This document shows positions 1-64,000 of a DNA stretch of 64,000 bases, piece after piece (position 1 is the first letter of the stretch; each line of letters opens with the position of its first letter). Origin of the DNA: Plumapathes pennacea (taxonomy: Eukaryota > Cnidaria > Anthozoa > Antipatharia > Myriopathidae). The notes beneath the pieces are model-generated. The model did not search any database. It was not told where the DNA came from and worked only from the letters and a program-made list of their open reading frames with translations. The DNA lies in assembly GCA_964036295.1 (NCBI GenBank), contig OZ038464.1:4591501-4655500 (forward strand), written 5' to 3'. A program made the translations under genes and the position numbers.

Positions 1-47
1 AAAAGAGAGACAGGCCAAAAAAAGAAAAAGGGAAAAGGACCCAGATT

Positions 48-420
48 TTGTTAAAGAAAAAGAGACAAGCCAAAAAAATACAAAGGCAAAAAAATCCACA
101 ATTAGTGAGACTAAAAGAAAAACAGACGAAGCAAAAACAAAGAGTAAACAAATTAAAAACCATTGAGGGTCTTATTAAGCAACTTCATGAAAATATTAAA
201 TGTGGACCTGAGTTATGTGTACTTGCTGTGATCAACTTTGGTACAAAGCTGGTGTGATTAGATGTCATGAACATTCATTCAATTCAGATCTTAATGCATC
301 AGTCAAACTTTGTATCACTGGGGAAGAAAGTGTGAACAATTCTGAATGGATTTGTAGAACTTGTCATCAGAACATCAAAGCTGGTAAGATGCCAAGTTGT
401 GCAAAGGCCAATAAAATGAC
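48..420 (+). pseudogene. Helitron-like replicase N-terminal fragment, frameshifted
   Basis: A lysine/glutamine-rich segment is followed by CTCCDQLWYKAGV and then WICRTCHQNIKAGK, paired-cysteine motifs that I associate with the region preceding the Rep/helicase part of animal Helitron proteins (often annotated as PIF1-like helicases). The two halves lie in different frames: the first reads up to about position 212, the second opens near 215, so one base has been lost or gained. Nothing of the Rep or helicase domains follows, because unrelated sequence begins at about 430. It is a truncated, non-functional relic. Family assignment rests on motif memory, not on a search. Confidence 0.55.
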
Positions 421-445
421 ATTCCCACATAAGCCACATAAAGCC

Positions 446-718
446 TTAATTTTTATGTTTCGTATTTGGCCGCTGCTTACACAGATAAACATATTTGCGA
501 ACCTTAATCTTGCTCTTATTTACAAGCTTTACGTGCCTCGTTAGACAGTGATTGGCACGGGTTTCATACTTTTTACAGCATTCGGCAAGAGCAGACGACT
601 TGGGAACAAATTTACTTATGTAGCGACGTACCTTACGCCGCACGTGTTTGCTCTTTCGCAAAAGCCTTCGAACTTTGCGTAATGGAATACGCGACGGTTC
701 TCTCGCTCGCTTCCGATT
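446..718 (-). pseudogene. fragment of an unidentified transposon-borne basic protein (family X, copy W)
   Basis: Read on the minus strand, this gives a very basic stretch containing REPSRIPL and YISKFVPKSS. The ORF at 39723-40808 contains REPSRVPL and YISKNVPESS in the same order with similar spacing, so the two are homologous although the DNA has diverged. The reading frame stays open upstream of the nominal start to about 718. No function is recognised. It sits directly against the Helitron-like fragment, suggesting nested or abutting elements. The sequence from 720 to 1200 shows no convincing gene. Confidence 0.45.
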
Positions 719-1204
719 AGTTTTACCCTTCCACGTAAAATGTTAACGCGACCGTCCGTCAAGCATTTCACGTTCAGATGTTTCTACCGCAACACAATCC
801 TTGCCATTCGATCTGGCGACGTGATAGCTTGTGTCAATCACAGCTGTAGAAGCACCCTCATTAACGCCTGGTCTTTGTTTACAAAACATCACAATGTCTG
901 CGTTTCATGATCACAGCATTTCATTAATTTCAGTGTCGCTCAATCGCGGTATATTTTCGTAATCACAGCACAATCCCTACATTCGTAGAAACACCCAGGC
1001 CTAATGGCCAAACAAACTTCGAATGCTTGACAACCATGACAAACAAGAAATTCCACATGAAGCTTCGACGTCTTCTGTTTGAACGAACTGCGTAACACGA
1101 CCATGCCCAAATTTGGAAACTGACAAGTTCCTTCTTTGGAAATACCTTATTTGGAAGTCCATTGTTGACACAGAAGCCTGGAAGGACACCGTGACAACTT
1201 CAAG

Positions 1205-1965
1205 CTCGCCTTCACTTCGTGAGGCGAGCTTAAAAAGGACCTTGGCATAATATTAGACAGAATTCTATCCTTCAATGATCATGTCACTACCTTCATATCA
1301 GATCTCATGAGAAAGCTATGTGTGATAGGCAGAAATAAGCACCCCCTAGACCAATCGACGCTATTTACTGTAAGTTCAGTTTTTACCAAGTTATTCTACT
1401 GTACTTCAGTATGGTCTGGCGCCAGCAAATCTGACATCGCAAAACTGCAACTTGTACAAAATTTTGCAGCTCAATTACTCTCAGGCAATATTTGATCATA
1501 TTTCATCTACACTTAAGCAGCTTACACTCCTTCCAATATCTGACCTCCTCTACATTAAAAACGCTGTATAAATGTACAAATGCATGAAGGGCCATCATTA
1601 ATATATCCTACAGTACGTGCACAGTTATAAAACTAGGAAAGTTGACTGTCTACAATTCCCTTCATGTCAGGCTGCACTAGCTCAGAAATCGTTTGTGGAT
1701 TGTAGCACTCGTACCTGTACCTGGAATTCTATATACAATGAGATGCGAAGTTGCAATTCTGCTAGTTTTTTTTTAAGAGTAAACTTAAAGCAAAGCTAAT
1801 GTACATTTGGCTCAATGCTTGTCCATAGCTACAGTAGTTTGTAGTTTGTAGATTTAGTTTAGTTTAGTTTTTTTTTTTTTTTTTTTTTCCCCAACCCTAG
1901 CCCAATTATTGTAAATATTTTCGAACATTTCATTGACATTATCTTTTGCTTGTAAATTAAGTATG
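1205..1965 (+). mobile_element. non-LTR retrotransposon 3' fragment
   Basis: Frames here resemble the C-terminal part of non-LTR reverse transcriptases: a stretch with LDRILSFNDHV, then DIAKLQLVQNFAAQLL. Several frame breaks and stops are present. A T-rich stretch follows, then a segment around 1890-1960 that recurs at 45470-45530. The copy at 44840-45530 is the same family. The fragment is 5' truncated and dead. Confidence 0.55.
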
Positions 1966-2222
1966 AAGATCCCTGGTGGGAACCTAATAAAACCATATTG
2001 TATTTTATTGTATGGACACAGGTTGTGAGAATTAGATCAATTCTTGGTTTGCAATCAATTCCTAGAGACTCAGAATACAAAGATATCACCTCCATGTTGG
2101 TTCCGGGTACAGTGGAGGCTAATGAGCAATCTTTTGTTAAAGTTCATCCATTTCCCTCACCCCCCACCCTTCAGTAATTGTCTATAATCACATTCCAGTC
2201 AATTTCTTTTCTGCTCTTTTAG

Positions 2223-2519
2223 GACCCACCTTTCCACCTCAGAATGTCACAGCTCGTAGCAATGGCCCAACAAGTATTCTGGTGCAGTGGGATGAAGTGC
2301 CACAGGATGATGGGAATGGAAACATCAAAGGATATGACGTGGTTTTCACAGACTCAGGGAGTGGCAGAGAGGACATCAAGAGAGTGAATGCTCCAGCTAC
2401 ACGTTTGGAACTGAGTTCACTAGAGAAATTCAGAAAATATGACATCAGTGTTCTGGCTTTCACTGTGGCTGGATCTGGACCAGCAAGTTCTGTCCTGACA
2501 GTGATGACTGGTGAAAAAG
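2223..2519 (+). CDS. NLR gene A: fibronectin type III exon
   Basis: The 297-nt exon lies between a TTTTAG acceptor and a GTATAA donor and encodes one FN3 domain. It has the proline-rich A strand (PPQNVTARSNG), the strand B/C tryptophan (ILVQWDEVP), a YDVVF strand, the LEKFRKYDISVLAF core including the usual F/G-strand tyrosine, and AGSGPASS before the last strand. Intron phase is 1 at both ends. Two further FN3 exons of exactly the same length occur at 38878 and 51688. Joined to the NACHT exon at 5026, the frame continues without a stop. Upstream exons of gene A must lie before the window or are lost. A free-standing FN3 protein is the alternative, but the in-phase splice in both duplicate copies argues against it. 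Confidence 0.8.
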
Positions 2520-2690
2520 GTATAATTAACCTACAATCCTGGTCATCCTTGATTATATTGCTACATGGTGAATATCACCCTGAGAACACTGGCGAAATTG
2601 ACTAATCATCTCCCCCTCCTAATACTGGATCAGGGCACAAAGCACAAATTCAACATTGAAAGGGGGGACCCTCAGGAAGCTTCCTGTTGT

Positions 2691-3984
2691 AAAATAATAA
2701 TAATAATAACCTTTATTTAAGTGTCTGAAGTATTTAGTTTTAGCAAACTAATTGGGGACACTATACTATCTACCTAACCTAGTCTTCGGTAGCAAATAAA
2801 AGTGAAATTTTAAAATTCTAAAGTACTAAAATGCTAGATTAAAATATACGACGCAATGTTAATGGAATAATATAAAATGGATAGGTGTTCATTTATGCTC
2901 TGCATAAATCACAGCAATTACAGTTTTCCAACAAGTTATTTATATCTACTTTTTGTATTGCACTCTTGAATGCGTTGAGGCTGGATGAGTTCCCAATGTC
3001 AGTTTTCAGCCTTGACCATATCACTGGTCCAAGATAGCGTAGTGAGTGCTTACCATAATTTATAGTGTTGAATCTAGGTATGTTAAAATCACTATTTCTT
3101 AATGAATAACACGATTGTTTAAAACTGAATGTTTCTGCCACGCTTCTGGGTGCAAGTTCATTTTTTACTTTGTACATGTAGATTGCAATGTCCTGTAGTC
3201 TTCTGTTTAGCAGTGATGGCAGCTGAGCTCGATGAAGGAATGTTTCATACGAGTCTTCCTTAGTTCTATAAACTGCTCTCAATGCACATTCCTGGACACG
3301 CTCGATCTTTCTGTTATCGAAAGCCTTGCAAAAATGCCAGACTACATGGCAGTAAGTTAGAAATGGTAGAATGGATGATTTGTAAATCATTAATTTGGCC
3401 GAGCATGGGATCATGTTGCGCAGGCGCAGTGAGAGGCACTCCCACTTTCCAACTGGCCTTCTTGCATACATCGCCAATGTGAGTGCTAAAGTTGATATTC
3501 TCATCGATGTATACGCTGAGCAGTTTAATGTGATCAGTGTTTATAATAACTTGGCCGTATATGAGTATGTTTGTTTGTTTCCACATTCCTGGGGTTGATG
3601 ATCAGTGCCTGAAACTTGTACCTGTTCGCTAACAGGTAGTTGTCCCTATACCATGACGCAGCTTTTTGACCCTCCTCTAGACTGTTTCTCACAGCGCTGA
3701 AATCTGTCCCCGATGTGTACATCTGATGATCATCAGCATACATTGACAGGTTTGCATCATTGCTCATATGATAGGCCGTGTCATTCTGGAAGAGGTTCCA
3801 CAATAACGGACTGAAGGATGACCCCTGGGGGCATCCTCTTGTCATCTCCTTCCACTCACTTTTTGTATCGCCCAGCTTAACTCTATTCATACAATTCTCA
3901 AAATATGACCTCATGAGGTTCAAGGAGGCTGGAGCAAATCCATATGCTTTGAGCTTTTTAAGAGTTAATGAGTGACTGTTAGGC
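2691..3984 (-). mobile_element. CR1/Jockey-type non-LTR retrotransposon insertion
   Basis: On the minus strand, successive frames read as a reverse transcriptase: GCPQGSSFSPLLWNLF, then MYADDHQMY (YADD catalytic box), followed in two other frames (3314-3586 and 2893-3504) by the C-terminal region with YKSSILPFLTYCHVVW. At least two frameshifts and a 5' truncation make it dead. Its 3' end is a short TTA repeat at 2691-2708. Block A' at 52180 has no insertion, and both ends show a related CCTGTT-TA sequence, consistent with a target-site duplication. It therefore inserted after, or segregated at, the duplication. Confidence 0.8.
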
Positions 3985-5025
3985 CCTGTTTACATAACCG
4001 ATTAACTGGCAATTAATGAGTGGAATGATAATAATCAATTCCCAAAAATATTTTCGTCTCCACTTCAGCCATCTCTTGGAATTTTCTGATCCCAAACTAT
4101 CATTGACACAGCAGGACAGACTGGGCATGTCTTGCCTGCAAGAAGCTCTCGTTTCACAGAGCTCAAAACCACAGCAGATTTAGATTTGAGCTTCCGCTGA
4201 TTCAGTGAAAAGTATATCTACAGTAGGTTTGCCCAGTTCCATTAACACTGTAATCTCACTTGTGTTGGTCTAAGCCAGCTTTCTTATGTGAACTATGTGC
4301 TACAGCTGCCATACTTTGTTTCGAACGCAAATAAAAACAACTTATGTTTTGTAACTTGAGCCCATGTTGTTACAAATAAAACAGATATTATTTTCTGAAA
4401 TTAGAGGCCACCATGTGATGTCATAAGTATAATGTAGAGGCAGGCACCTGGACAATTCAAAAAAGTCTTGTAGACCAGAAAATCAATCAATACAGTACAT
4501 GGCACCTAATGCATAAGTCAAAACTAACAGAGCAATACATGTAAATGTAGGAATCAACATGTACTTGAAGGGGCCCTATCAACCACAATCCTTCAGAGAC
4601 TGAAATTCTTGGTTCCGCCATTTTAAGGGCCCCTGAAAGTCGAAAAATGAATAGCAATCCATTTCCATCTGACTCATTTAAGGAGAAGATTAGTTTCTTT
4701 TGATCTAAAAATGCCACTAACCTATTTTATTTTGATTAATCACAATCTTTCATTTTGGGAACCAAATTCAGCCTTGGATTTCCAGATGTAAACAAAAACA
4801 TAGAGGCTGGGCCCCTTACAAAGGCTCTTGAGAGAGCAGGTTGTTTCTCAGTCAATCTTCCACGTCACACTTTCCCAATAATCTTAAAGTTAGAGTGACC
4901 CATTAAAGACTGCTACAGGTAATAGATATTATTTTATTCTAATTAAGTTACAGTAATTTATATGACTTGCTTCTTACAATAGGTGCATAGTGTATAATAA
5001 CTTTTGATTTTCTTACATTCAACAG
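3985..5025 (+). other. intron between FN3 and NACHT exons of gene A
   Basis: About 1 kb matching 52190-53213 in the duplicate. It holds no ORF I can support. It ends in a pyrimidine-rich tract and an AACAG acceptor. Confidence 0.6.
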
Positions 5026-7529
5026 AGTTTGAGCAACTTAGATGTCAACTGGCTCAGTTCTATGAGGAAAGCATGTGCGAAATTCAGGTGGCACCTTGGG
5101 ACCCAGATGACACAGTGCATATTGATGAAGTTTACACAAGACTTTCATGGAGCAGAGAAAACAAGCAGCTCAGTGGAACAAAAGAAGAAAAACTGAATGA
5201 CTATACTGACATTTTTCTTTGTTCAAAAGGCAGTGCTAATCCTAAAAGGATTGTTGTCTATGGGCAAGGTGGAATTGGCAAGTCAACATTCACTCAAAAA
5301 ATGTCAGTTGATTGGGCAAGAGGTGAGAAGGAGGCATTGAACAATTTCGATCTGCTGGTAGTCATCAAGTTGAGGGATGTCTGTGGTGAAGTTAGAGATC
5401 TCAAAGAAATGATTGTGCAATCAGGACTCTTACCTTGTGACAAGCCTGCTCAAGTGGACTGTCTGCACAAATACATATCTGAAAATCAAGACAGAGTTTT
5501 AATTCTATTTGATGGTTATGATGAGTATGACAAAACAAGAGATACTCAGTCAGATGTGTATAAGATTGTAACAAGAAAGATGCTTACAGATTGTCATCTA
5601 GTGGTGACCACCAGGCCAGTAAAGTTAGATGAATTGAAGAAGTTCATGCAAGCTCAGTGCAAGATCAATGGATTCACCTATGAGGACATCACAAAGTTTG
5701 CTTCCAAGTATGTTGGAGAAGACCAGTGTGAGACCTTCATTGAGTACTTGAGGAGTCAACATCTTATGAACATGGCATCAATTCCACTGATGTTACTCTT
5801 TTTGTGCCTGCTGTGGAAAGAACATAGTGATCAACCTCTCCCCAGCACAAGAACCCAGCTTTTTCAAAAAGTAACACAGTGTATCATTGATCACTGCCAA
5901 GTTAAACAGTCTCCTGATAATCTGAAACCCATAGAGGAATGCAGTGAGACATTGTGTAAAATTGGCAAAGTAGCATTTCAAGCACTGCTTCAGGATTCTT
6001 TGGTGTTTGACACAGCCCTGCTAACCAAGGAAGTACTAAGTGATGATATTGTACGACTTGGTTTTCTGTCAATGTCCAAAGTCCAGCACCAGCGTTCCAA
6101 GTTAATGGCTTCATTTTTTCACAAGTCTGTTCAAGAATTTCTTGCTGCCTGGTATATTGCAAAACAGCCTATTTCACAGGGGATAAGCACCTTAGAATCC
6201 CTACAAGACTTTAGTACTGTTAAGAACTTTCAAGCATGTCTTGAATTTGTTTGTGGCTTGTCAGCTGATAGTGCTAATGCTGTCTTCCTGTACCTTAACA
6301 AGATCAGAGAGAAAGAGAGTCTGGTACCAAACTGTGACGTCGCAAGATGGTACTTGGACTTTGACAGTAATCAAATAGAGTTTCAAAACTTCTGCCGCAC
6401 AATGTTTTTGAAATTGGACTGTAAAGAAGCTTTTGTGGGAGCATATCTTGACTGTGTGGGCGGAGTGGTGCAGTTTTATGACACGAGTTTTTCGTGGAAA
6501 ACAGCTGGGATCAAAGACTCGGGGGGGCAATTGCTTACATTGCTGCTTCGCCACGACAGCTTGGTTCAGCTTCAATTTGTCTTTGATGCGAGCAACCCAG
6601 ACAAAATGAAAGTCATGAAGGTGTTTGATCAAGAGGATGTCAGGACGGTAACATGGGCATCAGGTGGTCAATCGAAAGGTTCAAAGTTACTTGAGACCAC
6701 AACAGAGGAACAACAGTTTTTAGTATTAAGAAAGAAAACTGTGCCCTACCTTTACTATGATGTATCCGGTAAAGTTTCTTTCACACCTGAGCTCGTTCGC
6801 CTTTTTCAGCCTCCAGCTTCACACCAGAGTCGTTCAGAAGGCGAAGCGTCCGAGCCTGAAAACGGTCAGGAATTTGACATACATCAACAATCCAGTGCTA
6901 TAGAAAATGAGCTGCCTGTACACGCGTTGTCATTTATCACTAAAGCTAGTTTTGAGTGCGTTCCGGAAGATACAGTTGTGGGTGAAATACTGAAGAATGC
7001 TCCATACTTAACTTCGCTGGATTTATCATACAATCCCTTTGGAGCTGGAGTGAGTGTTCTCGCCAGTCAACTGGAAAATCTTCCAAAGCTGAAGAAGTTG
7101 AACCTGAGGGAGAGAGAGATGAGTGAAAGAGAAGCCGCTGACCTGTCAAGAGCGCTGGTTCATATTCCACACCTGACGTGGCTTTTGTTGGGTTCCAATC
7201 CCCTTGGAGCTGGAGTGAGTGTTCTCGCCAGTCAACTGGAAAATCTTCCAAAGCTGAAGAAGTTGTACCTGAAGAACACAGAGATGAGTGAAAGAGAAGC
7301 CGCTGACCTGTCAAGAGCGCTGGTTCATATTCCACACCTGAGGTGTCTTTGGTTGGATGACAATCCCCTTGTTGGTCGTGGCGTCATTTGTTTGGCTGAG
7401 CAGATAGTGACCCATGTGCCTGAGCTTCAGTTTCTGTATCTTTACAACACAGGAATGGATGACGAGTGCAAAGCTGCTCTGGTGAAAGCCAAGCAAAACA
7501 GGAACAAACTGGGACGCGAGCTTTTGACC
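5026..7529 (+). CDS. NLR gene A: NACHT NTPase plus leucine-rich repeats
   Basis: A single 2504-nt exon, about 834 codons. The exon begins after an AACAG acceptor in phase 1; the ATG-like start upstream in the same frame is only a TTG codon, so this is an internal exon. Residues 1-60 are a pre-NACHT segment (YEESMCEIQVAPWDPDD). The NACHT core has the Walker A GQGGIGKST (about residue 88), the Walker B LILFDGYDE, sensor-like VVTTRPVK, and the C-terminal FHKSVQEFLAAWYIA box typical of NACHT helical domains. The C-terminal quarter carries LRRs in near-identical 56-residue double repeats (GAGVSVLASQLENLPKL ... MSEREAADLSRALVHIPHL), two full units here. A GTGAGT donor at 7530 ends it in phase 0. 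Predicted role: cytosolic STAND-class immune receptor; ligand unknown. No inactivating change is visible in this exon. Confidence 0.9.
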
Positions 7530-8454
7530 GTGAGTATACTGACAGGTTACATATGACTTTTATTGACCCTTCAATGCCCAAATATCCAAATCCTAAATAC
7601 CTTAACCTGACACAAAAAAAGTCAACCAGGAGGGAAAGATTTCAGAGTGCTTGTGAATACAACAGTTGTGATAAAATACATGGCTTTTGAATCAGTTGAT
7701 ATTGTCGTTTTAGTTGTTTGAATAGTTTTCAAATATTCCTTGAATTTGAGAAGACAAGAACAGCAAAATGTGGATCAAAGACGAGTGAGGAGGCTCGCAA
7801 AAGTTTGTTGTACATTCAGTCAAGGTTATCGTAATAATACCTTTGCGAGTGTCTGCCGCTATAAAGCATTTTGAAAGGCTGTAGCATGGAAACCTTTACA
7901 CTGTAGAAAGTATGGTTTCAAACAAACTTGCTTTCATAAAGAAAGACATTTTATAGCTTTGTTTTTAGCAGTGGAATTCAAGCGACAGTATAAAAATGAT
8001 AATACTAAAAGTTTACAGGCATTCATATTTTCGATAATTTCGGTGCTGGGTTTTGCCCTGTATTGAAATACTACATACAATTTGTGAAATCTCTTTCTAT
8101 AAACTAATAAATCTTGTGGAGACCCACGTACAGTATTTATACGATTTATACGATGGCCGTTGTACGTACTGGTGATGCTGATCCGAACCGTTTGTATCGA
8201 AGTCAGAGCTGCGAATTTAGTAAATTTTATTAGAGTGAGATAAAAGCTAGAGTTGGTAATTTTAATCAAAGAACGACACATTCATTTCCTTTGAAGCAAC
8301 CTTGATTTGACTTCTTCCTAGTTTAGCCAGTGAGGTAATGAAAATGTTGCTTCTTTTTATATCACACTGTCAAAATATTGCTTTCCATAATTTTTCTGTG
8401 TGTGGTTCATTGACTAACATACATGTATGTGCACAATATTGTCTCTCCTAACAG

Positions 8455-8472
8455 ATTTATGTTGACGGTTAA
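8455..8472 (+). CDS. NLR gene A: terminal coding exon, shortened
   Basis: After a CTAACAG acceptor the phase-0 frame reads IYVDG and stops at TAA (8470-8472). The same exon in gene B (56959-57000) reads IAVDGVNGEQKYL before its stop. A TAA codon has replaced a sense codon in this copy, trimming eight residues. The 924-bp intron before it (7530-8454) contains only non-coding sequence conserved with the duplicate. The call depends on the GTGAGT donor being used; read-through would instead add seven residues (VSILTGYI and stop). Confidence 0.5.
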   Translation: MYVDG

Positions 8473-9335
8473 AAATGGAATGTTATGAACCAGACCACAG
8501 ATCCTGTAAAAGGAAGAAATGCTGGAAATTGCAGTGCAAACCCAATCTGTTGCAACTTTTACAGCTAAACCAACCAGACAAGACAACTTCATGCCTTCAG
8601 TATCAATCAACTTCCAGCTGTATACAGCAGTCCCAGTATCTTAAGCAGCCATGTTGTGGGTCCTGTGTCCTGGTCATGGACTTTGCAGTGCAAAGTAAGT
8701 GTCATGTTCTGAGAAGTACAGAGTTAGAAATGGATCCTTTCTAACATTTGCATCATTACATCATGCAGCCATTTTCACACTTCATGCACAGTTTGCGAAG
8801 TGCAGATGTTCTGGTAGGCCACTTGTTATACTATAAAACTTGGCAAGCAAAGTGGAAAACTACTTCTTTGGTCATAATGCAATCAAAGCCCACTATTTCG
8901 AAGTCTCACAGGGCATGAAAAGAAGTTCGAAATAGCAGGGTTTCAAAATAACCAGGCTATAGTCAAGCTAATCCAAGGAGATTTGGCTTGACTTCAAGTT
9001 CAACATGTAGAAACAAAACCAAGCTCAGCAGAGATATTTACTTTACATAGACTCTTTTACGTTAGGAGTAAAAAGTGCTGACACAAAGTAATACAGAGAT
9101 AATTTTACACAGAAATTATTTTGCAGCTTTTTGCAGCTACAGTATATGTTATAGATAGTGTTGTTTTAAGTTGACCTCTGCAATATTATCAACAGAACAA
9201 GAATTGGCAATTTTGTGCCCCAGTACCCACTGCGGCCACTTGCAAATTGAGAAGAAATTGACTTTTTAGCAGTCAGATACTGTAGCCTTGTATTGAGTGA
9301 GTTGACTCTGGTCAGTTCACAGTTAGTACAGGACG

Positions 9336-9738
9336 TGAAGCTTGTATTGAGCTGATCCCCTATTAACGGACACCTTCTCTTAAGCAGACACCAGCTCAGG
9401 TCCCAAAGTTTTCTTTGCATGTTTACTGTAAAACAAACCTGTTTTCAATGGACACCTCTATTTTAGTAGACACGGACACCAAAATTGAGCAATTATTTTG
9501 TTACGCAAAACCTATATTAGGCGACATTTCGAGAATTTTTAGAGTATTTTTATTAGATTGTGAGATTACTGTCCAACTTGCCTCTTGCAAAAGATTGGTG
9601 ATAAATTATGTCAAACAGCAATCAACGATCAAGGGGCACCTCACTCGTTTCTCTGGCTATCATGACACAATTTGTCAGAACCTGTATTAAACAGACACTA
9701 GCTAGGGTCCCAAGGGTGTTTGCTTAATACAAGTTCAC
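9336..9738. mobile_element. MITE-like element with GCTTAATACAAGTTCAC ends
   Basis: The left end GTGAAGCTTGTATTGAGC and right end GCTTAATACAAGTTCAC are inverted repeats, with inner stretches of the type ...AAGCAGACACC and GGGTGT...GCTTAA. The duplicate copy is at 57820-58227. No coding capacity. Confidence 0.45.
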
Positions 9739-10007
9739 TTTGATATAATGTAATCATGTAGATTTTTGATGGGAACATTTGAGCTGAACTTATTTTAAAG
9801 TTTTATAACAGGAGTAAGAGGTATCCTCTACTTCACTACAGAAGCATATAATCAACATTTTGTATCACAGAAGGCAAAATGTAAGATTAACTTTGTTGAT
9901 CAGGAATCATTAGCTGCATTACTGTTCATATGCACATGCTGTGATACTGTTTCATTGTTGTTTCTTGCATGACAGTGAACTAGAATGACATTGTTGGACA
10001 GTGTTAA

Positions 10008-10226
10008 TACAACAAAACCCTGCAATCTTGAACTCTCAAATAGTTTGAGATAGTAGGGGATCGAAATAGCGGGGTTTTACCAAAGGGAAATTTCTACCAA
10101 CCTCATTACCGAGGGAAATAGCTAATTCTAAATTGGTGCAAAATTGTTGTTGTTGGAAATCAGATTCTGCTTGAGATAGCGGTGAGTTTGAGATAACCGA
10201 GTTGGAGATAGTGATGTTCTACTGTA
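10008..10226. mobile_element. MITE-like element ending in GTTCTACTGTA
   Basis: About 220 bp with internal inverted fragments such as CTCTCAAATAGTTTGAGATAG and terminal TACAACAAAACCC / GTTCTACTGTA. Similar ends (GGGGTTCTACTGTA at 12740 and 61680) recur in the window, as in pogo/Tc1-type MITEs. The duplicate is at 58495-58714. Family assignment is tentative. Confidence 0.35.
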
Positions 10227-10428
10227 TATTTCTCCTGAAGTCATAAATAAACAACAAAGATTTTAATAATCTGTCTGCTGTCTGTGTGTTGTGAGAATAA
10301 AAAAAAAATTGAAAAAATGGCAAAGGGATTTTTTTAGTTGGATAGCGCTGACCCTCAAGGAGGAAGAGGGGGTGGGCACTTCTTATGATTGGCCACTATA
10401 TATGGAGGCTTGGCCCAAAAGGGGGGAA

Positions 10429-10608
10429 GGGGGGGGGGGGGGGGGGGTGGGGGCTCTTGAAGCCTCGAGCATAAAATAGATATAAAAAAACAAAACTTTT
10501 TGGTGTTTTAAAGGGTCGGTAAGAATAGTGGCCCGTTTGAAAGCATTGCTCCAATACATCCAACATCTCCCCCCCCCCCTCTCCCCCCTCCCCCCCCCCA
10601 CCCTCCTG
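10429..10608. repeat. G-run and C-run zone
   Basis: A run of 19 G at 10429-10447 and clustered C-runs at 10567-10608. The duplicate has a shorter G run near 58910 and a run of 24 C at 59047-59070. Such tracts are mutable and error-prone in assembly. Confidence 0.8.
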
Positions 10609-10765
10609 GGGACGCCGGCGCGCATATCACTTGACCCCCCTTTTTAGGATGTGAATTGTTCGAATAAATGCCACACGTGCTCATTTTGTATTCATAAACA
10701 GCTCTGTTCGCCAGCTTCGCCTGAGCTGAGATGTTGAGTGGCTTATGATTTTAACAACGTTTTCT

Positions 10766-12230
10766 CTAATTCAAAGCCATGCACAGCCCTAAAAATCGAC
10801 ACAATAAATTAAAGTGGCTTGAAATACATGTGGAAGGAGTTTGACACAAAACTGTGAGATATATTTCAAAAAATGTTGGAAAACGGAGCATTGGAGATTT
10901 AAACCACGTCTTCGAGCACTTTATCATATTTACAGGACGAGTGAATACTTTTAAACGGTCCGCACGATGAGAAAGTATTGAAAAGACTTCACCCTGAAAT
11001 TTGAGTTTGTGGCTTGTTTTGTCAAAGAGCATCAGGTACAGTGAATTTAAATAAAACTTCATGGCAAAATTTAGATGGCCCTATTACCTCCGCTCTTCTG
11101 CTCCGACGAATTTGCTTAAACTCGGCCTTGAGGTATGTATTAAGTCAGTATAAGCTGATTCCAGAAATTTAACAAAATTATACCAGCAAATTTTTTCACT
11201 AGGTACGATTTTGTTCAAATATAATATTGTCCACTTAAGCTATGATATCACTAAAAATATTTTTCCCAGTTAAATCGAATTCCATCAAAACCATTGCTGA
11301 TTGATAGCTGCAGCTTTTCTCGAAGTTTTATAGGAATCGCATTAAAGCCAAAAAAAGTTATGATCCAAAGTTTGTGAAGGACGAGTGCACCCGAAATTTC
11401 AACGGAGCCAGGGTTCTACTGTGTTAACTCTTACACTCCCAAGTGAACAACCTCAATTTTTTCCTTCAGTTTCTCACTAGACATACATCATATAGAAAGG
11501 AGAACTTGGCTTTTGATGGCTTGCACAGATGAAAGATGATTGAAATAATAATTCTCGGTACTTAACTCATACAGTAAAAGTTGGGAGAATCTGCATTTTG
11601 AGCTTGAGAGTGAAAAGATTAATTTGTCCGCGTTAAACTGATTTGGCTTCAGTATTTCAGGTCAGCTGAAGTTGTCTTCTTCATCAAACGGCGATTCCTC
11701 TGTAACATAACCGATGAGGGATCGTGAGGCTTTGATTGTCGTCTATCTCTTGCGCAAATGATACTTATTCTGAGTGTGGCGTCATGCACCCCATAAACAT
11801 AGAAATAGGATTAAAACGGCCACTTGTTTACACATTTTCCCGTCCATTTCATCCACTCCAGTGCTGAATTGTTTGTTCATTTGCTGCACTTTGTGAGTCT
11901 ATCTCGTGTACTATAATTTTTTTCTATTTTCTTGTCCATTTCTGCACCTTGTGACTCGGTTTCGTGTCTTTACTGTTTCTCTATCATCAGCAATTTTAGC
12001 AATATGTATTAATTTCCACGCACTCATGTCCTCATACGCCCTCTGAAAGAAAGCTAGAAGTTGAAAGTCTTGGCCAGACAAGCTTGGATGCGCGCGCAAC
12101 CTTGAGACTGAATGGCCTATTCCAAACATGAACTAGTGCGGGGCATTCTTGCATCCCACCTGAACAATGTTTAGAAAACCTATCGGTGCAGCTGAACCAC
12201 AAGTGGCTAGCTAATTTCACTGCGTTTTTA
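10766..12230. repeat. dispersed block P, copy 1
   Basis: About 1.45 kb repeated at 27301-28720 and 59230-60590, with a more diverged partial copy at 21684-22260. It includes a CTCCCAAG-type MITE. The ORF on its minus strand (about 98 codons) is present but shifted or truncated among the copies and has no recognisable domain, so I do not call it a gene. Confidence 0.8.
11424..11622. mobile_element. TTAA-flanked MITE of the CTCCCAAG family, copy 1
   Basis: Starts TTAACTCTTACACTCCCAAG and ends with GAGAGTGAAAAGATTAA; the two ends are imperfect inverted repeats and lie at TTAA sites. Other copies: 18112-18319, 21684-21892, 27944-28142, 59895-60092, remnants near 41800-42030, 45600-45795 and 62735-62791. 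Confidence 0.6.
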
Positions 12231-12414
12231 AGAAGGTCCAGTATAATTGTGCAGTTTCTGTTACAATGGTTCGGTCAAAAGGAGTTCCAACTATTGGCGG
12301 CACGATAAAAGAAGGAAAGTTGCACTTGGGAGGTTCGGCACCTTATAAGGTCAAAGTTATTACGGGTACGGTATCACGGCTTGACAACTCTTACCACTTA
12401 TTAATAGTTCGGTG

Positions 12415-12418
12415 TTAA
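12415..12418. other. empty TTAA target site
   Basis: This TTAA corresponds exactly to the site where block A' carries a 521-bp foldback element (60817-61337) flanked by TTAA on both sides. It is the pre-insertion state. Confidence 0.85.
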
Positions 12419-12518
12419 AAATTCAAACATTTGTGTATCATAGTAAGGTCATGGTGCAAAAGGAGTCCAGCCATGCTCGTTAAGGATCAGATACCCTGGG
12501 TGCCAGAGGCTTCTCGCT

Positions 12519-12606
12519 CTCGGAAGCTCCGGCCTCGCCCCCAGCCTTCCTCCGCCCGTGGTTTCGCCCCCAGCCCTACGCGGCCGCGCAGCTCGGAGCT
12601 TCCGAG
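12519..12606. repeat. GC-rich hairpin element
   Basis: Perfect 13-bp inverted arms, CTCGGAAGCTCCG at 12519-12531 and CGGAGCTTCCGAG at 12594-12606, enclose a GC-rich spacer inside otherwise AT-rich DNA. The duplicate at 61443-61547 keeps both arms but has a longer spacer with an internal partial tandem copy. Confidence 0.7.
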
Positions 12607-12909
12607 AACGAAAAAATCGGTTATCTCGAACTCCTCGCAATAAAGTTGGTATAAAATTACTTTTAGTGAGAACCCCGCTATCTCAATTCCCCACTGTCTC
12701 CAACTATTTCTCGCTTCCCTTGAGAGTTCCAGATACCGGGGTTCTACTGTAATTATAATTTGCAAACATTCTGCATGGCAGCACCAGATTAATAAAAAGA
12801 GTTGAACAATAAAAAGTAAATACTAGTGAGAAATAGGATAAATTTATCAAACAGGTGGAATGGCGTACTCGGTTTGTCCTGGTATAAGGTAGACACTATG
12901 AAGCACATA

Positions 12910-13769
12910 GTTCATAGTTCATAGTTCATTTTATTTCCACCTTAAAGTACCATTTACAATTAGTACAGTTAAACCATTTCTGTGGTGGCTTACCAGCAAA
13001 AAACCTATCAAAGTTAAGAAGCGCTGGCAAGCCAATCCTTACAAGGAACAAATCTATTTACATTGAATACTGTAGAATATATGGAACTAAATAGTAATGT
13101 ACATCATCATAAATTGGACTAGATTAATAATATTGATGAAACAACTTATTCATCAATTATCTATCGATTGATCCTATAATGTACGGACATTATTGTATGG
13201 AGAGGAGAATTTTTTTTTTTTTTTTTTTACGGAATATTGATATAGAAGGAGATTGTTTAATTTCTAGAGGCAAGGAATTCCAAACTTTACTGGCAGAAAA
13301 CCTGACACTAAACTTACCATAATTAAGCTGACACTTAGGAAGATAAAGATTTTGCTTAGAAACAGAACGTGTGTTATTATTATGTACAGATAAATTAATC
13401 CTGAAATAATCTGAGAAAATTTCAGGAAGGTTGTTATTTTGGTGCCTGTAAACTATTTCACCAAGTTGTTACTGGTTGATTTGAAAAATATTCAAAACAT
13501 GCAGTTTATCAAAAAGAGGTTTACTGGAGGCTCTGAAATGAGAAAAAGTCATTGCACGTAAAACCCTTTTTTGAAGAATATACGGGCTGCAAAATAGAGG
13601 AGTATGTATTACCCCATGTAACCGTACCATAAGATAGATAAGAGTATACCAGATTATAGTATAACTGCTTTAGAATATCCTTATCGAAGTATTCTCGGGC
13701 CTCATATATTATCCCTATAGATTTAGATATTTTAGTTGAGATATAATTCACATGATACAAGAAGGGCAT
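12910..13769 (-). mobile_element. non-LTR retrotransposon 3' fragment, insertion specific to block A
   Basis: On the minus strand the frame near 13521-13770 reads ISKSIGIIYEAREYF and YYNLVYSYLSYGTVTWGNTY, the hallmark C-terminal part of non-LTR reverse transcriptases. The 3' tail is a GAACTAT repeat ending at 12910. GCACATA occurs on both sides (12903-12909 and 13770-13776), and block A' near 61845 has the uninterrupted sequence GAAGCACATGTGC. The rest has no open frame. Confidence 0.75.
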
Positions 13770-14271
13770 GCACATATGCAAGAAGGGCATGAACGAAGAC
13801 GCTCATATCAGACCTATCGGACCTTAAGAACAAATTTGGATTCGTTTCTTGCAGTACAATCGGTGGTTTTCAGTTCCAATTTGTTATGGGAAAATATGTA
13901 TGCTTTATATATTTTACACGATGGTGTTTGTTTGTTTGTTTGTTTTGTTTGTTTGTTTTTTTTGTTTAGTTCTGCATTACAAATTGTTAAAAAGGATTGC
14001 CTTTTTTTCTTTAGGTGTAGATAATTTAGGATGAACTTCTTTTAACTGAAAGTGCACGAAAAATAAAGATTAAATATCGACCTCACTTTGGGACATATCG
14101 ACAGCAACGAGTTCTAAAGTGGACTGGGTTAGTCTATTTAGCACAACGTCTCTTCTTACATGAAGTTCTTCTTGATGAAGCGTAAGGTTAAACGCTTTTG
14201 TCCCCACTAGTGATGCACTGATTGGTTGGTTCAATTGCGTCATGTTGATTTCTGCTTGATTCTTCTTGGTT

Positions 14272-15108
14272 TTAGAACAGAAAACAAGGGAAGAACATTG
14301 CCCTTCTAAAATCTGGAATCCGGAAGCAATAGATGATGGGATTCATGAAAGAGTTGCTGTACTGAAGCAGTTTAACGCCTTCATCTGGAAACACTCGTAA
14401 AATAATATTTGTCAAACTAGGTTGGTAATAATTTGAAAAATATAGGACGCTGTATGGAAGCCACGCTGCAAGGAAAATGACCGTTGTGATCAGCAGTGTA
14501 GTGGCAAGTCGCCGGTCTTCTTTTGCGTGTGCGCCCGGAAATGGTCGCAGTTTGACTTTGATCCACAGACATGAGTAGGCAAGACACGTGACTGACAATG
14601 GCGCGAACAAGAACCCCGCTATGATGGAGTGGAAGGACAGAAATGAGAGTAGGCCGCGCCGAAAAAGTACGAATGCTATCACAGGAAGTATAGTTGCAAC
14701 CCAGAGAAGTAGTAAGCTCTTTAAGTAGGTCTTGGTAGTGATTTGACGCAGTTGGAACGGTCGAAACATAGCGTAAAGTCTCTCCAGGGCAATTATAGTG
14801 AGCGTGAAGATTGAAGCAAGACCAAGTGTCATGTCCACGATGACAAATGGATAACTGGACACCAGTAAAGCAAGGCGCAGTAAGTACATGGGGATTGCTA
14901 ACAATCCAACCAACAGATCAGTGACAGCCAAATTAATCAGGAAGATGTGGGCGCGCACACGTTTAGCGACGGGAAACCTCCTGAAGGAAGCGATTGTCAG
15001 CGAGTTTGCTGTTACTATGGCAATGGCTGTGATACAATAGACTGCTGTCCATGAAGTTTTTAGTGAGGTCTGGAGACTTGGTCGCACTGTGGACGAGAAG
15101 TTGTTCAT
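14272..15108 (-). CDS. class A (rhodopsin-like) GPCR, C-terminal tail frameshifted
   Basis: From the ATG at 15108 the frame gives 278 residues with seven hydrophobic segments. TM1 has TANSLTI (N1.50), TM2 has NLAVTDLLVG (D2.50), TM3 ends ALERLYAMFRP, an ERL in place of DRY, TM4 has LLLLWVA, TM5 has FAPLSVTCLAYS, TM6 has LAAWLPYSV and TM7 has NSFMNPIIYCFRIP (NPxxY). There is no cysteine at the start of TM3. Compared with 62148-62722, one extra A near 14293 shifts the frame after FRRAM, so a tail of some 60 residues (FCCKTKKNQAEIN...) is replaced by PCFLF and a stop. All seven helices survive, so a short-tailed receptor remains possible. A TTTTTTGTAG acceptor just upstream of the ATG suggests a 5' UTR intron. 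Ligand unknown. Confidence 0.8.
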   Translation of the reverse strand: MNNFSSTVRPSLQTSLKTSWTAVYCITAIAIVTANSLTIASFRRFPVAKRVRAHIFLINLAVTDLLVGLLAIPMYLLRLALLVSSYPFVIVDMTLGLASIFTLTIIALERLYAMFRPFQLRQITTKTYLKSLLLLWVATILPVIAFVLFRRGLLSFLSFHSIIAGFLFAPLSVTCLAYSCLWIKVKLRPFPGAHAKEDRRLATTLLITTVIFLAAWLPYSVLYFSNYYQPSLTNIILRVFPDEGVKLLQYSNSFMNPIIYCFRIPDFRRAMFFPCFLF

Positions 15109-15345
15109 CTTAGGAGCAGGATCAATTATCCTACAAAAAAGGATAGATTTTGGTAAATAAAATAGGATGGTGATTTGCCTGATCAACAGAATTGACTCGG
15201 AATTTAAAAGATACATCCCAAAGTTTGCTGGACCAGGAAAGTCAGTGCATCGAATCCCATATTGGACTGTTGCAAGTTAAGTGAAACAATTGGTTGCAGG
15301 CAAATGATAATCGAGATTTACAAGTGAAATATATTTGCTGTTTTT

Positions 15346-15374
15346 GAAGCTATTTGCAATATGCAAATAGCTTC
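15346..15374. promoter_or_regulatory. perfect palindrome containing a POU octamer
   Basis: Arms GAAGCTATTTGCA and TGCAAATAGCTTC are exact inverted repeats around ATA. The right half contains ATGCAAAT, the canonical Oct/POU octamer. It lies 238 bp upstream of the GPCR start codon. Regulatory use is inferred from position and motif only. Confidence 0.4.
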
Positions 15375-16274
15375 TATGTCGGCGTTTGGGCGATAGTTGA
15401 ATCGCCGTTCGGCCCATCTCATTAGGTCATTAAAATGCTCCCCCTCTAGGTGGCAAAAACTACTGAGTGGGGAGGAGCATGAAGTGTTATCCATATAAAA
15501 GCCGCCGTGGTACAGGTCCTGTGAGAAAGTTTGTCTTTTATTATCTACTTAACACAAAGAATGCACAGAGAGATTTCCAGTGAAGGGTTTCCGTGCTAAT
15601 GTTATAAATTTGCGACAGAATGTCAGAAGCTAAATTACCTCTCCGGGGAGGGGTTTTCTAAATATAATTGGCTCTCTCGCACGTGGAAATCATTATTTAA
15701 TGGCGGCTGTGAGCGTTGCCGATTCTTTGGTTGCATGTGGAAATCTGCTCCCCCTTCAGGCCCCGGCTGACATATCCGTAGTATCTGGCAAACAGGCGAC
15801 ACAGATTCACATTTGGAGCGACATTTCTGGACACATCTGCGAATATACGCTCTGCTCACAAAAGAAGGAACACAGCTGTATGGTGTGACCATGACATATG
15901 TTTTGGCAAAGGTAAAAGCTTATTCCGAGTTTTTTTTGCGTTCGCTGATATGTTTGTTGACACATGATTTCATGCCATAATTGCAAATGCAGATCGACTG
16001 TGGTATGTCTGAGTTGTTTGTTTATAAAATTGTCTCGAGCGGATTCTGTCACTAATGAAAAATCGACAGGAAATTTTACTGTGAATCCTTTTCACCACCG
16101 TTCGAATAGCACGAGAAACAGGTTTGTTCGGCTGGAGTGTGCTACGTCAATACGAAACTACTAGAACGAGTCAAAGTCTGGCTTACCTCGCAGAAATTTA
16201 CAGAACGACTTGAAATATTTTGGCAAGCTATACTTTCCTCCTTTTATGTCAATCAGCTCAAAATAATCATATAA
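15375..16274. other. non-coding spacer, absent from block A'
   Basis: No ORF I can support. A TATAAAA at 15494-15500 on the plus strand is followed by no convincing gene. The whole stretch falls in the part deleted from block A'. Confidence 0.4.
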
Positions 16275-17763
16275 TCCCCGAACGAAGTGAGGGAAATATT
16301 TACGACGCTAATGCAACATAGTCGGCTCATCTGAAGACTCCAAGCGCGTCGCCATCTCGAAATCTAATGTTCGTGTGTTTGTGTGTTTGTCCGATGCGAC
16401 CTTTTTAGGCCAGGTGCCTAAGGCAATGTCCAAATAAGGCAATGAAGTAATCATTATCGACTAGCGTCACCGCCATGTTTTTGAGAAAGATTTGAACGAA
16501 GCAACAATTGTACGTAACTGCGTTCACGAAAATGAATTTGAAAGCTAGAAAACTTGAAACAGAACGGTCTCGCGAAGCTCGTCTTCAAAAGAGAAGCGAA
16601 CAGGCACTTCAAGAGCAAAAGCGGACCGAAGAGAAGACTCCGCAAAGACAACAGCGCATGAATGCCGACCAAAAGCGACATGAACAGAAGCGGGCAACAC
16701 AGACAACTCCGCAAAAAGAACAGCGCTTGAAAGCGAATCGGGACCTTCAGGAGAAAAAGCGGGCCGAAGAGAAGACTCCGCAAAGACAACAGCGCATGAA
16801 TGCCGACCAAAAGCGACATGAACAGAAGCGGGTAACACAGACAACTCCGCAAAGGGAACAGCGCTTGAAAGCAAATCGGGAGCTTCAGACGCCGTTTTGT
16901 GTTAAACTCAGATACTTATTTAGAAAGGACAAGCAACAAAGGTTAGTCAGTGGAAACCGAACAATCACCGTGACAAATATATTGTATCCCGTATAGCTTG
17001 TAACTTGATCACTTCAAGAATGTATTAAAATCTGTATGCTGATCATTTTCCCTCGAAGTATTGTTTTACTACGCTTCTGTCGCCAGTTTCGGCTACCGTA
17101 TTCGCTCAGAGCAATTGGAACTTGGAGTCTTGAATGATTTAGTCAGATGTCTTATTTTTCTGTAATCTGACACGCGGTGATTGCAGCGAGAATCGTTCAC
17201 AAGCCCTTAGAAGTATTACTGGGTCTGAAGCCCGTGTATAATTTGAAGTAAACTGTTCAAGTTTTGCTTTGATTCTGGGGAAAATCTTGCTGTTTTGAGT
17301 GGGTTCACATACAAAACAATTCGAGCCTATTAAATATGCATGTCTGAATCTGGTGCATGCAGTCCAGAGTAAAAACAAATCGCACAGGAAGCCTATTTAA
17401 TTGTACTGCCTATGAATTCAAAATTGGAAAATCAGTGTTCCTTTTTTTCCCGTACTACGACGGCCGACCAACTTTAAACTTTGAGTATTAAATTTTGAGA
17501 ACGTGCTTGGCAGACTGCATGAATTAATTTGACGTGCCGACCGTGGGAAATACGTACTTCGTCGCGCAATCGATTCTTTTTTCAACGCAAAAGTATAACA
17601 CACACCATTCTTTTTCTCCTTCCTTTGCGTGTAGCACTTGACTTCGAAGAAAAGATCGAGTCAACATTTCGGTAAAACAAAGGCTACTCTTGTTGGGAGT
17701 TACCAAAGTAAAAGTCCCATCAATGGCAGAGTGAGGGGGTATCTGCGATTATCGTATTTCTAG
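16275..17763 (+). mobile_element. Helitron-like non-autonomous element, copy 1
   Basis: This 1489-bp unit recurs inverted at 45910-47899. Sequence match between the copies starts at TCCCCGAACG and ends at CTAG plus a few bases, with an A before and a T after in this copy, as expected for Helitron ends (TC...CTRR in an AT site). No terminal inverted repeat and no clear 3' hairpin were found, so the class is tentative. It carries one repetitive ORF (16538-16996) and no transposase. Confidence 0.5.
16538..16996 (+). CDS. element-borne Lys/Gln/Arg-rich repeat protein, unknown function
   Basis: From the ATG at 16538 (MNLKARKLETERS), about 152 codons of charged, probably coiled-coil sequence. Units of about 23 residues recur, built from EEKTPQRQQRMNADQKRHEQ and TTPQKEQRLKANRDLQ. 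The copy at 47250-47639 (minus) is otherwise nearly identical but one 69-bp unit shorter. Similar charged repeats precede the replicase in some Helitron proteins (general knowledge, not checked). It may be an exon of a longer host-captured or element gene. Confidence 0.4.
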   Translation: MKARKLETERSREARLQKRSEQALQEQKRTEEKTPQRQQRMNADQKRHEQKRATQTTPQKEQRLKANRDLQEKKRAEEKTPQRQQRMNADQKRHEQKRVTQTTPQREQRLKANRELQTPFCVKLRYLFRKDKQQRLVSGNRTITVTNILYPV

Positions 17764-18111
17764 TAAACTGTCATGTTTGTGCATTTGTGTTTGGTCATTC
17801 ATAGTACGTAGCTAGCATAGTAGAACATAGTGTAAAACCCCGATCAAACGGTGATAATATTCGATGATAGTTCGTGCCCCGTTGTAACACGAACTACCTA
17901 TCATAGACTATCATCAACTAGCAAATAGATTCACGTACGCTTTGCGGACCTATGTTTTAGAAGACGCTTCCGTGCATGAAAACTGCAAAAATACGGTCAG
18001 TTGGTCAGCGTTCGTCGCCATATTACATCTTGTGCAAGCCTCGTTTTCCTTGTGCATAACTTATGTTATAGAAAATGCATTGAACTAGTTTATAGCTGAG
18101 TATCGAGTCCT

Positions 18112-18319
18112 TTAACCCTTTCACTCCCAAGTTCAAAATGCAGACTCCCAGACCTTTCAAGAGGAAATTGTATGAGTGATGTAGTGAGAATTGATAGTTT
18201 AATCACCTATCAACTGAACAAGGTATCAAAAGCCAAGTTCTCCTTACTGTATGATATATTTGTGCTGCCAAAACTGAAGGAGAAAATTGAACTTAATCAC
18301 TCTTGGGAGTGAAAGGGTC
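18112..18319. mobile_element. CTCCCAAG-family MITE, copy 2
   Basis: TTAACCCTTTCACTCCCAAG at the left end and CTTGGGAGTGAAAGGGT at the right end form a clear inverted repeat. The deletion junction of block A' falls inside this element, leaving 62735-62791. Confidence 0.75.
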
Positions 18320-18723
18320 GATATTAAATGTGAACAAGCATCCCTTGTAACCACACAAAAGTCTCTTCATTTTCTGATTTTTTAAAATCTCTCTACTTAT
18401 TTCCGACTCTAGGACCAATTCCCCTATGAAACCTGAAAGAATTATTATATTTTAGGTGTGCTCTTTTTTTTGCAACAAGGTTATGTTTTCTTAATTTGCA
18501 GAATAATTTTGCACAAAATCGATATGGCTGAATACACCACGAATTTTAAATATATACCACAAATCACAATCGCCTAAATAGAACTACATGTAACTATGCG
18601 TTGGAGTTGAGAAAAAAAAAAAAAAACAAAAAACAAAAAACACAACAACTTCTCTTCAGAATACACACATCAGTAAACATTATCAAACCGATTGGCCGCA
18701 TTGTATGGAAATCAAAAATCACT

Positions 18724-20447
18724 TCACGTCAAGGCTTCTGCGCGAAGACGGTTCAACTGCACTCCAAACAGATAATTATCTAAGGTAATATACAACAGTC
18801 GGATTGAAAAACCGTCGAGGGAACTCGCCGAAGAAATACAGAACGCGCCGCGTTAGCGACAACCAACAAAGGGCACTCTTTGTCGACGACCATGTATCGA
18901 ATGAAAATAACCATATACCGAAGTAAAAGTCGAGAGTGAAATTCAAATACTCTTTAAGAAAAAACACTTTACCATCCATCCTGCCGCGCTGTCCTGAAGT
19001 CGACCAAGTTGTGTTGAGAGTTTTCCCAGGCCCTAGTTTACCTACACTTATATTTACCACTATCCCCCCCCCCCCCCCCCCCCCACTCCCCCCATATTTT
19101 ACTCATCCTGATAATTTGATGCACTCATAGTAACCGTTATGAAATTCGAGTTTCCGACGCGAGGACTCGTAGAAGTGGACGCACTTGGAGTTTCCGACGC
19201 GAGGCTCGTAGAAGTGGACGCACTTGGATTTTCCGACGCGAGGACTCGTAGAAGTTCGTTATTTAACTATAACTACTTATAGTAGGACCTGGAATCTGGC
19301 CAGCTTGACGTCATCACAAGAAAAGAAAATATTCACGTCGCCAAACTTCGCGTGTTTGCGGGAAAAACTGACTCGTGTAACTAGAGTGATGAGTCAAACT
19401 GATCAGAGAGAAAAACTCTTATATTTACCTCACTCGTGGATAAATGCGGGCGGTTCATCGACGTGTCTTTCTGCTCTGGCTTTCTTGTGACGTTGCCGGG
19501 ATGGAGGGCTTGCACGGACGGACGACTGGGCTGGTATTTTGGTCTCGTGTTGTCACTGCATTCCATGTCATCTTCATTAGAATCCTGCGGATAGAAACCG
19601 GACACAAGAAAAACTGTATTTAATATAAACAATTCCAACGTTAATTGTTGACAACAATAAAAACAAAACGCAAGAACGTAAACAAACAATAACAACAAAC
19701 ACAAGAACGTAAACAAGAGTAAGAGGAGCAGGAGGCCCACAAGAAGAAAAAAATACGATTGAAAATTAGTGACAAAAATATTTCTACCACGTCACGCTCA
19801 CCTTGTACATAAACCATACAAATATAAAAGCTTGTTGAGTGGATAAAATCATTTTCTTTCCCCACTGGCAGCTGAAACTGAAAGAGAAAACACAAATGTT
19901 TTAAAACACAGTGTAACCAAAAAATGCGCAAAACCGCAAACCAAGTAAAGGCCCCAATTGTCATGTGTGAACTAATATATATTCTTGCAGCATTAATAAA
20001 AAGGACTTTGCTCGTGCTGCGCTAATCATGTTATAATCGATTTCTCAATTGAAACATAATTTGTCCGAAATATTATAACCAGAATCTCCCCATAATTATT
20101 AGCTTTGGTCGAACTGTTTGTCAGTCAAACCTCGTTTGAGTCAGCAAACATTCTTGCACAAAGAGAACTCTGGCATACAAAAATGACCACCGGACTTCGG
20201 CAGGCAACAATGGCGCGGTTTCTCGAAAAGTCCAAAAACCTTGGCAGCAAAATTCAGAGATTGTGGAGAAGCCAATATCACATATATTGGATTTTGAAAA
20301 TTTTATATTTTTGACCAAATAACGTCAACAGTGTCAAAGTAAAACTAGGGAAACTCACCGAATGTCGGACGTCCCGCTGTCCACTCGATGGCAAAGTTTG
20401 AATTGCCCGCGCGCGCTGCTCAGAAACATATGTATCTTGTCGCTTGA
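18724..20447 (-). CDS. candidate five-exon small gene, unknown function
   Basis: Exons on the minus strand with matching splice signals: 20447-20359 (TTTCAG acceptor, GTGAGT donor; ATG at 20429), 19877-19802 (CTTTCAG, GTGAGC), 19584-19429 (CCGCAG, GTAAAT), 18988-18973 (GACAG, GTAAAG) and 18779-18724 (CCTTAG, ending in TGA). From the ATG the pieces sum to 375 nt, 124 residues. The middle contains a hydrophobic stretch (STQQAFIFVWFMYK), then an acidic segment (DSNEDDMECSDN) and a Pro/Ser-rich region. The low-coordinate exons recur in block A' (63196-64000) with splice sites and frame kept, which supports coding. The 16-nt exon is the weakest link. No domain recognised; the first exon could also be 5' UTR. 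Confidence 0.35.
19064..19084. repeat. poly-C tract, 21 C
   Basis: Uninterrupted C run, matched by an interrupted run at 63534-63558 in block A'. Confidence 0.9.
19148..19254. repeat. 40-bp minisatellite, about 2.7 copies
   Basis: Units begin GAGTTTCCGACGCGAGG and end GGACGCACTTG: 40 bp, then 39 bp, then a partial. Block A' (63626-63777) has a different arrangement of the same unit. Confidence 0.85.
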
Positions 20448-21221
20448 CTGAAATAAAGTAGGATAAAAAAATGTTGCCTTTCTTTGCTGGTGTGGCTTTG
20501 ATTGAAGCTTCGTTAAAGTAGCTGATGTGCTGGTGGCTTGAAGCTTCGTTCTTCGGCCATTGCGAAGTTGTTGTGACTTTCGACCTCGTGGAATTAATGT
20601 GCAGAATATGCGAAACATTTAATTGGCAGTTTGATGCAAAGTGGCACGTGCAGCACGTGCGCTGGAAATCACAAAATGTGATGCTAATTTATTCCAATTT
20701 CTTTGTTTCTGTGCATATGCTGTGGAAACTGAAGGCACTTGAAGAATGTTTATACGGGGAGACTCCGCCCAGGCTTTCAACCCTCGTGACCCTTGGGGTC
20801 GAAATGGTAACCCTTTTATAAACCTGTAGTAAAAAAATTGCGGTTCCCTTTTATTCTTTTGAATAGGAAAACGTTTAAAAGAAACCGCACGCAGCTGGCT
20901 TAGGGAACACGACTTTTGCAAACTTCTCAATCGCTGGTTTCTTCACGTATAGATTTGCAATTAAGTCTGTTCTCGCTTTGTATATGACGGCGAATGCTGC
21001 ATGGTCCCTGTTTTTGTCGGGTTTCTGTCGCTCGTCAGTTCTCAAGACGGATTTGCCGTTGTTTATTTGTCTCGCCTTGCTCTTGGTTTCTCCCTGCGTT
21101 ATTTTAAGACGAGTTTTCTCGCGAGACTGTTGCGTTCTTTTTTTCCAGTTTTAAAATTTGTTTTAACCAGCACTGTACAAAAGAATATTTAAACCTTTTT
21201 TCCTGGAGTCTACCAAATGTT
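20448..21221. other. upstream region of the small minus-strand gene
   Basis: No ORF I can support on either strand. It would contain the promoter of the 18724-20447 gene if that gene is real. Confidence 0.3.
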
Positions 21222-21225
21222 TTAA

Positions 21226-21683
21226 AGTGCACATAAGCCCAAAAATGATATCTTCACAATCGATTCTACATGAAAGTAAATAGTTGACTATTAGATTATT
21301 TCTGTGTTTCAACATTGCGCCTATAAGTTATAGAGGTTTATATTTCGAATATGGTAATGACGTGACGTCAAAGGAGTAATTCAATGTTATTTCTTTCTCT
21401 TCGTGATTGGAACTGTTTCCAGATTCATACAAAGTATTTGGTAAAATCATTTACACAGAATTCAAATATGAAATGGACGTTGATAAAATGTCAATTATCT
21501 CTGCCAACAAGATTTTGTATAATAAATTGTTCCTTCTTTGACGTCACGTCATTACCATATTCAAAACATAAACCTTTATAACTCAAAGGCGCAGCGTTAA
21601 AACGCAGACTTATTCTAATAGTCAACATATTTCCGTCATGTAGATTCGATTGTAAAGATATCATTTTTGGGCTTATGTGCACT
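21226..21683. mobile_element. TTAA foldback MITE, copy 1 (458 bp)
   Basis: AGTGCACATAAGCCC at the left end is the reverse complement of the right end, and the inverted arms continue for about 150 bp, including a shared TGACGTCA-containing stretch. TTAA flanks both ends (21222-21225 and 21684-21687), as for piggyBac-type insertion. The ends match those of 60817-61337. Confidence 0.85.
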
Positions 21684-21892
21684 TTAACCCCTTACACTCC
21701 CAAGTGATCAACCTCAGGTTTCTCCTTTAGTTTTTCATTAGAAATATGTCATACTGGAATGAGAACTTGGCTCTTGATAACTTGCTCAGATGAAAGCTGA
21801 TTAAAACTTCAATTCTTTCTACATCACTCATACATTTTCCTCTTAAAGGGTTGGGAGAATCTGCATTTTGAGTTTAGGAGTGAAAGGTTTAA
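21684..21892. mobile_element. CTCCCAAG-family MITE, copy 3
   Basis: Starts TTAACCCCTTACACTCCCAAG-like sequence and ends GGAGTGAAAGGTTTAA. Its left TTAA is the same four bases that flank the foldback element, so the two elements abut. Confidence 0.7.
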
Positions 21893-22548
21893 TTTGTCCG
21901 TGTAACTGACTGATTTGTCCAGCTTCAGTGTTTCACATTATTGTCGTTGCCTGTTAGTTGAAATCGTCTTATTTATCATAAAAATACTTTTTTAGGCCTA
22001 CATAGCCGATAATGGATCGTGACGCTTTGATTGTCACCTTTCTCTTGCGCAAAATGATATTTATAACCTGAGTGAGGCCCATAAACAAATCAGTAGGATA
22101 AAGACGGCCGCTTGTTTACAATCTCTTTTCGTTTATTTCTGTCCACTCCAATAGTGAAATATTTGCTCATTTCTGTACTTTGTGAGTCTCTCGCGTGTCT
22201 TTACTGCTTCTCTATCGGAATATCTGCATTTCCAGTTATCTCCATTTTGTAATAATCAGTCTTTACATAAAGGTAAACGGCCAATAAACATTCAGAAACG
22301 AGATTGGTGTCGCGGTTGAACTACTCTGACAGGATTCGGAGACAATTTGTGGAACAAAAAGGTTTAGAAAATGAAAGCACGTCTTAAAAGCCGTTTTCAC
22401 AAGGCAACACATAACTAGAGCCCAGACGTTTCGAACTGAAGACTCTGTGTATGTATGCAATATAAAACATGAATCTATATAATAATACTCTAACTCACTT
22501 CCGTCCGTCCGTAACGCTCTTTCCCAGGCCTCCTCATAAAAAGTCCAA

Positions 22549-22655
22549 ATGGCCGTCACATCGAGTGAAAATAAGTATACAAATTGGACTCGTGTGCCGA
22601 CCACAGTTCTTTTAGAAATCGGAAATGAGTTTAAAAAGAGAATTTGTGCTGTCAG
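22549..22655 (+). CDS. array gene, putative first exon, unit 1
   Basis: ATG in a good context (CAAATGGCC) opens 35 codons ending at an AG|GTGAC donor, phase 2. The residues MAVTSSENK and VPTTVLLEIGNEFKKRI are recognisable in unit 2, where the exon has exactly the same length (107 nt) and no stop. CCGTCCGTCC repeats and a CATAAAAAG box lie just upstream. Not a family I recognise; too short for the supplied ORF list. Real coding status is supported only by frame conservation between two copies. Confidence 0.4.
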
Positions 22656-23502
22656 GTGACTGGATATTGGGCTGATGCTGCCGCATGTTCGTAAAACGGG
22701 GAGATTTTCGTATCAATCGATCCGCAACTCGTTTAGTGAAACAGTCGAGTAATACGCGCACTACAGAGAAATTTGTACATTGAAACTGTAAAATGCATTC
22801 GAGATACTCGAAATGGACTTCAAAAAGGAAAAAAAAAGGAAGAAAGAATGAAAAAAATGTATAGAAAAAAAATTCCGATCACCGTATTTTACGGGTCCCG
22901 CTAGTCTAGATTATTAGTTTTGTGAGGATACCAAAGAAGTAGAGTAGGATCAATAAGAATAATAGATTTTGAGTCACAAGTGTTCACATTTTACTGTGGA
23001 GCATGATTATATAACTAAAAATTTTAAACCGTTCGAAAGACTTGAACGTTGTTATGGAACGTTTGTATAAATATGTAGGTGATTGGGGATCTGAGCAGCA
23101 GTACCCAATAAACATGGTATAAACATGCGTTTTAATTGTAAAGAATCGGACATTGACGTAGATATATCATTAGGAGTTCATAGTCTTTAACTGTATCAAT
23201 CTTCCCGATAATGAACCGCTGACAAAGAGACTCAGGTTGTGCAATACCAATCGCGGGCTCGCGTCTTGCAAAGGCAGTCATAAAACGTCAAATATTATCA
23301 TTGTTCTGTCCCTTTTTGTACCTGAAACCCCAACCCCATGCATATGTATTGTACATTATCGCAGGAAGTCCCCCCTCCCCCTCCCCCCGCATTTTCACCA
23401 CTACTTAATAATGGACTTGAGCAGATGCCTGCCAAAACAAAATAATGTTGGAACCCCTGGTCTGGGGGCTTAATGTTTTCCACTGTCTGCGCAATATTAA
23501 AG

Positions 23503-23628
23503 GAATATATCACTTGCCTGCGTACTATGTTGAGTTATATAAGCACGCGGGAATTTGAAAGAACAAGAGAAAAGTGTGAGAAGCACGATGCTGACTACCG
23601 CAATTTGAGCGCCGAGTTTATTTTGGAG
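23503..23628 (+). CDS. array gene, putative second exon, unit 1
   Basis: A 126-nt open segment before a GTAAAA donor encodes EYITCLRTMLSYISTREFER and then a charged helix-like stretch (TREKCEKHDADYRNLSAEF). Unit 2 (28961-29086) has the same length and about 90% identical residues. The acceptor is uncertain (ATTAAAG), and phase does not join cleanly with the first exon, so an intervening exon or a different acceptor would be needed. No domain recognised. Confidence 0.35.
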
Positions 23629-24391
23629 GTAAAATATTCTGCATGGAGTCTCGTGTATTGGACCTGAATTTACTGCAAAAATCTTAACCGAGTTATTTGA
23701 GATTGGAGCCGTTCACTTCCGCTTTGATTCTGGAGTAGGAAAGGGGCGAGTTAGGAATGAAAGTCTATTTATGGTTCTGACGCAGGTGCAAATCCACACA
23801 AGGTTGGGCAACTGCCACATTGGTTTGATTTTCCGATTGATCGAAGTTTGACAAAGTTCAACGCTCTTCTGGTGGTATATTATAATTTATTGCAGTAATT
23901 CCCGCTCTCTCCAACAGGTAAGAGACTCCAGTAAACAAAAAACAGAGCTCACACACTCTGAGCCCAGGCACAACTCATTTGAGGACATCGTCTAGACTTG
24001 TCGTTTTGGCTGTAGCTTCTTTCACTACTCGGACTTTTGTTCGGGGACAGCGAAAACGAAGATTATTATAAGCCCTGACTGTTTGCCGATCGCCTTCGAA
24101 TGAGCTGCCCCGACACGCGATCGAGCACATGGAATTCTTGTGGATACGAGTCGACAACTAAATATATATAACCGTGGGGTAACCGTCTCGTTCGCAACTC
24201 ATCACATACTGTATATACAGTTTGGATCGAACTCCAGTAACAGTTGCTGGGAAACTCTTGTTGCGCTTGTCAAACAATCAGGATCGCGTGATTAGAAAAT
24301 CCGATATGTTTTCCGCGGTCTAGGCAGCTACATAAACCATTTTGCCTGTGCATTGCATAAAAAGCAAAGTTGGCTTTCTTTGAGTGTACAG

Positions 24392-24538
24392 CCTGGCTTC
24401 AATATGATCGCCTATTTTACACAAAGTATCGCTGAAATCCCTGTGATAGGGTTTCTGTTTGAATTGCCAGAATTAATCACAAGGATCATATTACAACTTT
24501 TGGCGGATTCTTGTTGTGGTTTAATAGCAGGGGTGTGA
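24392..24538 (+). CDS. array gene, putative hydrophobic exon, unit 1
   Basis: After GTGTACAG the frame reads FNMIAYFTQSIAEIPVIGFL and continues hydrophobic to a TGA at 24536. Unit 2 (to 29977) keeps the frame with two residue changes, and a 9-bp deletion upstream also preserves it. It could be a membrane-spanning C-terminus or conserved non-coding sequence. Confidence 0.25.
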   Translation, partial: PGFNMIAYFTQSIAEIPVIGFLFELPELITRIILQLLADSCCGLIAGV

Positions 24539-26977
24539 ACTTGCTTCGAGGCATCAGAACTCTACTAATGTTGTGAGAGAAACTTCTGTACTGACAAGCA
24601 TAACGTTTGCTCGTACTCCATTTTTAAGGTTTCTCGTAGCGGTGAAAGCGCATGAAACTACTTGGTCTTGATGCAGGTGTCAGTTTGCTTTTCTCGACAG
24701 ACGCCAGATGGTGTAGAGTATTTGGCTACACAGATTCCTTTGAAACTTGCTGTGTTTCTGGAAGTTGTTACGTCGGTTTACTAACATACATATATTGAGG
24801 TAAGATCGTTTGATTTCTAAAATTATGAATATGAAAGGTCGCGCGTCGCGGATAATGTTGCAAGTTTTTAGCTTCCACTCGAGACGGCAAGCTAAATAAG
24901 GTTTTCAGTATATATTGCAGGACTGTATGGTTTTTACTGAAAGCGGCTAATCCAATATTCGAATTCAATAGGTTCGGTGACTGTAATAATAATGTCTTGT
25001 AGACATATAACTAGTTTCTATCCCATCTACTACAAGTTGTTCTTGTTTGTTGGTGTGAATGATATTCATGTTGTCAGGCCCCTCAGGCAGTGACGCTTGT
25101 GTTCCGTTCTTTTGCGGTTTCTTCTTTGACATCATGCTGTTTCATTTCAATTCATAGAGAGCACCTATTGTGTGTTCGTTTAGCCTCTTCGGCTGTATCA
25201 ATGCATTATTAGGATTTTTCCTGATGGTATTTTGGAGAGGGTTTTTTTCGTTGTTTGAATATAATCCACTGCGTATCAACTTGCTTTAGTTAGAGTACAC
25301 ACACAGCTGTGGAAGCAGCGATGACTTATTATACGCACTCAAGTGTTTCGCTCAAAAGTTTTCATTTATAGAATCCATTAGACTAAGCAGAAACACAAAC
25401 CGTTTTTCACGTAAAAGTACAAATCGCATGTGCGTAATCTGACGTGCAACTCTATGGCCTGGATGTACCATGGCGTGACTTCACTCGATACGTGATAGAA
25501 TTTTAAAGCAGCTCGAACTTTTACAATCTCATACAGCTGGTAAGAAACTCAGTAGTGAAATGGTCAATCGAAGAATGACACAGTGAGCGTTCACAATGTT
25601 TTACGGTTTGTTTGTTTGTTTGTTTGTTTTTTGTTTCATTAAATCTGTTCTTGCACCATTGCGAAACCCAGATCAGCAGCCTGCATATACAGCCGTCTCT
25701 TGTTTCTTGGAGAGCATTTTGTGGAACGTGTCTCAAAATGAAGTTTTGCCGCTGGATCAGTGAATATTTGGACAATGCAGGCCACATTAAAAATTCCTTG
25801 TATGACAACATTTTGTGATGCAGTCTACTATTCTGTTTTCGTTCTGTTAGATGCATGAATATTCTGGAAATGGAAACTCAGTTCAACACAGAATAAGGCT
25901 TCATTAAATGGACTGTAAACATTGTTTTAAGCTGTAGCTTTTACTAGCGGCTCATAGTTAGATATTATAGAGACTCATTCAGTGTCTCGCAAGTCACAGG
26001 AAAACCAATTGTCGCGTGGGTACATTTGCTCCTCTGTATTTGAGTGATCTTTTCGCAGCTGACAGCCTGAATCTGTAATGCACCAAATCTCTGCCTGCGG
26101 ATGTTTTTGTGAAAAATATTGCCTTTGTTGCTTTGATTAACAGGTATTTGTCTCAGGGTGCCTCAAATGAATGGTATGTTGCTGCTGAAAGATAAATTAT
26201 TTAAAAGTGTTGTGCGCAAGTGAAAAGTGACACATTTTTCAGCCAATGTTCACCATTATTAAGAATCTATTCCAGCGCGTGAAACCAAAGCGTATTTTAT
26301 GTATTACGGACTAAAGCGAGAACCTTTCATAATTTCACCATACAAAGGACATGCTTCAACAGTCTTTTTAGATGAAATTACAAAGACATTCCGACTGGTA
26401 AACACTGAGACAGCCCATTGTGTTCAAAATAGCCCCAGCTAGAATAAAAATCTGCACATTGAGCGTGTTGTTCCTCTTTCCAGATATTTCCTGTGAGAAT
26501 GGAAGTCCTGTGCTTACGCCCTGCACTTCATTTCCGTATTTTATGTTCGCGTAAATCGCGTGACTTGATTTAAATGGCATAATTGTATTACGTCACGGTT
26601 TTGTAAACTTTACTCGGCAAAATCAGATTGAACCATTGTGTGAGCTTACAGATAGATTAATAACAGACTGAGCCGAACCCAAATCCATTCTTTGAGCTAA
26701 TTTGCATTATTTATTGATCAATTCTAGCAGTTTGAATCCCCCATGCCATGGCTCACAGCTGGAATTGACCGATGCCTTGTAGGCACATGAAAAGCGAGAC
26801 GTTTAAAAGTTCACACACATATTCCAAAACCGGAAGGTATTCTGTAGTTACTTCACTCAGTAAACTTCTCGTCCATATACAAAATCAAAACTGTGCATAA
26901 AATCAATCGGCTTTTCATGTCAAAATTAGAAATGAAGTGCATAAATTGAAAGGACTTGACCTCTTTACACTCGATAC

Positions 26978-27106
26978 GTGCTGGAATTTCTAAAGCAGTT
27001 CGTAGCATGCTTCCGCTCTGAGACAACTGACAAACGGGTAAAACGGTGCCTCGGGGAAAGAGACAATCGAAAGCGACTCGAACGCCGAGAATTTGAAGCC
27101 TTTACG
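26978..27106 (+). CDS. array gene, putative basic exon, unit 1
   Basis: Open segment ending at ACG|GTAATC and rich in Arg/Lys/Glu: CLGERDNRKRLERREFEAFT. Unit 2 (32488-32616) differs at a few residues with no indel. The 5' limit is not determined. The phrase REFE also occurs in the 23503 exon, hinting at an internal repeat. Confidence 0.35.
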
Positions 27107-27300
27107 GTAATCATTTTATCTTTCACTTTGTGTGGGTTTGTGTGCGGTTATCAAGTCTGCAAAACCAGTTCAACCGATTCCTCAAGTCTCGATAGCTTTT
27201 AGTCTAGAAAGTTCATAAATGTCGATTCGCCTGCCTCCTGAAAAAAATATTATGCCCAAGATAGAAATAGCTAGCTAACAAGAATGGCTTCTCTTGTTCT

Positions 27301-28720
27301 TCAGCAGATTCTATCCGTCAGTTGCTCAGCTTTGTTTCGGTGCGGTGCAGTTTCTTTCGACACAAAAAAATTAAAGTGGTTTGAAATACATGTGGAAGGA
27401 GTTTGACACAACTGTGAGCTATATTTCGAAAAATGTTGGAAAACGGAGCATTGGAGATTTAAGCACGTCTTCGAGCACTTTATCATATTTACAGGACGAG
27501 TGAATACTTTTAGACGGTCCGCACGATGAGAAAGTATTGAAAAGACTTCACCCTGAAATTTGAGTTTGTGGCTTGTTTTGTCAAAGAGCATCAGATGGCC
27601 CTATTACCTCCGCTCTTCTGCTCCGACGAATTTGCTTAAACTCGGCCTTGAGGTATGTATTAAGTCAGTATTTGATTCCAGAAATTTAACAAAATTATAC
27701 CAGCAAATTTTTTCACTAGGTACGATTTTGTTCAAATATAGTATTGTCCACTTAAGCTATGATATCACTAAAAATATTTTTCCCAGTTAAATCGAATTCC
27801 ATCAAACCATTGCTGATTGATAGCTGCAGCTTTTCTCGAAGTTTTATAGGAATCGCATTAAAGCCAAAAAAAGTTATGATCCAAAGTTTGTGAAGGACGA
27901 GTGCACCCGATATTTCAACGGAGCCAGGGTTCTACCAAATGTGTTAACTCTTACACTCTCAAGTGAACAACCTCAATTTTCTCCCTCAGTTTCTCACTAG
28001 ACATATATCATATAGAAAGGAGAACTTGGCTTTTGATGGCTTGCACAGATGAAAGATGATTGAAATAATAATTCTCGGTACTTAACTTATACAGTAAAAG
28101 TTGGGAGAATCTGCATTTTGAGCTTGAGAGTGAAAAGATTAATTTTTCCGCGTTAAACTGATTTGGCTTCAGTATTTCAGGTCAGCTGAAGTTGTCTTCT
28201 TCATCAAACGGCGATTCCTCTGTAACATAACCGATGAGGGATCGTGAGGTTTTGATTGTCGTCTATCTCTTGCGCAAATGATACTTATACTGAGTGTGGC
28301 GTCATGCACCCCATAAACATAGCAATAGAATTAAAACGGCCACTTGTTTACACATTTTCCCGTCCATTTCATCCACTCCAGTGCTGAATTGTTTGTTCAT
28401 TTGCTGCACTTTATGAGCCTTCTCGTGTACTTTAATTGTTTTCAATTTTCTTGTCCATTTCTGCACCTTGTGACTCTGTTTCGTGTCTTTACTGTTTCTC
28501 TATCATCAACATTTTCAGCAATCTGCATTAATTTCCACGCCCTCGTACAAGTAGTCATTAACGCCCCCCGAAAGAAAGCTAGAAGTTGAAAGTCTTGGCC
28601 CGTCAAGCTTGGATGCGCGCGCAACCTTGAGATTGAATATGAACTAGTGCGCGGCATCCCACCTGAACAATGTTTAGAAAACCTATCGGTGCAACTGAAC
28701 CACAAGTGGCTAGCTAATTT
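27301..28720. repeat. dispersed block P, copy 2
   Basis: Matches 10766-12220 and 59230-60590. At about 28720 it passes directly into sequence of the array unit (CATGAATCTATATAATAAT), so block P is part of, or fused to, the tandem unit here. Confidence 0.8.
27944..28142. mobile_element. CTCCCAAG-family MITE, copy 4
   Basis: TTAA at both ends; embedded in block P as in copies 1 and 7. Confidence 0.6.
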
Positions 28721-28820
28721 CAATATATAACATGAATCTATATAATAATACGCTAACACGCTTCCGTCCGTCCGTCCGTCCGTAACGCTCTTTCCCAAGC
28801 GTCAACATAAAAAGTCTAAG

Positions 28821-28927
28821 ATGGCCGCCACACCGAGTGAAACTAAGTATAAATATTTGGCTCGTGTGCCAACCACAGTTCTTTTAGAAATCGGAAATGA
28901 GTTTAAAAAGAGAATTTGTGCTGTCAG
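28821..28927 (+). CDS. array gene, putative first exon, unit 2
   Basis: ATG in context AAGATGGCC, 35 codons (MAATPSETKYKYLARVP and then the conserved TTVLLEIGNEFKKRICAV) to AG|GTTACT. The donor is weaker than in unit 1 (GTGACT) and the downstream intron has been largely deleted, so this copy may be a pseudogene. Confidence 0.35.
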
Positions 28928-28960
28928 GTTACTGGATGTTTGGATGGCGCAATATTAAAG

Positions 28961-29086
28961 GAATATATCAATTGTCAGCGTGCTATGTTGAGTTATATAA
29001 GCACGCGGGAATTTGAAAGAACAAGAGAGAAGTGTGAAAAGCACGATGCTGACTACTGCAATTTGAGCACCGAGTTTATTTCGGAG
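28961..29086 (+). CDS. array gene, putative second exon, unit 2
   Basis: Same length as 23503-23628; residue changes include Y-R to Y-C and A-E-F-I-L to T-E-F-I-S. GTAAAA donor kept. Confidence 0.35.
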
Positions 29087-32000
29087 GTAAAATATTCTGC
29101 ATGGAGTCTCGTGTATTGGACCTGAATTTACTGCAAAAATCTTAGCCGAGTTATTTGAGATTGAAGTTTTGATTCTGGAGTAGGAATGGGGCGAGTTAGG
29201 GATGAAAGTCTATTTATGGTTCTGACGCAGGTGCAAATTCACACGAGGTTGGGCAACTGCCCTGTTGGTTTGATTTTGCGATCGATCGAAGTTCGACAAA
29301 AGTTCAACGCGCTTCTGGTGGTATATTATTATTTATTGCAGTAATTCCCGCTCTCTGCAATAGGTAAGAGACTCCAGTAAACAAAAAAACAGCGCTTACA
29401 CACTCTAAGCCCAGGCACAACTCATTTGAGGACATCGTCTAGACTTATAGTTTTGGCTGTAGCTTCTTTCACTACTCGGAATTTTGTTCGGGGACAGCGA
29501 AAACGAAGATTATTGTAAGCTCTGACTGTTTGCCGGCCGCCTTCGAATGAGCTGCCCCAACACGCGATCGAGTACATGCATTTCTTGTGGATAAGGGTCG
29601 ACAACTAAATATATATAACCGTGGGATAACCGTCTCGTTCGCAACTCATCACGTATATACAGTTTGGATCGAGCTCTAGTAACAGTTGCTGGCAAACTCT
29701 TGTTGCGCTCGTCAAACACAAACAATCAGGATCGCGTGATCAGAAAATCCGATATGTTTTCCGCGGTCTAGGCAGCTACATAAACCATTTTGCCTGTGCA
29801 TTGCATATAAAGCAAAGTTGGCTTTCTTTGAGTGGCTTCAATATGATCGCCTATTTTACACAAAGTATCGCTGAAATCGCTGTGATAGGGTTTCTGTTTG
29901 AATTGCCAGAATTAATCACAAGGATCATATTACAACTTTTGGCGGATTCTTGTTGTGGTTTAACAGCAGGGGTGTGAACTTGCTTCGAGGCATCAGAACT
30001 CTACTCTGTACTGACAAGCATAACGTCTGCTCGTACTCCATTTTTAATATTTCTCGTAGCGGTGAAAGCGCATGAATCTACTTGGTCTTGATGCAGGTGT
30101 CATTTTGCTTTTCTCGACAGACGCCAGATGGTGTAGAGTATTTGGCTGTACACAGATTCCTTTGAAACTTGCTGTGTTTCTGGAAGTTGTTACGTCGGTT
30201 TACTAACATTCATATATTGAGGTAAGACCGTTTGGTTTCTAAAATTATGAATATGAAAGGTCGCGCGTCGCGGATAATGTTGCAAGTTTTTAGCTTCCAC
30301 TCGAGACGGCAAGCTAAATAAGGTTGTCAGTATATATTGCAAGACTGTATGGTTTTTACTGAAAGCGGCTAATCCAATATTCGACTTTTATACGGTTCTG
30401 TGACTGTAATAATATTGCCTTGTAGACATATAACTAGTTTCTATCCCATCCACTACAAGTTGTTCTTGTTTGTTGGTGAGAATGATATTCATGTTGTCAG
30501 GCCCCTCGGGCAGTGACGCTTGTGTTCCGTTCTTTTGCGGTTTCTTCTTTGACATCATGCTGTTTCATTTCAATTCATAGAGAGCATCTATTGTGTGTTC
30601 GTTTAGCTTCCTCGGCTGTATCAGTGCATGTTAGGATTTTTCCTGATGGTATTTTGCAGAGGGTTTTTTCGTTGTTTGAATATAATCCACTGCGTATCAA
30701 CTTGCTTTGGTTAGAGTACACACACAGCTGTGGAAGCAGCGATGTGACTTATTATACGCACTCAAGTGTTTCGCTCAAAAGTTTTCATTTATAGAATCCA
30801 TTAGACTAAGCAGAAGCACAAACCCTTTTTCACTTAAAAGTACAAATCGCATGTGCGTAATCTGACGTGCGACTCTATGGCCTGGATGTACCATGGCGTG
30901 ACTTCACTCGATACGTGATAGAATTTTAAAGCAGCTCGAACTTTTACAATCTCATACGGCTGGTAAGAAACTCAGTAGTGAAATGGTCAATCGAAGAATG
31001 ACACAGTGAGCGTTTACAATGTTTTACGGTATGGTTTTTTCTTTCATTAAGTCTGTTCTTGCATCATTGCGAAACCCAGATCAGTAGCCTGCGTATACAG
31101 CCGTCAGCCAGAAATGCCACTCGTCTCCTAAGGGCCGAGAAGACGACTGACATTTCAGGCTAATACAGCCTTCTCTCGTTTCGTAGAGGGCATTTTGTGG
31201 AACGTGTCTCAAAATGACGTTTTGCCGCTAGATTAGTGAATGTTTGGCAGGCCCTATCAAAAATTTCTTGTATGACAAAATTTTGTGATGCAGTCTATAT
31301 TCTATTTTAGTTCTATTAGATGCATGAATATTCTGGAAATGGAAACTGTTCAACACAGAATAAGGCTTCATTAAATGGACTGTAAACATTGTTTTAAGCT
31401 GTAGCTTTTACTAGCGGCTCAAAGTTAGAGATTATAGAGACTCATTTTGTCTCGCAAGTCACAGGCAAACCAATTGTCGCGTGGGTAATATTTGTTCCTC
31501 AGTCTGTATTTGAGTGATCTTTTCGCAGCCGACAGCGTGAATCTGTAATGCACCATATCTCTGCCTGCGGATGTTTTCGTGAAAAATATTGCTTTTGTTG
31601 GCTTGATTAACAGATATTAGCCCCAGTGTGCCTCAAATAAATGGTATGTTGTTCGGCTGAAAGAGATTTAAAAATGTTGTGCGCAAGTGAAATGTGGCAC
31701 ATTTTCAGCCAAGGTTCACTATCATTAAGGTTCTATTCCAGCGCGTGAACCCAAGGCGTATTGTATATGTTACGGACTAAAGCGAAAACCTTTCGTAATT
31801 TCACCAGACAAGAGACATGCTTCAGCAATCTTTTTAGATGAAACTTACAAAGACATTCCGACAGGTAAACGGACAGCCCGTTGTGTTCAAAATAGCCCCA
31901 GCTAGAATGAAAATTCGTACATTAAGCATACTGTTCCTCTTTCCAGATATTTCCTGTGAGAACGGAAGTCCAGTTCATTTCGATCCGTAGTTTCAAGGTA

Positions 32001-32487
32001 AGACTGAAGACACTGAATGATGAATGTTTTATCTGGGAGGGAGGAAGGGGGCCCCTGGTTTTTATGTTCACGTAGAATCGCGTGACATGATTTAAGTGGC
32101 ATAACTGCATCACGTCACAGTTTTGTAAACTTTACTCGCCAAAATCAGATTGAAGCATTGTGTGAGCTTACAGATAGATTAATAACAGACTGAGCTGAAC
32201 TCAAATCCATTCTTTCAGCTAATTTGCATTATGCATTGATCAATTCCAGCTGTTTGAATCCCCCATGCCATGGCTACAGCTGGAATTGACCGATGCATTT
32301 AATAGGCACGTAAAAAGTAGACGTTTGAAAGTTAACACACATATTCCAAAAGTGCAAGGTATTCTGTAGTTACTCCCCTCACTAAACTCCTCGTCCATAA
32401 ACAAAATCAAAACTGTGCAGAAAAACAATCGACTTTTCATGTCAAAAATAGAAATGAAAGGATGCGTGACCTCTTTACACTCGATAC

Positions 32488-32616
32488 GTGCTGGAATTTC
32501 AAAAGCAGTTCGTAGCATGTTTCCGCTCTGAGACAACTGAGAAACGGGTAAAACGGTGCCTTGAGGAAAGAGACAATCGAAAGCGACTCGAACGCCGAGA
32601 ATTTGAAGCTTTTACG
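32488..32616 (+). CDS. array gene, putative basic exon, unit 2
   Basis: Counterpart of 26978-27106, frame kept, ending at ACG|GTAATC. Confidence 0.35.
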
Positions 32617-33299
32617 GTAATCATTTTATCTTTCACTTTGTGTGGGTTTGTGTGCGGTTATCAAGTCTGCAAAACCAGTTCAACCGATTCCCCAAATCTC
32701 GATAGCTTTTAGTCTAGAAAGTTTATAAATGTCAATTCGTCCGCCTCCTGAAAAAACATTATGTCCAAAATAGAAGTAGCTAGCTGACAAGAATGGCGTG
32801 TTGTTTCTGTCTATACAGATTCTATCCGGCAGTTGCTCAGCTGTGTGTTCGTGCGGTGCAGTTTCTTTGATTAAAAGGTAAAGCTATTCTGCTAGTAAAA
32901 TGACAAGTCCTAAAATCAGAATTACAGTTTTGATTTTCTTGACCGCAGCCATGGTAAAACATCACTGTGATCGTCATCAACCAGTTTTCAATGCGTTTTC
33001 ACGATGGAATTGGGTTTATACTTCGAAAAGTCTGCAATTAACTCAAATTCGCTTTGGTCAATCGGCATGACTTCGGGCTCTTTTTTCAAAGTTCACTGTT
33101 TTACGGGTTTTTATTCTTTGTTTGCAGTCTGCGTTTTGACCTTCCAGCTATGTATCGTGCTTCACGGCAGGAAAACTTTACCGATTTTGTAAGAGAACAA
33201 GCATAACGCGTTTGTTGGTATCCAAAGTTTAAGAATTTCGTTCAGTGGGAGCAGTATTAAACTACTTGATCTGGACGCAGCGTGCCATTTTGCTTTTTC

Positions 33300-34320
33300 T
33301 TTTCAGAATACACGAACGACTGACAGACGCCAGATGATGTAGAGTATTTTACTGTACGCAGATTCCAGTTTGAAACCACTAGCTGTGCTTTAGAAAGTTG
33401 TTACGTTGGCTTGCTAAAATTTATATAGTAAAGGTAACTAAGACCGTTTGATTTATAATATTATGAGAATCGCGCTGAAAATCGCGCTCCGGTAAATGAT
33501 GCAAGTTTCCAGCACTGATCGAGACACAGCAAACTATATGTTTCATGTTTGATGTTTTGATCCCACTGAACCAAAACGGTCTGTCAAAACAATATAGATG
33601 GCAACTATGATTTTTGCTGAAAACGGATAAGCCAAAAATCGCATCTTAAAAGTTATGTGACTTGTAATAATATTATGTTGTAGACCTTACTAATTTCCAT
33701 CCTAGTACCAAGAGTCGATCTTGTTTGTCGGTGTGAATGATATTCATGTTGTCAGGCCCTTCAGGCACCGACGCTTGTGTTTTGTTCTTTTGCGGTTTCT
33801 TTTTAATCATGATGAAGTTTCATATATAGCATAACTATTGTGTGTTCGTTTAGCCTCCCCGTTCTGAAAATCATTGCATGGTTAGGATTTTTCCTGACGA
33901 TATTTCGCAGAGGGTTTCCTTAATGTTTGAATATAATCCACTGTGTACCAAATATCCGTCTTTACTGGCTTTAGTTGGCGGGTAGGGGCGATAACTTTAG
34001 AACCCTCTAAACTTGACATGCGAGATTTTTCATTCATAATATCTTTTTATAAACTGAGCAGAAACACAAACCGCAAAACTACTAACAATTACTCAAAACT
34101 TACAAACCGCACGAGTGAATGACATGCTACACTATGGATGAACCATGGCATGACCTCCACTTGACACGTGACGGAATTTCAAAGCAGCTCGAACTTTTCT
34201 AATCTCACACAGCTAGTAAGAAACTAGTCGAATGGTCACTTGAAAAATATCGCATGACGATCACAACGTTTTACGTTACCGTGTTTTCTTTTCTTGCATC
34301 ATTGCAGAACGCAGATCAGT
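33300..34320. repeat. tandem array unit 3, partial and diverged
   Basis: Landmarks GACAGACGCCAGATG, GAATGATATTCATGTTGTC and the AAGCAGCTCGAACTTTT stretch occur in the order seen in units 1 and 2 (24700, 25060, 25505). Short indels are frequent; none of the four exon-like segments is intact. Confidence 0.7.
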
Positions 34321-35761
34321 GGAGCAAACTACGAATCCTTGAGTCCAGATATCTTTCATATATCTTAGATTCGATTTGCCTATCTGCTGGTACATAATTC
34401 ACAGAAAAATGCAACCAAAACTGTCCATTTCAGCATTTAAACAGGGGTTTAGCACGAAAACAAATCGAAAGGGCCAAAATAGAAGTTACCAGTTCACAAG
34501 ACTGACTGTTGTTGCCCTGTCCGTAGATTCCGTCAAGAACTGTTGCTGGAAACACAATCAACAGCGCCAGTAAACCACGAGGGTTGAAGTTTTAGGGTTT
34601 GTTTTATCTTTCATTTTAATTTGTGTTTTGTCATCAGTGTAAAACTCAAACATCAAACAAGTGTTTTTAGTCATACGATAGTCTGATAATAACCTGATTG
34701 AATGTCCGTTTGTCTGCAGATTCCGTCAAGAAAGCAAGTCCTGTGTGTTTCTACAGCTAATACGATGTAGTTAAACCAAAATTTAAAAGTAAGCACTGAG
34801 AATTGACTTCATAAAACTGTTGCGTTTTTCAGCTATGATAATTTTAATGACCATGCACAGGCGTGGCATAACGCAGACACATAGGACCCGGTCGCACTAG
34901 GAAGTTTAGTCGATAATAACTCAGCATCGAGAGCAATACGACAGCTTCTTCAATGTTTGGTAGCAACTTGCTCATATATACTTCTGGTGACAAGCGCTGT
35001 TTGCACTTCATAAATGATGCAAATGTCGATATAAATGTCGTTAAAGTTACGGGTGCCACCAGTGTCCTAACTTCCCCGCCAGCATAGTGTTTTGGTCATG
35101 CTTCGGTCATACTTTGCCATCTTGAAGAGTTTGGCGCAGGATAGAAACTGGAACTCATCTGTTGCTCAGCTAAAGAGAAATAGCGCGGAAACCATAGCAG
35201 TGTAACTTAAGATGTCAGGAAGGATTGGAATGATTTGTGAACATCTAAACGAGTCGTTTATGAAAGCTTAGGAACCCTTGACATATTCACGACCCCCCCT
35301 CACCATCAAAATTTTGTTGTTCCATAGTTATTGGAAATATATAAATATGTATAAGGATCTAAGTCGATCGCGAATTTGATTGAGATTTTAAAAGCTGGAC
35401 TTTTTAGTTTCAGTCTGTGTGTATTTACTTGCCACTGTTGCAAGTTTTGCTCGATCCGCTCGCCCTTTTTCCCAAGGCACCTGCACTATTAAACGTCCAA
35501 ATTTTGGACCACCCCCCTCCCCCCCTCCCTTCCCGACGTCGACAGGAAAACAGGTGAATATGTTGAAGGCCCTTTATTCGATGCCATTTCAAAAAGGGCA
35601 GTTTGGAATTTGTTTGAAAATCGTACGCAAGAAATTTACTGACAGCGATGGTAACGTTGGATGTCGAAAAACATAATCAGATTCATCGTAGTAATTACAA
35701 ACATTTACACACAAATTAAAACTTTATTTTGCAGTTACGACAGAAAATATTCTCAGGTGAA
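34321..35761 (+). other. upstream region of NLR gene B
   Basis: No coding ORF I can support. A TTTTGCAG acceptor at 35727-35734 just before the first ATG implies a non-coding 5' exon somewhere in this stretch. No TATA box or other core promoter is convincing. Confidence 0.4.
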
Positions 35762-35906
35762 ATGGCGGACGCCAGACAGACGTCCAGCGAGGAAGATTCT
35801 GATTCATGGGAAACAGCATCAGGATCAACATCAGAAACATGGGAAACAACATCAGAAGAAGCTGCCACCTCCGCTGACGAGGATGCGACCCAAGAACTCG
35901 TGAAAA
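35762..35906 (+). CDS. NLR gene B exon 1: acidic leader
   Basis: ATG at 35762 opens 48 codons (MADARQTSSEEDSDSWET...), rich in Ser, Thr and Glu with two WET repeats, ending A|GTACGT in phase 1. There is no signal peptide, consistent with a cytosolic receptor. The start is chosen because it is the first ATG after a splice acceptor and because the exon joins in frame to the Death exon. It is low-complexity and has no recognised domain. Confidence 0.6.
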
Positions 35907-35976
35907 GTACGTATATCTACAATTTGGCAAGGGTGTCCAGGTTTTCGGATCCAGAAATGCCCTTTAATTTACCACT

Positions 35977-36220
35977 CAGGGCCCAGTTTTTTAAAGCACG
36001 ATTAGGCTAATCCTGGATTAGGTCTAAACTTTCTTGTCATTTTTAGCCTGAAAACGTGAAAGTTTCGTCCACAACGACTTTCTTGATAAGGTTTTAAGCT
36101 GGAACAAGCTTTCTAATCCATCTTCGAACAAAACCCTGCAGTTTATTGGGAGAGAGGTCGAGAGAAAGAATTTCATTAATCCTGGATTAGCTTAATCGAC
36201 TTTCAAAAAACTGGGCCCTG
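35977..36220. mobile_element. GGGCCC-ended MITE, copy 1
   Basis: CAGGGCCCAGTTTTTTAAAG at the left end and TCAAAAAACTGGGCCCTG at the right end, with subterminal AATCCTGGATTAG repeats on both sides: inverted repeats of about 40 bp. It lies in intron 1 of gene B. The second copy is inverted at 51419-51657. Confidence 0.85.
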
Positions 36221-36409
36221 GGGTCTAAATATGCCCCTGAGAATATCACAGGTTGCGGCCAGTTCAGGTCCAGTAAAACGCGGCCAAAAGCTGTGATGAT
36301 AACTCGTGCTTATAATGGCTGTTATTACAAAGCTACTGTTTTGCAATAAATGTACAGTTAGTGAGAACTTTGATCCATGACATTCTTATGATTCAAATAT
36401 TCTGTACAG

Positions 36410-36675
36410 GTGAACCATCTGTCAGAGAGCTAAACAAGTTGGCTCAGAAACTCGCTGGGTGTTGGTATTCTCTTGCAATTCAACTTGGGTTGGACAAAGA
36501 CTCAGTTGATAACATTGATCTCAACAATGCATACCCGACACCAGTTAGAAAAGCGTCTCATGCACTGGTGAAATGGCATAACGAATTCTCACACGATGCA
36601 ACGTATGAGAGACTCGCTGAAGCTTTAAGACGAGTAGGCCGTGGCGATCTAGCACAGAGGTTCTGCTCTTATCAG
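36410..36675 (+). CDS. NLR gene B exon 2: Death domain 1
   Basis: A 266-nt exon (acceptor GTACAG, donor GTGAAC), phase 1 in and 0 out. The product has the Death-fold pattern: LNKLAQKLAGCWYSLAIQLG with the helix-1 tryptophan, a D-x-V-D-N-I helix, ASHALVKWHNE, and YERLAEALRRVGRGDLAQRF at the end. Homotypic Death interactions recruit adaptors or caspases in NLR and TNFR signalling (family knowledge). The exon at 42290 has exactly the same length and pattern, so the two arose by duplication. Confidence 0.8.
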
Positions 36676-37110
36676 GTGAACTCAAAGGTAAATCTGTGTT
36701 TTGGAACAGAAAAATATTCAATGCAAATGAGAATTCAATGCAAATGAGCAATATCTATTGTTTAAGCTGAGGAAGTGAAAGATGAACGCGATTGAAGCGA
36801 GTGGAGGCGCTACGGCATTTATCACTTACTCATACAACCTTGAAGAGCAAAGGAGGGCCTGTAAAGAGTATAATCTGTATTAAATATTTTTACAACAAAC
36901 TTTATCTAACTCTTGGTTCGTCAAGCGTGCAACTGACGTGTGATTCAAAAAAAGTCGATCACGGAATAGGTAATTTCTCGATTTGAACTTTTCTGTCTTG
37001 AATTACCACCAGGAAGTTCATGAAATTACAAAACCAATCGCAAGCTTTAGATTGTTGATCTTTTCACAGTAATCACTTCACATCAGGTTTTATTTTTGTT
37101 GTTTTCTCAG

Positions 37111-37147
37111 AGAGAGAGTACACATGGACAACATGAAAAGAAACAAT
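37111..37147 (+). CDS. NLR gene B exon 3: 37-nt linker microexon
   Basis: TTTTCTCAG acceptor and GTAAGT donor enclose 37 nt encoding RESTHGQHEKKQ plus one base. It converts phase 0 to phase 1, as the 40-nt exon at 42792 does after Death domain 2. It is called from splice signals and phase only. Confidence 0.5.
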
Positions 37148-37566
37148 GTAAGTTGTTTTCTTTCCTCTGATAATCCGGCTGTTTTGCCGGCTATGAAGAA
37201 AGGGACTGGAAACGAGACATGGGCGCATGTTTATACCGCAGTAGATATCATTCAGCTCACTTTTTAGCCTGAGAAAACAGACGTCTCTCATTGCACGCTC
37301 TTCCTGCTTTCTCACTCACTTTACATCTGATTTATTCCAGTATTGTTAGCTTGACTCGGACCGCTCTGCATGTGAGAGAACCGCCTTTTGCAACTGTTTT
37401 GAGTCATTTTTTGTTAATCATGAAGATATGTTGTGTTGGCAGTTATAACATTGACAATAAAGTAAGAGTTTTCATAGCCTGCACAACAGGCGATTTTCTT
37501 TACGGGGAGCGCGTACGAATGGAAAGGCCAGCCAAAAAATACTTTTCGTCTTTTATGAATCAACAG

Positions 37567-37650
37567 CACCACCTGCCACATCAACTGCAGATTCTCAGTC
37601 ACACGAGGAACAGACTGTCAAGAAAACAAGGACAGTGGAGTCTTCTTTAG
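37567..37650 (+). CDS. NLR gene B exon 4: hydrophilic linker
   Basis: An 84-nt exon between CAACAG and GTACAG, phase 1 on both sides, encoding PPATSTADSQSHEEQTVKK and a few more residues. Flexible linker composition. Joining T from exon 3 with CA gives serine and keeps the frame into the FN3 exon. Confidence 0.5.
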   Translation, partial: HHLPHQLQILSHTRNRLSRKQGQWSLL

Positions 37651-38877
37651 GTACAGTACTGTGCTAGGAGATCCGTTTAATGTTGGGGACAAATGAAGAT
37701 CATAATTTAAATGGAGCAATATACCCAAAAGGAAAGCTGAGAGCTGGTTCTGGTAAAAAAAGGGCGTTCTTCGTCATCAGATTTCATGCACCAGAACCGC
37801 AGAAAACCAAAAAGAATTAGAACAGCTTTTTTTATATCGGACAACAGAGTAACTCTATCTCAATACACCATCGCTTCTATACAACAATCTTTAGTTGTTG
37901 TAGTCTTTTACTCAGACAGTTTTTATCAAAAAGACCGTAAACAGCGTTCAGACTTCCCTTAATTTGTTTTATAACAGCAAGTAAGATCTTGAAAAATTGG
38001 ATTTTTTCCCTAGTTTGGTAAAACGGCTGCTCTCTTACTAGAATTGAACCTGTTATATGCGATCTTAACAATACCCATACATTTTGTTAGGGACACAGTT
38101 TGGGTAAATTAGGTCAATTAAGATAGTTTAAGCAGTAGTTTAGTTTGAACCAAGTTGGTGTGACCTCGAGGCTACGTGTGTGGTTGTGGTGTACGAACAT
38201 TAGTCCAGTTTTGTCCAGTGCCTTGTGAAAGTTTACAAAGGAACAGCTGGTTGATATCTCTCCAACGGCCACCCTAGGGACAGAATTGAGTGACCGTTAT
38301 AAGGAGGTGGCCGTTGTGAGGTAGGGGTGTAACATGACAAGACGCAAAATGAACTAAACCTGTGTCGAATTTCGTAAACTTATATTTATGCAAGAGGCTT
38401 TTACTGACATGGATCAAGTTTTATGATCTTTTAATACGCCATACAATAACCACTTCCGAGATGCCTTGGTTCTGTTTCTAAACAAGGTCTAGTGCGAAAG
38501 CTTTCTCATGAAAACTAATTTTCATTTTCATGCAAATTAAACTCATAGTTTTCATAAGGAAGGTTTCGTAATAGACCTCGGTTTGATAAAAAGGCAACCG
38601 GCATCTCGGAAATGTCTATTATATTTATGCATTTGTTCACATCTTAAGCCTATTGTTGATTCTGTAATGGAGAGGTTATATGAAAGATCCCCCCCCCCCC
38701 CTTGCCCCCTGTTTTGCTGGCCGATGCAGGGAGATTTTTAAGCGAATGGATCGGCGGCTGGGACGATTAATTCTTGGCCGTTGTAGGTTGGGATCAGTGG
38801 AGGTTCTACTGTAGGTGTCTGTAATAACAGTTTAGTTTAGATTCAGTCGTCTTTCAATTTTACACTTTTGCTGTTAG

Positions 38878-39174
38878 GACCCAGCTCCCCACCTCAGAAT
38901 GTCACAGCTCGCAGCAATGGCCCAACAAGTATTCTGGTGCAGTGGGACGAAGTGCCGCAGGATGACCGAAATGGACTCATTGAAAGATATGTCGTGGTTT
39001 TTAAAGAAGTAAAGAATAGCAGAGAGGAAAGGAGGTCAGTGAATGCTCCAACTCAGCATTTGGAACTGAGTTCACTAGAGAAATTCAGCAAGTATGACAT
39101 CCGTGTGCTGGGTGTTACGGCCGCTGGAGCTGGACCAGCAAGTTCTGCCCTGACAGTGATGACCAGTGAAAAAG
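38878..39174 (+). CDS. NLR gene B exon 5: fibronectin type III domain 1
   Basis: 297 nt, acceptor GTTAG, donor GTAGGG, phase 1 at both ends. FN3 features: PPQNVTARSNG, SILVQWDEVP, RYVVVFKEV, LEKFSKYDIRVLGVTAAGAG. It is more diverged from the other two FN3 exons than they are from each other, fitting its position outside the A/A' duplication. FN3 modules mediate protein contacts; their presence inside an NLR is unusual. Confidence 0.75.
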
Positions 39175-39432
39175 GTAGGGCTAGTCTTGTTCTTGTTGTT
39201 CTGCCATTTTTAGTTCATCACATTACGGGGTCTTCTAGTTTTATAGCAACTGTGCCCTCCATATTTTTTTCTCTTTCCTGGAAACATGTCCTCTCAGAGC
39301 ATTTCCTAACCCCCTACCCTCAATAAACATCAAAGGGCTTTCTTCTGATTAATGTTGCCGAACAAAAGGCCATTTGGTGGCGACAAAAAGCCCCAGCATG
39401 GCTTTAGGTGGTGTATATGGCCAATAGTGATC

Positions 39433-39434
<2 letters not shown>

Positions 39435-39467
<33 letters not shown>
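39435..39467. repeat. (CA)n microsatellite
   Basis: 33 bases of uninterrupted CA dinucleotide repeat in the intron after FN3 domain 1. Confidence 0.95.
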
Positions 39468-39469
<2 letters not shown>

Positions 39470-39722
39470 AACTGTCCTAATTTCCCTTCTGACTAATCTA
39501 ACTTGGTTATTAGTTATTGCTCGTGGCGAAGCCGACGAGCTTAGGATTGGAAAGCGTGTCTTCATCATCGTCATATTTTTATTTTTATTATTTTTATTTT
39601 TATTTTTTTTCTGGGTTACGAATCAGCACACGGTGATTGGTTGATATTTTCACGTGATTTATGATGACGTTTTGTCATCACATGACTTGCCGGGCGAGCA
39701 GTTTCGCCATTTTGAAGGAGAT

Positions 39723-40808
39723 ATGTGGGCGATGGAATTGTGCGTTGCTTGCCTTGGTTGGCTCTGTGGATTCTTTTATGGACCGCTCATCCTACTTACA
39801 AACGAATACGCCGGCTGCGGTAGACCCACACTAAATTTCATTGAGCGGTTTTGGCTTGGGTCGGTCCGTTCAGCCTCGAAAGCTTTGAAAAGAGCCGCAA
39901 ATGAAGCAATGAATATATCAGTGAACATATCAAAGAACATATTAATGTTCTTATCAATGAACTGCATAGCTATGCACAACTGTACAGAAATGTACGAAGA
40001 TCCTGACGTCCAGAACGTTGAGAACTTGAAGGAACAAGCTGAACGAAGGAGTTCCAAATGCAAAGATCAGAACCCGAATGATATTAACGGCAAAGCAACT
40101 TCGATTTTTGGCCATCGCTTGATAGTGTATATGGAACTGTTTAGTATGAAGGTGAACTTAAAGGTACTTTGTATTCTTTTACTTTGTATTATTCTTGCTG
40201 ATACAAGTAAAGCGTCAGAAAATCTGACTTTTCTTTGGAATCAACGTTTCACTCTGTTGTGCATTTGTGTTGTTGTTGCGACATTTTGGCTCAGTGCCAT
40301 GAAGATCAAACAGGCAGCAGATAACGTGGCGTTATTATTTGAAAATTGGAACATGATTGAAGAAGAAGTGGTCGTTGGTAGATCTCGCTTTGAGCAGTTC
40401 TATTGTATTCCCAGTAATGTTTATGTGAAAGAAAATCGAACTCGTCCAAGACGAAGTCGTGAGCCAAGCCGAGTGCCTTTGAATGAACTTTCGCGCGTTC
40501 TGAACAAGGACAGGAAAAGCAGGCGACTATTACGAGAATACATTTCAAAGAATGTCCCAGAGTCGTCAAAAGTTCATGATTATACCAGAGCTTACGTACT
40601 TCACAATGCTAATGCATTCCGTGAACGTGCGCGTAAACAACATGGAAACAATAGAAAGCCACAGAAATGCAAAGAGAAAATTAGGATCAATAAACCATCG
40701 CTGCGAGAAAGCTATAAGTTCAAAAAGAAGTGGGCGAAAGCAGAAACCAAAGCTACGGTGAGCTTTAGCCGTAAAACAATGACGCTTTATGCTTTACTCT
40801 GTACATGA
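39723..40808 (+). CDS. family X protein with hydrophobic segments and basic C-terminus, unknown function
   Basis: First ATG of the frame at 39723; the frame is open further upstream from a GTG at 39654. About 361 residues. Three hydrophobic stretches are visible: CVACLGWLCGFFYGPLILL near the start, VLCILLLCIILA around residue 155-170, and LLCICVVVATFWLSAM around 180-195. The last 130 residues are strongly basic (RTRPRRSREPSRVPL, KDRKSRRLLREYISK, and lysine-rich to the end). The diverged homologue at 446-718 shows the basic part evolves as protein. No intron is needed. Not recognised; possible element-encoded protein or retro-copied host gene. Confidence 0.45.
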   Translation: MWAMELCVACLGWLCGFFYGPLILLTNEYAGCGRPTLNFIERFWLGSVRSASKALKRAANEAMNISVNISKNILMFLSMNCIAMHNCTEMYEDPDVQNVENLKEQAERRSSKCKDQNPNDINGKATSIFGHRLIVYMELFSMKVNLKVLCILLLCIILADTSKASENLTFLWNQRFTLLCICVVVATFWLSAMKIKQAADNVALLFENWNMIEEEVVVGRSRFEQFYCIPSNVYVKENRTRPRRSREPSRVPLNELSRVLNKDRKSRRLLREYISKNVPESSKVHDYTRAYVLHNANAFRERARKQHGNNRKPQKCKEKIRINKPSLRESYKFKKKWAKAETKATVSFSRKTMTLYALLCT

Positions 40809-41765
40809 CATCTGTTGCCTCATAAAATTCTTCTGCGTATCGTACATTGCCTGTTGAAGTGTTTCTTTCATTCGATCATGTAGCCTTTGTTTCGCAATGG
40901 TCAGTGAATACCAGAAATGAAAAATACACCGAAATAATTCTGAGGATTGAGTTTGCAGTCACAAATGGACTGAACACACTGTGAACAAAAGCGCAATAAT
41001 ATTGTAAACATCTCTCGTGTGACATTCCTCGCTGTCAATTTTATATTTGTTACAGAGCACGAATACTCGAAAGCCTGATAGAAAGAAACGTATTGAGTTA
41101 ATAAAAGAAAACATATAAGTAGTGAAGCGAAAAAGTAAACTGCATCCCATTCAAATTCAACACCATTTGGCTCTGTGGAATAGGCACGGATAAACTGGAT
41201 TTTAGGAAAAGATTTTGGCTCGCGTTCACCGCACAAGCTTTGAGAATAGCCGTAAACAAATGTTTGATGGTACTTCTGGGGTATTGCAAATATCTCTGTC
41301 GCCGATAAGTATTTAGTCGCCGACGAAACTTTCTGTGGCGACACGAAATACTTTTGGGAAGATAACAGGGCGAAAACAGAAACCAAAGCTACGGTGAGCT
41401 TTAGCCGTAAAACAATGACGCTTTATGCTTTACTCTGTACATGACATCTGTTGCCTCATAAAATTCTTCTGCGTATCGTACATTGCCTGTTGAAGTGTTT
41501 CTTTCATTCGATCATGTAGTCTTTGTTTCGCAATGTTCATTAAATACCAGAAATGAAAAATACAACGAAATAATTCTGAGGATTGAGTTTGCAGTCACAA
41601 ATGGACTCGCGAACACTGTGAACAAAAGCGCAATAATATTGTAAACATCTCTCGTGTGACATTCCTCGCTTTCAATTTTATATTTGTTACAGAGCACGAA
41701 TACTCGAAAGCCTGATAGAAGAAACGTATTGAGTTAATAAAAGAAAACACATAAGTAGTGAAGCG
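40735..41765. repeat. direct repeat, about 380 bp, period about 636 bp
   Basis: The stretch from GAAACCAAAGCTACGGTGAG (40743) to AAGTAGTGAAGCGAA recurs from 41379 with few changes. The spacer holds GTTTGGCTCTGTGGAA-type sequence (inverted sense to the repeat order in copy Y). Confidence 0.85.
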
Positions 41766-41799
41766 AAGGCTGGATTAATCGTGGCCTCTGATTAGAAAT

Positions 41800-42030
41800 A
41801 TGAGTCAAGGTCAAACTGTCAAAATCGATTGTGCATAAAAAGATATGTCACGCATTCTCAAGATGCAGGGTCGCTCAACCTTTAAGAAGCAAGTGTATGA
41901 GTGTTGTAATAATAATTTTTAGTTTAATCAAGGTGTCAAAAGAGCAAGGTGTCAAAAGCCAAGTTCTCTATACTGTGTGATATTTTTATGGTGAGAAATT
42001 GGAAGTCTCTCTTGGGAGTTCCGCTCTTGT
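41800..42030. mobile_element. CTCCCAAG-family MITE remnant, copy 5
   Basis: Fragments AAAAGCCAAGTTCTC, GGTGAGAAATTGGAAG and TCTCTTGGGAG match the family in reverse orientation; ends are degraded. Confidence 0.45.
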
Positions 42031-42289
42031 CCCCTACTTCCCATTTTATATTCTGGTCTCGACCCAACTCACGCCGCGAGCTCACTGGCAAGGCCAGTCT
42101 AGTTTACAGATTTAATCGAAAAGTTTCCATATTAAGGCATGCATGTATCTTTGTCAGACTGAAGTGTGACATAATGCCATATTGTTTTAGGATCAGTGTG
42201 GGTACATAGAAGCGAAGAAGCAACTTCCCTAACCCTTCAACTCTAGTTAGTTTTCGAATAGTTACAGTTTGTTGAAACTTGCTTTACAG

Positions 42290-42555
42290 GTGTTCCATCG
42301 GAAATTGAGCTTGACAATTTGTCTAAAGAAATAACGCTGTGCTGGGAGTCAGTTGGCATCCAACTTGGGTTGCGCCAAGAAGTGATAGACAACATCACTG
42401 CCAACAACGTTCAAAACCCTCGACCTGAGCAGAAGGCCTATAGCATGCTTATAGCATGGCGAAACCAAGGCAGCGCTTCAACATGGGATAAACTCTCAAA
42501 AGCGCTGATATGTGAAAAGAAATATGATCTGGCCCAAATGTTCTGGCCTGTACAG
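42290..42555 (+). CDS. NLR gene B exon 6: Death domain 2
   Basis: 266 nt, acceptor CTTTACAG, donor GTAATG, phases identical to Death exon 1. Product: IELDNLSKEITLCWESVGIQ with the helix-1 tryptophan, LGLRQEVIDNITANN, AYSMLIAWRNQG, TWDKLSKALICEKKYDLAQM. About one third identical to Death domain 1, so the duplication is old. The last helix lacks the GR-x-DLA arginine seen in domain 1 (EKKYDLA instead), which could alter partner choice. Confidence 0.75.
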
Positions 42556-42791
42556 GTAATGATGCAGTGAATGGTTTTTAACCAGGGCGAGAATTCTTTA
42601 AGAGAGTGTAATATGTGTATCTGAATTTCGTATATTTTTCTTTCGAGTGTTTTGCAAACAGTTTTATTCCCGTGTGTTTTTTTCCTTCTATTTTGTAGAA
42701 CAGTCTTTCTTTTCTCTTTCTTTCTTTTTTTTTTTTTTTTTTTTTTGTGGAGTGTTGATGTTTTTTTCGTTTTGTTTTTTGTTTTTTGTAG

Positions 42792-42831
42792 AGTGCTGAT
42801 GGACATCAAGTGGCATTTGGAAGTGTTGCAG
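42792..42831 (+). CDS. NLR gene B exon 7: 40-nt linker microexon
   Basis: A long T-rich tract and TTTTGTAG precede SADGHQVAFGSVA plus one base, then GTACTA. It brings phase 0 back to phase 1, like exon 3, and joins in frame to the FN3 exon at 51688. Confidence 0.5.
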
Positions 42832-44839
42832 GTACTAGTGAGTTTGTTTTCTGAGCTATCATTATAGATTATTATAATAATCATTTCGGAAATCGAAGAA
42901 ATGGAAAGTAACGTTTGCTTTTCAATACATTTTAGCTCTTTCACAAGTTTTCATGAAATACTCACCGCCAGATGTAAATGTTTGAAAACTTCGGTTCGTA
43001 CAATTTGTGTCACATATACTTAATATTTTTATTTAAAATTTTATCGCATGCAGTTCCATGCAACTGCGTCATCCATTTTTATGTCTGCTATCCGTTTAGC
43101 TCGATCTCTTAGTCAAACATTAGGCGTTTTAGGTCCGGTGTAAGCCATGGGGCGCAACCTTTTCAAATTTTTCGTCTCCTTTCGAAAGCATGTTTGTCTG
43201 ACATCTCCAAAAAAAACGTCTTGCAGAAATCCAGGGCTTGAAGATCTTCTCTAAAAGCCTTAGAATCAAACTTTAAATTGTTCGCTTTCTACACTGATTG
43301 GTCTACTTTTAAGTACATAGAGCTTTCGTAGGCTGTATATCAGACTGTGGTTGCTGATGCCCAGGTGTACTGTGTTAAATATCTTGTCTGAGGTAACTCG
43401 ACTACTCGTCTGAATTTCTCTCTTTTTCCTTAATTCACTCTTTCTGTTTCTGACATCAAACTATGTCTTATCTTGATAGTTCGACTACTCGTCTGGATTT
43501 CTTTCTTTTTTCTTCACTTACTCTTTCTATTGCTGACGTCAGACTATGTTGTTGGTAAAAGTAAATAGCCGGAATTCCAAGGTTGAGTTGGCAACGACAC
43601 AAAGTAACCTTTGTCTTTTTCCAGCTCGAAACGTACGATAACCGTTGACAGCTGGCATCCTTCGTCTTTTTGCCTGTGTAAAAAGTCAATCAGAAACAAA
43701 CTCGACCGGACATAACCAGGTCATGTTAAGGTTGTAATTTCGTCAGATTGGACAGCCAAAAGTTTAAAAATTCACATGAGTTAAGGCCCAAGAAAACGAA
43801 CGCACCATGTTGGTCAACATCGCCAAACATTGTGCACTGAATGCTTCTGAGACGCATTCTGCGATGCATTTTGGCGTTTTCCATCGTCTATTTTTATCGG
43901 GCTCATAATTGCGGACCCCAACAATACTATACAGTTTTTCAAAGAGTTTTGAGTTTTGGGTTTTCCAAAGACTGTTGGACGATGTTGTGCCAACATGTTG
44001 CGTTCGTTTGCTCGGACTTGATTTTGAAACGTTACGTTCCGTTCGTTTGCTTGGACCTTTACTTTATTTTGGCAATTACCTGTGCTTACGAAGTTCAGCT
44101 GCTTTGTCGTTGTCAATATTTTCTTTTTGCCAGCAAATACGATTTTATTCAGAAGGTTGCAAACTATTATTATTTTATTTTAATTTTTTTGTTAAAGTGC
44201 GTATAATCTCTAGAACGATAACATCTAAGATTATTCGTCTACGAATTTGAAACAATTTTTTGTTTCGAAAGAGCTTAGAAAAATTCGACACGGACATTCT
44301 TTTCACGTTTAATCTTGGCGAAAAGGACTATTATTTTTTTGCGGCAATTTTGAATTATGACCGAGAAAATAAACCCTGGGTAAAGCTATGTTCTGATATC
44401 ATGCAAATAACCTCTGACCCATGCGTGCTTCATCTGAGGCGGAGCCAATCTCAAAATCTGATTTGGAAGCCAACATTAAAAAGTCACGACAAAAGATAGA
44501 GACAAACAAAAACAAAGAAACAAACAAAAACAAAGAGAAGCTGAAGAACAACTTGCTGACATGACGTCATGTAAGTACTAGTTCTCACGCGGACGCTCGG
44601 ACGTAACTTCTTGCATGCATTTTTGTCGGCGTGTAAAATGTCAAGGTGAAGCTCAAGCTAATCATTATGTTTTACTTGATCAAAGACTATGCAAAGAATT
44701 CAAAAGTGTAGTTTTGGGCTGATGATACTCAGTTCTCCTAACAATACTTTTGCTACGGACAAAAAGTACCTAAAAAGGACCTTGACGTAATGTTAGACAA
44801 AATGCTACCTTTCAAACCTTAGTATCAGATCTCATGGGA

Positions 44840-45530
44840 AAGCGTAACATTAGACAGAATTCTATCCTTCAATGATCATGTCACTACCTTCGTATCAGAT
44901 CTCATGGGAAACCTACGTATGAAAAGCAGAATTAAGCACCCCCTAGACCAATCGATGCTATTTACTGCAATTAATTCACTAGTTTTTACCAAGTTATTCT
45001 GCTGTTCTTTAGTATGGTCTGGCACCAGCAGATATAACGTCGCAAAACTGCAACTTGTACAAAATTTTGCATTTCGATTACTCTCAGGCAATATTTAATC
45101 ATATTTACATCTACACTTAAGCAGCTTACACTCCTCCCAATATCTGACCTCCTCTACATTAAAGACGCCCTACAAATGCATGAATGGCCTGGCTCCCAGT
45201 TATCTCAAATATTTGTTCATTAATATATCCCACGTGCACAATTATAAGACTAGAAATGGTAACAATGTCTACAATTCCCTTCATGTCAAGCTGCAGAATC
45301 AGAATCGTTTGTGGATCGTGGCGCTCGTATCCGGAATTCTATATCCAATGAGATGCGAAGTTGTTGCAATTCCGCTATTTTTTTTTTTTTTTTTTTTTTT
45401 TTTTTGAGAGTAAACTTAAAACAAAGCTAATGAACTTTTTTTTTGTTTTGTTTTGTTTCTGTTTTTTTGACCCTAGCCCACTTGGTGAAAATATTTTCAT
45501 AAATTTCATTGATACTGTTTTTTGCTTGTA
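44840..45530 (+). mobile_element. non-LTR retrotransposon 3' fragment (family of 1205-1965)
   Basis: ILDRILSFNDHVTTF, then NVAKLQLVQNFAFRLLSGN in shifted frames, a run of T at 45380-45405 and the same 3' segment as at 1890-1960. Truncated and dead. Confidence 0.55.
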
Positions 45531-45599
45531 AACAAGACTGGTGCCAGTGAGCTCGTGGCGTGGGTGGGGACCAGAAGAAACTAAAATGGATAACAGGGA

Positions 45600-45795
45600 C
45601 AAGAGCGAGACTCCAAAAAGAGACTTGCAGTTTCTCACCAGAAAAATATCATCCAGTATAGAAAACTTGGCTTTTGACATCTTGCTCAAATGAAACTACT
45701 ATAAATTGTCATTACAACACTACACTTGCTTCCACTTGCTTCTTAAAGGTTGAGCGACTATGCATTTTGAGCTAAGGAGTAAAAGGTCAACCCAA
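45600..45795. mobile_element. CTCCCAAG-family MITE remnant, copy 6
   Basis: AGAAAACTTGGCTTTTGACAT, TATGCATTTTGAGCTAAGGAG and flanking sequence match the family; ends degraded. Confidence 0.45.
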
Positions 45796-45932
45796 AAAAG
45801 AGTAATGCGTGACTTATCTTTTCATGACAGTCGATTCCTCGAACACTTTTTTTTAATCAGAGGCCACGATAATCTAGCCTTCGCTTCAGTACTTATGTTC
45901 ATTTTTTTACTAGAAATACGATAATCGCAGAT

Positions 45933-46504
45933 TCTTGGTTTGCACTCACGTGGTTTTCATGGGTCACGCGACCGCAGCACCCTCCAAAATAACAGATTGT
46001 ACCTTTCTGACTCCAGAACTGAAAAGAGCACACCTGAATTAGTCCAGATGCCAATTTTGGATTGTCCAGGCTTAATTTTGGCGAAGCAGCGGCAATTTGT
46101 TTTTTGGAGATTTGATAAGAGTTTGTATGCGGCGCCATGTTGGTGGACCAAGGTTGTACACCAACATGGCGGCCAATAACTCGGAACACGAAATGAAGCT
46201 GATGTACGACTCAGTTTGATTCTATGTTACTTCACATCCTTCGCAGTGCCAATTTTAAAATGTTTCGTGAAGGAAAACTTTATAATTCAGACACAAGCAA
46301 CGATTTTAGTCGGCCACGAGCGTGTCACACGGTTTTGTTGTCACGGTATTCAAACGTCCATAGCTCCCGATAGATATTTTGTGTCGACCCAGAATTTTGC
46401 AGTAAGTATTAAGGCATAACAGTCTTGAACATATTAGTGTATCGGACTTGTAGGGTGCGTTACTTCTGTGATGGCCTTCTTATGACGTCACATGCAAACC
46501 AAGA
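45933..46504. mobile_element. 572-bp TIR element nested in the Helitron-like copy 2
   Basis: Ends TCTTGGTTTGCA and TGCAAACCAAGA are perfect inverted repeats. The uninterrupted sequence in copy 1 (reverse complement, CGCAGATACCCC) shows the insertion is precise with AT duplicated on both sides. ORFs inside are short and not convincing. Confidence 0.85.
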
Positions 46505-47249
46505 ATACCCCCTCACTCTGCCATTGATGGGACTTTTACTTTGGTAACTCCCAACAAGAGTAGCCTTTGTTTTACCGAAATGTTGACTCGATCTTTTCTT
46601 CGAAGTCAAGTGCTACACGCAAAGGAAGGAGAAAAAGAATGGTGTGTGTTATACTTTTGCGTTGAAAAAAGAATCGATTGCGTGACGAAGTACGTATTTC
46701 CCACGGTCGGCACGTCAAATTAATTCATGCAGTCTGCCAAGCACGTTCTCAAAATTTAATACTCAAAGTTTGAAGTTGGTCGGCCGTCGTAGTACGGGAA
46801 AAAAGGAACACTGATTTTCCAATTTTGAATTCATAGGCAGTACAATTAAATAGGCTTCCTGTGCGATTTGTTTTTACTCTGGACTGCATGCACCAGATTC
46901 AGACATGCATATTTAATAGGCTCGAATTGTTTTGTATGTGAACCCACTCAAAACAGCAAGATTTCTCCCAGAATCAAAGCAAAACTTGAACAGTTTACTT
47001 CAAATTATACACGGGCTTCAGACCCAGTAATACTTCTAAGGGCTTGTGAACGATTCTCGCTGCAATCACCGCGTGTCAGATTACAGAAAAATAAGACATC
47101 TGACTAAATCATTCAAGACTCCAAGTTCCGATTGCTCTGAGCGAATACGGTAGCCGAAACTGGCGACAGAAGCGTAGTAAAACAATACTTCGAGGGAAAA
47201 TGATCAGCATACAGATTTTAATACATTCTTGAAGTGATCAAGTTACAAG

Positions 47250-47639
47250 CTATACGGGATACAATATATTTGTCACGGTGATTGTTCGGTTTCCACTGAC
47301 TAACCTTTGTTGCTTGTCCTTTCTAAATAAGTATCTGAGTTTAACACAAAACGGCGTCTGAAGCTCCCGATTTGCTTTCAAGCGCTGTTCCCTTTGCGGA
47401 GTCTTCTCTTCGGCCCGCTTTTTCTCCTGAAGGTCCCGATTCGCTTTCAAGCGCTGTTCTTTTTGCGGAGTTGTCTGTGTTGCCCGCTTCTGTTCATGTC
47501 GCTTTTGGTCGGCATTCATGCGCTGTTGTCTTTGCGGAGTCTTCTCTTCGGTCCGCTTTTGCTCTTGAAGTGCCTGTTTGCTTCTCTTTTGAAGACGAGC
47601 TTCGCGAGACCGTTCTGTTTCAAGTTTTCTAGCTTTCAA
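47250..47639 (-). CDS. element-borne Lys/Gln/Arg-rich repeat protein, shorter copy
   Basis: Counterpart of 16538-16996 on the minus strand, with one 23-residue unit fewer. Frame intact. Unknown function. Confidence 0.35.
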   Translation of the reverse strand: MKARKLETERSREARLQKRSKQALQEQKRTEEKTPQRQQRMNADQKRHEQKRATQTTPQKEQRLKANRDLQEKKRAEEKTPQREQRLKANRELQTPFCVKLRYLFRKDKQQRLVSGNRTITVTNILYPV

Positions 47640-48055
47640 ATTCATTTTCGTGAACGCAGTTACGTACAATTGTTGCTTCGTTCAAATCTTTCTTAAAAAC
47701 ATGGCGGTGGCTAGTCGATAATGATTACGTCATTGCCTTATTTGGACATTGCCTTAGGCACCTGGCCTAAAAAGGTCGCATCGCACAAAACACACACACA
47801 CGAACATTAGATTTCGAGATGGCGACGCGCTTGGAGTCTTCAAATGAGCCGACTATGCTGCATTAGCGTCGTAAATATTTCCCTCACTTCGTTCGGGGAC
47901 TAAATGCGTTCCTTCTATGAGGCTTTCGAGTATTCCCGCTCCGTAACATGAATGGAATTGAAAACGAGAGTTTGTTTACAAATTGCGGTTTTGTTTACAG
48001 CGAGTAGTCATTTGTGACTAACAAACTTAATGCTTTGGACTATTTCGGCGTATTT

Positions 48056-48760
48056 ACTTGGCCAAAAAGCCAAGTCTAGGAATGGGCATTTTTTTTTGTT
48101 TTTTGTTTTTTTTTTTTGTTTTGGGGTAGAGAAATGGCGCACGCTGATTGGTTGGGCGCTCTGTTTTTGAACAAGTAAATTTTGCTGACGCGTTCTGTCC
48201 TTCGGATGTTGGTACGTCTTGTCGGAGTATGTGTGATTACAGCAATGAAAGAACTCTTCAATCGAGAATTCGAAATGAAAACAATATTCATACATAGAGA
48301 AAATCGTAGTTGCATTGTTTACTGCGGCGGCATTGTGCGTCAATGTAAAAATCGTCGACTATCGCAACCAGATAGACAGATGGATAGATACTAGATGCTT
48401 TATTGACTAAGATACTTGCAGCCATAGGCTGAATTGCGATTTGACCATAAAGCCGCGAGTGAATAATAGTCTTCAAACATACAGATAAGCAAAGTACATG
48501 TAGTTGCGCTGTTTGCAGTGGCAGCTTCGTATACATTAATGTGAAAACCGTCGACTTCCATTGGCAGCATCGTGCATCAATGTCAGGACCGTCGACTTTC
48601 CTTGGCAAATAACCGCGACCATAAAGCTGCGTTGCGTGTATTAAACGTTGTAAACAGCTTAATGAACGTGTGTAATGAACGGAATTTAGTGTGGGTCTCC
48701 CGCCGCTGTTGTGTGACTTTGTAAGTGAGACGAACAGACGCATAATTCAGTTACCTACAT
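48056..48760 (-). mobile_element. family X-related fragment, copy Z
   Basis: On the minus strand, sequence near 48680-48740 reads TCACTTACAAA ... GAGACCCACACTAAATT, matching 39793-39838 of copy X. At the other end a short hairpin (CTTGGCCAAAAAGCCAAG, 48057-48074), T-rich tract and CACGCTGATTGGTTG resemble the terminal arrangement of copy X. The coding frame is not preserved. Confidence 0.35.
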
Positions 48761-49149
48761 TCGTGGATTTTAATCATTCCAATCTTGAAAACACAAGGTC
48801 CATTTAGAAGAAACGTGATCCTTTAATAAAGTAGGATACATTCTTGTCAAGAGAACCAACCAGTGTTATTGTTGGTTAGAGCATCAAACGTAAATCTGGG
48901 CGAGAGTCAGACTTTGTTTTCATGGTCAAAATCTTCAAATCAATTAATCCATGAACACTGAAGAGCCTACTCAAGCGCCCTTTACCCGAGTTGTGTTACC
49001 TTTGTTGTTTGTAACTCCTCACAGGGGTGCAGACAGACATATTTTTACAAATCATACAATGACAAGACAGATAAACCACTCTAACAGTACCCTGGCCAAC
49101 GCCAGGCTTGTTTATTTCTAGTATACAGTTACCACTGCAAAACAAAGGC

Positions 49150-50600
49150 TACATGATCGAATGTAAGAAATATTTCGACGCTAGGCCCGTTGTTATTCCT
49201 CTTATATATAAATGACCTTCCAAATTCATCAAAGAAATTACTATTTAGAATATTTGCAGATACCAATATTTTTTACTCCTCAAAACATCTGAATGAATTA
49301 GAAAGAGCTATAAATGAGGAACTTACAAATGTTGTAGAATACTGTGCTGTAAATAAACTCTCAATTAATTTTAAGAAGACAAACTATATGCTTATTACTT
49401 CCCCTTGGAAAAAGGTAAATATATCAATAACAACATGTAACATAGAGGAAAAAACACAGATAAAATATCTAGGTGTTTTTATTGATAACCACTTACAATG
49501 GGATGCACATATAAAACATGTTAATAATAAACTTGCAAAGAATATAGGCATTTTAAATAAACTTAGATACTACATTCCTATTAGTACCCTTAAGCAATTG
49601 TATTATACTTTAATATATTATATCCATATATTAACTATGGCCTAATGAGCTGGGGCACTGCCTGCAAATCCCAACTACAAGTAATCAAAACAAAACAAAA
49701 CAAATGTCTGCGCTCTATTTTTTTTGCAAAAAGAAGGGAAAGTGCTGACCCATATTATAAACTCCTAGACATACTCAATCTTGAGAATGCCTTTAAGTTT
49801 AAAATCTCTATCCTTATTTATAGAATCAAATATGATAACACAAATATTCCAGAACCCTTTATTGAACTAATTCCATCTGCTTCTGAAATCCACAACTACA
49901 ACACTAGATATGCCTCAAACAGCAATCTATACAGACCAGCTTCCAGGACAAACTATGGCTTATCCAGATTCAAGTCTCTTGCCTCAAGGATATGGGAAAA
50001 AATCCCTCTTGAAATTAAAACCTCATCTAAAAGAACCTTCAAAAAAGATTATAAGTTATTCCTTCTTGACAGCCAGTAATACTTAAATGAGTATATGTAT
50101 TGATTCATTGTATCATATATTACCTAATATATCCATATAGCTCGTTCCTGTAGAATATATAGAAACTAGTTCCTATTTCCTATTGTTAACACCTTTCTAT
50201 TAGCATTTTTCTCATTCCCTTATCTACTTTCTGTAAAAATTCCTATTATTACTATATATGTATACAGAACCTGTAGAATATATAGGAATTAGCTCCTATT
50301 TCCTATTGTTAATACATTTCTATTAGAATTTTTCCTATTCCTTTATCTAGTTTCTGAAATGTTTTTCCTATTACCACTATTTAGATTTCCTAATTTCCCT
50401 TGACAATTTTACTTACCTATGGTAGTGGTCAACTCGAAAGCTGCATAGCTACTTTGAACACTACGCACATCCATCTCAACATATCTAATAATAGTATTTT
50501 CTCTCTTTTTTCTTCTGTAACATGTTCCTATTTAATTCTAAAAAAAAAAAAAAGAAAAAATAGTGCAAAATAAAATGAATGAATGAATGAATGAATGAAT
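49150..50600 (+). mobile_element. non-LTR retrotransposon, 5' truncated, inactive
   Basis: Two consecutive frames, 49190-49645 and 49645-50079, read as the palm-to-C-terminal part of a non-LTR reverse transcriptase: LLYINDLPNSSKKLLFRIFA, KLSINFKKTNYMLI, IKYLGVFIDNHLQWDAHI, then MSWGTACKSQLQVI and RIWEKIPLEIKTSSK. The catalytic box reads FADT, lacking one of the two expected aspartates. A one-base frameshift lies near 49620. The 3' end is an A-rich stretch and a (GAAT)n tail at 50577-50600. Confidence 0.85.
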
Positions 50601-50614
50601 AATATATTCACAGA

Positions 50615-51235
50615 GCCGGCAGCGTTGCGTAGAGTCTTAAACGACGAGAAACGGCGAAAATAAATATTTCGTCATAAGAACGGTTACACTTTCGGTGAAA
50701 AAACTTTACAAAACAGCTACAGTATGTACGAGGCAACGGATGTCTTGTACAGTATAAAGCATAAATCATCATTGTTTACGGCTAAAGTTCGTCATGGCTT
50801 TGGTGTCCGTTTTTGGCCTAGTATCTTCCCAGAGGTTCTTCGTGTTCGTCGGGGCTAAATAATTAGCGGCGTTATTTGCAATCCCGTAGCGATATCCATT
50901 AAATATATAATCGAATCCATCAAACATTTGTTTACGGTTATGACGATGAACTTATGAAAGCCAGCCAAAAATCGTTCCTTGAAATCCAGTTTACCCGTGC
51001 ATGTTCCACAGAGCCAAACGGTGTTGAGCTTGGATGGGATATAGCTAACAAGTTGTTCGCGAAGTGACCTTACGTACGTCATCGCATCTCACGTGATAAT
51101 ATGAACCAATTACCGTGTGCTGATTCTCAACCCAGAAAAGAAAACTATGGAAAAAAAAACAAAAACAAAAACAAAAAACAAAAAAAAAAAGAATTTTCAT
51201 TTTTAAGCTCGCGGGGCGTGGCCCCACGAGCAATT
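50615..51235 (-). mobile_element. family X element, copy Y (short form)
   Basis: From the hairpin GCTCGCGGGGCGTGGCC... at 51209-51233 leftwards, the minus strand shows poly-T, CAGCACACGGTAATTGG, GTTTGGCTCTGTGGAAC, ACCGTAAACAAATGTTTGATG and TTTAGCCGTAAACAATGATG, all present in the 3' half of copy X. The long ORF of copy X is missing. It ends where block A' begins. Confidence 0.6.
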
Positions 51236-51418
51236 AGGCATGAAAAGCCCTGGTGGAAACCTAATAAAACCATATTGTATTGCATTGTATTGTATGGACA
51301 CAGGTTGTGAGAATTAGATCAATTCTTGGTTTGCAATCAATCCCTAGAGAATCAGAATACAAAGAAATAACACCGTAGAGGTTAATGAGCAATCTTTTGT
51401 TAAAAGTCACCCATTGTA

Positions 51419-51657
51419 CTGGGCCCGGTTTTTCGAAAGTCGATTAAGCTAATCCAAGATTAACGAAATTCTTTCTTTCGACCTCTCTCTCAATAAACTG
51501 CAGGGTTTTGTTCGAAGATGGATTAGAAAGCTTGTTCCAGCTTAAAACATTATCAAGAAGGTTGTTGTGGACGAAACTTTCACGTTTTCAGGCTAAAAAT
51601 AACAAGAAAGTTTAGACCTAATCCAGGATTAGTCGTGCTTTGAAAAACCGGGCCCTG
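51419..51657. mobile_element. GGGCCC-ended MITE, copy 2 (inverted)
   Basis: CTGGGCCCGGTTTTTCGAAAG and GCTTTGAAAAACCGGGCCCT ends; internal sequence is the reverse complement of 35977-36220. TA on both sides. Block A lacks it at about 2140, so it post-dates the duplication. Confidence 0.85.
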
Positions 51658-51687
51658 TAGTATTCTAATTTCTTTTTGCTCTTTCAG

Positions 51688-51984
51688 GACTCAGCTTTCC
51701 ACCTCAGAATGTCAAAGCTCGTAGCAATGGCCCAACAAGTATTCTGGTGCAGTGGGACAAAGTGCCACAGGATGATGGGAATGGAAACATCAAAGGATAT
51801 GACGTGGTTTTCCAAGACTTAAAGAGTGGCAAAGAGGACATCAAGAGAGTGAATGCTCCAGCTACACGTTTGGAACTGAGTTCACTAGAGAAATTCAGAA
51901 AATATGACATCAGTGTTCTGGCTTTCACTGCTCTTGGAACTGGACCAGCAAGTCCTGTCATAAAAGTGATGACTGGTGAAAAAG
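51688..51984 (+). CDS. NLR gene B exon 8: fibronectin type III domain 2
   Basis: 297 nt, acceptor TTTCAG, donor GTATAG, phase 1 both ends. Nearly identical to the FN3 exon of gene A, with changes such as FTDSGSGRED to FQDLKSGKED and AGSGPASSVL to LGTGPASPVI. The changes cluster in exposed loops while core residues stay, suggesting function is retained. Confidence 0.8.
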
Positions 51985-52085
51985 GTATAGTTAAACTACA
52001 ATCCTGGTCATCCTTGATTATATTGCTACATGGTGAATATAGCCCTGAGAACACTGGACAAATTGACTAAATTTTTCCCCTGCTT

Positions 52086-52107
52086 CCCCCCCCCCCCCCC
52101 CCCCCCC
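52086..52107. repeat. poly-C tract, 22 C
   Basis: Uninterrupted run in the FN3-to-NACHT intron; gene A has only CCCCCTCC here. Confidence 0.95.
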
Positions 52108-53213
52108 TCCCTCATACTGGATCAGGGCACAAAGCACAAATTCAACATTGAAAGGGGGGACCCTCAGGAAGTGCCCTGTTCTAAAACATGACCAATTAAT
52201 TGGCTACTAATGAGTGGAATGATAATAATCAATTCCCGAAAATATTTTCGTCTCCACTTCAGCCATCTCTTGGAATTTTCTCATCCCAAACTATCATTGA
52301 CACAGCAGGACCGACTGGGCATGTCTTGCCTGCAAGAAGCTCTCGTTTCACAGAGCTCAAAATCACAGCAGATTTAGATTTGAGCTTCTGCTGACTCAGT
52401 AAAAAGTATATCTACAGTAGGTTTGCCCAGTTCCATTAACAGGGTATTCTCACTTGTGCTGGTCTAAACCAACTTTCTTATGTGGACTATATGCTACAGC
52501 TACCATACTTTGTTTCAAATGCAAATAAAAACAACTTATGTTTTGTAACTTGAGCACATGTTGTTACAAAATAATAAAACAAATATTATTGTCTGATAAT
52601 AGAGGCCACCATGTGATGTCATAAGTATAACATAGGGGCAGGACAATTCAAAAAAGTCTTGTAGACCAGAAAATCAATCAATACAGTATGGCACCTAATG
52701 CATAAGTCAAAACTAACAGAGCAATACATGTAAATTTAGGAATCAACATGCATTTAAAGGGCCCTATCAACTGCAGTCCTTTGCACACCAAAATTCTTGA
52801 TTCCGCCATTTTAAGGGCCCCAGAAAGTCGAAAGATGAATAGCAATCCATTTCCATCTGACTCATTTAAGGAGAAGATTGCTTTCTTTTGATCTAAAGAT
52901 GCCGATAACCTATTTTATTTTGATTAATCGCAATCTTTCATTTTGGGAACCAAATTCAGCCTTGGATTTCCAGATGTAAACAAAAACATAGAGGCTGGGC
53001 CCCTTTACAAAGGCTCTTGAGAGAGCAGGTTGTTTGTCAGTCAATCTTCCACACCACACTTTCCCAATAATCTTATAGTCAGAGTGACCCATTAAAGACT
53101 GCTACAGGTAATAGATATTATTTTATTCTAATTAAGTTACAGTAATTTATATGACTTGCTTCTTACAGTAGGTGCATAGCATAAATAACTTTTGATTTTC
53201 TTACATTCAACAG

Positions 53214-56038
53214 AGTTTGAGCAACTTAGATGTCAACTGGCTCAGTTCTATGAGGAAAGCATGTGCGAAATTCAGGTGGCACCTTGGGACCCAGACGACA
53301 CAGTGCATGTTGATGAAGTTTACACGCGACTTTCATGGAGCAGAGAAAACAAGCAGCTCAGTGGAACAAAAGAAGAAGAACTGGATGACTATACTGACAT
53401 TTTTCTTTGTTCAAAAGGCAGTGCTAATCCTAAAAGGATTGTTGTCTATGGGCAAGGTGGAATTGGCAAGTCAACATTCAGTCAAAAATTATCAGTCGAT
53501 TGGGCTAGAGGAGAGGTAGAGGCACTAAAGAAGTTTGACCTGTTGTTAGTCATCAAGTTGAGGGATGTCTGTGGTGAAGTTAGAGATCTCAAAGAAATGA
53601 TTGTGCAATCAGGACTCTTACCTTGTGATGAGCCTGCTCAAGTGGACTGTTTGTTGAAATGCATATCTGAAAATCAAGATAGAGTTTTAATCCTCTTTGA
53701 TGGCTTTGATGAGTATGACAAAACAAGAGATACTCAGTCAGATGTGTATAAGATTATAACAGGAAAGATGCACAGAGGTTGTCATGTAGTGGTGACCACC
53801 AGGCCAGTAAAGTTAGATGAATTGAAGAAGTTCATGCAAGCTCAGTGCAAGATCAATGGATTCATCGAGGAGGACATCAGAAAGTTTGCTTCCAAGTATG
53901 TTGGAGAAGACCAGTGTGATACCTTCATGAATTACTTGTGGGAGCAAGATCTTCTGAACATGGCATCAATTCCACTTATGCTTCTTTTTTTGTGCCTCCT
54001 GTGGAAAGAAAAAAAAGATCAACCTCTCCCCAGCACAAGAACCCAGATTTTTCAAAAAGTAACACAGTGCATCATTGATCACTGCCAAGTCAAACAGTCT
54101 CCTGATAATCTGAAATCCACAGAAGAATACAGTGAGACATTGTGTAAGATTGGCAAAGTAGCATTTGAAGCACTGCTTCAGGATTCTTTAGTGTTTGACA
54201 CAGCCCTGCTATCCAAGGAAGTACTAAGTGATGATATTGTACGACTAGGTTTTTTGTCAATGTCCAAAGTCCAGCACCAGCGTTCCAAGTTAATGGCTTC
54301 ATTTTTTCACAAGTCTGTTCAAGAATTTCTTGCTGCCTGGTACATCGCAAAACAGCCGTGGATAAGCACCTTAGAACCCCTACAAGACTTTAGTACTGCT
54401 AAGAACTGTCAAGCATGTCTTGAATTTGTTTGTGGCTTGTCAGCTGATGGTGCTAATACTGTTTTCCTGCACCTTCAGAAAATCAGAGAGAAAGAGAGTC
54501 TGGTACCAAAATGTGACGTCGCAAGATCGTACTTGGACTTTGACAGTAATCAAATAGAGTTTCAAAACTTCTGCCGCACAATGTTTTTGAAATTGGACTG
54601 TAAAGAAGCTTTTGTGGGAGCATATCTTGACTGTGTGGGCGGAGTGGTGCAGTTTTATGACACGATTTTCTCGGGGAAAGCAGTTGGGATCAAAGACTCG
54701 GGGGGGCAATTGCTTTCATTGCTGCTTCGCCACGACAGCTTGGTTCAGCTTCAATTCGTCTTTCATGCGAGCGATCCAGACAAAATGAAAGTCATGAAGG
54801 TGTTTGATCAAGAGGATGTCAGGACGGTAACATGGGCATCAGGTGGTCAATCGAAAGGTTCAGAGTTACTTGAGACCACAACAAAGGAACAACAGTTTTT
54901 AGTATTAAGAAAGGAAACTGTGCTATACCTTTGTTATGATGTACCCAGTGATGTTTCTTTCACACCTGAGCTCGTTCGCCTTTTTCAGCCTCCAGCTTCA
55001 GACCAGAGTCCTTCAGAGAGCGAAGCGTCCGAGCCTGAAAACGGTCAGAAATTTGACACAAATCAACAATCGAGTGCTTTAGAAAATGAGCTGCCTGTAC
55101 ACGCGTTGTCATTTGTCACTAAAGCTCATTTTGAGTACGTTCCGGAAGATACAGTTTGGGTTGAAATACTGAAGAATGCTCCATACTTAACTTCGCTGAA
55201 TTTATCAAACAATCCCTTTGGAGCTGGAGTGAGTGTTCTCGCCAGTCAACTGGAAAATCTTCCAAAGCTGAAGGAGTTGCACCTGGAGAACACAGGGATG
55301 AGTGAAAGAGAAGCTGCTGACCTGTCAAGAGCGCTGGTTCATATTCCACACCTGACGCGTCTTTCTTTGAGTAGCAATACCCTTAGAGCTGGAGTGAGTG
55401 TTCTCGCCAGTCAACTGGAAAATCTTCCAAAGCTGAAGGTGTTGGACCTGGAGAACACAGAGATGAGTGAAAGAGAAGCTGCTGACCTGTCAAGAGCGCT
55501 GGTTCATATTCCACACCTGACGCATCTTTGGTTGGGTTCCAATCCCCTTGGAGCTGGAGTGAGTGTTCTCGCCAGTCAACTGGAAAATCTTCCAAAGCTG
55601 GAGTGGTTGGACCTGGAGAAAACAGAGATGAGTGAAAGAGAAGCTGCTGACCTGTCAAGAGCGCTGGTTCATATTCCACACGTGGATTTTCTTTCGTTGG
55701 GTTCCAATCCCCTCGGAGTTGGAGTGAGTGATCTCGCCAGTCAACTGGAAAATCTTCCAAAGCTGGAGAAGTTGGACCTGAACAACACAGAGATGAGTGA
55801 AAGAGAAGCCGCTGACCTGTCAAGAGCGCTGGTTCATGTTCCACACCTGATGCATCTTGATTTGGAGGACAATCCCCTTGTTGGTCGTGGCGTCATTTGT
55901 TTGGCTAAGCAGATAGTGACCCATGTGCCTGAGCTTCAGTGGCTGCATCTTCACAACACAGGAATGGATGACGAGTGCAAAGCTGCTCTGGTGAAAGCCA
56001 AGCAAAACAGGAAAAAAGCGGGAGGCGAGGATTTTAAC
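53214..56038 (+). CDS. NLR gene B exon 9: NACHT NTPase plus expanded leucine-rich repeats
   Basis: A 2825-nt exon, about 941 codons, phase 1 in and 0 out (AACAG acceptor, GTGAGT donor). NACHT landmarks as in gene A: GQGGIGKST (Walker A), LILFDGFDE (Walker B), VVTTRPVK, FHKSVQEFLAAWYIA. Residues between NACHT and LRRs include a Ser/Glu-rich hinge (DQSPSESEASEPENG). The LRR part has four 56-residue units, two more than gene A, with substitutions concentrated at the variable positions of each LXXL segment (HLENTG, DLENTE, DLEKTE, DLNNTE). The final LRR, MDDECKAALVKAKQNR, is shared. All ATP-binding residues visible in the family are intact. Confidence 0.9.
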
Positions 56039-56958
56039 GTGAGTATACTGACATGTTTATACATATGACTTTTATTGACCCTTCAATGCCCAAATATCCA
56101 AATCCTAAATACCTTAACCTGACACAAAAAGAAAGTAAACCAGGAGGGAAAGATTTCAGAGTGCTTGTGAATACAACAGTTCTGATAAAATACATTGTTT
56201 TTGAATCAGTTGATATTGTCGTTTTAGTTGTTTGAATAGTTTTCAACTATTACTTGAATTTGAGAAGACAAGAACAGCAAAATGTGGATCAAAGACGAGT
56301 GAGGAGGCTCGCAAAAGTTTGTTGTACATTCAATCAAGGTTATCGTAATAATACCTTAGCGAGTGTCTGCCGCTATAAAGCATTTTGAAAGGCTGTAGCA
56401 TGGAAACCTTTACACTGTAGAAAGTATGGTTTCAAACAAACTTTCTTTCATAAAGAAAGACATTTTAGCAGTGGAATTCAAGCTACAGTATAAAAATGAT
56501 AATACTAAAAGTTTACAGGCGTTCATATTTTCGATAATTTTGGTGCTGGGTTTTGCCCTGTATTGAAATACTGCATGCAATTTGTGAAATATCTTTCTAT
56601 AAAGTAACTAATAAATCTCGTGGAGACCCACGTACAGTATTTATACGATTTATACGATGGCCGTTGTACGTACTGGTGATGCTGATCCGAACCGTTTGTA
56701 TCGAAGTCAGAGCTGCGAATTTAGTAAATTTTATTAGAGTGAGATAAAAGCTAGAGTTGGTAATTTTAATCAAAGAAAGACACACTCATTTCCTTTGAAG
56801 CAAAGTTGATTTGACTTCTTCCTAGTTTAGCCAGTGAGGTAATGAGAATGTTGCTTCTTTTTATATCACACTGTCAAAATATTGCTTTCCATAATTTTTC
56901 TGTGTGTGGATCATTGACTAACATACATGTATGTGGACAATATTGTCTCTCATAACAG

Positions 56959-57000
56959 ATTGCTGTTGATGGTGTAAATGGAGAGCAGAAATATTTGTGA
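56959..57000 (+). CDS. NLR gene B exon 10: terminal coding exon
   Basis: After ATAACAG the frame reads IAVDGVNGEQKYL and stops at TGA 56998-57000. Adding all ten exons gives 4299 nt, divisible by three. The gene A counterpart stops earlier. Splicing from the GTGAGT at 56039 is assumed; read-through would give a different eight-residue end. Confidence 0.55.
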   Translation: MAVDGVNGEQKYL

Positions 57001-57324
57001 ACCCAGACCACAGATCCTGCATAAAAAAGAAATGCTGGATATTGCTGGGCAAGCCCAATCTGTTCCAACTGCTACAGCTAATCAACAAGACAAGACAACT
57101 TCATGCCTTGTGTCAATCAATTTCCAGCTGTATACAGCAGTCCCAGCCACGTTGTGGGTTCTGTGTCCTGGTCATGGACTTTGCAGTGCAAAGTACATGT
57201 TCTGAGAAATACAGAGTTAGAAATGGATCCTTTCTAACATTTGCATCATTACATCATGCAGCCATTTTCACACTTCATGCACAGTTTGCGAAGTGCAGAT
57301 GTTCTGGTAGGCCACTTGTTATAC

Positions 57325-57330
57325 AATAAA
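57325..57330 (+). terminator. candidate poly(A) signal of gene B
   Basis: AATAAA 325 bp after the stop codon. Other AATAAA hexamers exist nearby, so this is only the nearest plausible one. Confidence 0.3.
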
Positions 57331-57819
57331 ACTTGACGAGCAAAGTGGAAAACTACTTCTTTGGTCATAATGCAATCAAAGCCCGCTATTTTGAAGTCTC
57401 ACAGGGCATGAAAAGAACTTCAAAATAGTGGGGTTTCAAAATAACCAGGCTATAGTCAAGCTAATCCAAGGAGATTTGGCTTGACGTCAAGTTCAGCATG
57501 TAGAAACAAAACCAAGCTCAGCAGAGATATTAGAATCTTTTATGTAAGGAGTAAAAAGTGCTGACACAAAGTAATACAGAGATAATTTTACAGAGAAATT
57601 ATTTTACAGCTTTTTGCAGCTACAGTATATGTTATATAGGTAGTGTTGTTCTAAGTTGGCCTCTGCAATATTATCAACAGAACAAGAATTGGCAATTTTG
57701 TGCTCCACTACCCACTGCGGCCACTTGCAAATTGAGAAGAAATTGACTTTTTAGCAGTCAGATACTGTAGCCTGGTATTGAGCGAGTTGACTCTGGTCAG
57801 TTCACAGTTAGTACAGTAC

Positions 57820-58227
57820 GTGAAACTTGTATTGAGCAGATCCCCTATTAATGGACACCTTCTATTAAGCAGACACCAGCTCGGGCCCCAAAGTTTTCTT
57901 TGCATGTTTACTGTAAAACAAACCTGTTTTCAATGGACACCTCTATTTTAGCAGACACGGACACCAACATTGAGCAATTATTTTGTTACACGAAACCTAT
58001 ATTAGGGGACATTTCGAGTATTTTTAGAGTGTACTTTTATTAGATTGTGAGATTACTATCCAACTTGCCTGTCGCAAAAGATTGGTGATAAATATTATGT
58101 CAAACAGCAATCAACGATCAAGGGGCACCTCACTCATTTCCCTGGCTATCATGACACAATTTGTCAGAACCTGTATTAAACAGACACTAGCTAGGGTCCC
58201 AAGGGTGTCCGCTTAATACAAGTTCAC
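57820..58227. mobile_element. MITE-like element, counterpart of 9336-9738
   Basis: Same terminal inverted repeats (GTGAAACTTGTATTGAGC and GCTTAATACAAGTTCAC), inherited through the block duplication. Confidence 0.45.
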
Positions 58228-58494
58228 TTTGATATAATGTAATCATGTAGATTTTTGATGGGAACATTTGAGCTGAACTTATTTTAAAGTTTTATAACAG
58301 GAGTAAGAGGTATCCTCTACTTCACTACAGAAGCATATAATCAACATTTTGTATCACAGAAGGCAAAATGTAAGATTGAATTTGTTGATCAGGAATCATT
58401 AGCTGCATTACTGTTCATATGCACATGCTGTGATACTGTTTCCTTGTTGTTTCTTGCATGACAGTGAACTAGAATGGATTGTTGGACAGTGTTA

Positions 58495-58714
58495 ATACAG
58501 CAAAATCCAGCTATCTTGAACTCTCAAACAGTTTGAGATAGTGGGGATCGAAATAGCGGGGTTTTACCAAAGGGAAATTTCTACCAACCTCATTACCGAG
58601 GGAAATAGCTAATTCTAAATTGGTGCAAAATTGTTGTTGTTGGAAATCAGATTCTGCTTGAGATAGCGGTGAGTTTGAGATAACTGAGTTGGAGATAGTG
58701 ATGTTCTAACTGTA
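58495..58714. mobile_element. MITE-like element, counterpart of 10008-10226
   Basis: Same layout as in block A; one base inserted in the right end (GTTCTAACTGTA). Confidence 0.35.
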
Positions 58715-59046
58715 TATTTCTCCTAAAGTCATGAATAAACAACAAAGATTTTAGTAATCTGTCTGCTGCTATGTGTTGTCAGAATTAAAAAAATTGAAAA
58801 AGTGACAAAGGGATTTTTTTAGTTAGATAGCGCTGACCCTCAAGGAGGAGGAGGGGGAGGCACTTCTTATGATTGGCCACGGTATGTGGAGGCTCCACCC
58901 AAAAAGGGAGGGGGGGGGGGCTTTTCAAGTCTCGAGCATAAAATAGATATACAAAAACGAAACTTTTTGGTGTTTTAAAGGGTCGGTAAGAATAGTGGCC
59001 CGTTTGAAAACATTGCTCCAATGCATCCAACATCTCCCCTCCCCCT

Positions 59047-59070
59047 CCCCCCCCCCCCCCCCCCCCCCCC
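59047..59070. repeat. poly-C tract, 24 C
   Basis: Uninterrupted run. The G run of block A (10429-10447) is reduced to about ten G near 58910 here. Confidence 0.95.
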
Positions 59071-59229
59071 TCACACACCCTCCTGGGGATGCCGGATATC
59101 ACTTGACCCCCCTTTTTAGGATGTGAATTGTTCGAATAAATGCCACACGTGCTCATTTTGTATTCATAAACAGCTCCGTTCGCCAGCTTCGCCTGAGCTG
59201 AGATGTTGAGTGGGTTATAATTTTAACAA

Positions 59230-60590
59230 CGTTTTCTCTAATTCAAAGCCATGCACAGCCGCACAAATCGACACAAAAAATTAAAGTGGCTTGAAATACA
59301 TGTGGAAGGAGTTTGACACAAAACTGTGAGATATATTTCGAAAAATGTTGGAAAACGGAGCATTGGAGATTTAAGCACGTCTTCGAGCACTTTATCATAT
59401 TTACAGGACGAGTGAATACTTTTAAACTGTCCGCACGATGAGAAAGTATTGAAAAGACTTCACCCTGAAATTTGAGTTTGTGGCTTGTTTTGTCAAAGAG
59501 CATCAGCAGTAAATTTAAATAAAACTTCATGGCAAAATTTAGATGGCCCTATTACCTCCGCTCTTCTGCTCCGACGAATTTGCTTAAACTCGGCCTTGAG
59601 GTATGTATTAAGTCAGTATAAGCTGATTCCAGAAATTTAACAAAATTATACTAGGAAATTTTTTCACTGGGTACGATTTTGTTCAAATATAGTATTGTCC
59701 ACTTAAGCTACGATATCACTAAAAATATTTTTCCTAGTTAAATCGAATTCCATCAAACTATTGCTGATTGATATCTGCAGCTTTTCTCAAAGTTTTATAA
59801 GAATCGCATTTAAGCCAAAAAAAGTTATGATCCAAAGTTTGTGAAGGACGAGTGCACCCGAAATTTCAACGGAGCCAGGGTTCTACCAAATGTGTTAACT
59901 CTTACACTCTCAAGTCACAACCTCAATTTTCTCCTTCAGTTTCTCACTAGACATATATCATATAGAAAGGAGAACTTGGCTTTTGATGGCTTGCACAGAT
60001 GAAAGATGATTGAAATAATAATTCTCGGTACTTAACTTATACAGTAAAAGTTGGGAGAATCTGCATTTTGAGCTTGAGAGTGAAAAAATTAATTTGTCCG
60101 CGTTAAACTGATTTGGCTTCAGTGTTTCAGGTCAGCTGAAGTTGTCTTCTTCATCAAACGGCGATTCCTCTGTAACATAACCGATAAGGGATCGTGAGGT
60201 TTTGATTGTCGTCTATCTCTTGCGCAAATGATACTTATACTGAGTGTGCCGTCATGCACCCCATAAACACAGAAATAGGATTAAAACGGCCACTTGTTTA
60301 CACATTTTCCCGTCCATTTCATCCACTCCAGTGCTGAATTGTTTGTTCATTTGCTGCACTTTGTGAGTCTGTCTCGTGCACTTTAATTGTTTTCAATTTT
60401 CTTGTCCATTTCTGCACCTTGTGACTCTGTTTCGTGTCTTTACTGTTTCTCTATCATCAACATTTTTAACAATCGGCATTAATTTCCACGCCCTCGTATG
60501 TAGTCATACGCCCTCCGAAATAACGCTAGAAGTTGAAAGTCTTGGCCCGTCAAGCTTGGATGCGCACCACAAGTGGCTAGCTAATTTCAC
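59230..60590. repeat. dispersed block P, copy 3
   Basis: Counterpart of 10766-12230 in block A', with a deletion of roughly 100 bp near 60565 (GATGCG joined to CACCACAAGTGGC). Confidence 0.8.
59895..60092. mobile_element. CTCCCAAG-family MITE, copy 7
   Basis: Counterpart of 11424-11622; TTAA at both ends. Confidence 0.6.
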
Positions 60591-60816
60591 TGCGTTTTTT
60601 TAAAAAGGTCCAGTATTAATGTACAGTTTCTAATACAATAGTTCACTCAAAAGAGTTCCAACTTTTGGCTGCACGATAAAATAATTCCCCCAGTTGCGCT
60701 TGGGAGATTCGTCACCTTATAAGGTCATTGTTATTTACTCTGTGTATAGTCAAGCGACCGTGGGTACGGTATCACGGCTTGACAACTCTTACTACTTATA
60801 AATAGTTCAGTGTTAA

Positions 60817-61337
60817 AGTGCCTATAAGCCTTTAGACGTTACGTTTTTATATGAAAGTAGGAAGTGATCTAAGCAACTTATATTCGAAGAAACTCCGTTC
60901 CGAAGCGTTCTTATACTTTTTTCACGCGGTTGAACTCAGAATTCCGAAATCTTGACCGAGCGACATGGGAGACTGGGTCTGTGACGTCAGAGAAGGCACT
61001 GGCATCGCTTTGGCGTCTCTTTACCTTAGTTGTTTTTTTCCCTTGGTTACGTTTTTCTCGACAACACATCTATGACCATAATTCTCACCTCGCCAACTGC
61101 AAAATCTGTGTGAAAGTTTTGTTTGACAAGAAACGAATCCCTCCTCTGACGTCATAACCCAGGCTCTTGATCGAAAAACTTTGCGCGGTCAGATTCAAAA
61201 TGGCGGTCAAAATCGCATGTTTGCCGGGCGGAAAAATATATAAAAACGCTTCAGAGCGGAGTTTCTTTGGCCATAAGTTGTTTAGATTACTTCCTACTTT
61301 CATATAAAAACGTAACGTCTGAAGGCTTATAGGCACT
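60817..61337. mobile_element. TTAA foldback MITE, copy 2 (521 bp)
   Basis: Ends AGTGCCTATAAGCC and GGCTTATAGGCACT are inverted repeats whose arms extend through ACGTTACGTTTTTATATGAA and AGTAGGAAGT. TTAA on each side (60813-60816, 61338-61341); the single TTAA of the empty site is at 12415. The frame-containing centre shows no transposase. Confidence 0.9.
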
Positions 61338-61442
61338 TTAAACCATTCAGACATTTTTGCATCATAGTAAAGGTCATGGTGCAAAAGGAGGTCAACCATG
61401 CTCGTGAGGATCAAATACCTTGGGTGCCAGAGGTTTCTCGCT

Positions 61443-61547
61443 CTCGGAAGCTCCGGCCTCGCCTCCGCAGCCCTCCTCCGCCCGTGGTTTCGCCCCCAGC
61501 CTTCCTCCGCCTGTGGTTTCGCGGCCGCGCAGCTCGGAGCTTCCGAG
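61443..61547. repeat. GC-rich hairpin element, expanded copy
   Basis: Arms CTCGGAAGCTCCG and CGGAGCTTCCGAG as at 12519-12606; the spacer contains CCTCCGCCCGTGGTTTCGC and a near-repeat of it. Confidence 0.7.
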
Positions 61548-62147
61548 AACGAAAAACTCGGTTATTTCGAACTCCTCGCAATAAATTTGGTATAAAATTA
61601 CCTTTAGTGAGAACCCCGCTATCTCAATTCCCCACTGTCTCGAACTATTTCTCGCTTCCCTTGAGAGTTCGAGATACCGGGGTTCTACTGTAATTGTAAT
61701 TTGCAAATATTCTGCATGGCAGTGCCAGATTAATAAAAAGAGTTGAACAATAAAAAGTAAATACTAGCGAAAAATAGGATAAATTTATCAAACAGGTGGA
61801 AAGGCGTACTCGGTTTGTCTGGTATAAGGTAGACACTATGAAGCACATGTGCAAGAAGGGCATGAATGAAGAAGCTCATATTAGACCTATCGGACCTTAA
61901 GAAGAAATTTGGATTCGTTTCTTGCAGTACAATCGGTGGTTTCCAGTTCCAATTTGCTATGGGAAAATATGTATGCTTTATATATTTTACACGATGGTGC
62001 TTTTTTGTTTGCTTGTTTGTTTGTTTGTTTGTTTTGTTGTTTAGTTCTGCATTACAAATTGTTAAAAAGGATTGCCTTTTTTTCTTTAGGTGTAGATAAT
62101 TTAGGATGAACTTCTTTTCTGGAAGTGCACGAAAATAAGAGACCTGA

Positions 62148-62722
62148 TTAAATATCGACCTCACTTTGGGACATATCGACAGAATTAACGAGTTTTAAAG
62201 TGGACTGGGTTAGTCTATTTAGCACAACGTTTCTTCTTACATGAAGTTCTTCTTGATGAAGCGTTAGGTTAAACGCTTTCGTCCTCACTAGTGATGCACT
62301 GATTGGTTGGTTCAATTGCGTCATGTTGATTTCTGCTTGATTCTTCTTCGTTTTACAACAGAAAACAAGGGAAGACATTGCCCTTCTAAAATCTGGAATC
62401 CGGAAGCAATAGATGATGGGATTCATGAAAGAGTTGCTGTACTGAAGGAGTTTAACGCCTTCATCTGGAAACACTCGTAAAATAATATTTGTCAAACTAG
62501 GTTGGTAATAATTTGAAAAATATAGGACGCTGTATAGAAGCCACGCTGCAAGAAAAATGATCGTTGTGATTAGCAGTGTAGTGGCAAGTCGCCGATCTTG
62601 TTTTGCGTGTGCACCCGGAAATGGTCGCAGTTTGACTTTGATCCACAGACATGAATAGGCAAGACACGTGACTGACAATGGCGCGAGCAAGAACGCCGCT
62701 ATGATGGAGTGGAAGGACAGAA
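62148..62722 (-). pseudogene. GPCR pseudogene, N-terminal half deleted
   Basis: Matches the TM5-to-end part of the 14272-15108 receptor. TM7 NPIIYCFRIP is kept and the C-terminal tail is open (FCCKTKKNQAEINMTQLNQP to ...SQSEVDI). The TM6 motif is changed from AWLPY to AWLLY, losing the conserved proline. Sequence upstream of 62722 is joined to a MITE remnant, so TM1-TM4 are gone. It cannot encode a receptor; it documents the original tail that the left copy has lost by frameshift. Confidence 0.9.
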
Positions 62723-62734
62723 GTCGCTTGAAGG

Positions 62735-62791
62735 AGAAAATTGAAGAAGGAGAAAATTAAACTTGATCACTCTTGGGAGTGAAAGGGTTAA
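62735..62791. mobile_element. CTCCCAAG-family MITE remnant at deletion junction
   Basis: Right end of the element at 18112-18319 (ACTCTTGGGAGTGAAAGGGT). A GAAGGAGAAAATT stretch is duplicated just before it. Confidence 0.75.
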
Positions 62792-63195
62792 TATTAAATG
62801 TGAACAAGCATCCCTTGTAACACACAAAAGTCTCTTAATTTTCTAATTTTTAAAATCTTTCTACTTATTTCCGACTTTAGGACCAATTCCCCCATGAAAC
62901 CTGAAAGAATTATTATATTTAAGGTGTGCTCTCTTTTTTTTCTTTACAACAAGGTTATCTTTTCTTAATTTGCAGAATAATTTTGCACAAAATCGACATG
63001 GCTGAATAAACCACGAATTTTAAATATATACCACAAATCACAATCGCCTAAATAGAACTACATGTAACTATGCCTTGGAGCTGAGAAAAAACAACAACAA
63101 CAACAACAACAACAACTTCTCTTTAAAATACACACATCAGTAAACATTATCAAACCGATTGGCCGCATTGTATGGAAAGCAAAATTATATTCAAT

Positions 63196-64000
63196 TCACG
63201 TCAAGGCTTCTGCGCGAAAACGGTTCAACTGCACTCCAAACAGATAATTATCTAAGGTAATATACAACAGTCGAATTGAAAAACCGTCGAGGGAACTCGC
63301 CGAAGAAATACAGAACGCACGTTAGCGACAGCCAACAAAGGGCACTCTTTGTCGACGACCAAGTATGGAATGAAAATAACCATATACCGAAGTAAAAGTC
63401 GAGAGTGAAACTCAAATATTCTTTAAGAAAAAACACTTTACCATCCATCCTGCCGCGCTGTCCTGAAGTTGACCAAGTTGTGTTGAGAGTTTTCCCCAGG
63501 CCCTAGTTTACCTACACTTATATTTACCACTATCCCCCCACCCCCCCCCCCCCCCCCCTCCACTCCCCACATATTGTACTCATCCTGATAATTTGATGCA
63601 CTCATAGTTAACCGTTATGAAATTCGAGTTTCCGACGCAAAGACTCGAAAAAGTGGATCTATATTGTACTCGATAACTCGGAGAATTGAGTCCGTCATCC
63701 ACTCGGAGTTTCCGACGCGAGGACTCGTAGAAGTGGACGCACTTGGAGTTTCCGACGCGAGGACTCGTAGAAGTTCGTTATTTAACTATAACTACTTATA
63801 GTAGGACACCATCACAAGAAAAAAAAAATATTCACCTCACCGAACCTCGCGTGTTTGTGTACCGGGAAAAACTGACTCGTGTAACTAGAGTGATGTGTCA
63901 AACTGATCAGAGAGAAAAGCTCTTATATTTACCCCACTAGTGGATAAATGCGGGCGGTTGATCGACGTGTCTTTCTGTTCTGGCTTTCTTGTGACGTTGC
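63196..64000 (-). CDS. second copy of the small minus-strand gene, cut by window end
   Basis: Exons corresponding to 18724-20447: 63251-63196 (terminal, NYLFGVQLNRFRAEALT and stop), 63457-63442 (16 nt) and 64000-63933 (3' part of the 156-nt exon, NVTRKPEQKDTSINRPHLST). Splice dinucleotides and frame are preserved and substitutions are few (for example M to I, E to G). The rest of the gene lies beyond the window. Confidence 0.35.
63534..63558. repeat. poly-C tract with one A
   Basis: Counterpart of 19064-19084, interrupted by A at 63540. Confidence 0.9.
63626..63777. repeat. 40-bp minisatellite, rearranged copy
   Basis: Three GAGTTTCCGACGC units, the first diverged and separated from the others by about 50 bp containing ACTCGATAACTCGGAG. 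Confidence 0.8.

Follow-up and report, generated by a model that had tools for sequence, protein, structure and literature searches.

NOD2-like receptors carry tandem CARDs, that is, two death-fold domains before the NACHT domain. Among invertebrates, Death-NACHT proteins are known from amphioxus, sea urchin and Nematostella, according to the accessible part of the source (PMC2575513); an NLRD is present in a sponge, as stated in the portion available of that report (PMC12909245); and the sea cucumber protein AjNLRC4, in the excerpts of its description, is an Ig-NACHT protein without CARD and LRR that is said to be membrane-bound (PMC8699970). The window analysed here, a stretch of 64,000 nucleotides from Plumapathes pennacea (contig OZ038464.1, positions 4,591,501 to 4,655,500), contains a locus, hereafter copy E, which with a probability of about 0.7 we read from its sequence as one gene for a cytosolic NLR-type receptor of the order Death1-FN3a-Death2-FN3b-NACHT-LRR. 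An earlier note on this DNA had held that such an alternating Death/FN3 arm is not known as a described class, and this stands as far as the literature searched extends, since no receptor combining FN3 with NACHT appeared among the full-text matches listed, in the parts of those sources available.

Exon chain and domain content of copy E

Copy E lies at 35762-57000 on the + strand, where ten exons join in phase to give 4299 nt, or 1433 codons including a single terminal stop; all nine introns have GT-AG boundaries with agreeing phases, and the ten-exon chain proposed in the earlier note was thus confirmed. The features of copy E, followed by two parts of a neighbouring paralogue (copy D) that fall in the same window, are as follows.

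35762..35906, + strand, exon 1: start codon followed by an acidic leader rich in Ser/Thr, 145 nt
36410..36675, + strand, exon 2: Death domain 1, Pfam Death 43.4 bits
37111..37147, + strand, exon 3: phase-restoring linker, 37 nt
37567..37650, + strand, exon 4: linker of 28 codons, 84 nt
38878..39174, + strand, exon 5: FN3 domain a, 297 nt, phase 1-1, Pfam fn3 53.2 bits
42290..42555, + strand, exon 6: Death domain 2, Pfam Death 28.6 bits
42792..42831, + strand, exon 7: phase-restoring linker, 40 nt, the same length in all six copies read
51688..51984, + strand, exon 8: FN3 domain b, Pfam fn3 58.1 bits
53214..56038, + strand, exon 9: NACHT and LRR, Pfam NACHT 87.5 bits and LRR_4 57.5 bits
56959..57000, + strand, exon 10: 13 residues and the stop
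57325..57330, + strand, AATAAA, a possible polyadenylation signal, read directly from the sequence
2223..2519, + strand, FN3b exon of paralogue D, from exon comparison among copies
5026..7556, + strand, NACHT-LRR open frame of paralogue D, whose Death exons are located beyond the left edge of the window

With Pfam cut-offs of 22.6 bits for Death, 25 for fn3, 26.7 for NACHT and 27 for LRR_4, all six domains exceeded their thresholds in the order Death, fn3, Death, fn3, NACHT, LRR, and the arrangement given in the earlier note holds. Death 1 matched the death domain of CRADD/RAIDD among PDB sequences (E 1.3e-6). The fold was judged on the model of Death 2, predicted as a six-helix bundle typical of the Death domain (pLDDT 78.5); its best Foldseek matches were death domains with TM up to 0.79, none of them at E<=0.001. 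The two Death domains are about 41-42% identical to each other and are probably not interchangeable. Two features of an NLR are present in the predicted protein, a NACHT that carries the Walker A and B motifs (GQGGIGKST and LILFDGFDEY), with VVTTRP also present, and a C-terminal LRR, and its NACHT-LRR exon matched NLRP3 (E 1.1e-26) and NLRC4 (E 6.1e-18). The winged-helix and helical domains past the NACHT scored below their cut-offs (NOD2_WH 14.3 against 23.1; NLRC4_HD2 15.4 against 33.1). A comparison with Rfam returned nothing at gathering scores.

The best PDB match of FN3b was an FN3 domain of receptor-type phosphatase F (E 1.5e-29), and this resemblance to LAR-type receptor phosphatases, together with the description of AjNLRC4 as a receptor in the membrane whose Ig domain faces outward (available portion of PMC8699970), would favour a membrane receptor with its FN3 domains outside the cell. 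We consider such a topology highly improbable, however, because Death domains flank FN3a on both sides and a hydropathy scan revealed, in the part preceding the NACHT, no stretch resembling a signal peptide or a membrane span; the 19-residue hydropathy peaked at 1.87 at residue 723, in an NLRP3-like region just past the Pfam NACHT stretch. The FN3 domains should therefore be cytosolic, beside the Death domains.

Related copies and the one-gene reading

This chromosome carries approximately seven copies of the same architecture, and six of these form a single cluster. Six copies (A, D, E, F, G and N) were read at the DNA level and the seventh, J, is known from matches alone. The six share the same exon order, with splice sites and phases kept, nearly equal exon lengths and one start exon each, and the chain of copy E up to its NACHT exon recurs, beyond what chance would give, in five further copies (A, D, F, G and N). 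Comparison of copy E with the diverged copy N gave 18 similar stretches, of which 16 overlapped predicted exons and touched each of exons 1-9, while two fell off exons and exon 10 was untouched.

The smaller exons and the two ends differ in how firmly they can be placed. Exon 3 measures 37 nt in A, E, F and N and 28 nt in D and G, always 1 mod 3; a shifted acceptor for this exon in copy E was considered and dropped, as two alignments differed on a 2-nt gap and the equal-length alignment needs none. Exon 4 is 84 nt in five copies and 75 nt in A. The ATG of exon 1 is kept in all six copies; between it and a conserved acceptor there is an in-frame stop in A, D, F and G, and the frame is open in E and N. 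Exon 1 of copy E probably begins at that acceptor (35735, after the AG at 35733-35734) instead of at the ATG, in which case a further 5' exon would lie upstream. In copy N the usual exon 1 donor leads to a stop after 46 residues, and the frame stays open only with another donor. Exon 10, the exon of which we are least sure, is read in a common frame up to a shared stop in A, B, C, E and F; in D it meets a premature stop, and the sequence of G and N that was examined gave no match to it.

That one transcript spans all of these exons had been the inference of the earlier note, and the relatives in the same genome support it well: transcription of copy E as a single message is suggested by the kept exon order and phases, the single start exon, the short introns between FN3a and Death 2, the retained phase-restoring linker exons and the predominance of exons among the stretches similar between E and N. 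The introns of copy E that follow FN3a and exon 7 are long (intron 5, 3115 nt; intron 7, 8856 nt), and copy O has Death, FN3 and NACHT matches without a second pair, both of which would suit two adjacent genes, a Death-FN3 gene at about 35762-39174 and a Death-FN3-NACHT-LRR gene from near 42290. Yet the FN3a-Death 2 intron is just 298-521 nt in five of the six copies (A, D, F, G and N), the phases join, and both units stand in order in all six copies read. Moreover, each gene has a single start exon, located in front of Death 1, and the stretches searched contained no second one preceding Death 2. On the strength of the single start exon in these stretches and the short introns we rejected the two-gene reading, which we regard as very unlikely.

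One gene could still yield several transcripts, the full receptor together with shorter forms such as a Death-FN3 decoy or products of exon 4 skipping. Loss of exon 4 (84 nt) leaves the frame intact, and exon 9, if left unspliced to exon 10, meets a stop 24-27 nt past its donor in A, D, E and F. Against this, phase requires linker exons 3 and 7, which are kept in six copies, and full inclusion therefore looks like the conserved product; we judge a mixture of forms unlikely.

Constraint and origin of the alternating arm

Copy E might be a formerly active gene that is now in decay, since its introns 5 and 7 hold large insertions (the 8.9 kb of intron 7 contain a piece of reverse transcriptase) and two pairs of copies fail to reject neutrality over pooled domain exons (pN/pS 0.66 for both F-G, p 0.11, and E-F, p 0.21). 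The 1433 open codons with their NACHT motifs, and a pN/pS of 0.49 for E-N (p 1.6e-5, computed without Death 1), leave only a slight chance of decay. The corresponding values were 0.46 for A-D (p 0.0017) and 0.57 for A-G (p 0.016), and no stop codon occurred in any exon piece compared among copies. Constraint appears weak in places, given a pN/pS of 1.02 for FN3b within the cluster and, against copy N, of 0.95 for Death 1 and 0.83 for Death 2.

With regard to origin, the data lend no support to the idea that a Death+FN3 cassette was recently duplicated inside the gene: FN3a shares 66-72% identity with FN3b of its own gene, but Death 2 is up to 56% identical to Death domains of the C11 NLR cluster and about 42% to Death 1. 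Three kinds of sister gene were recognised by matches, namely P (Death-NACHT, its FN3 matches reaching E 0.14 at best), O (Death-FN3-NACHT) and seven genes with FN3x3-NACHT behind a different N-terminal domain, for which neither Pfam above cut-off nor the PDB gave a match, a nine-row profile included. A stepwise series from P through O to E was considered; N and O group together on the NACHT tree (100/99), so that O may be the product of a loss and is not necessarily an intermediate. In the FN3 tree, nine of the 13 inner branches stay open. Derivation of the FN3 domains from a phosphatase gene was also set aside, as an array beside phosphatase exons (C5:25.97-25.98 Mb, minus strand) is just 38-49% identical. 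Scoring of 150 out of 165 candidates put the best FN3 identity outside at 53% (C5:22.57 Mb) and showed no phosphatase match near that site.

Proposed working and comparison with known systems

Most likely, copy E encodes an NLR in which, by analogy, the two differing Death domains would recruit adaptors and the FN3 domains would act as spacers. The LRR end would sense a microbial or damage cue, upon which the NACHT ATPase would exchange nucleotide and oligomerise; the assembled N-terminal arms would then gather the Death domains and seed death-domain assembly on adaptors, the candidates by analogy being RAIDD-, FADD- or RIPK1-like proteins, with an output of the caspase or NF-kB type. The FN3 domains may fix how far Death 1, Death 2 and the NACHT ring stand from one another and possibly offer docking surfaces. 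More speculatively, and with rather low odds in our estimate, the spacers might keep the two Death domains on separate tiers upon oligomerisation, such that a single ring nucleates a different death-domain assembly through each of them (RAIDD-like via Death 1, another via Death 2) and gives two outputs at once, with FN3b, whose pN/pS is near 1 between cluster copies, adding a fast-changing contact surface.

This family, with its repeated and conserved order, indicates that NLRs can adopt FN3 modules as intracellular building blocks, modules that in solved structures are best matched by cell-surface FN3 domains. One genome offers a natural set (Death-NACHT, Death-FN3-NACHT, Death-FN3-Death-FN3-NACHT and FN3x3-NACHT) in which the influence of the spacing and number of death-fold domains on NLR output can be tested.

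Compared with the LAR-type receptor tyrosine phosphatases, whose FN3 domains (RPTP F and delta) match FN3b with E down to 1.5e-29, copy E is without a phosphatase domain or membrane span and has the FN3 module alone in common. AjNLRC4, as far as the available text describes it, likewise joins a beta-sandwich domain to a NACHT, whereas copy E has Death domains and an LRR and showed no membrane stretch in the hydropathy scan. Mammalian NLRP3 and NLRC4 have the NACHT-LRR sequence match and the Walker A/B motifs in common with copy E, whose N-terminus is however Death/FN3 and not PYD or CARD. As in NOD2-like receptors, two death-fold domains precede the NACHT, but they are Death and not CARD and are separated by FN3. 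The closest likeness in order is to the invertebrate Death-NACHT-LRR proteins (NLRD), which, in the accessible parts of their descriptions, form large repertoires. N-terminal Death domains above cut-off were found twice in copy E and twice in each of A, D, F, G and N (10 of 10 exons in these five); in place of a Death domain directly before the NACHT, every Death exon is separated from the NACHT exon by an FN3 exon. Copy E, which alternates two different Death domains with two FN3 domains and adds phase-restoring linker exons, is therefore best described as a variant of NLRD and not as a plain member.

Gene model and domains of copy E

Four features of the window, which spans C3:4591501-4655500, concern us here, the first being the gene under study, copy E of a set of related NLR copies (A to P) in this genome:

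35762..57000 (+): copy E, ten exons, Death 1-FN3a-Death 2-FN3b-NACHT-LRR
39645-40808, inside intron 5 of copy E: open frame of 387 residues, in which no Pfam match above cut-off was found
49157-49642, inside intron 7 of copy E: open frame that resembles reverse transcriptase (RVT_1, 32.6 bits, cut-off 29.6)
62151-62756 (-): C-terminal half of a rhodopsin-type GPCR (7tm_1, 40.3 bits, cut-off 30.5)

All ten GT-AG exons claimed in the earlier note are present, and joined they give 4299 nt, or 1433 codons including a single terminal stop. The domain order proposed there was borne out by Pfam, with Death (43.4 bits), fn3 (53.2), Death (28.6), fn3 (58.1) and NACHT (87.5) matches in turn; with the LRR (LRR_4, 57.5 bits), all six domain positions scored above their own curated cut-offs. 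Identity within the protein is 41% between the two Death domains and 66% between FN3a and FN3b. A 19-residue hydropathy scan of the protein found no hydrophobic leader, and the highest value (1.87, at residue 723) fell directly after the Pfam NACHT stretch, within the region matched to NLRP3. Since Death domains stand on both sides of FN3a and no membrane stretch was seen, the FN3s are, judging from sequence, most likely cytosolic.

Comparison of the copies

Six copies read as DNA (A, D, E, F, G, and N) share a one-strand order of exon 1, Death 1, exon 3, exon 4, FN3a, Death 2, exon 7, FN3b, and NACHT. In all six, exon lengths are equal for Death 1 (266 nt), FN3a (297), Death 2 (266), exon 7 (40), and FN3b (297), with exon 3 measuring 37 or 28 nt and exon 4 84 or 75 nt. 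A start exon was found once in each gene, and in the stretches searched none turned up ahead of Death 2. Exon 1 is 145 nt in A, E, and F, 175 nt in G, and 199 nt in D, each 1 mod 3. With the usual exon 1 donor, copy N meets a stop after 46 residues; a well-formed alternative donor lying 56 nt upstream, which makes a 61-nt exon, keeps the frame open for 1302 codons, NACHT exon included. As a genome query, the exon 1 protein of E matched only A, E, F, and J; it missed the diverged first exons of D and G, which were located separately.

The FN3a-Death 2 intron (intron 5) is 3115 nt in E as compared with 439 (A), 521 (D), 508 (F), 519 (G), and 298 nt (N), that is, 3.1 kb against 0.3-0.5 kb, and E also has the longest intron 7 of the six. 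The NACHTs of E and N are 70% identical. These two copies share 18 similar stretches, of which 16 coincide at least in part with predicted exons, reaching every one of exons 1-9; the other two lie in intron 4 and just beyond exon 10, which is itself untouched.

Pooled domain-exon pN/pS, for pairs that are non-independent, was 0.49 for E-N (p 1.6e-5, Death 1 left out), 0.46 for A-D (p 0.0017), 0.57 for A-G (p 0.016), 0.66 for F-G (p 0.11), and 0.66 for E-F (p 0.21).

Per-exon pN/pS within A, D, E, F, and G, and of copies against N
Exon 1: 0.75 within
Death 1: 0.41 within; 0.95 against N
Exon 4: 0.76; 0.63
FN3a: 0.39; 0.33
Death 2: 0.48; 0.83
FN3b: 1.02; 0.46
NACHT: 0.49; 0.49

The FN3b exons of E (51688-51984) and G are 99% identical although their NACHTs differ (dS 0.19), which suggests exchange between these copies. 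Taken with the pN/pS of about 1 for this exon, this suggests diversifying or relaxed evolution of FN3b across the cluster copies, with exchange between copies.

The FN3-NACHT family in the genome

In this genome (290 Mb, 24 contigs), all 100 NACHT candidates that were scored, out of 183, were matched, and the NLR repertoire is thus large. At 16 of the 100 NACHT places, a same-strand FN3 match (150 scored of 438 candidates) lay no more than 20 kb upstream; 15 of these places form one family on contig C3, and the remaining one is at C12:1.75 Mb. As assigned from match positions, seven copies of the C3 family carry Death, FN3, Death, FN3, and NACHT (A, D, E, F, G, J, N), seven carry three FN3 matches without such a Death match (the FN3x3 genes B, C, H, I, K, L, M), and one carries Death, FN3, and NACHT (O). 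Copy P has a Death 1-like domain and a NACHT, and FN3 matches there are no stronger than E 0.14. Copies A (C3:4482397-4485927) and J (C3:4875901-4879431) are 99.97% identical across 3 kb of intron and flanking sequence, which may reflect either a segmental duplication of very recent date or a duplicate made in assembly, and J is therefore not to be counted as independent.

In a NACHT tree of ten copies, P is farthest, on a long branch, N and O group together (100/99), and A-G fall into a single cluster (86/99, drawn open), where B and C sit beside F (100/99). Because both N and the cluster have the alternating Death/FN3 order, it was probably already present in their common ancestor; copy O may reflect loss of one unit, and the FN3x3 genes probably arose through a later change.

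Two further features were observed:

L013:812-1399 (L013, a stretch of C3; C3:4515812-4516399), plus 18 more places: domain of ~196 residues ahead of the FN3 matches in 7/7 FN3x3-NACHT genes
C12:1745817 and C12:1762138-1765065 (-): five FN3 matches 16-19 kb upstream of a same-strand NACHT, possibly an independent FN3-NACHT pairing

The ~196-residue domain, found at 19 places in the genome, also precedes a Death match and a NACHT match at 6 of 8 places on C11 and on C2 and C12. Neither a Pfam match above cut-off nor a PDB match was found for it, and it is apparently an undescribed NLR-associated domain.

Resemblance to known proteins

Against PDB sequences, Death 1 matched CRADD/RAIDD (E 1.3e-6), with p75NTR and RIPK1 weaker, and Death 2 gave only weak matches, to RIPK1 (best E 0.084). 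The predicted structure of Death 2 (pLDDT 78.5) contains six helices. The fold matches that ranked highest for it were death domains, those of TNFR1, ankyrin, and RAIDD included, and none reached E<=0.001. For the NACHT-LRR exon the match is to NLRP3, and for FN3b it is to FN3 domains from receptor phosphatases, titin, DSCAM, and contactins; in titin, FN3s like these function intracellularly too. Phase 1-1 FN3 exons are typical of shuffled modules. The FN3s would most likely serve to space two Death domains, which are not equivalent, over an NLR ring; all signalling steps of the receptor are inferred.

The NLRs of Acropora were reportedly surveyed by Hamada et al. in 2013. By titles and abstract openings among the matches listed, no FN3-NACHT receptor appeared in full-text searches of the open literature, and the pairing was not found in passages of PMC11797021, PMC8242945, PMC8260672, PMC4083563, PMC10236652, PMC12909245, PMC7642931, PMC2575513, PMC5094078, PMC8699970, PMC7308585, and PMC7959794. 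It may stand within the domain tables of PMC10236652 and PMC2575513. FN3 occurs together with TIR2 in a ctenophore (PMC11797021), and 35 domains, listed in a supplement, occur with NACHT in cnidarians, among which FN3 may be included (PMC8260672).
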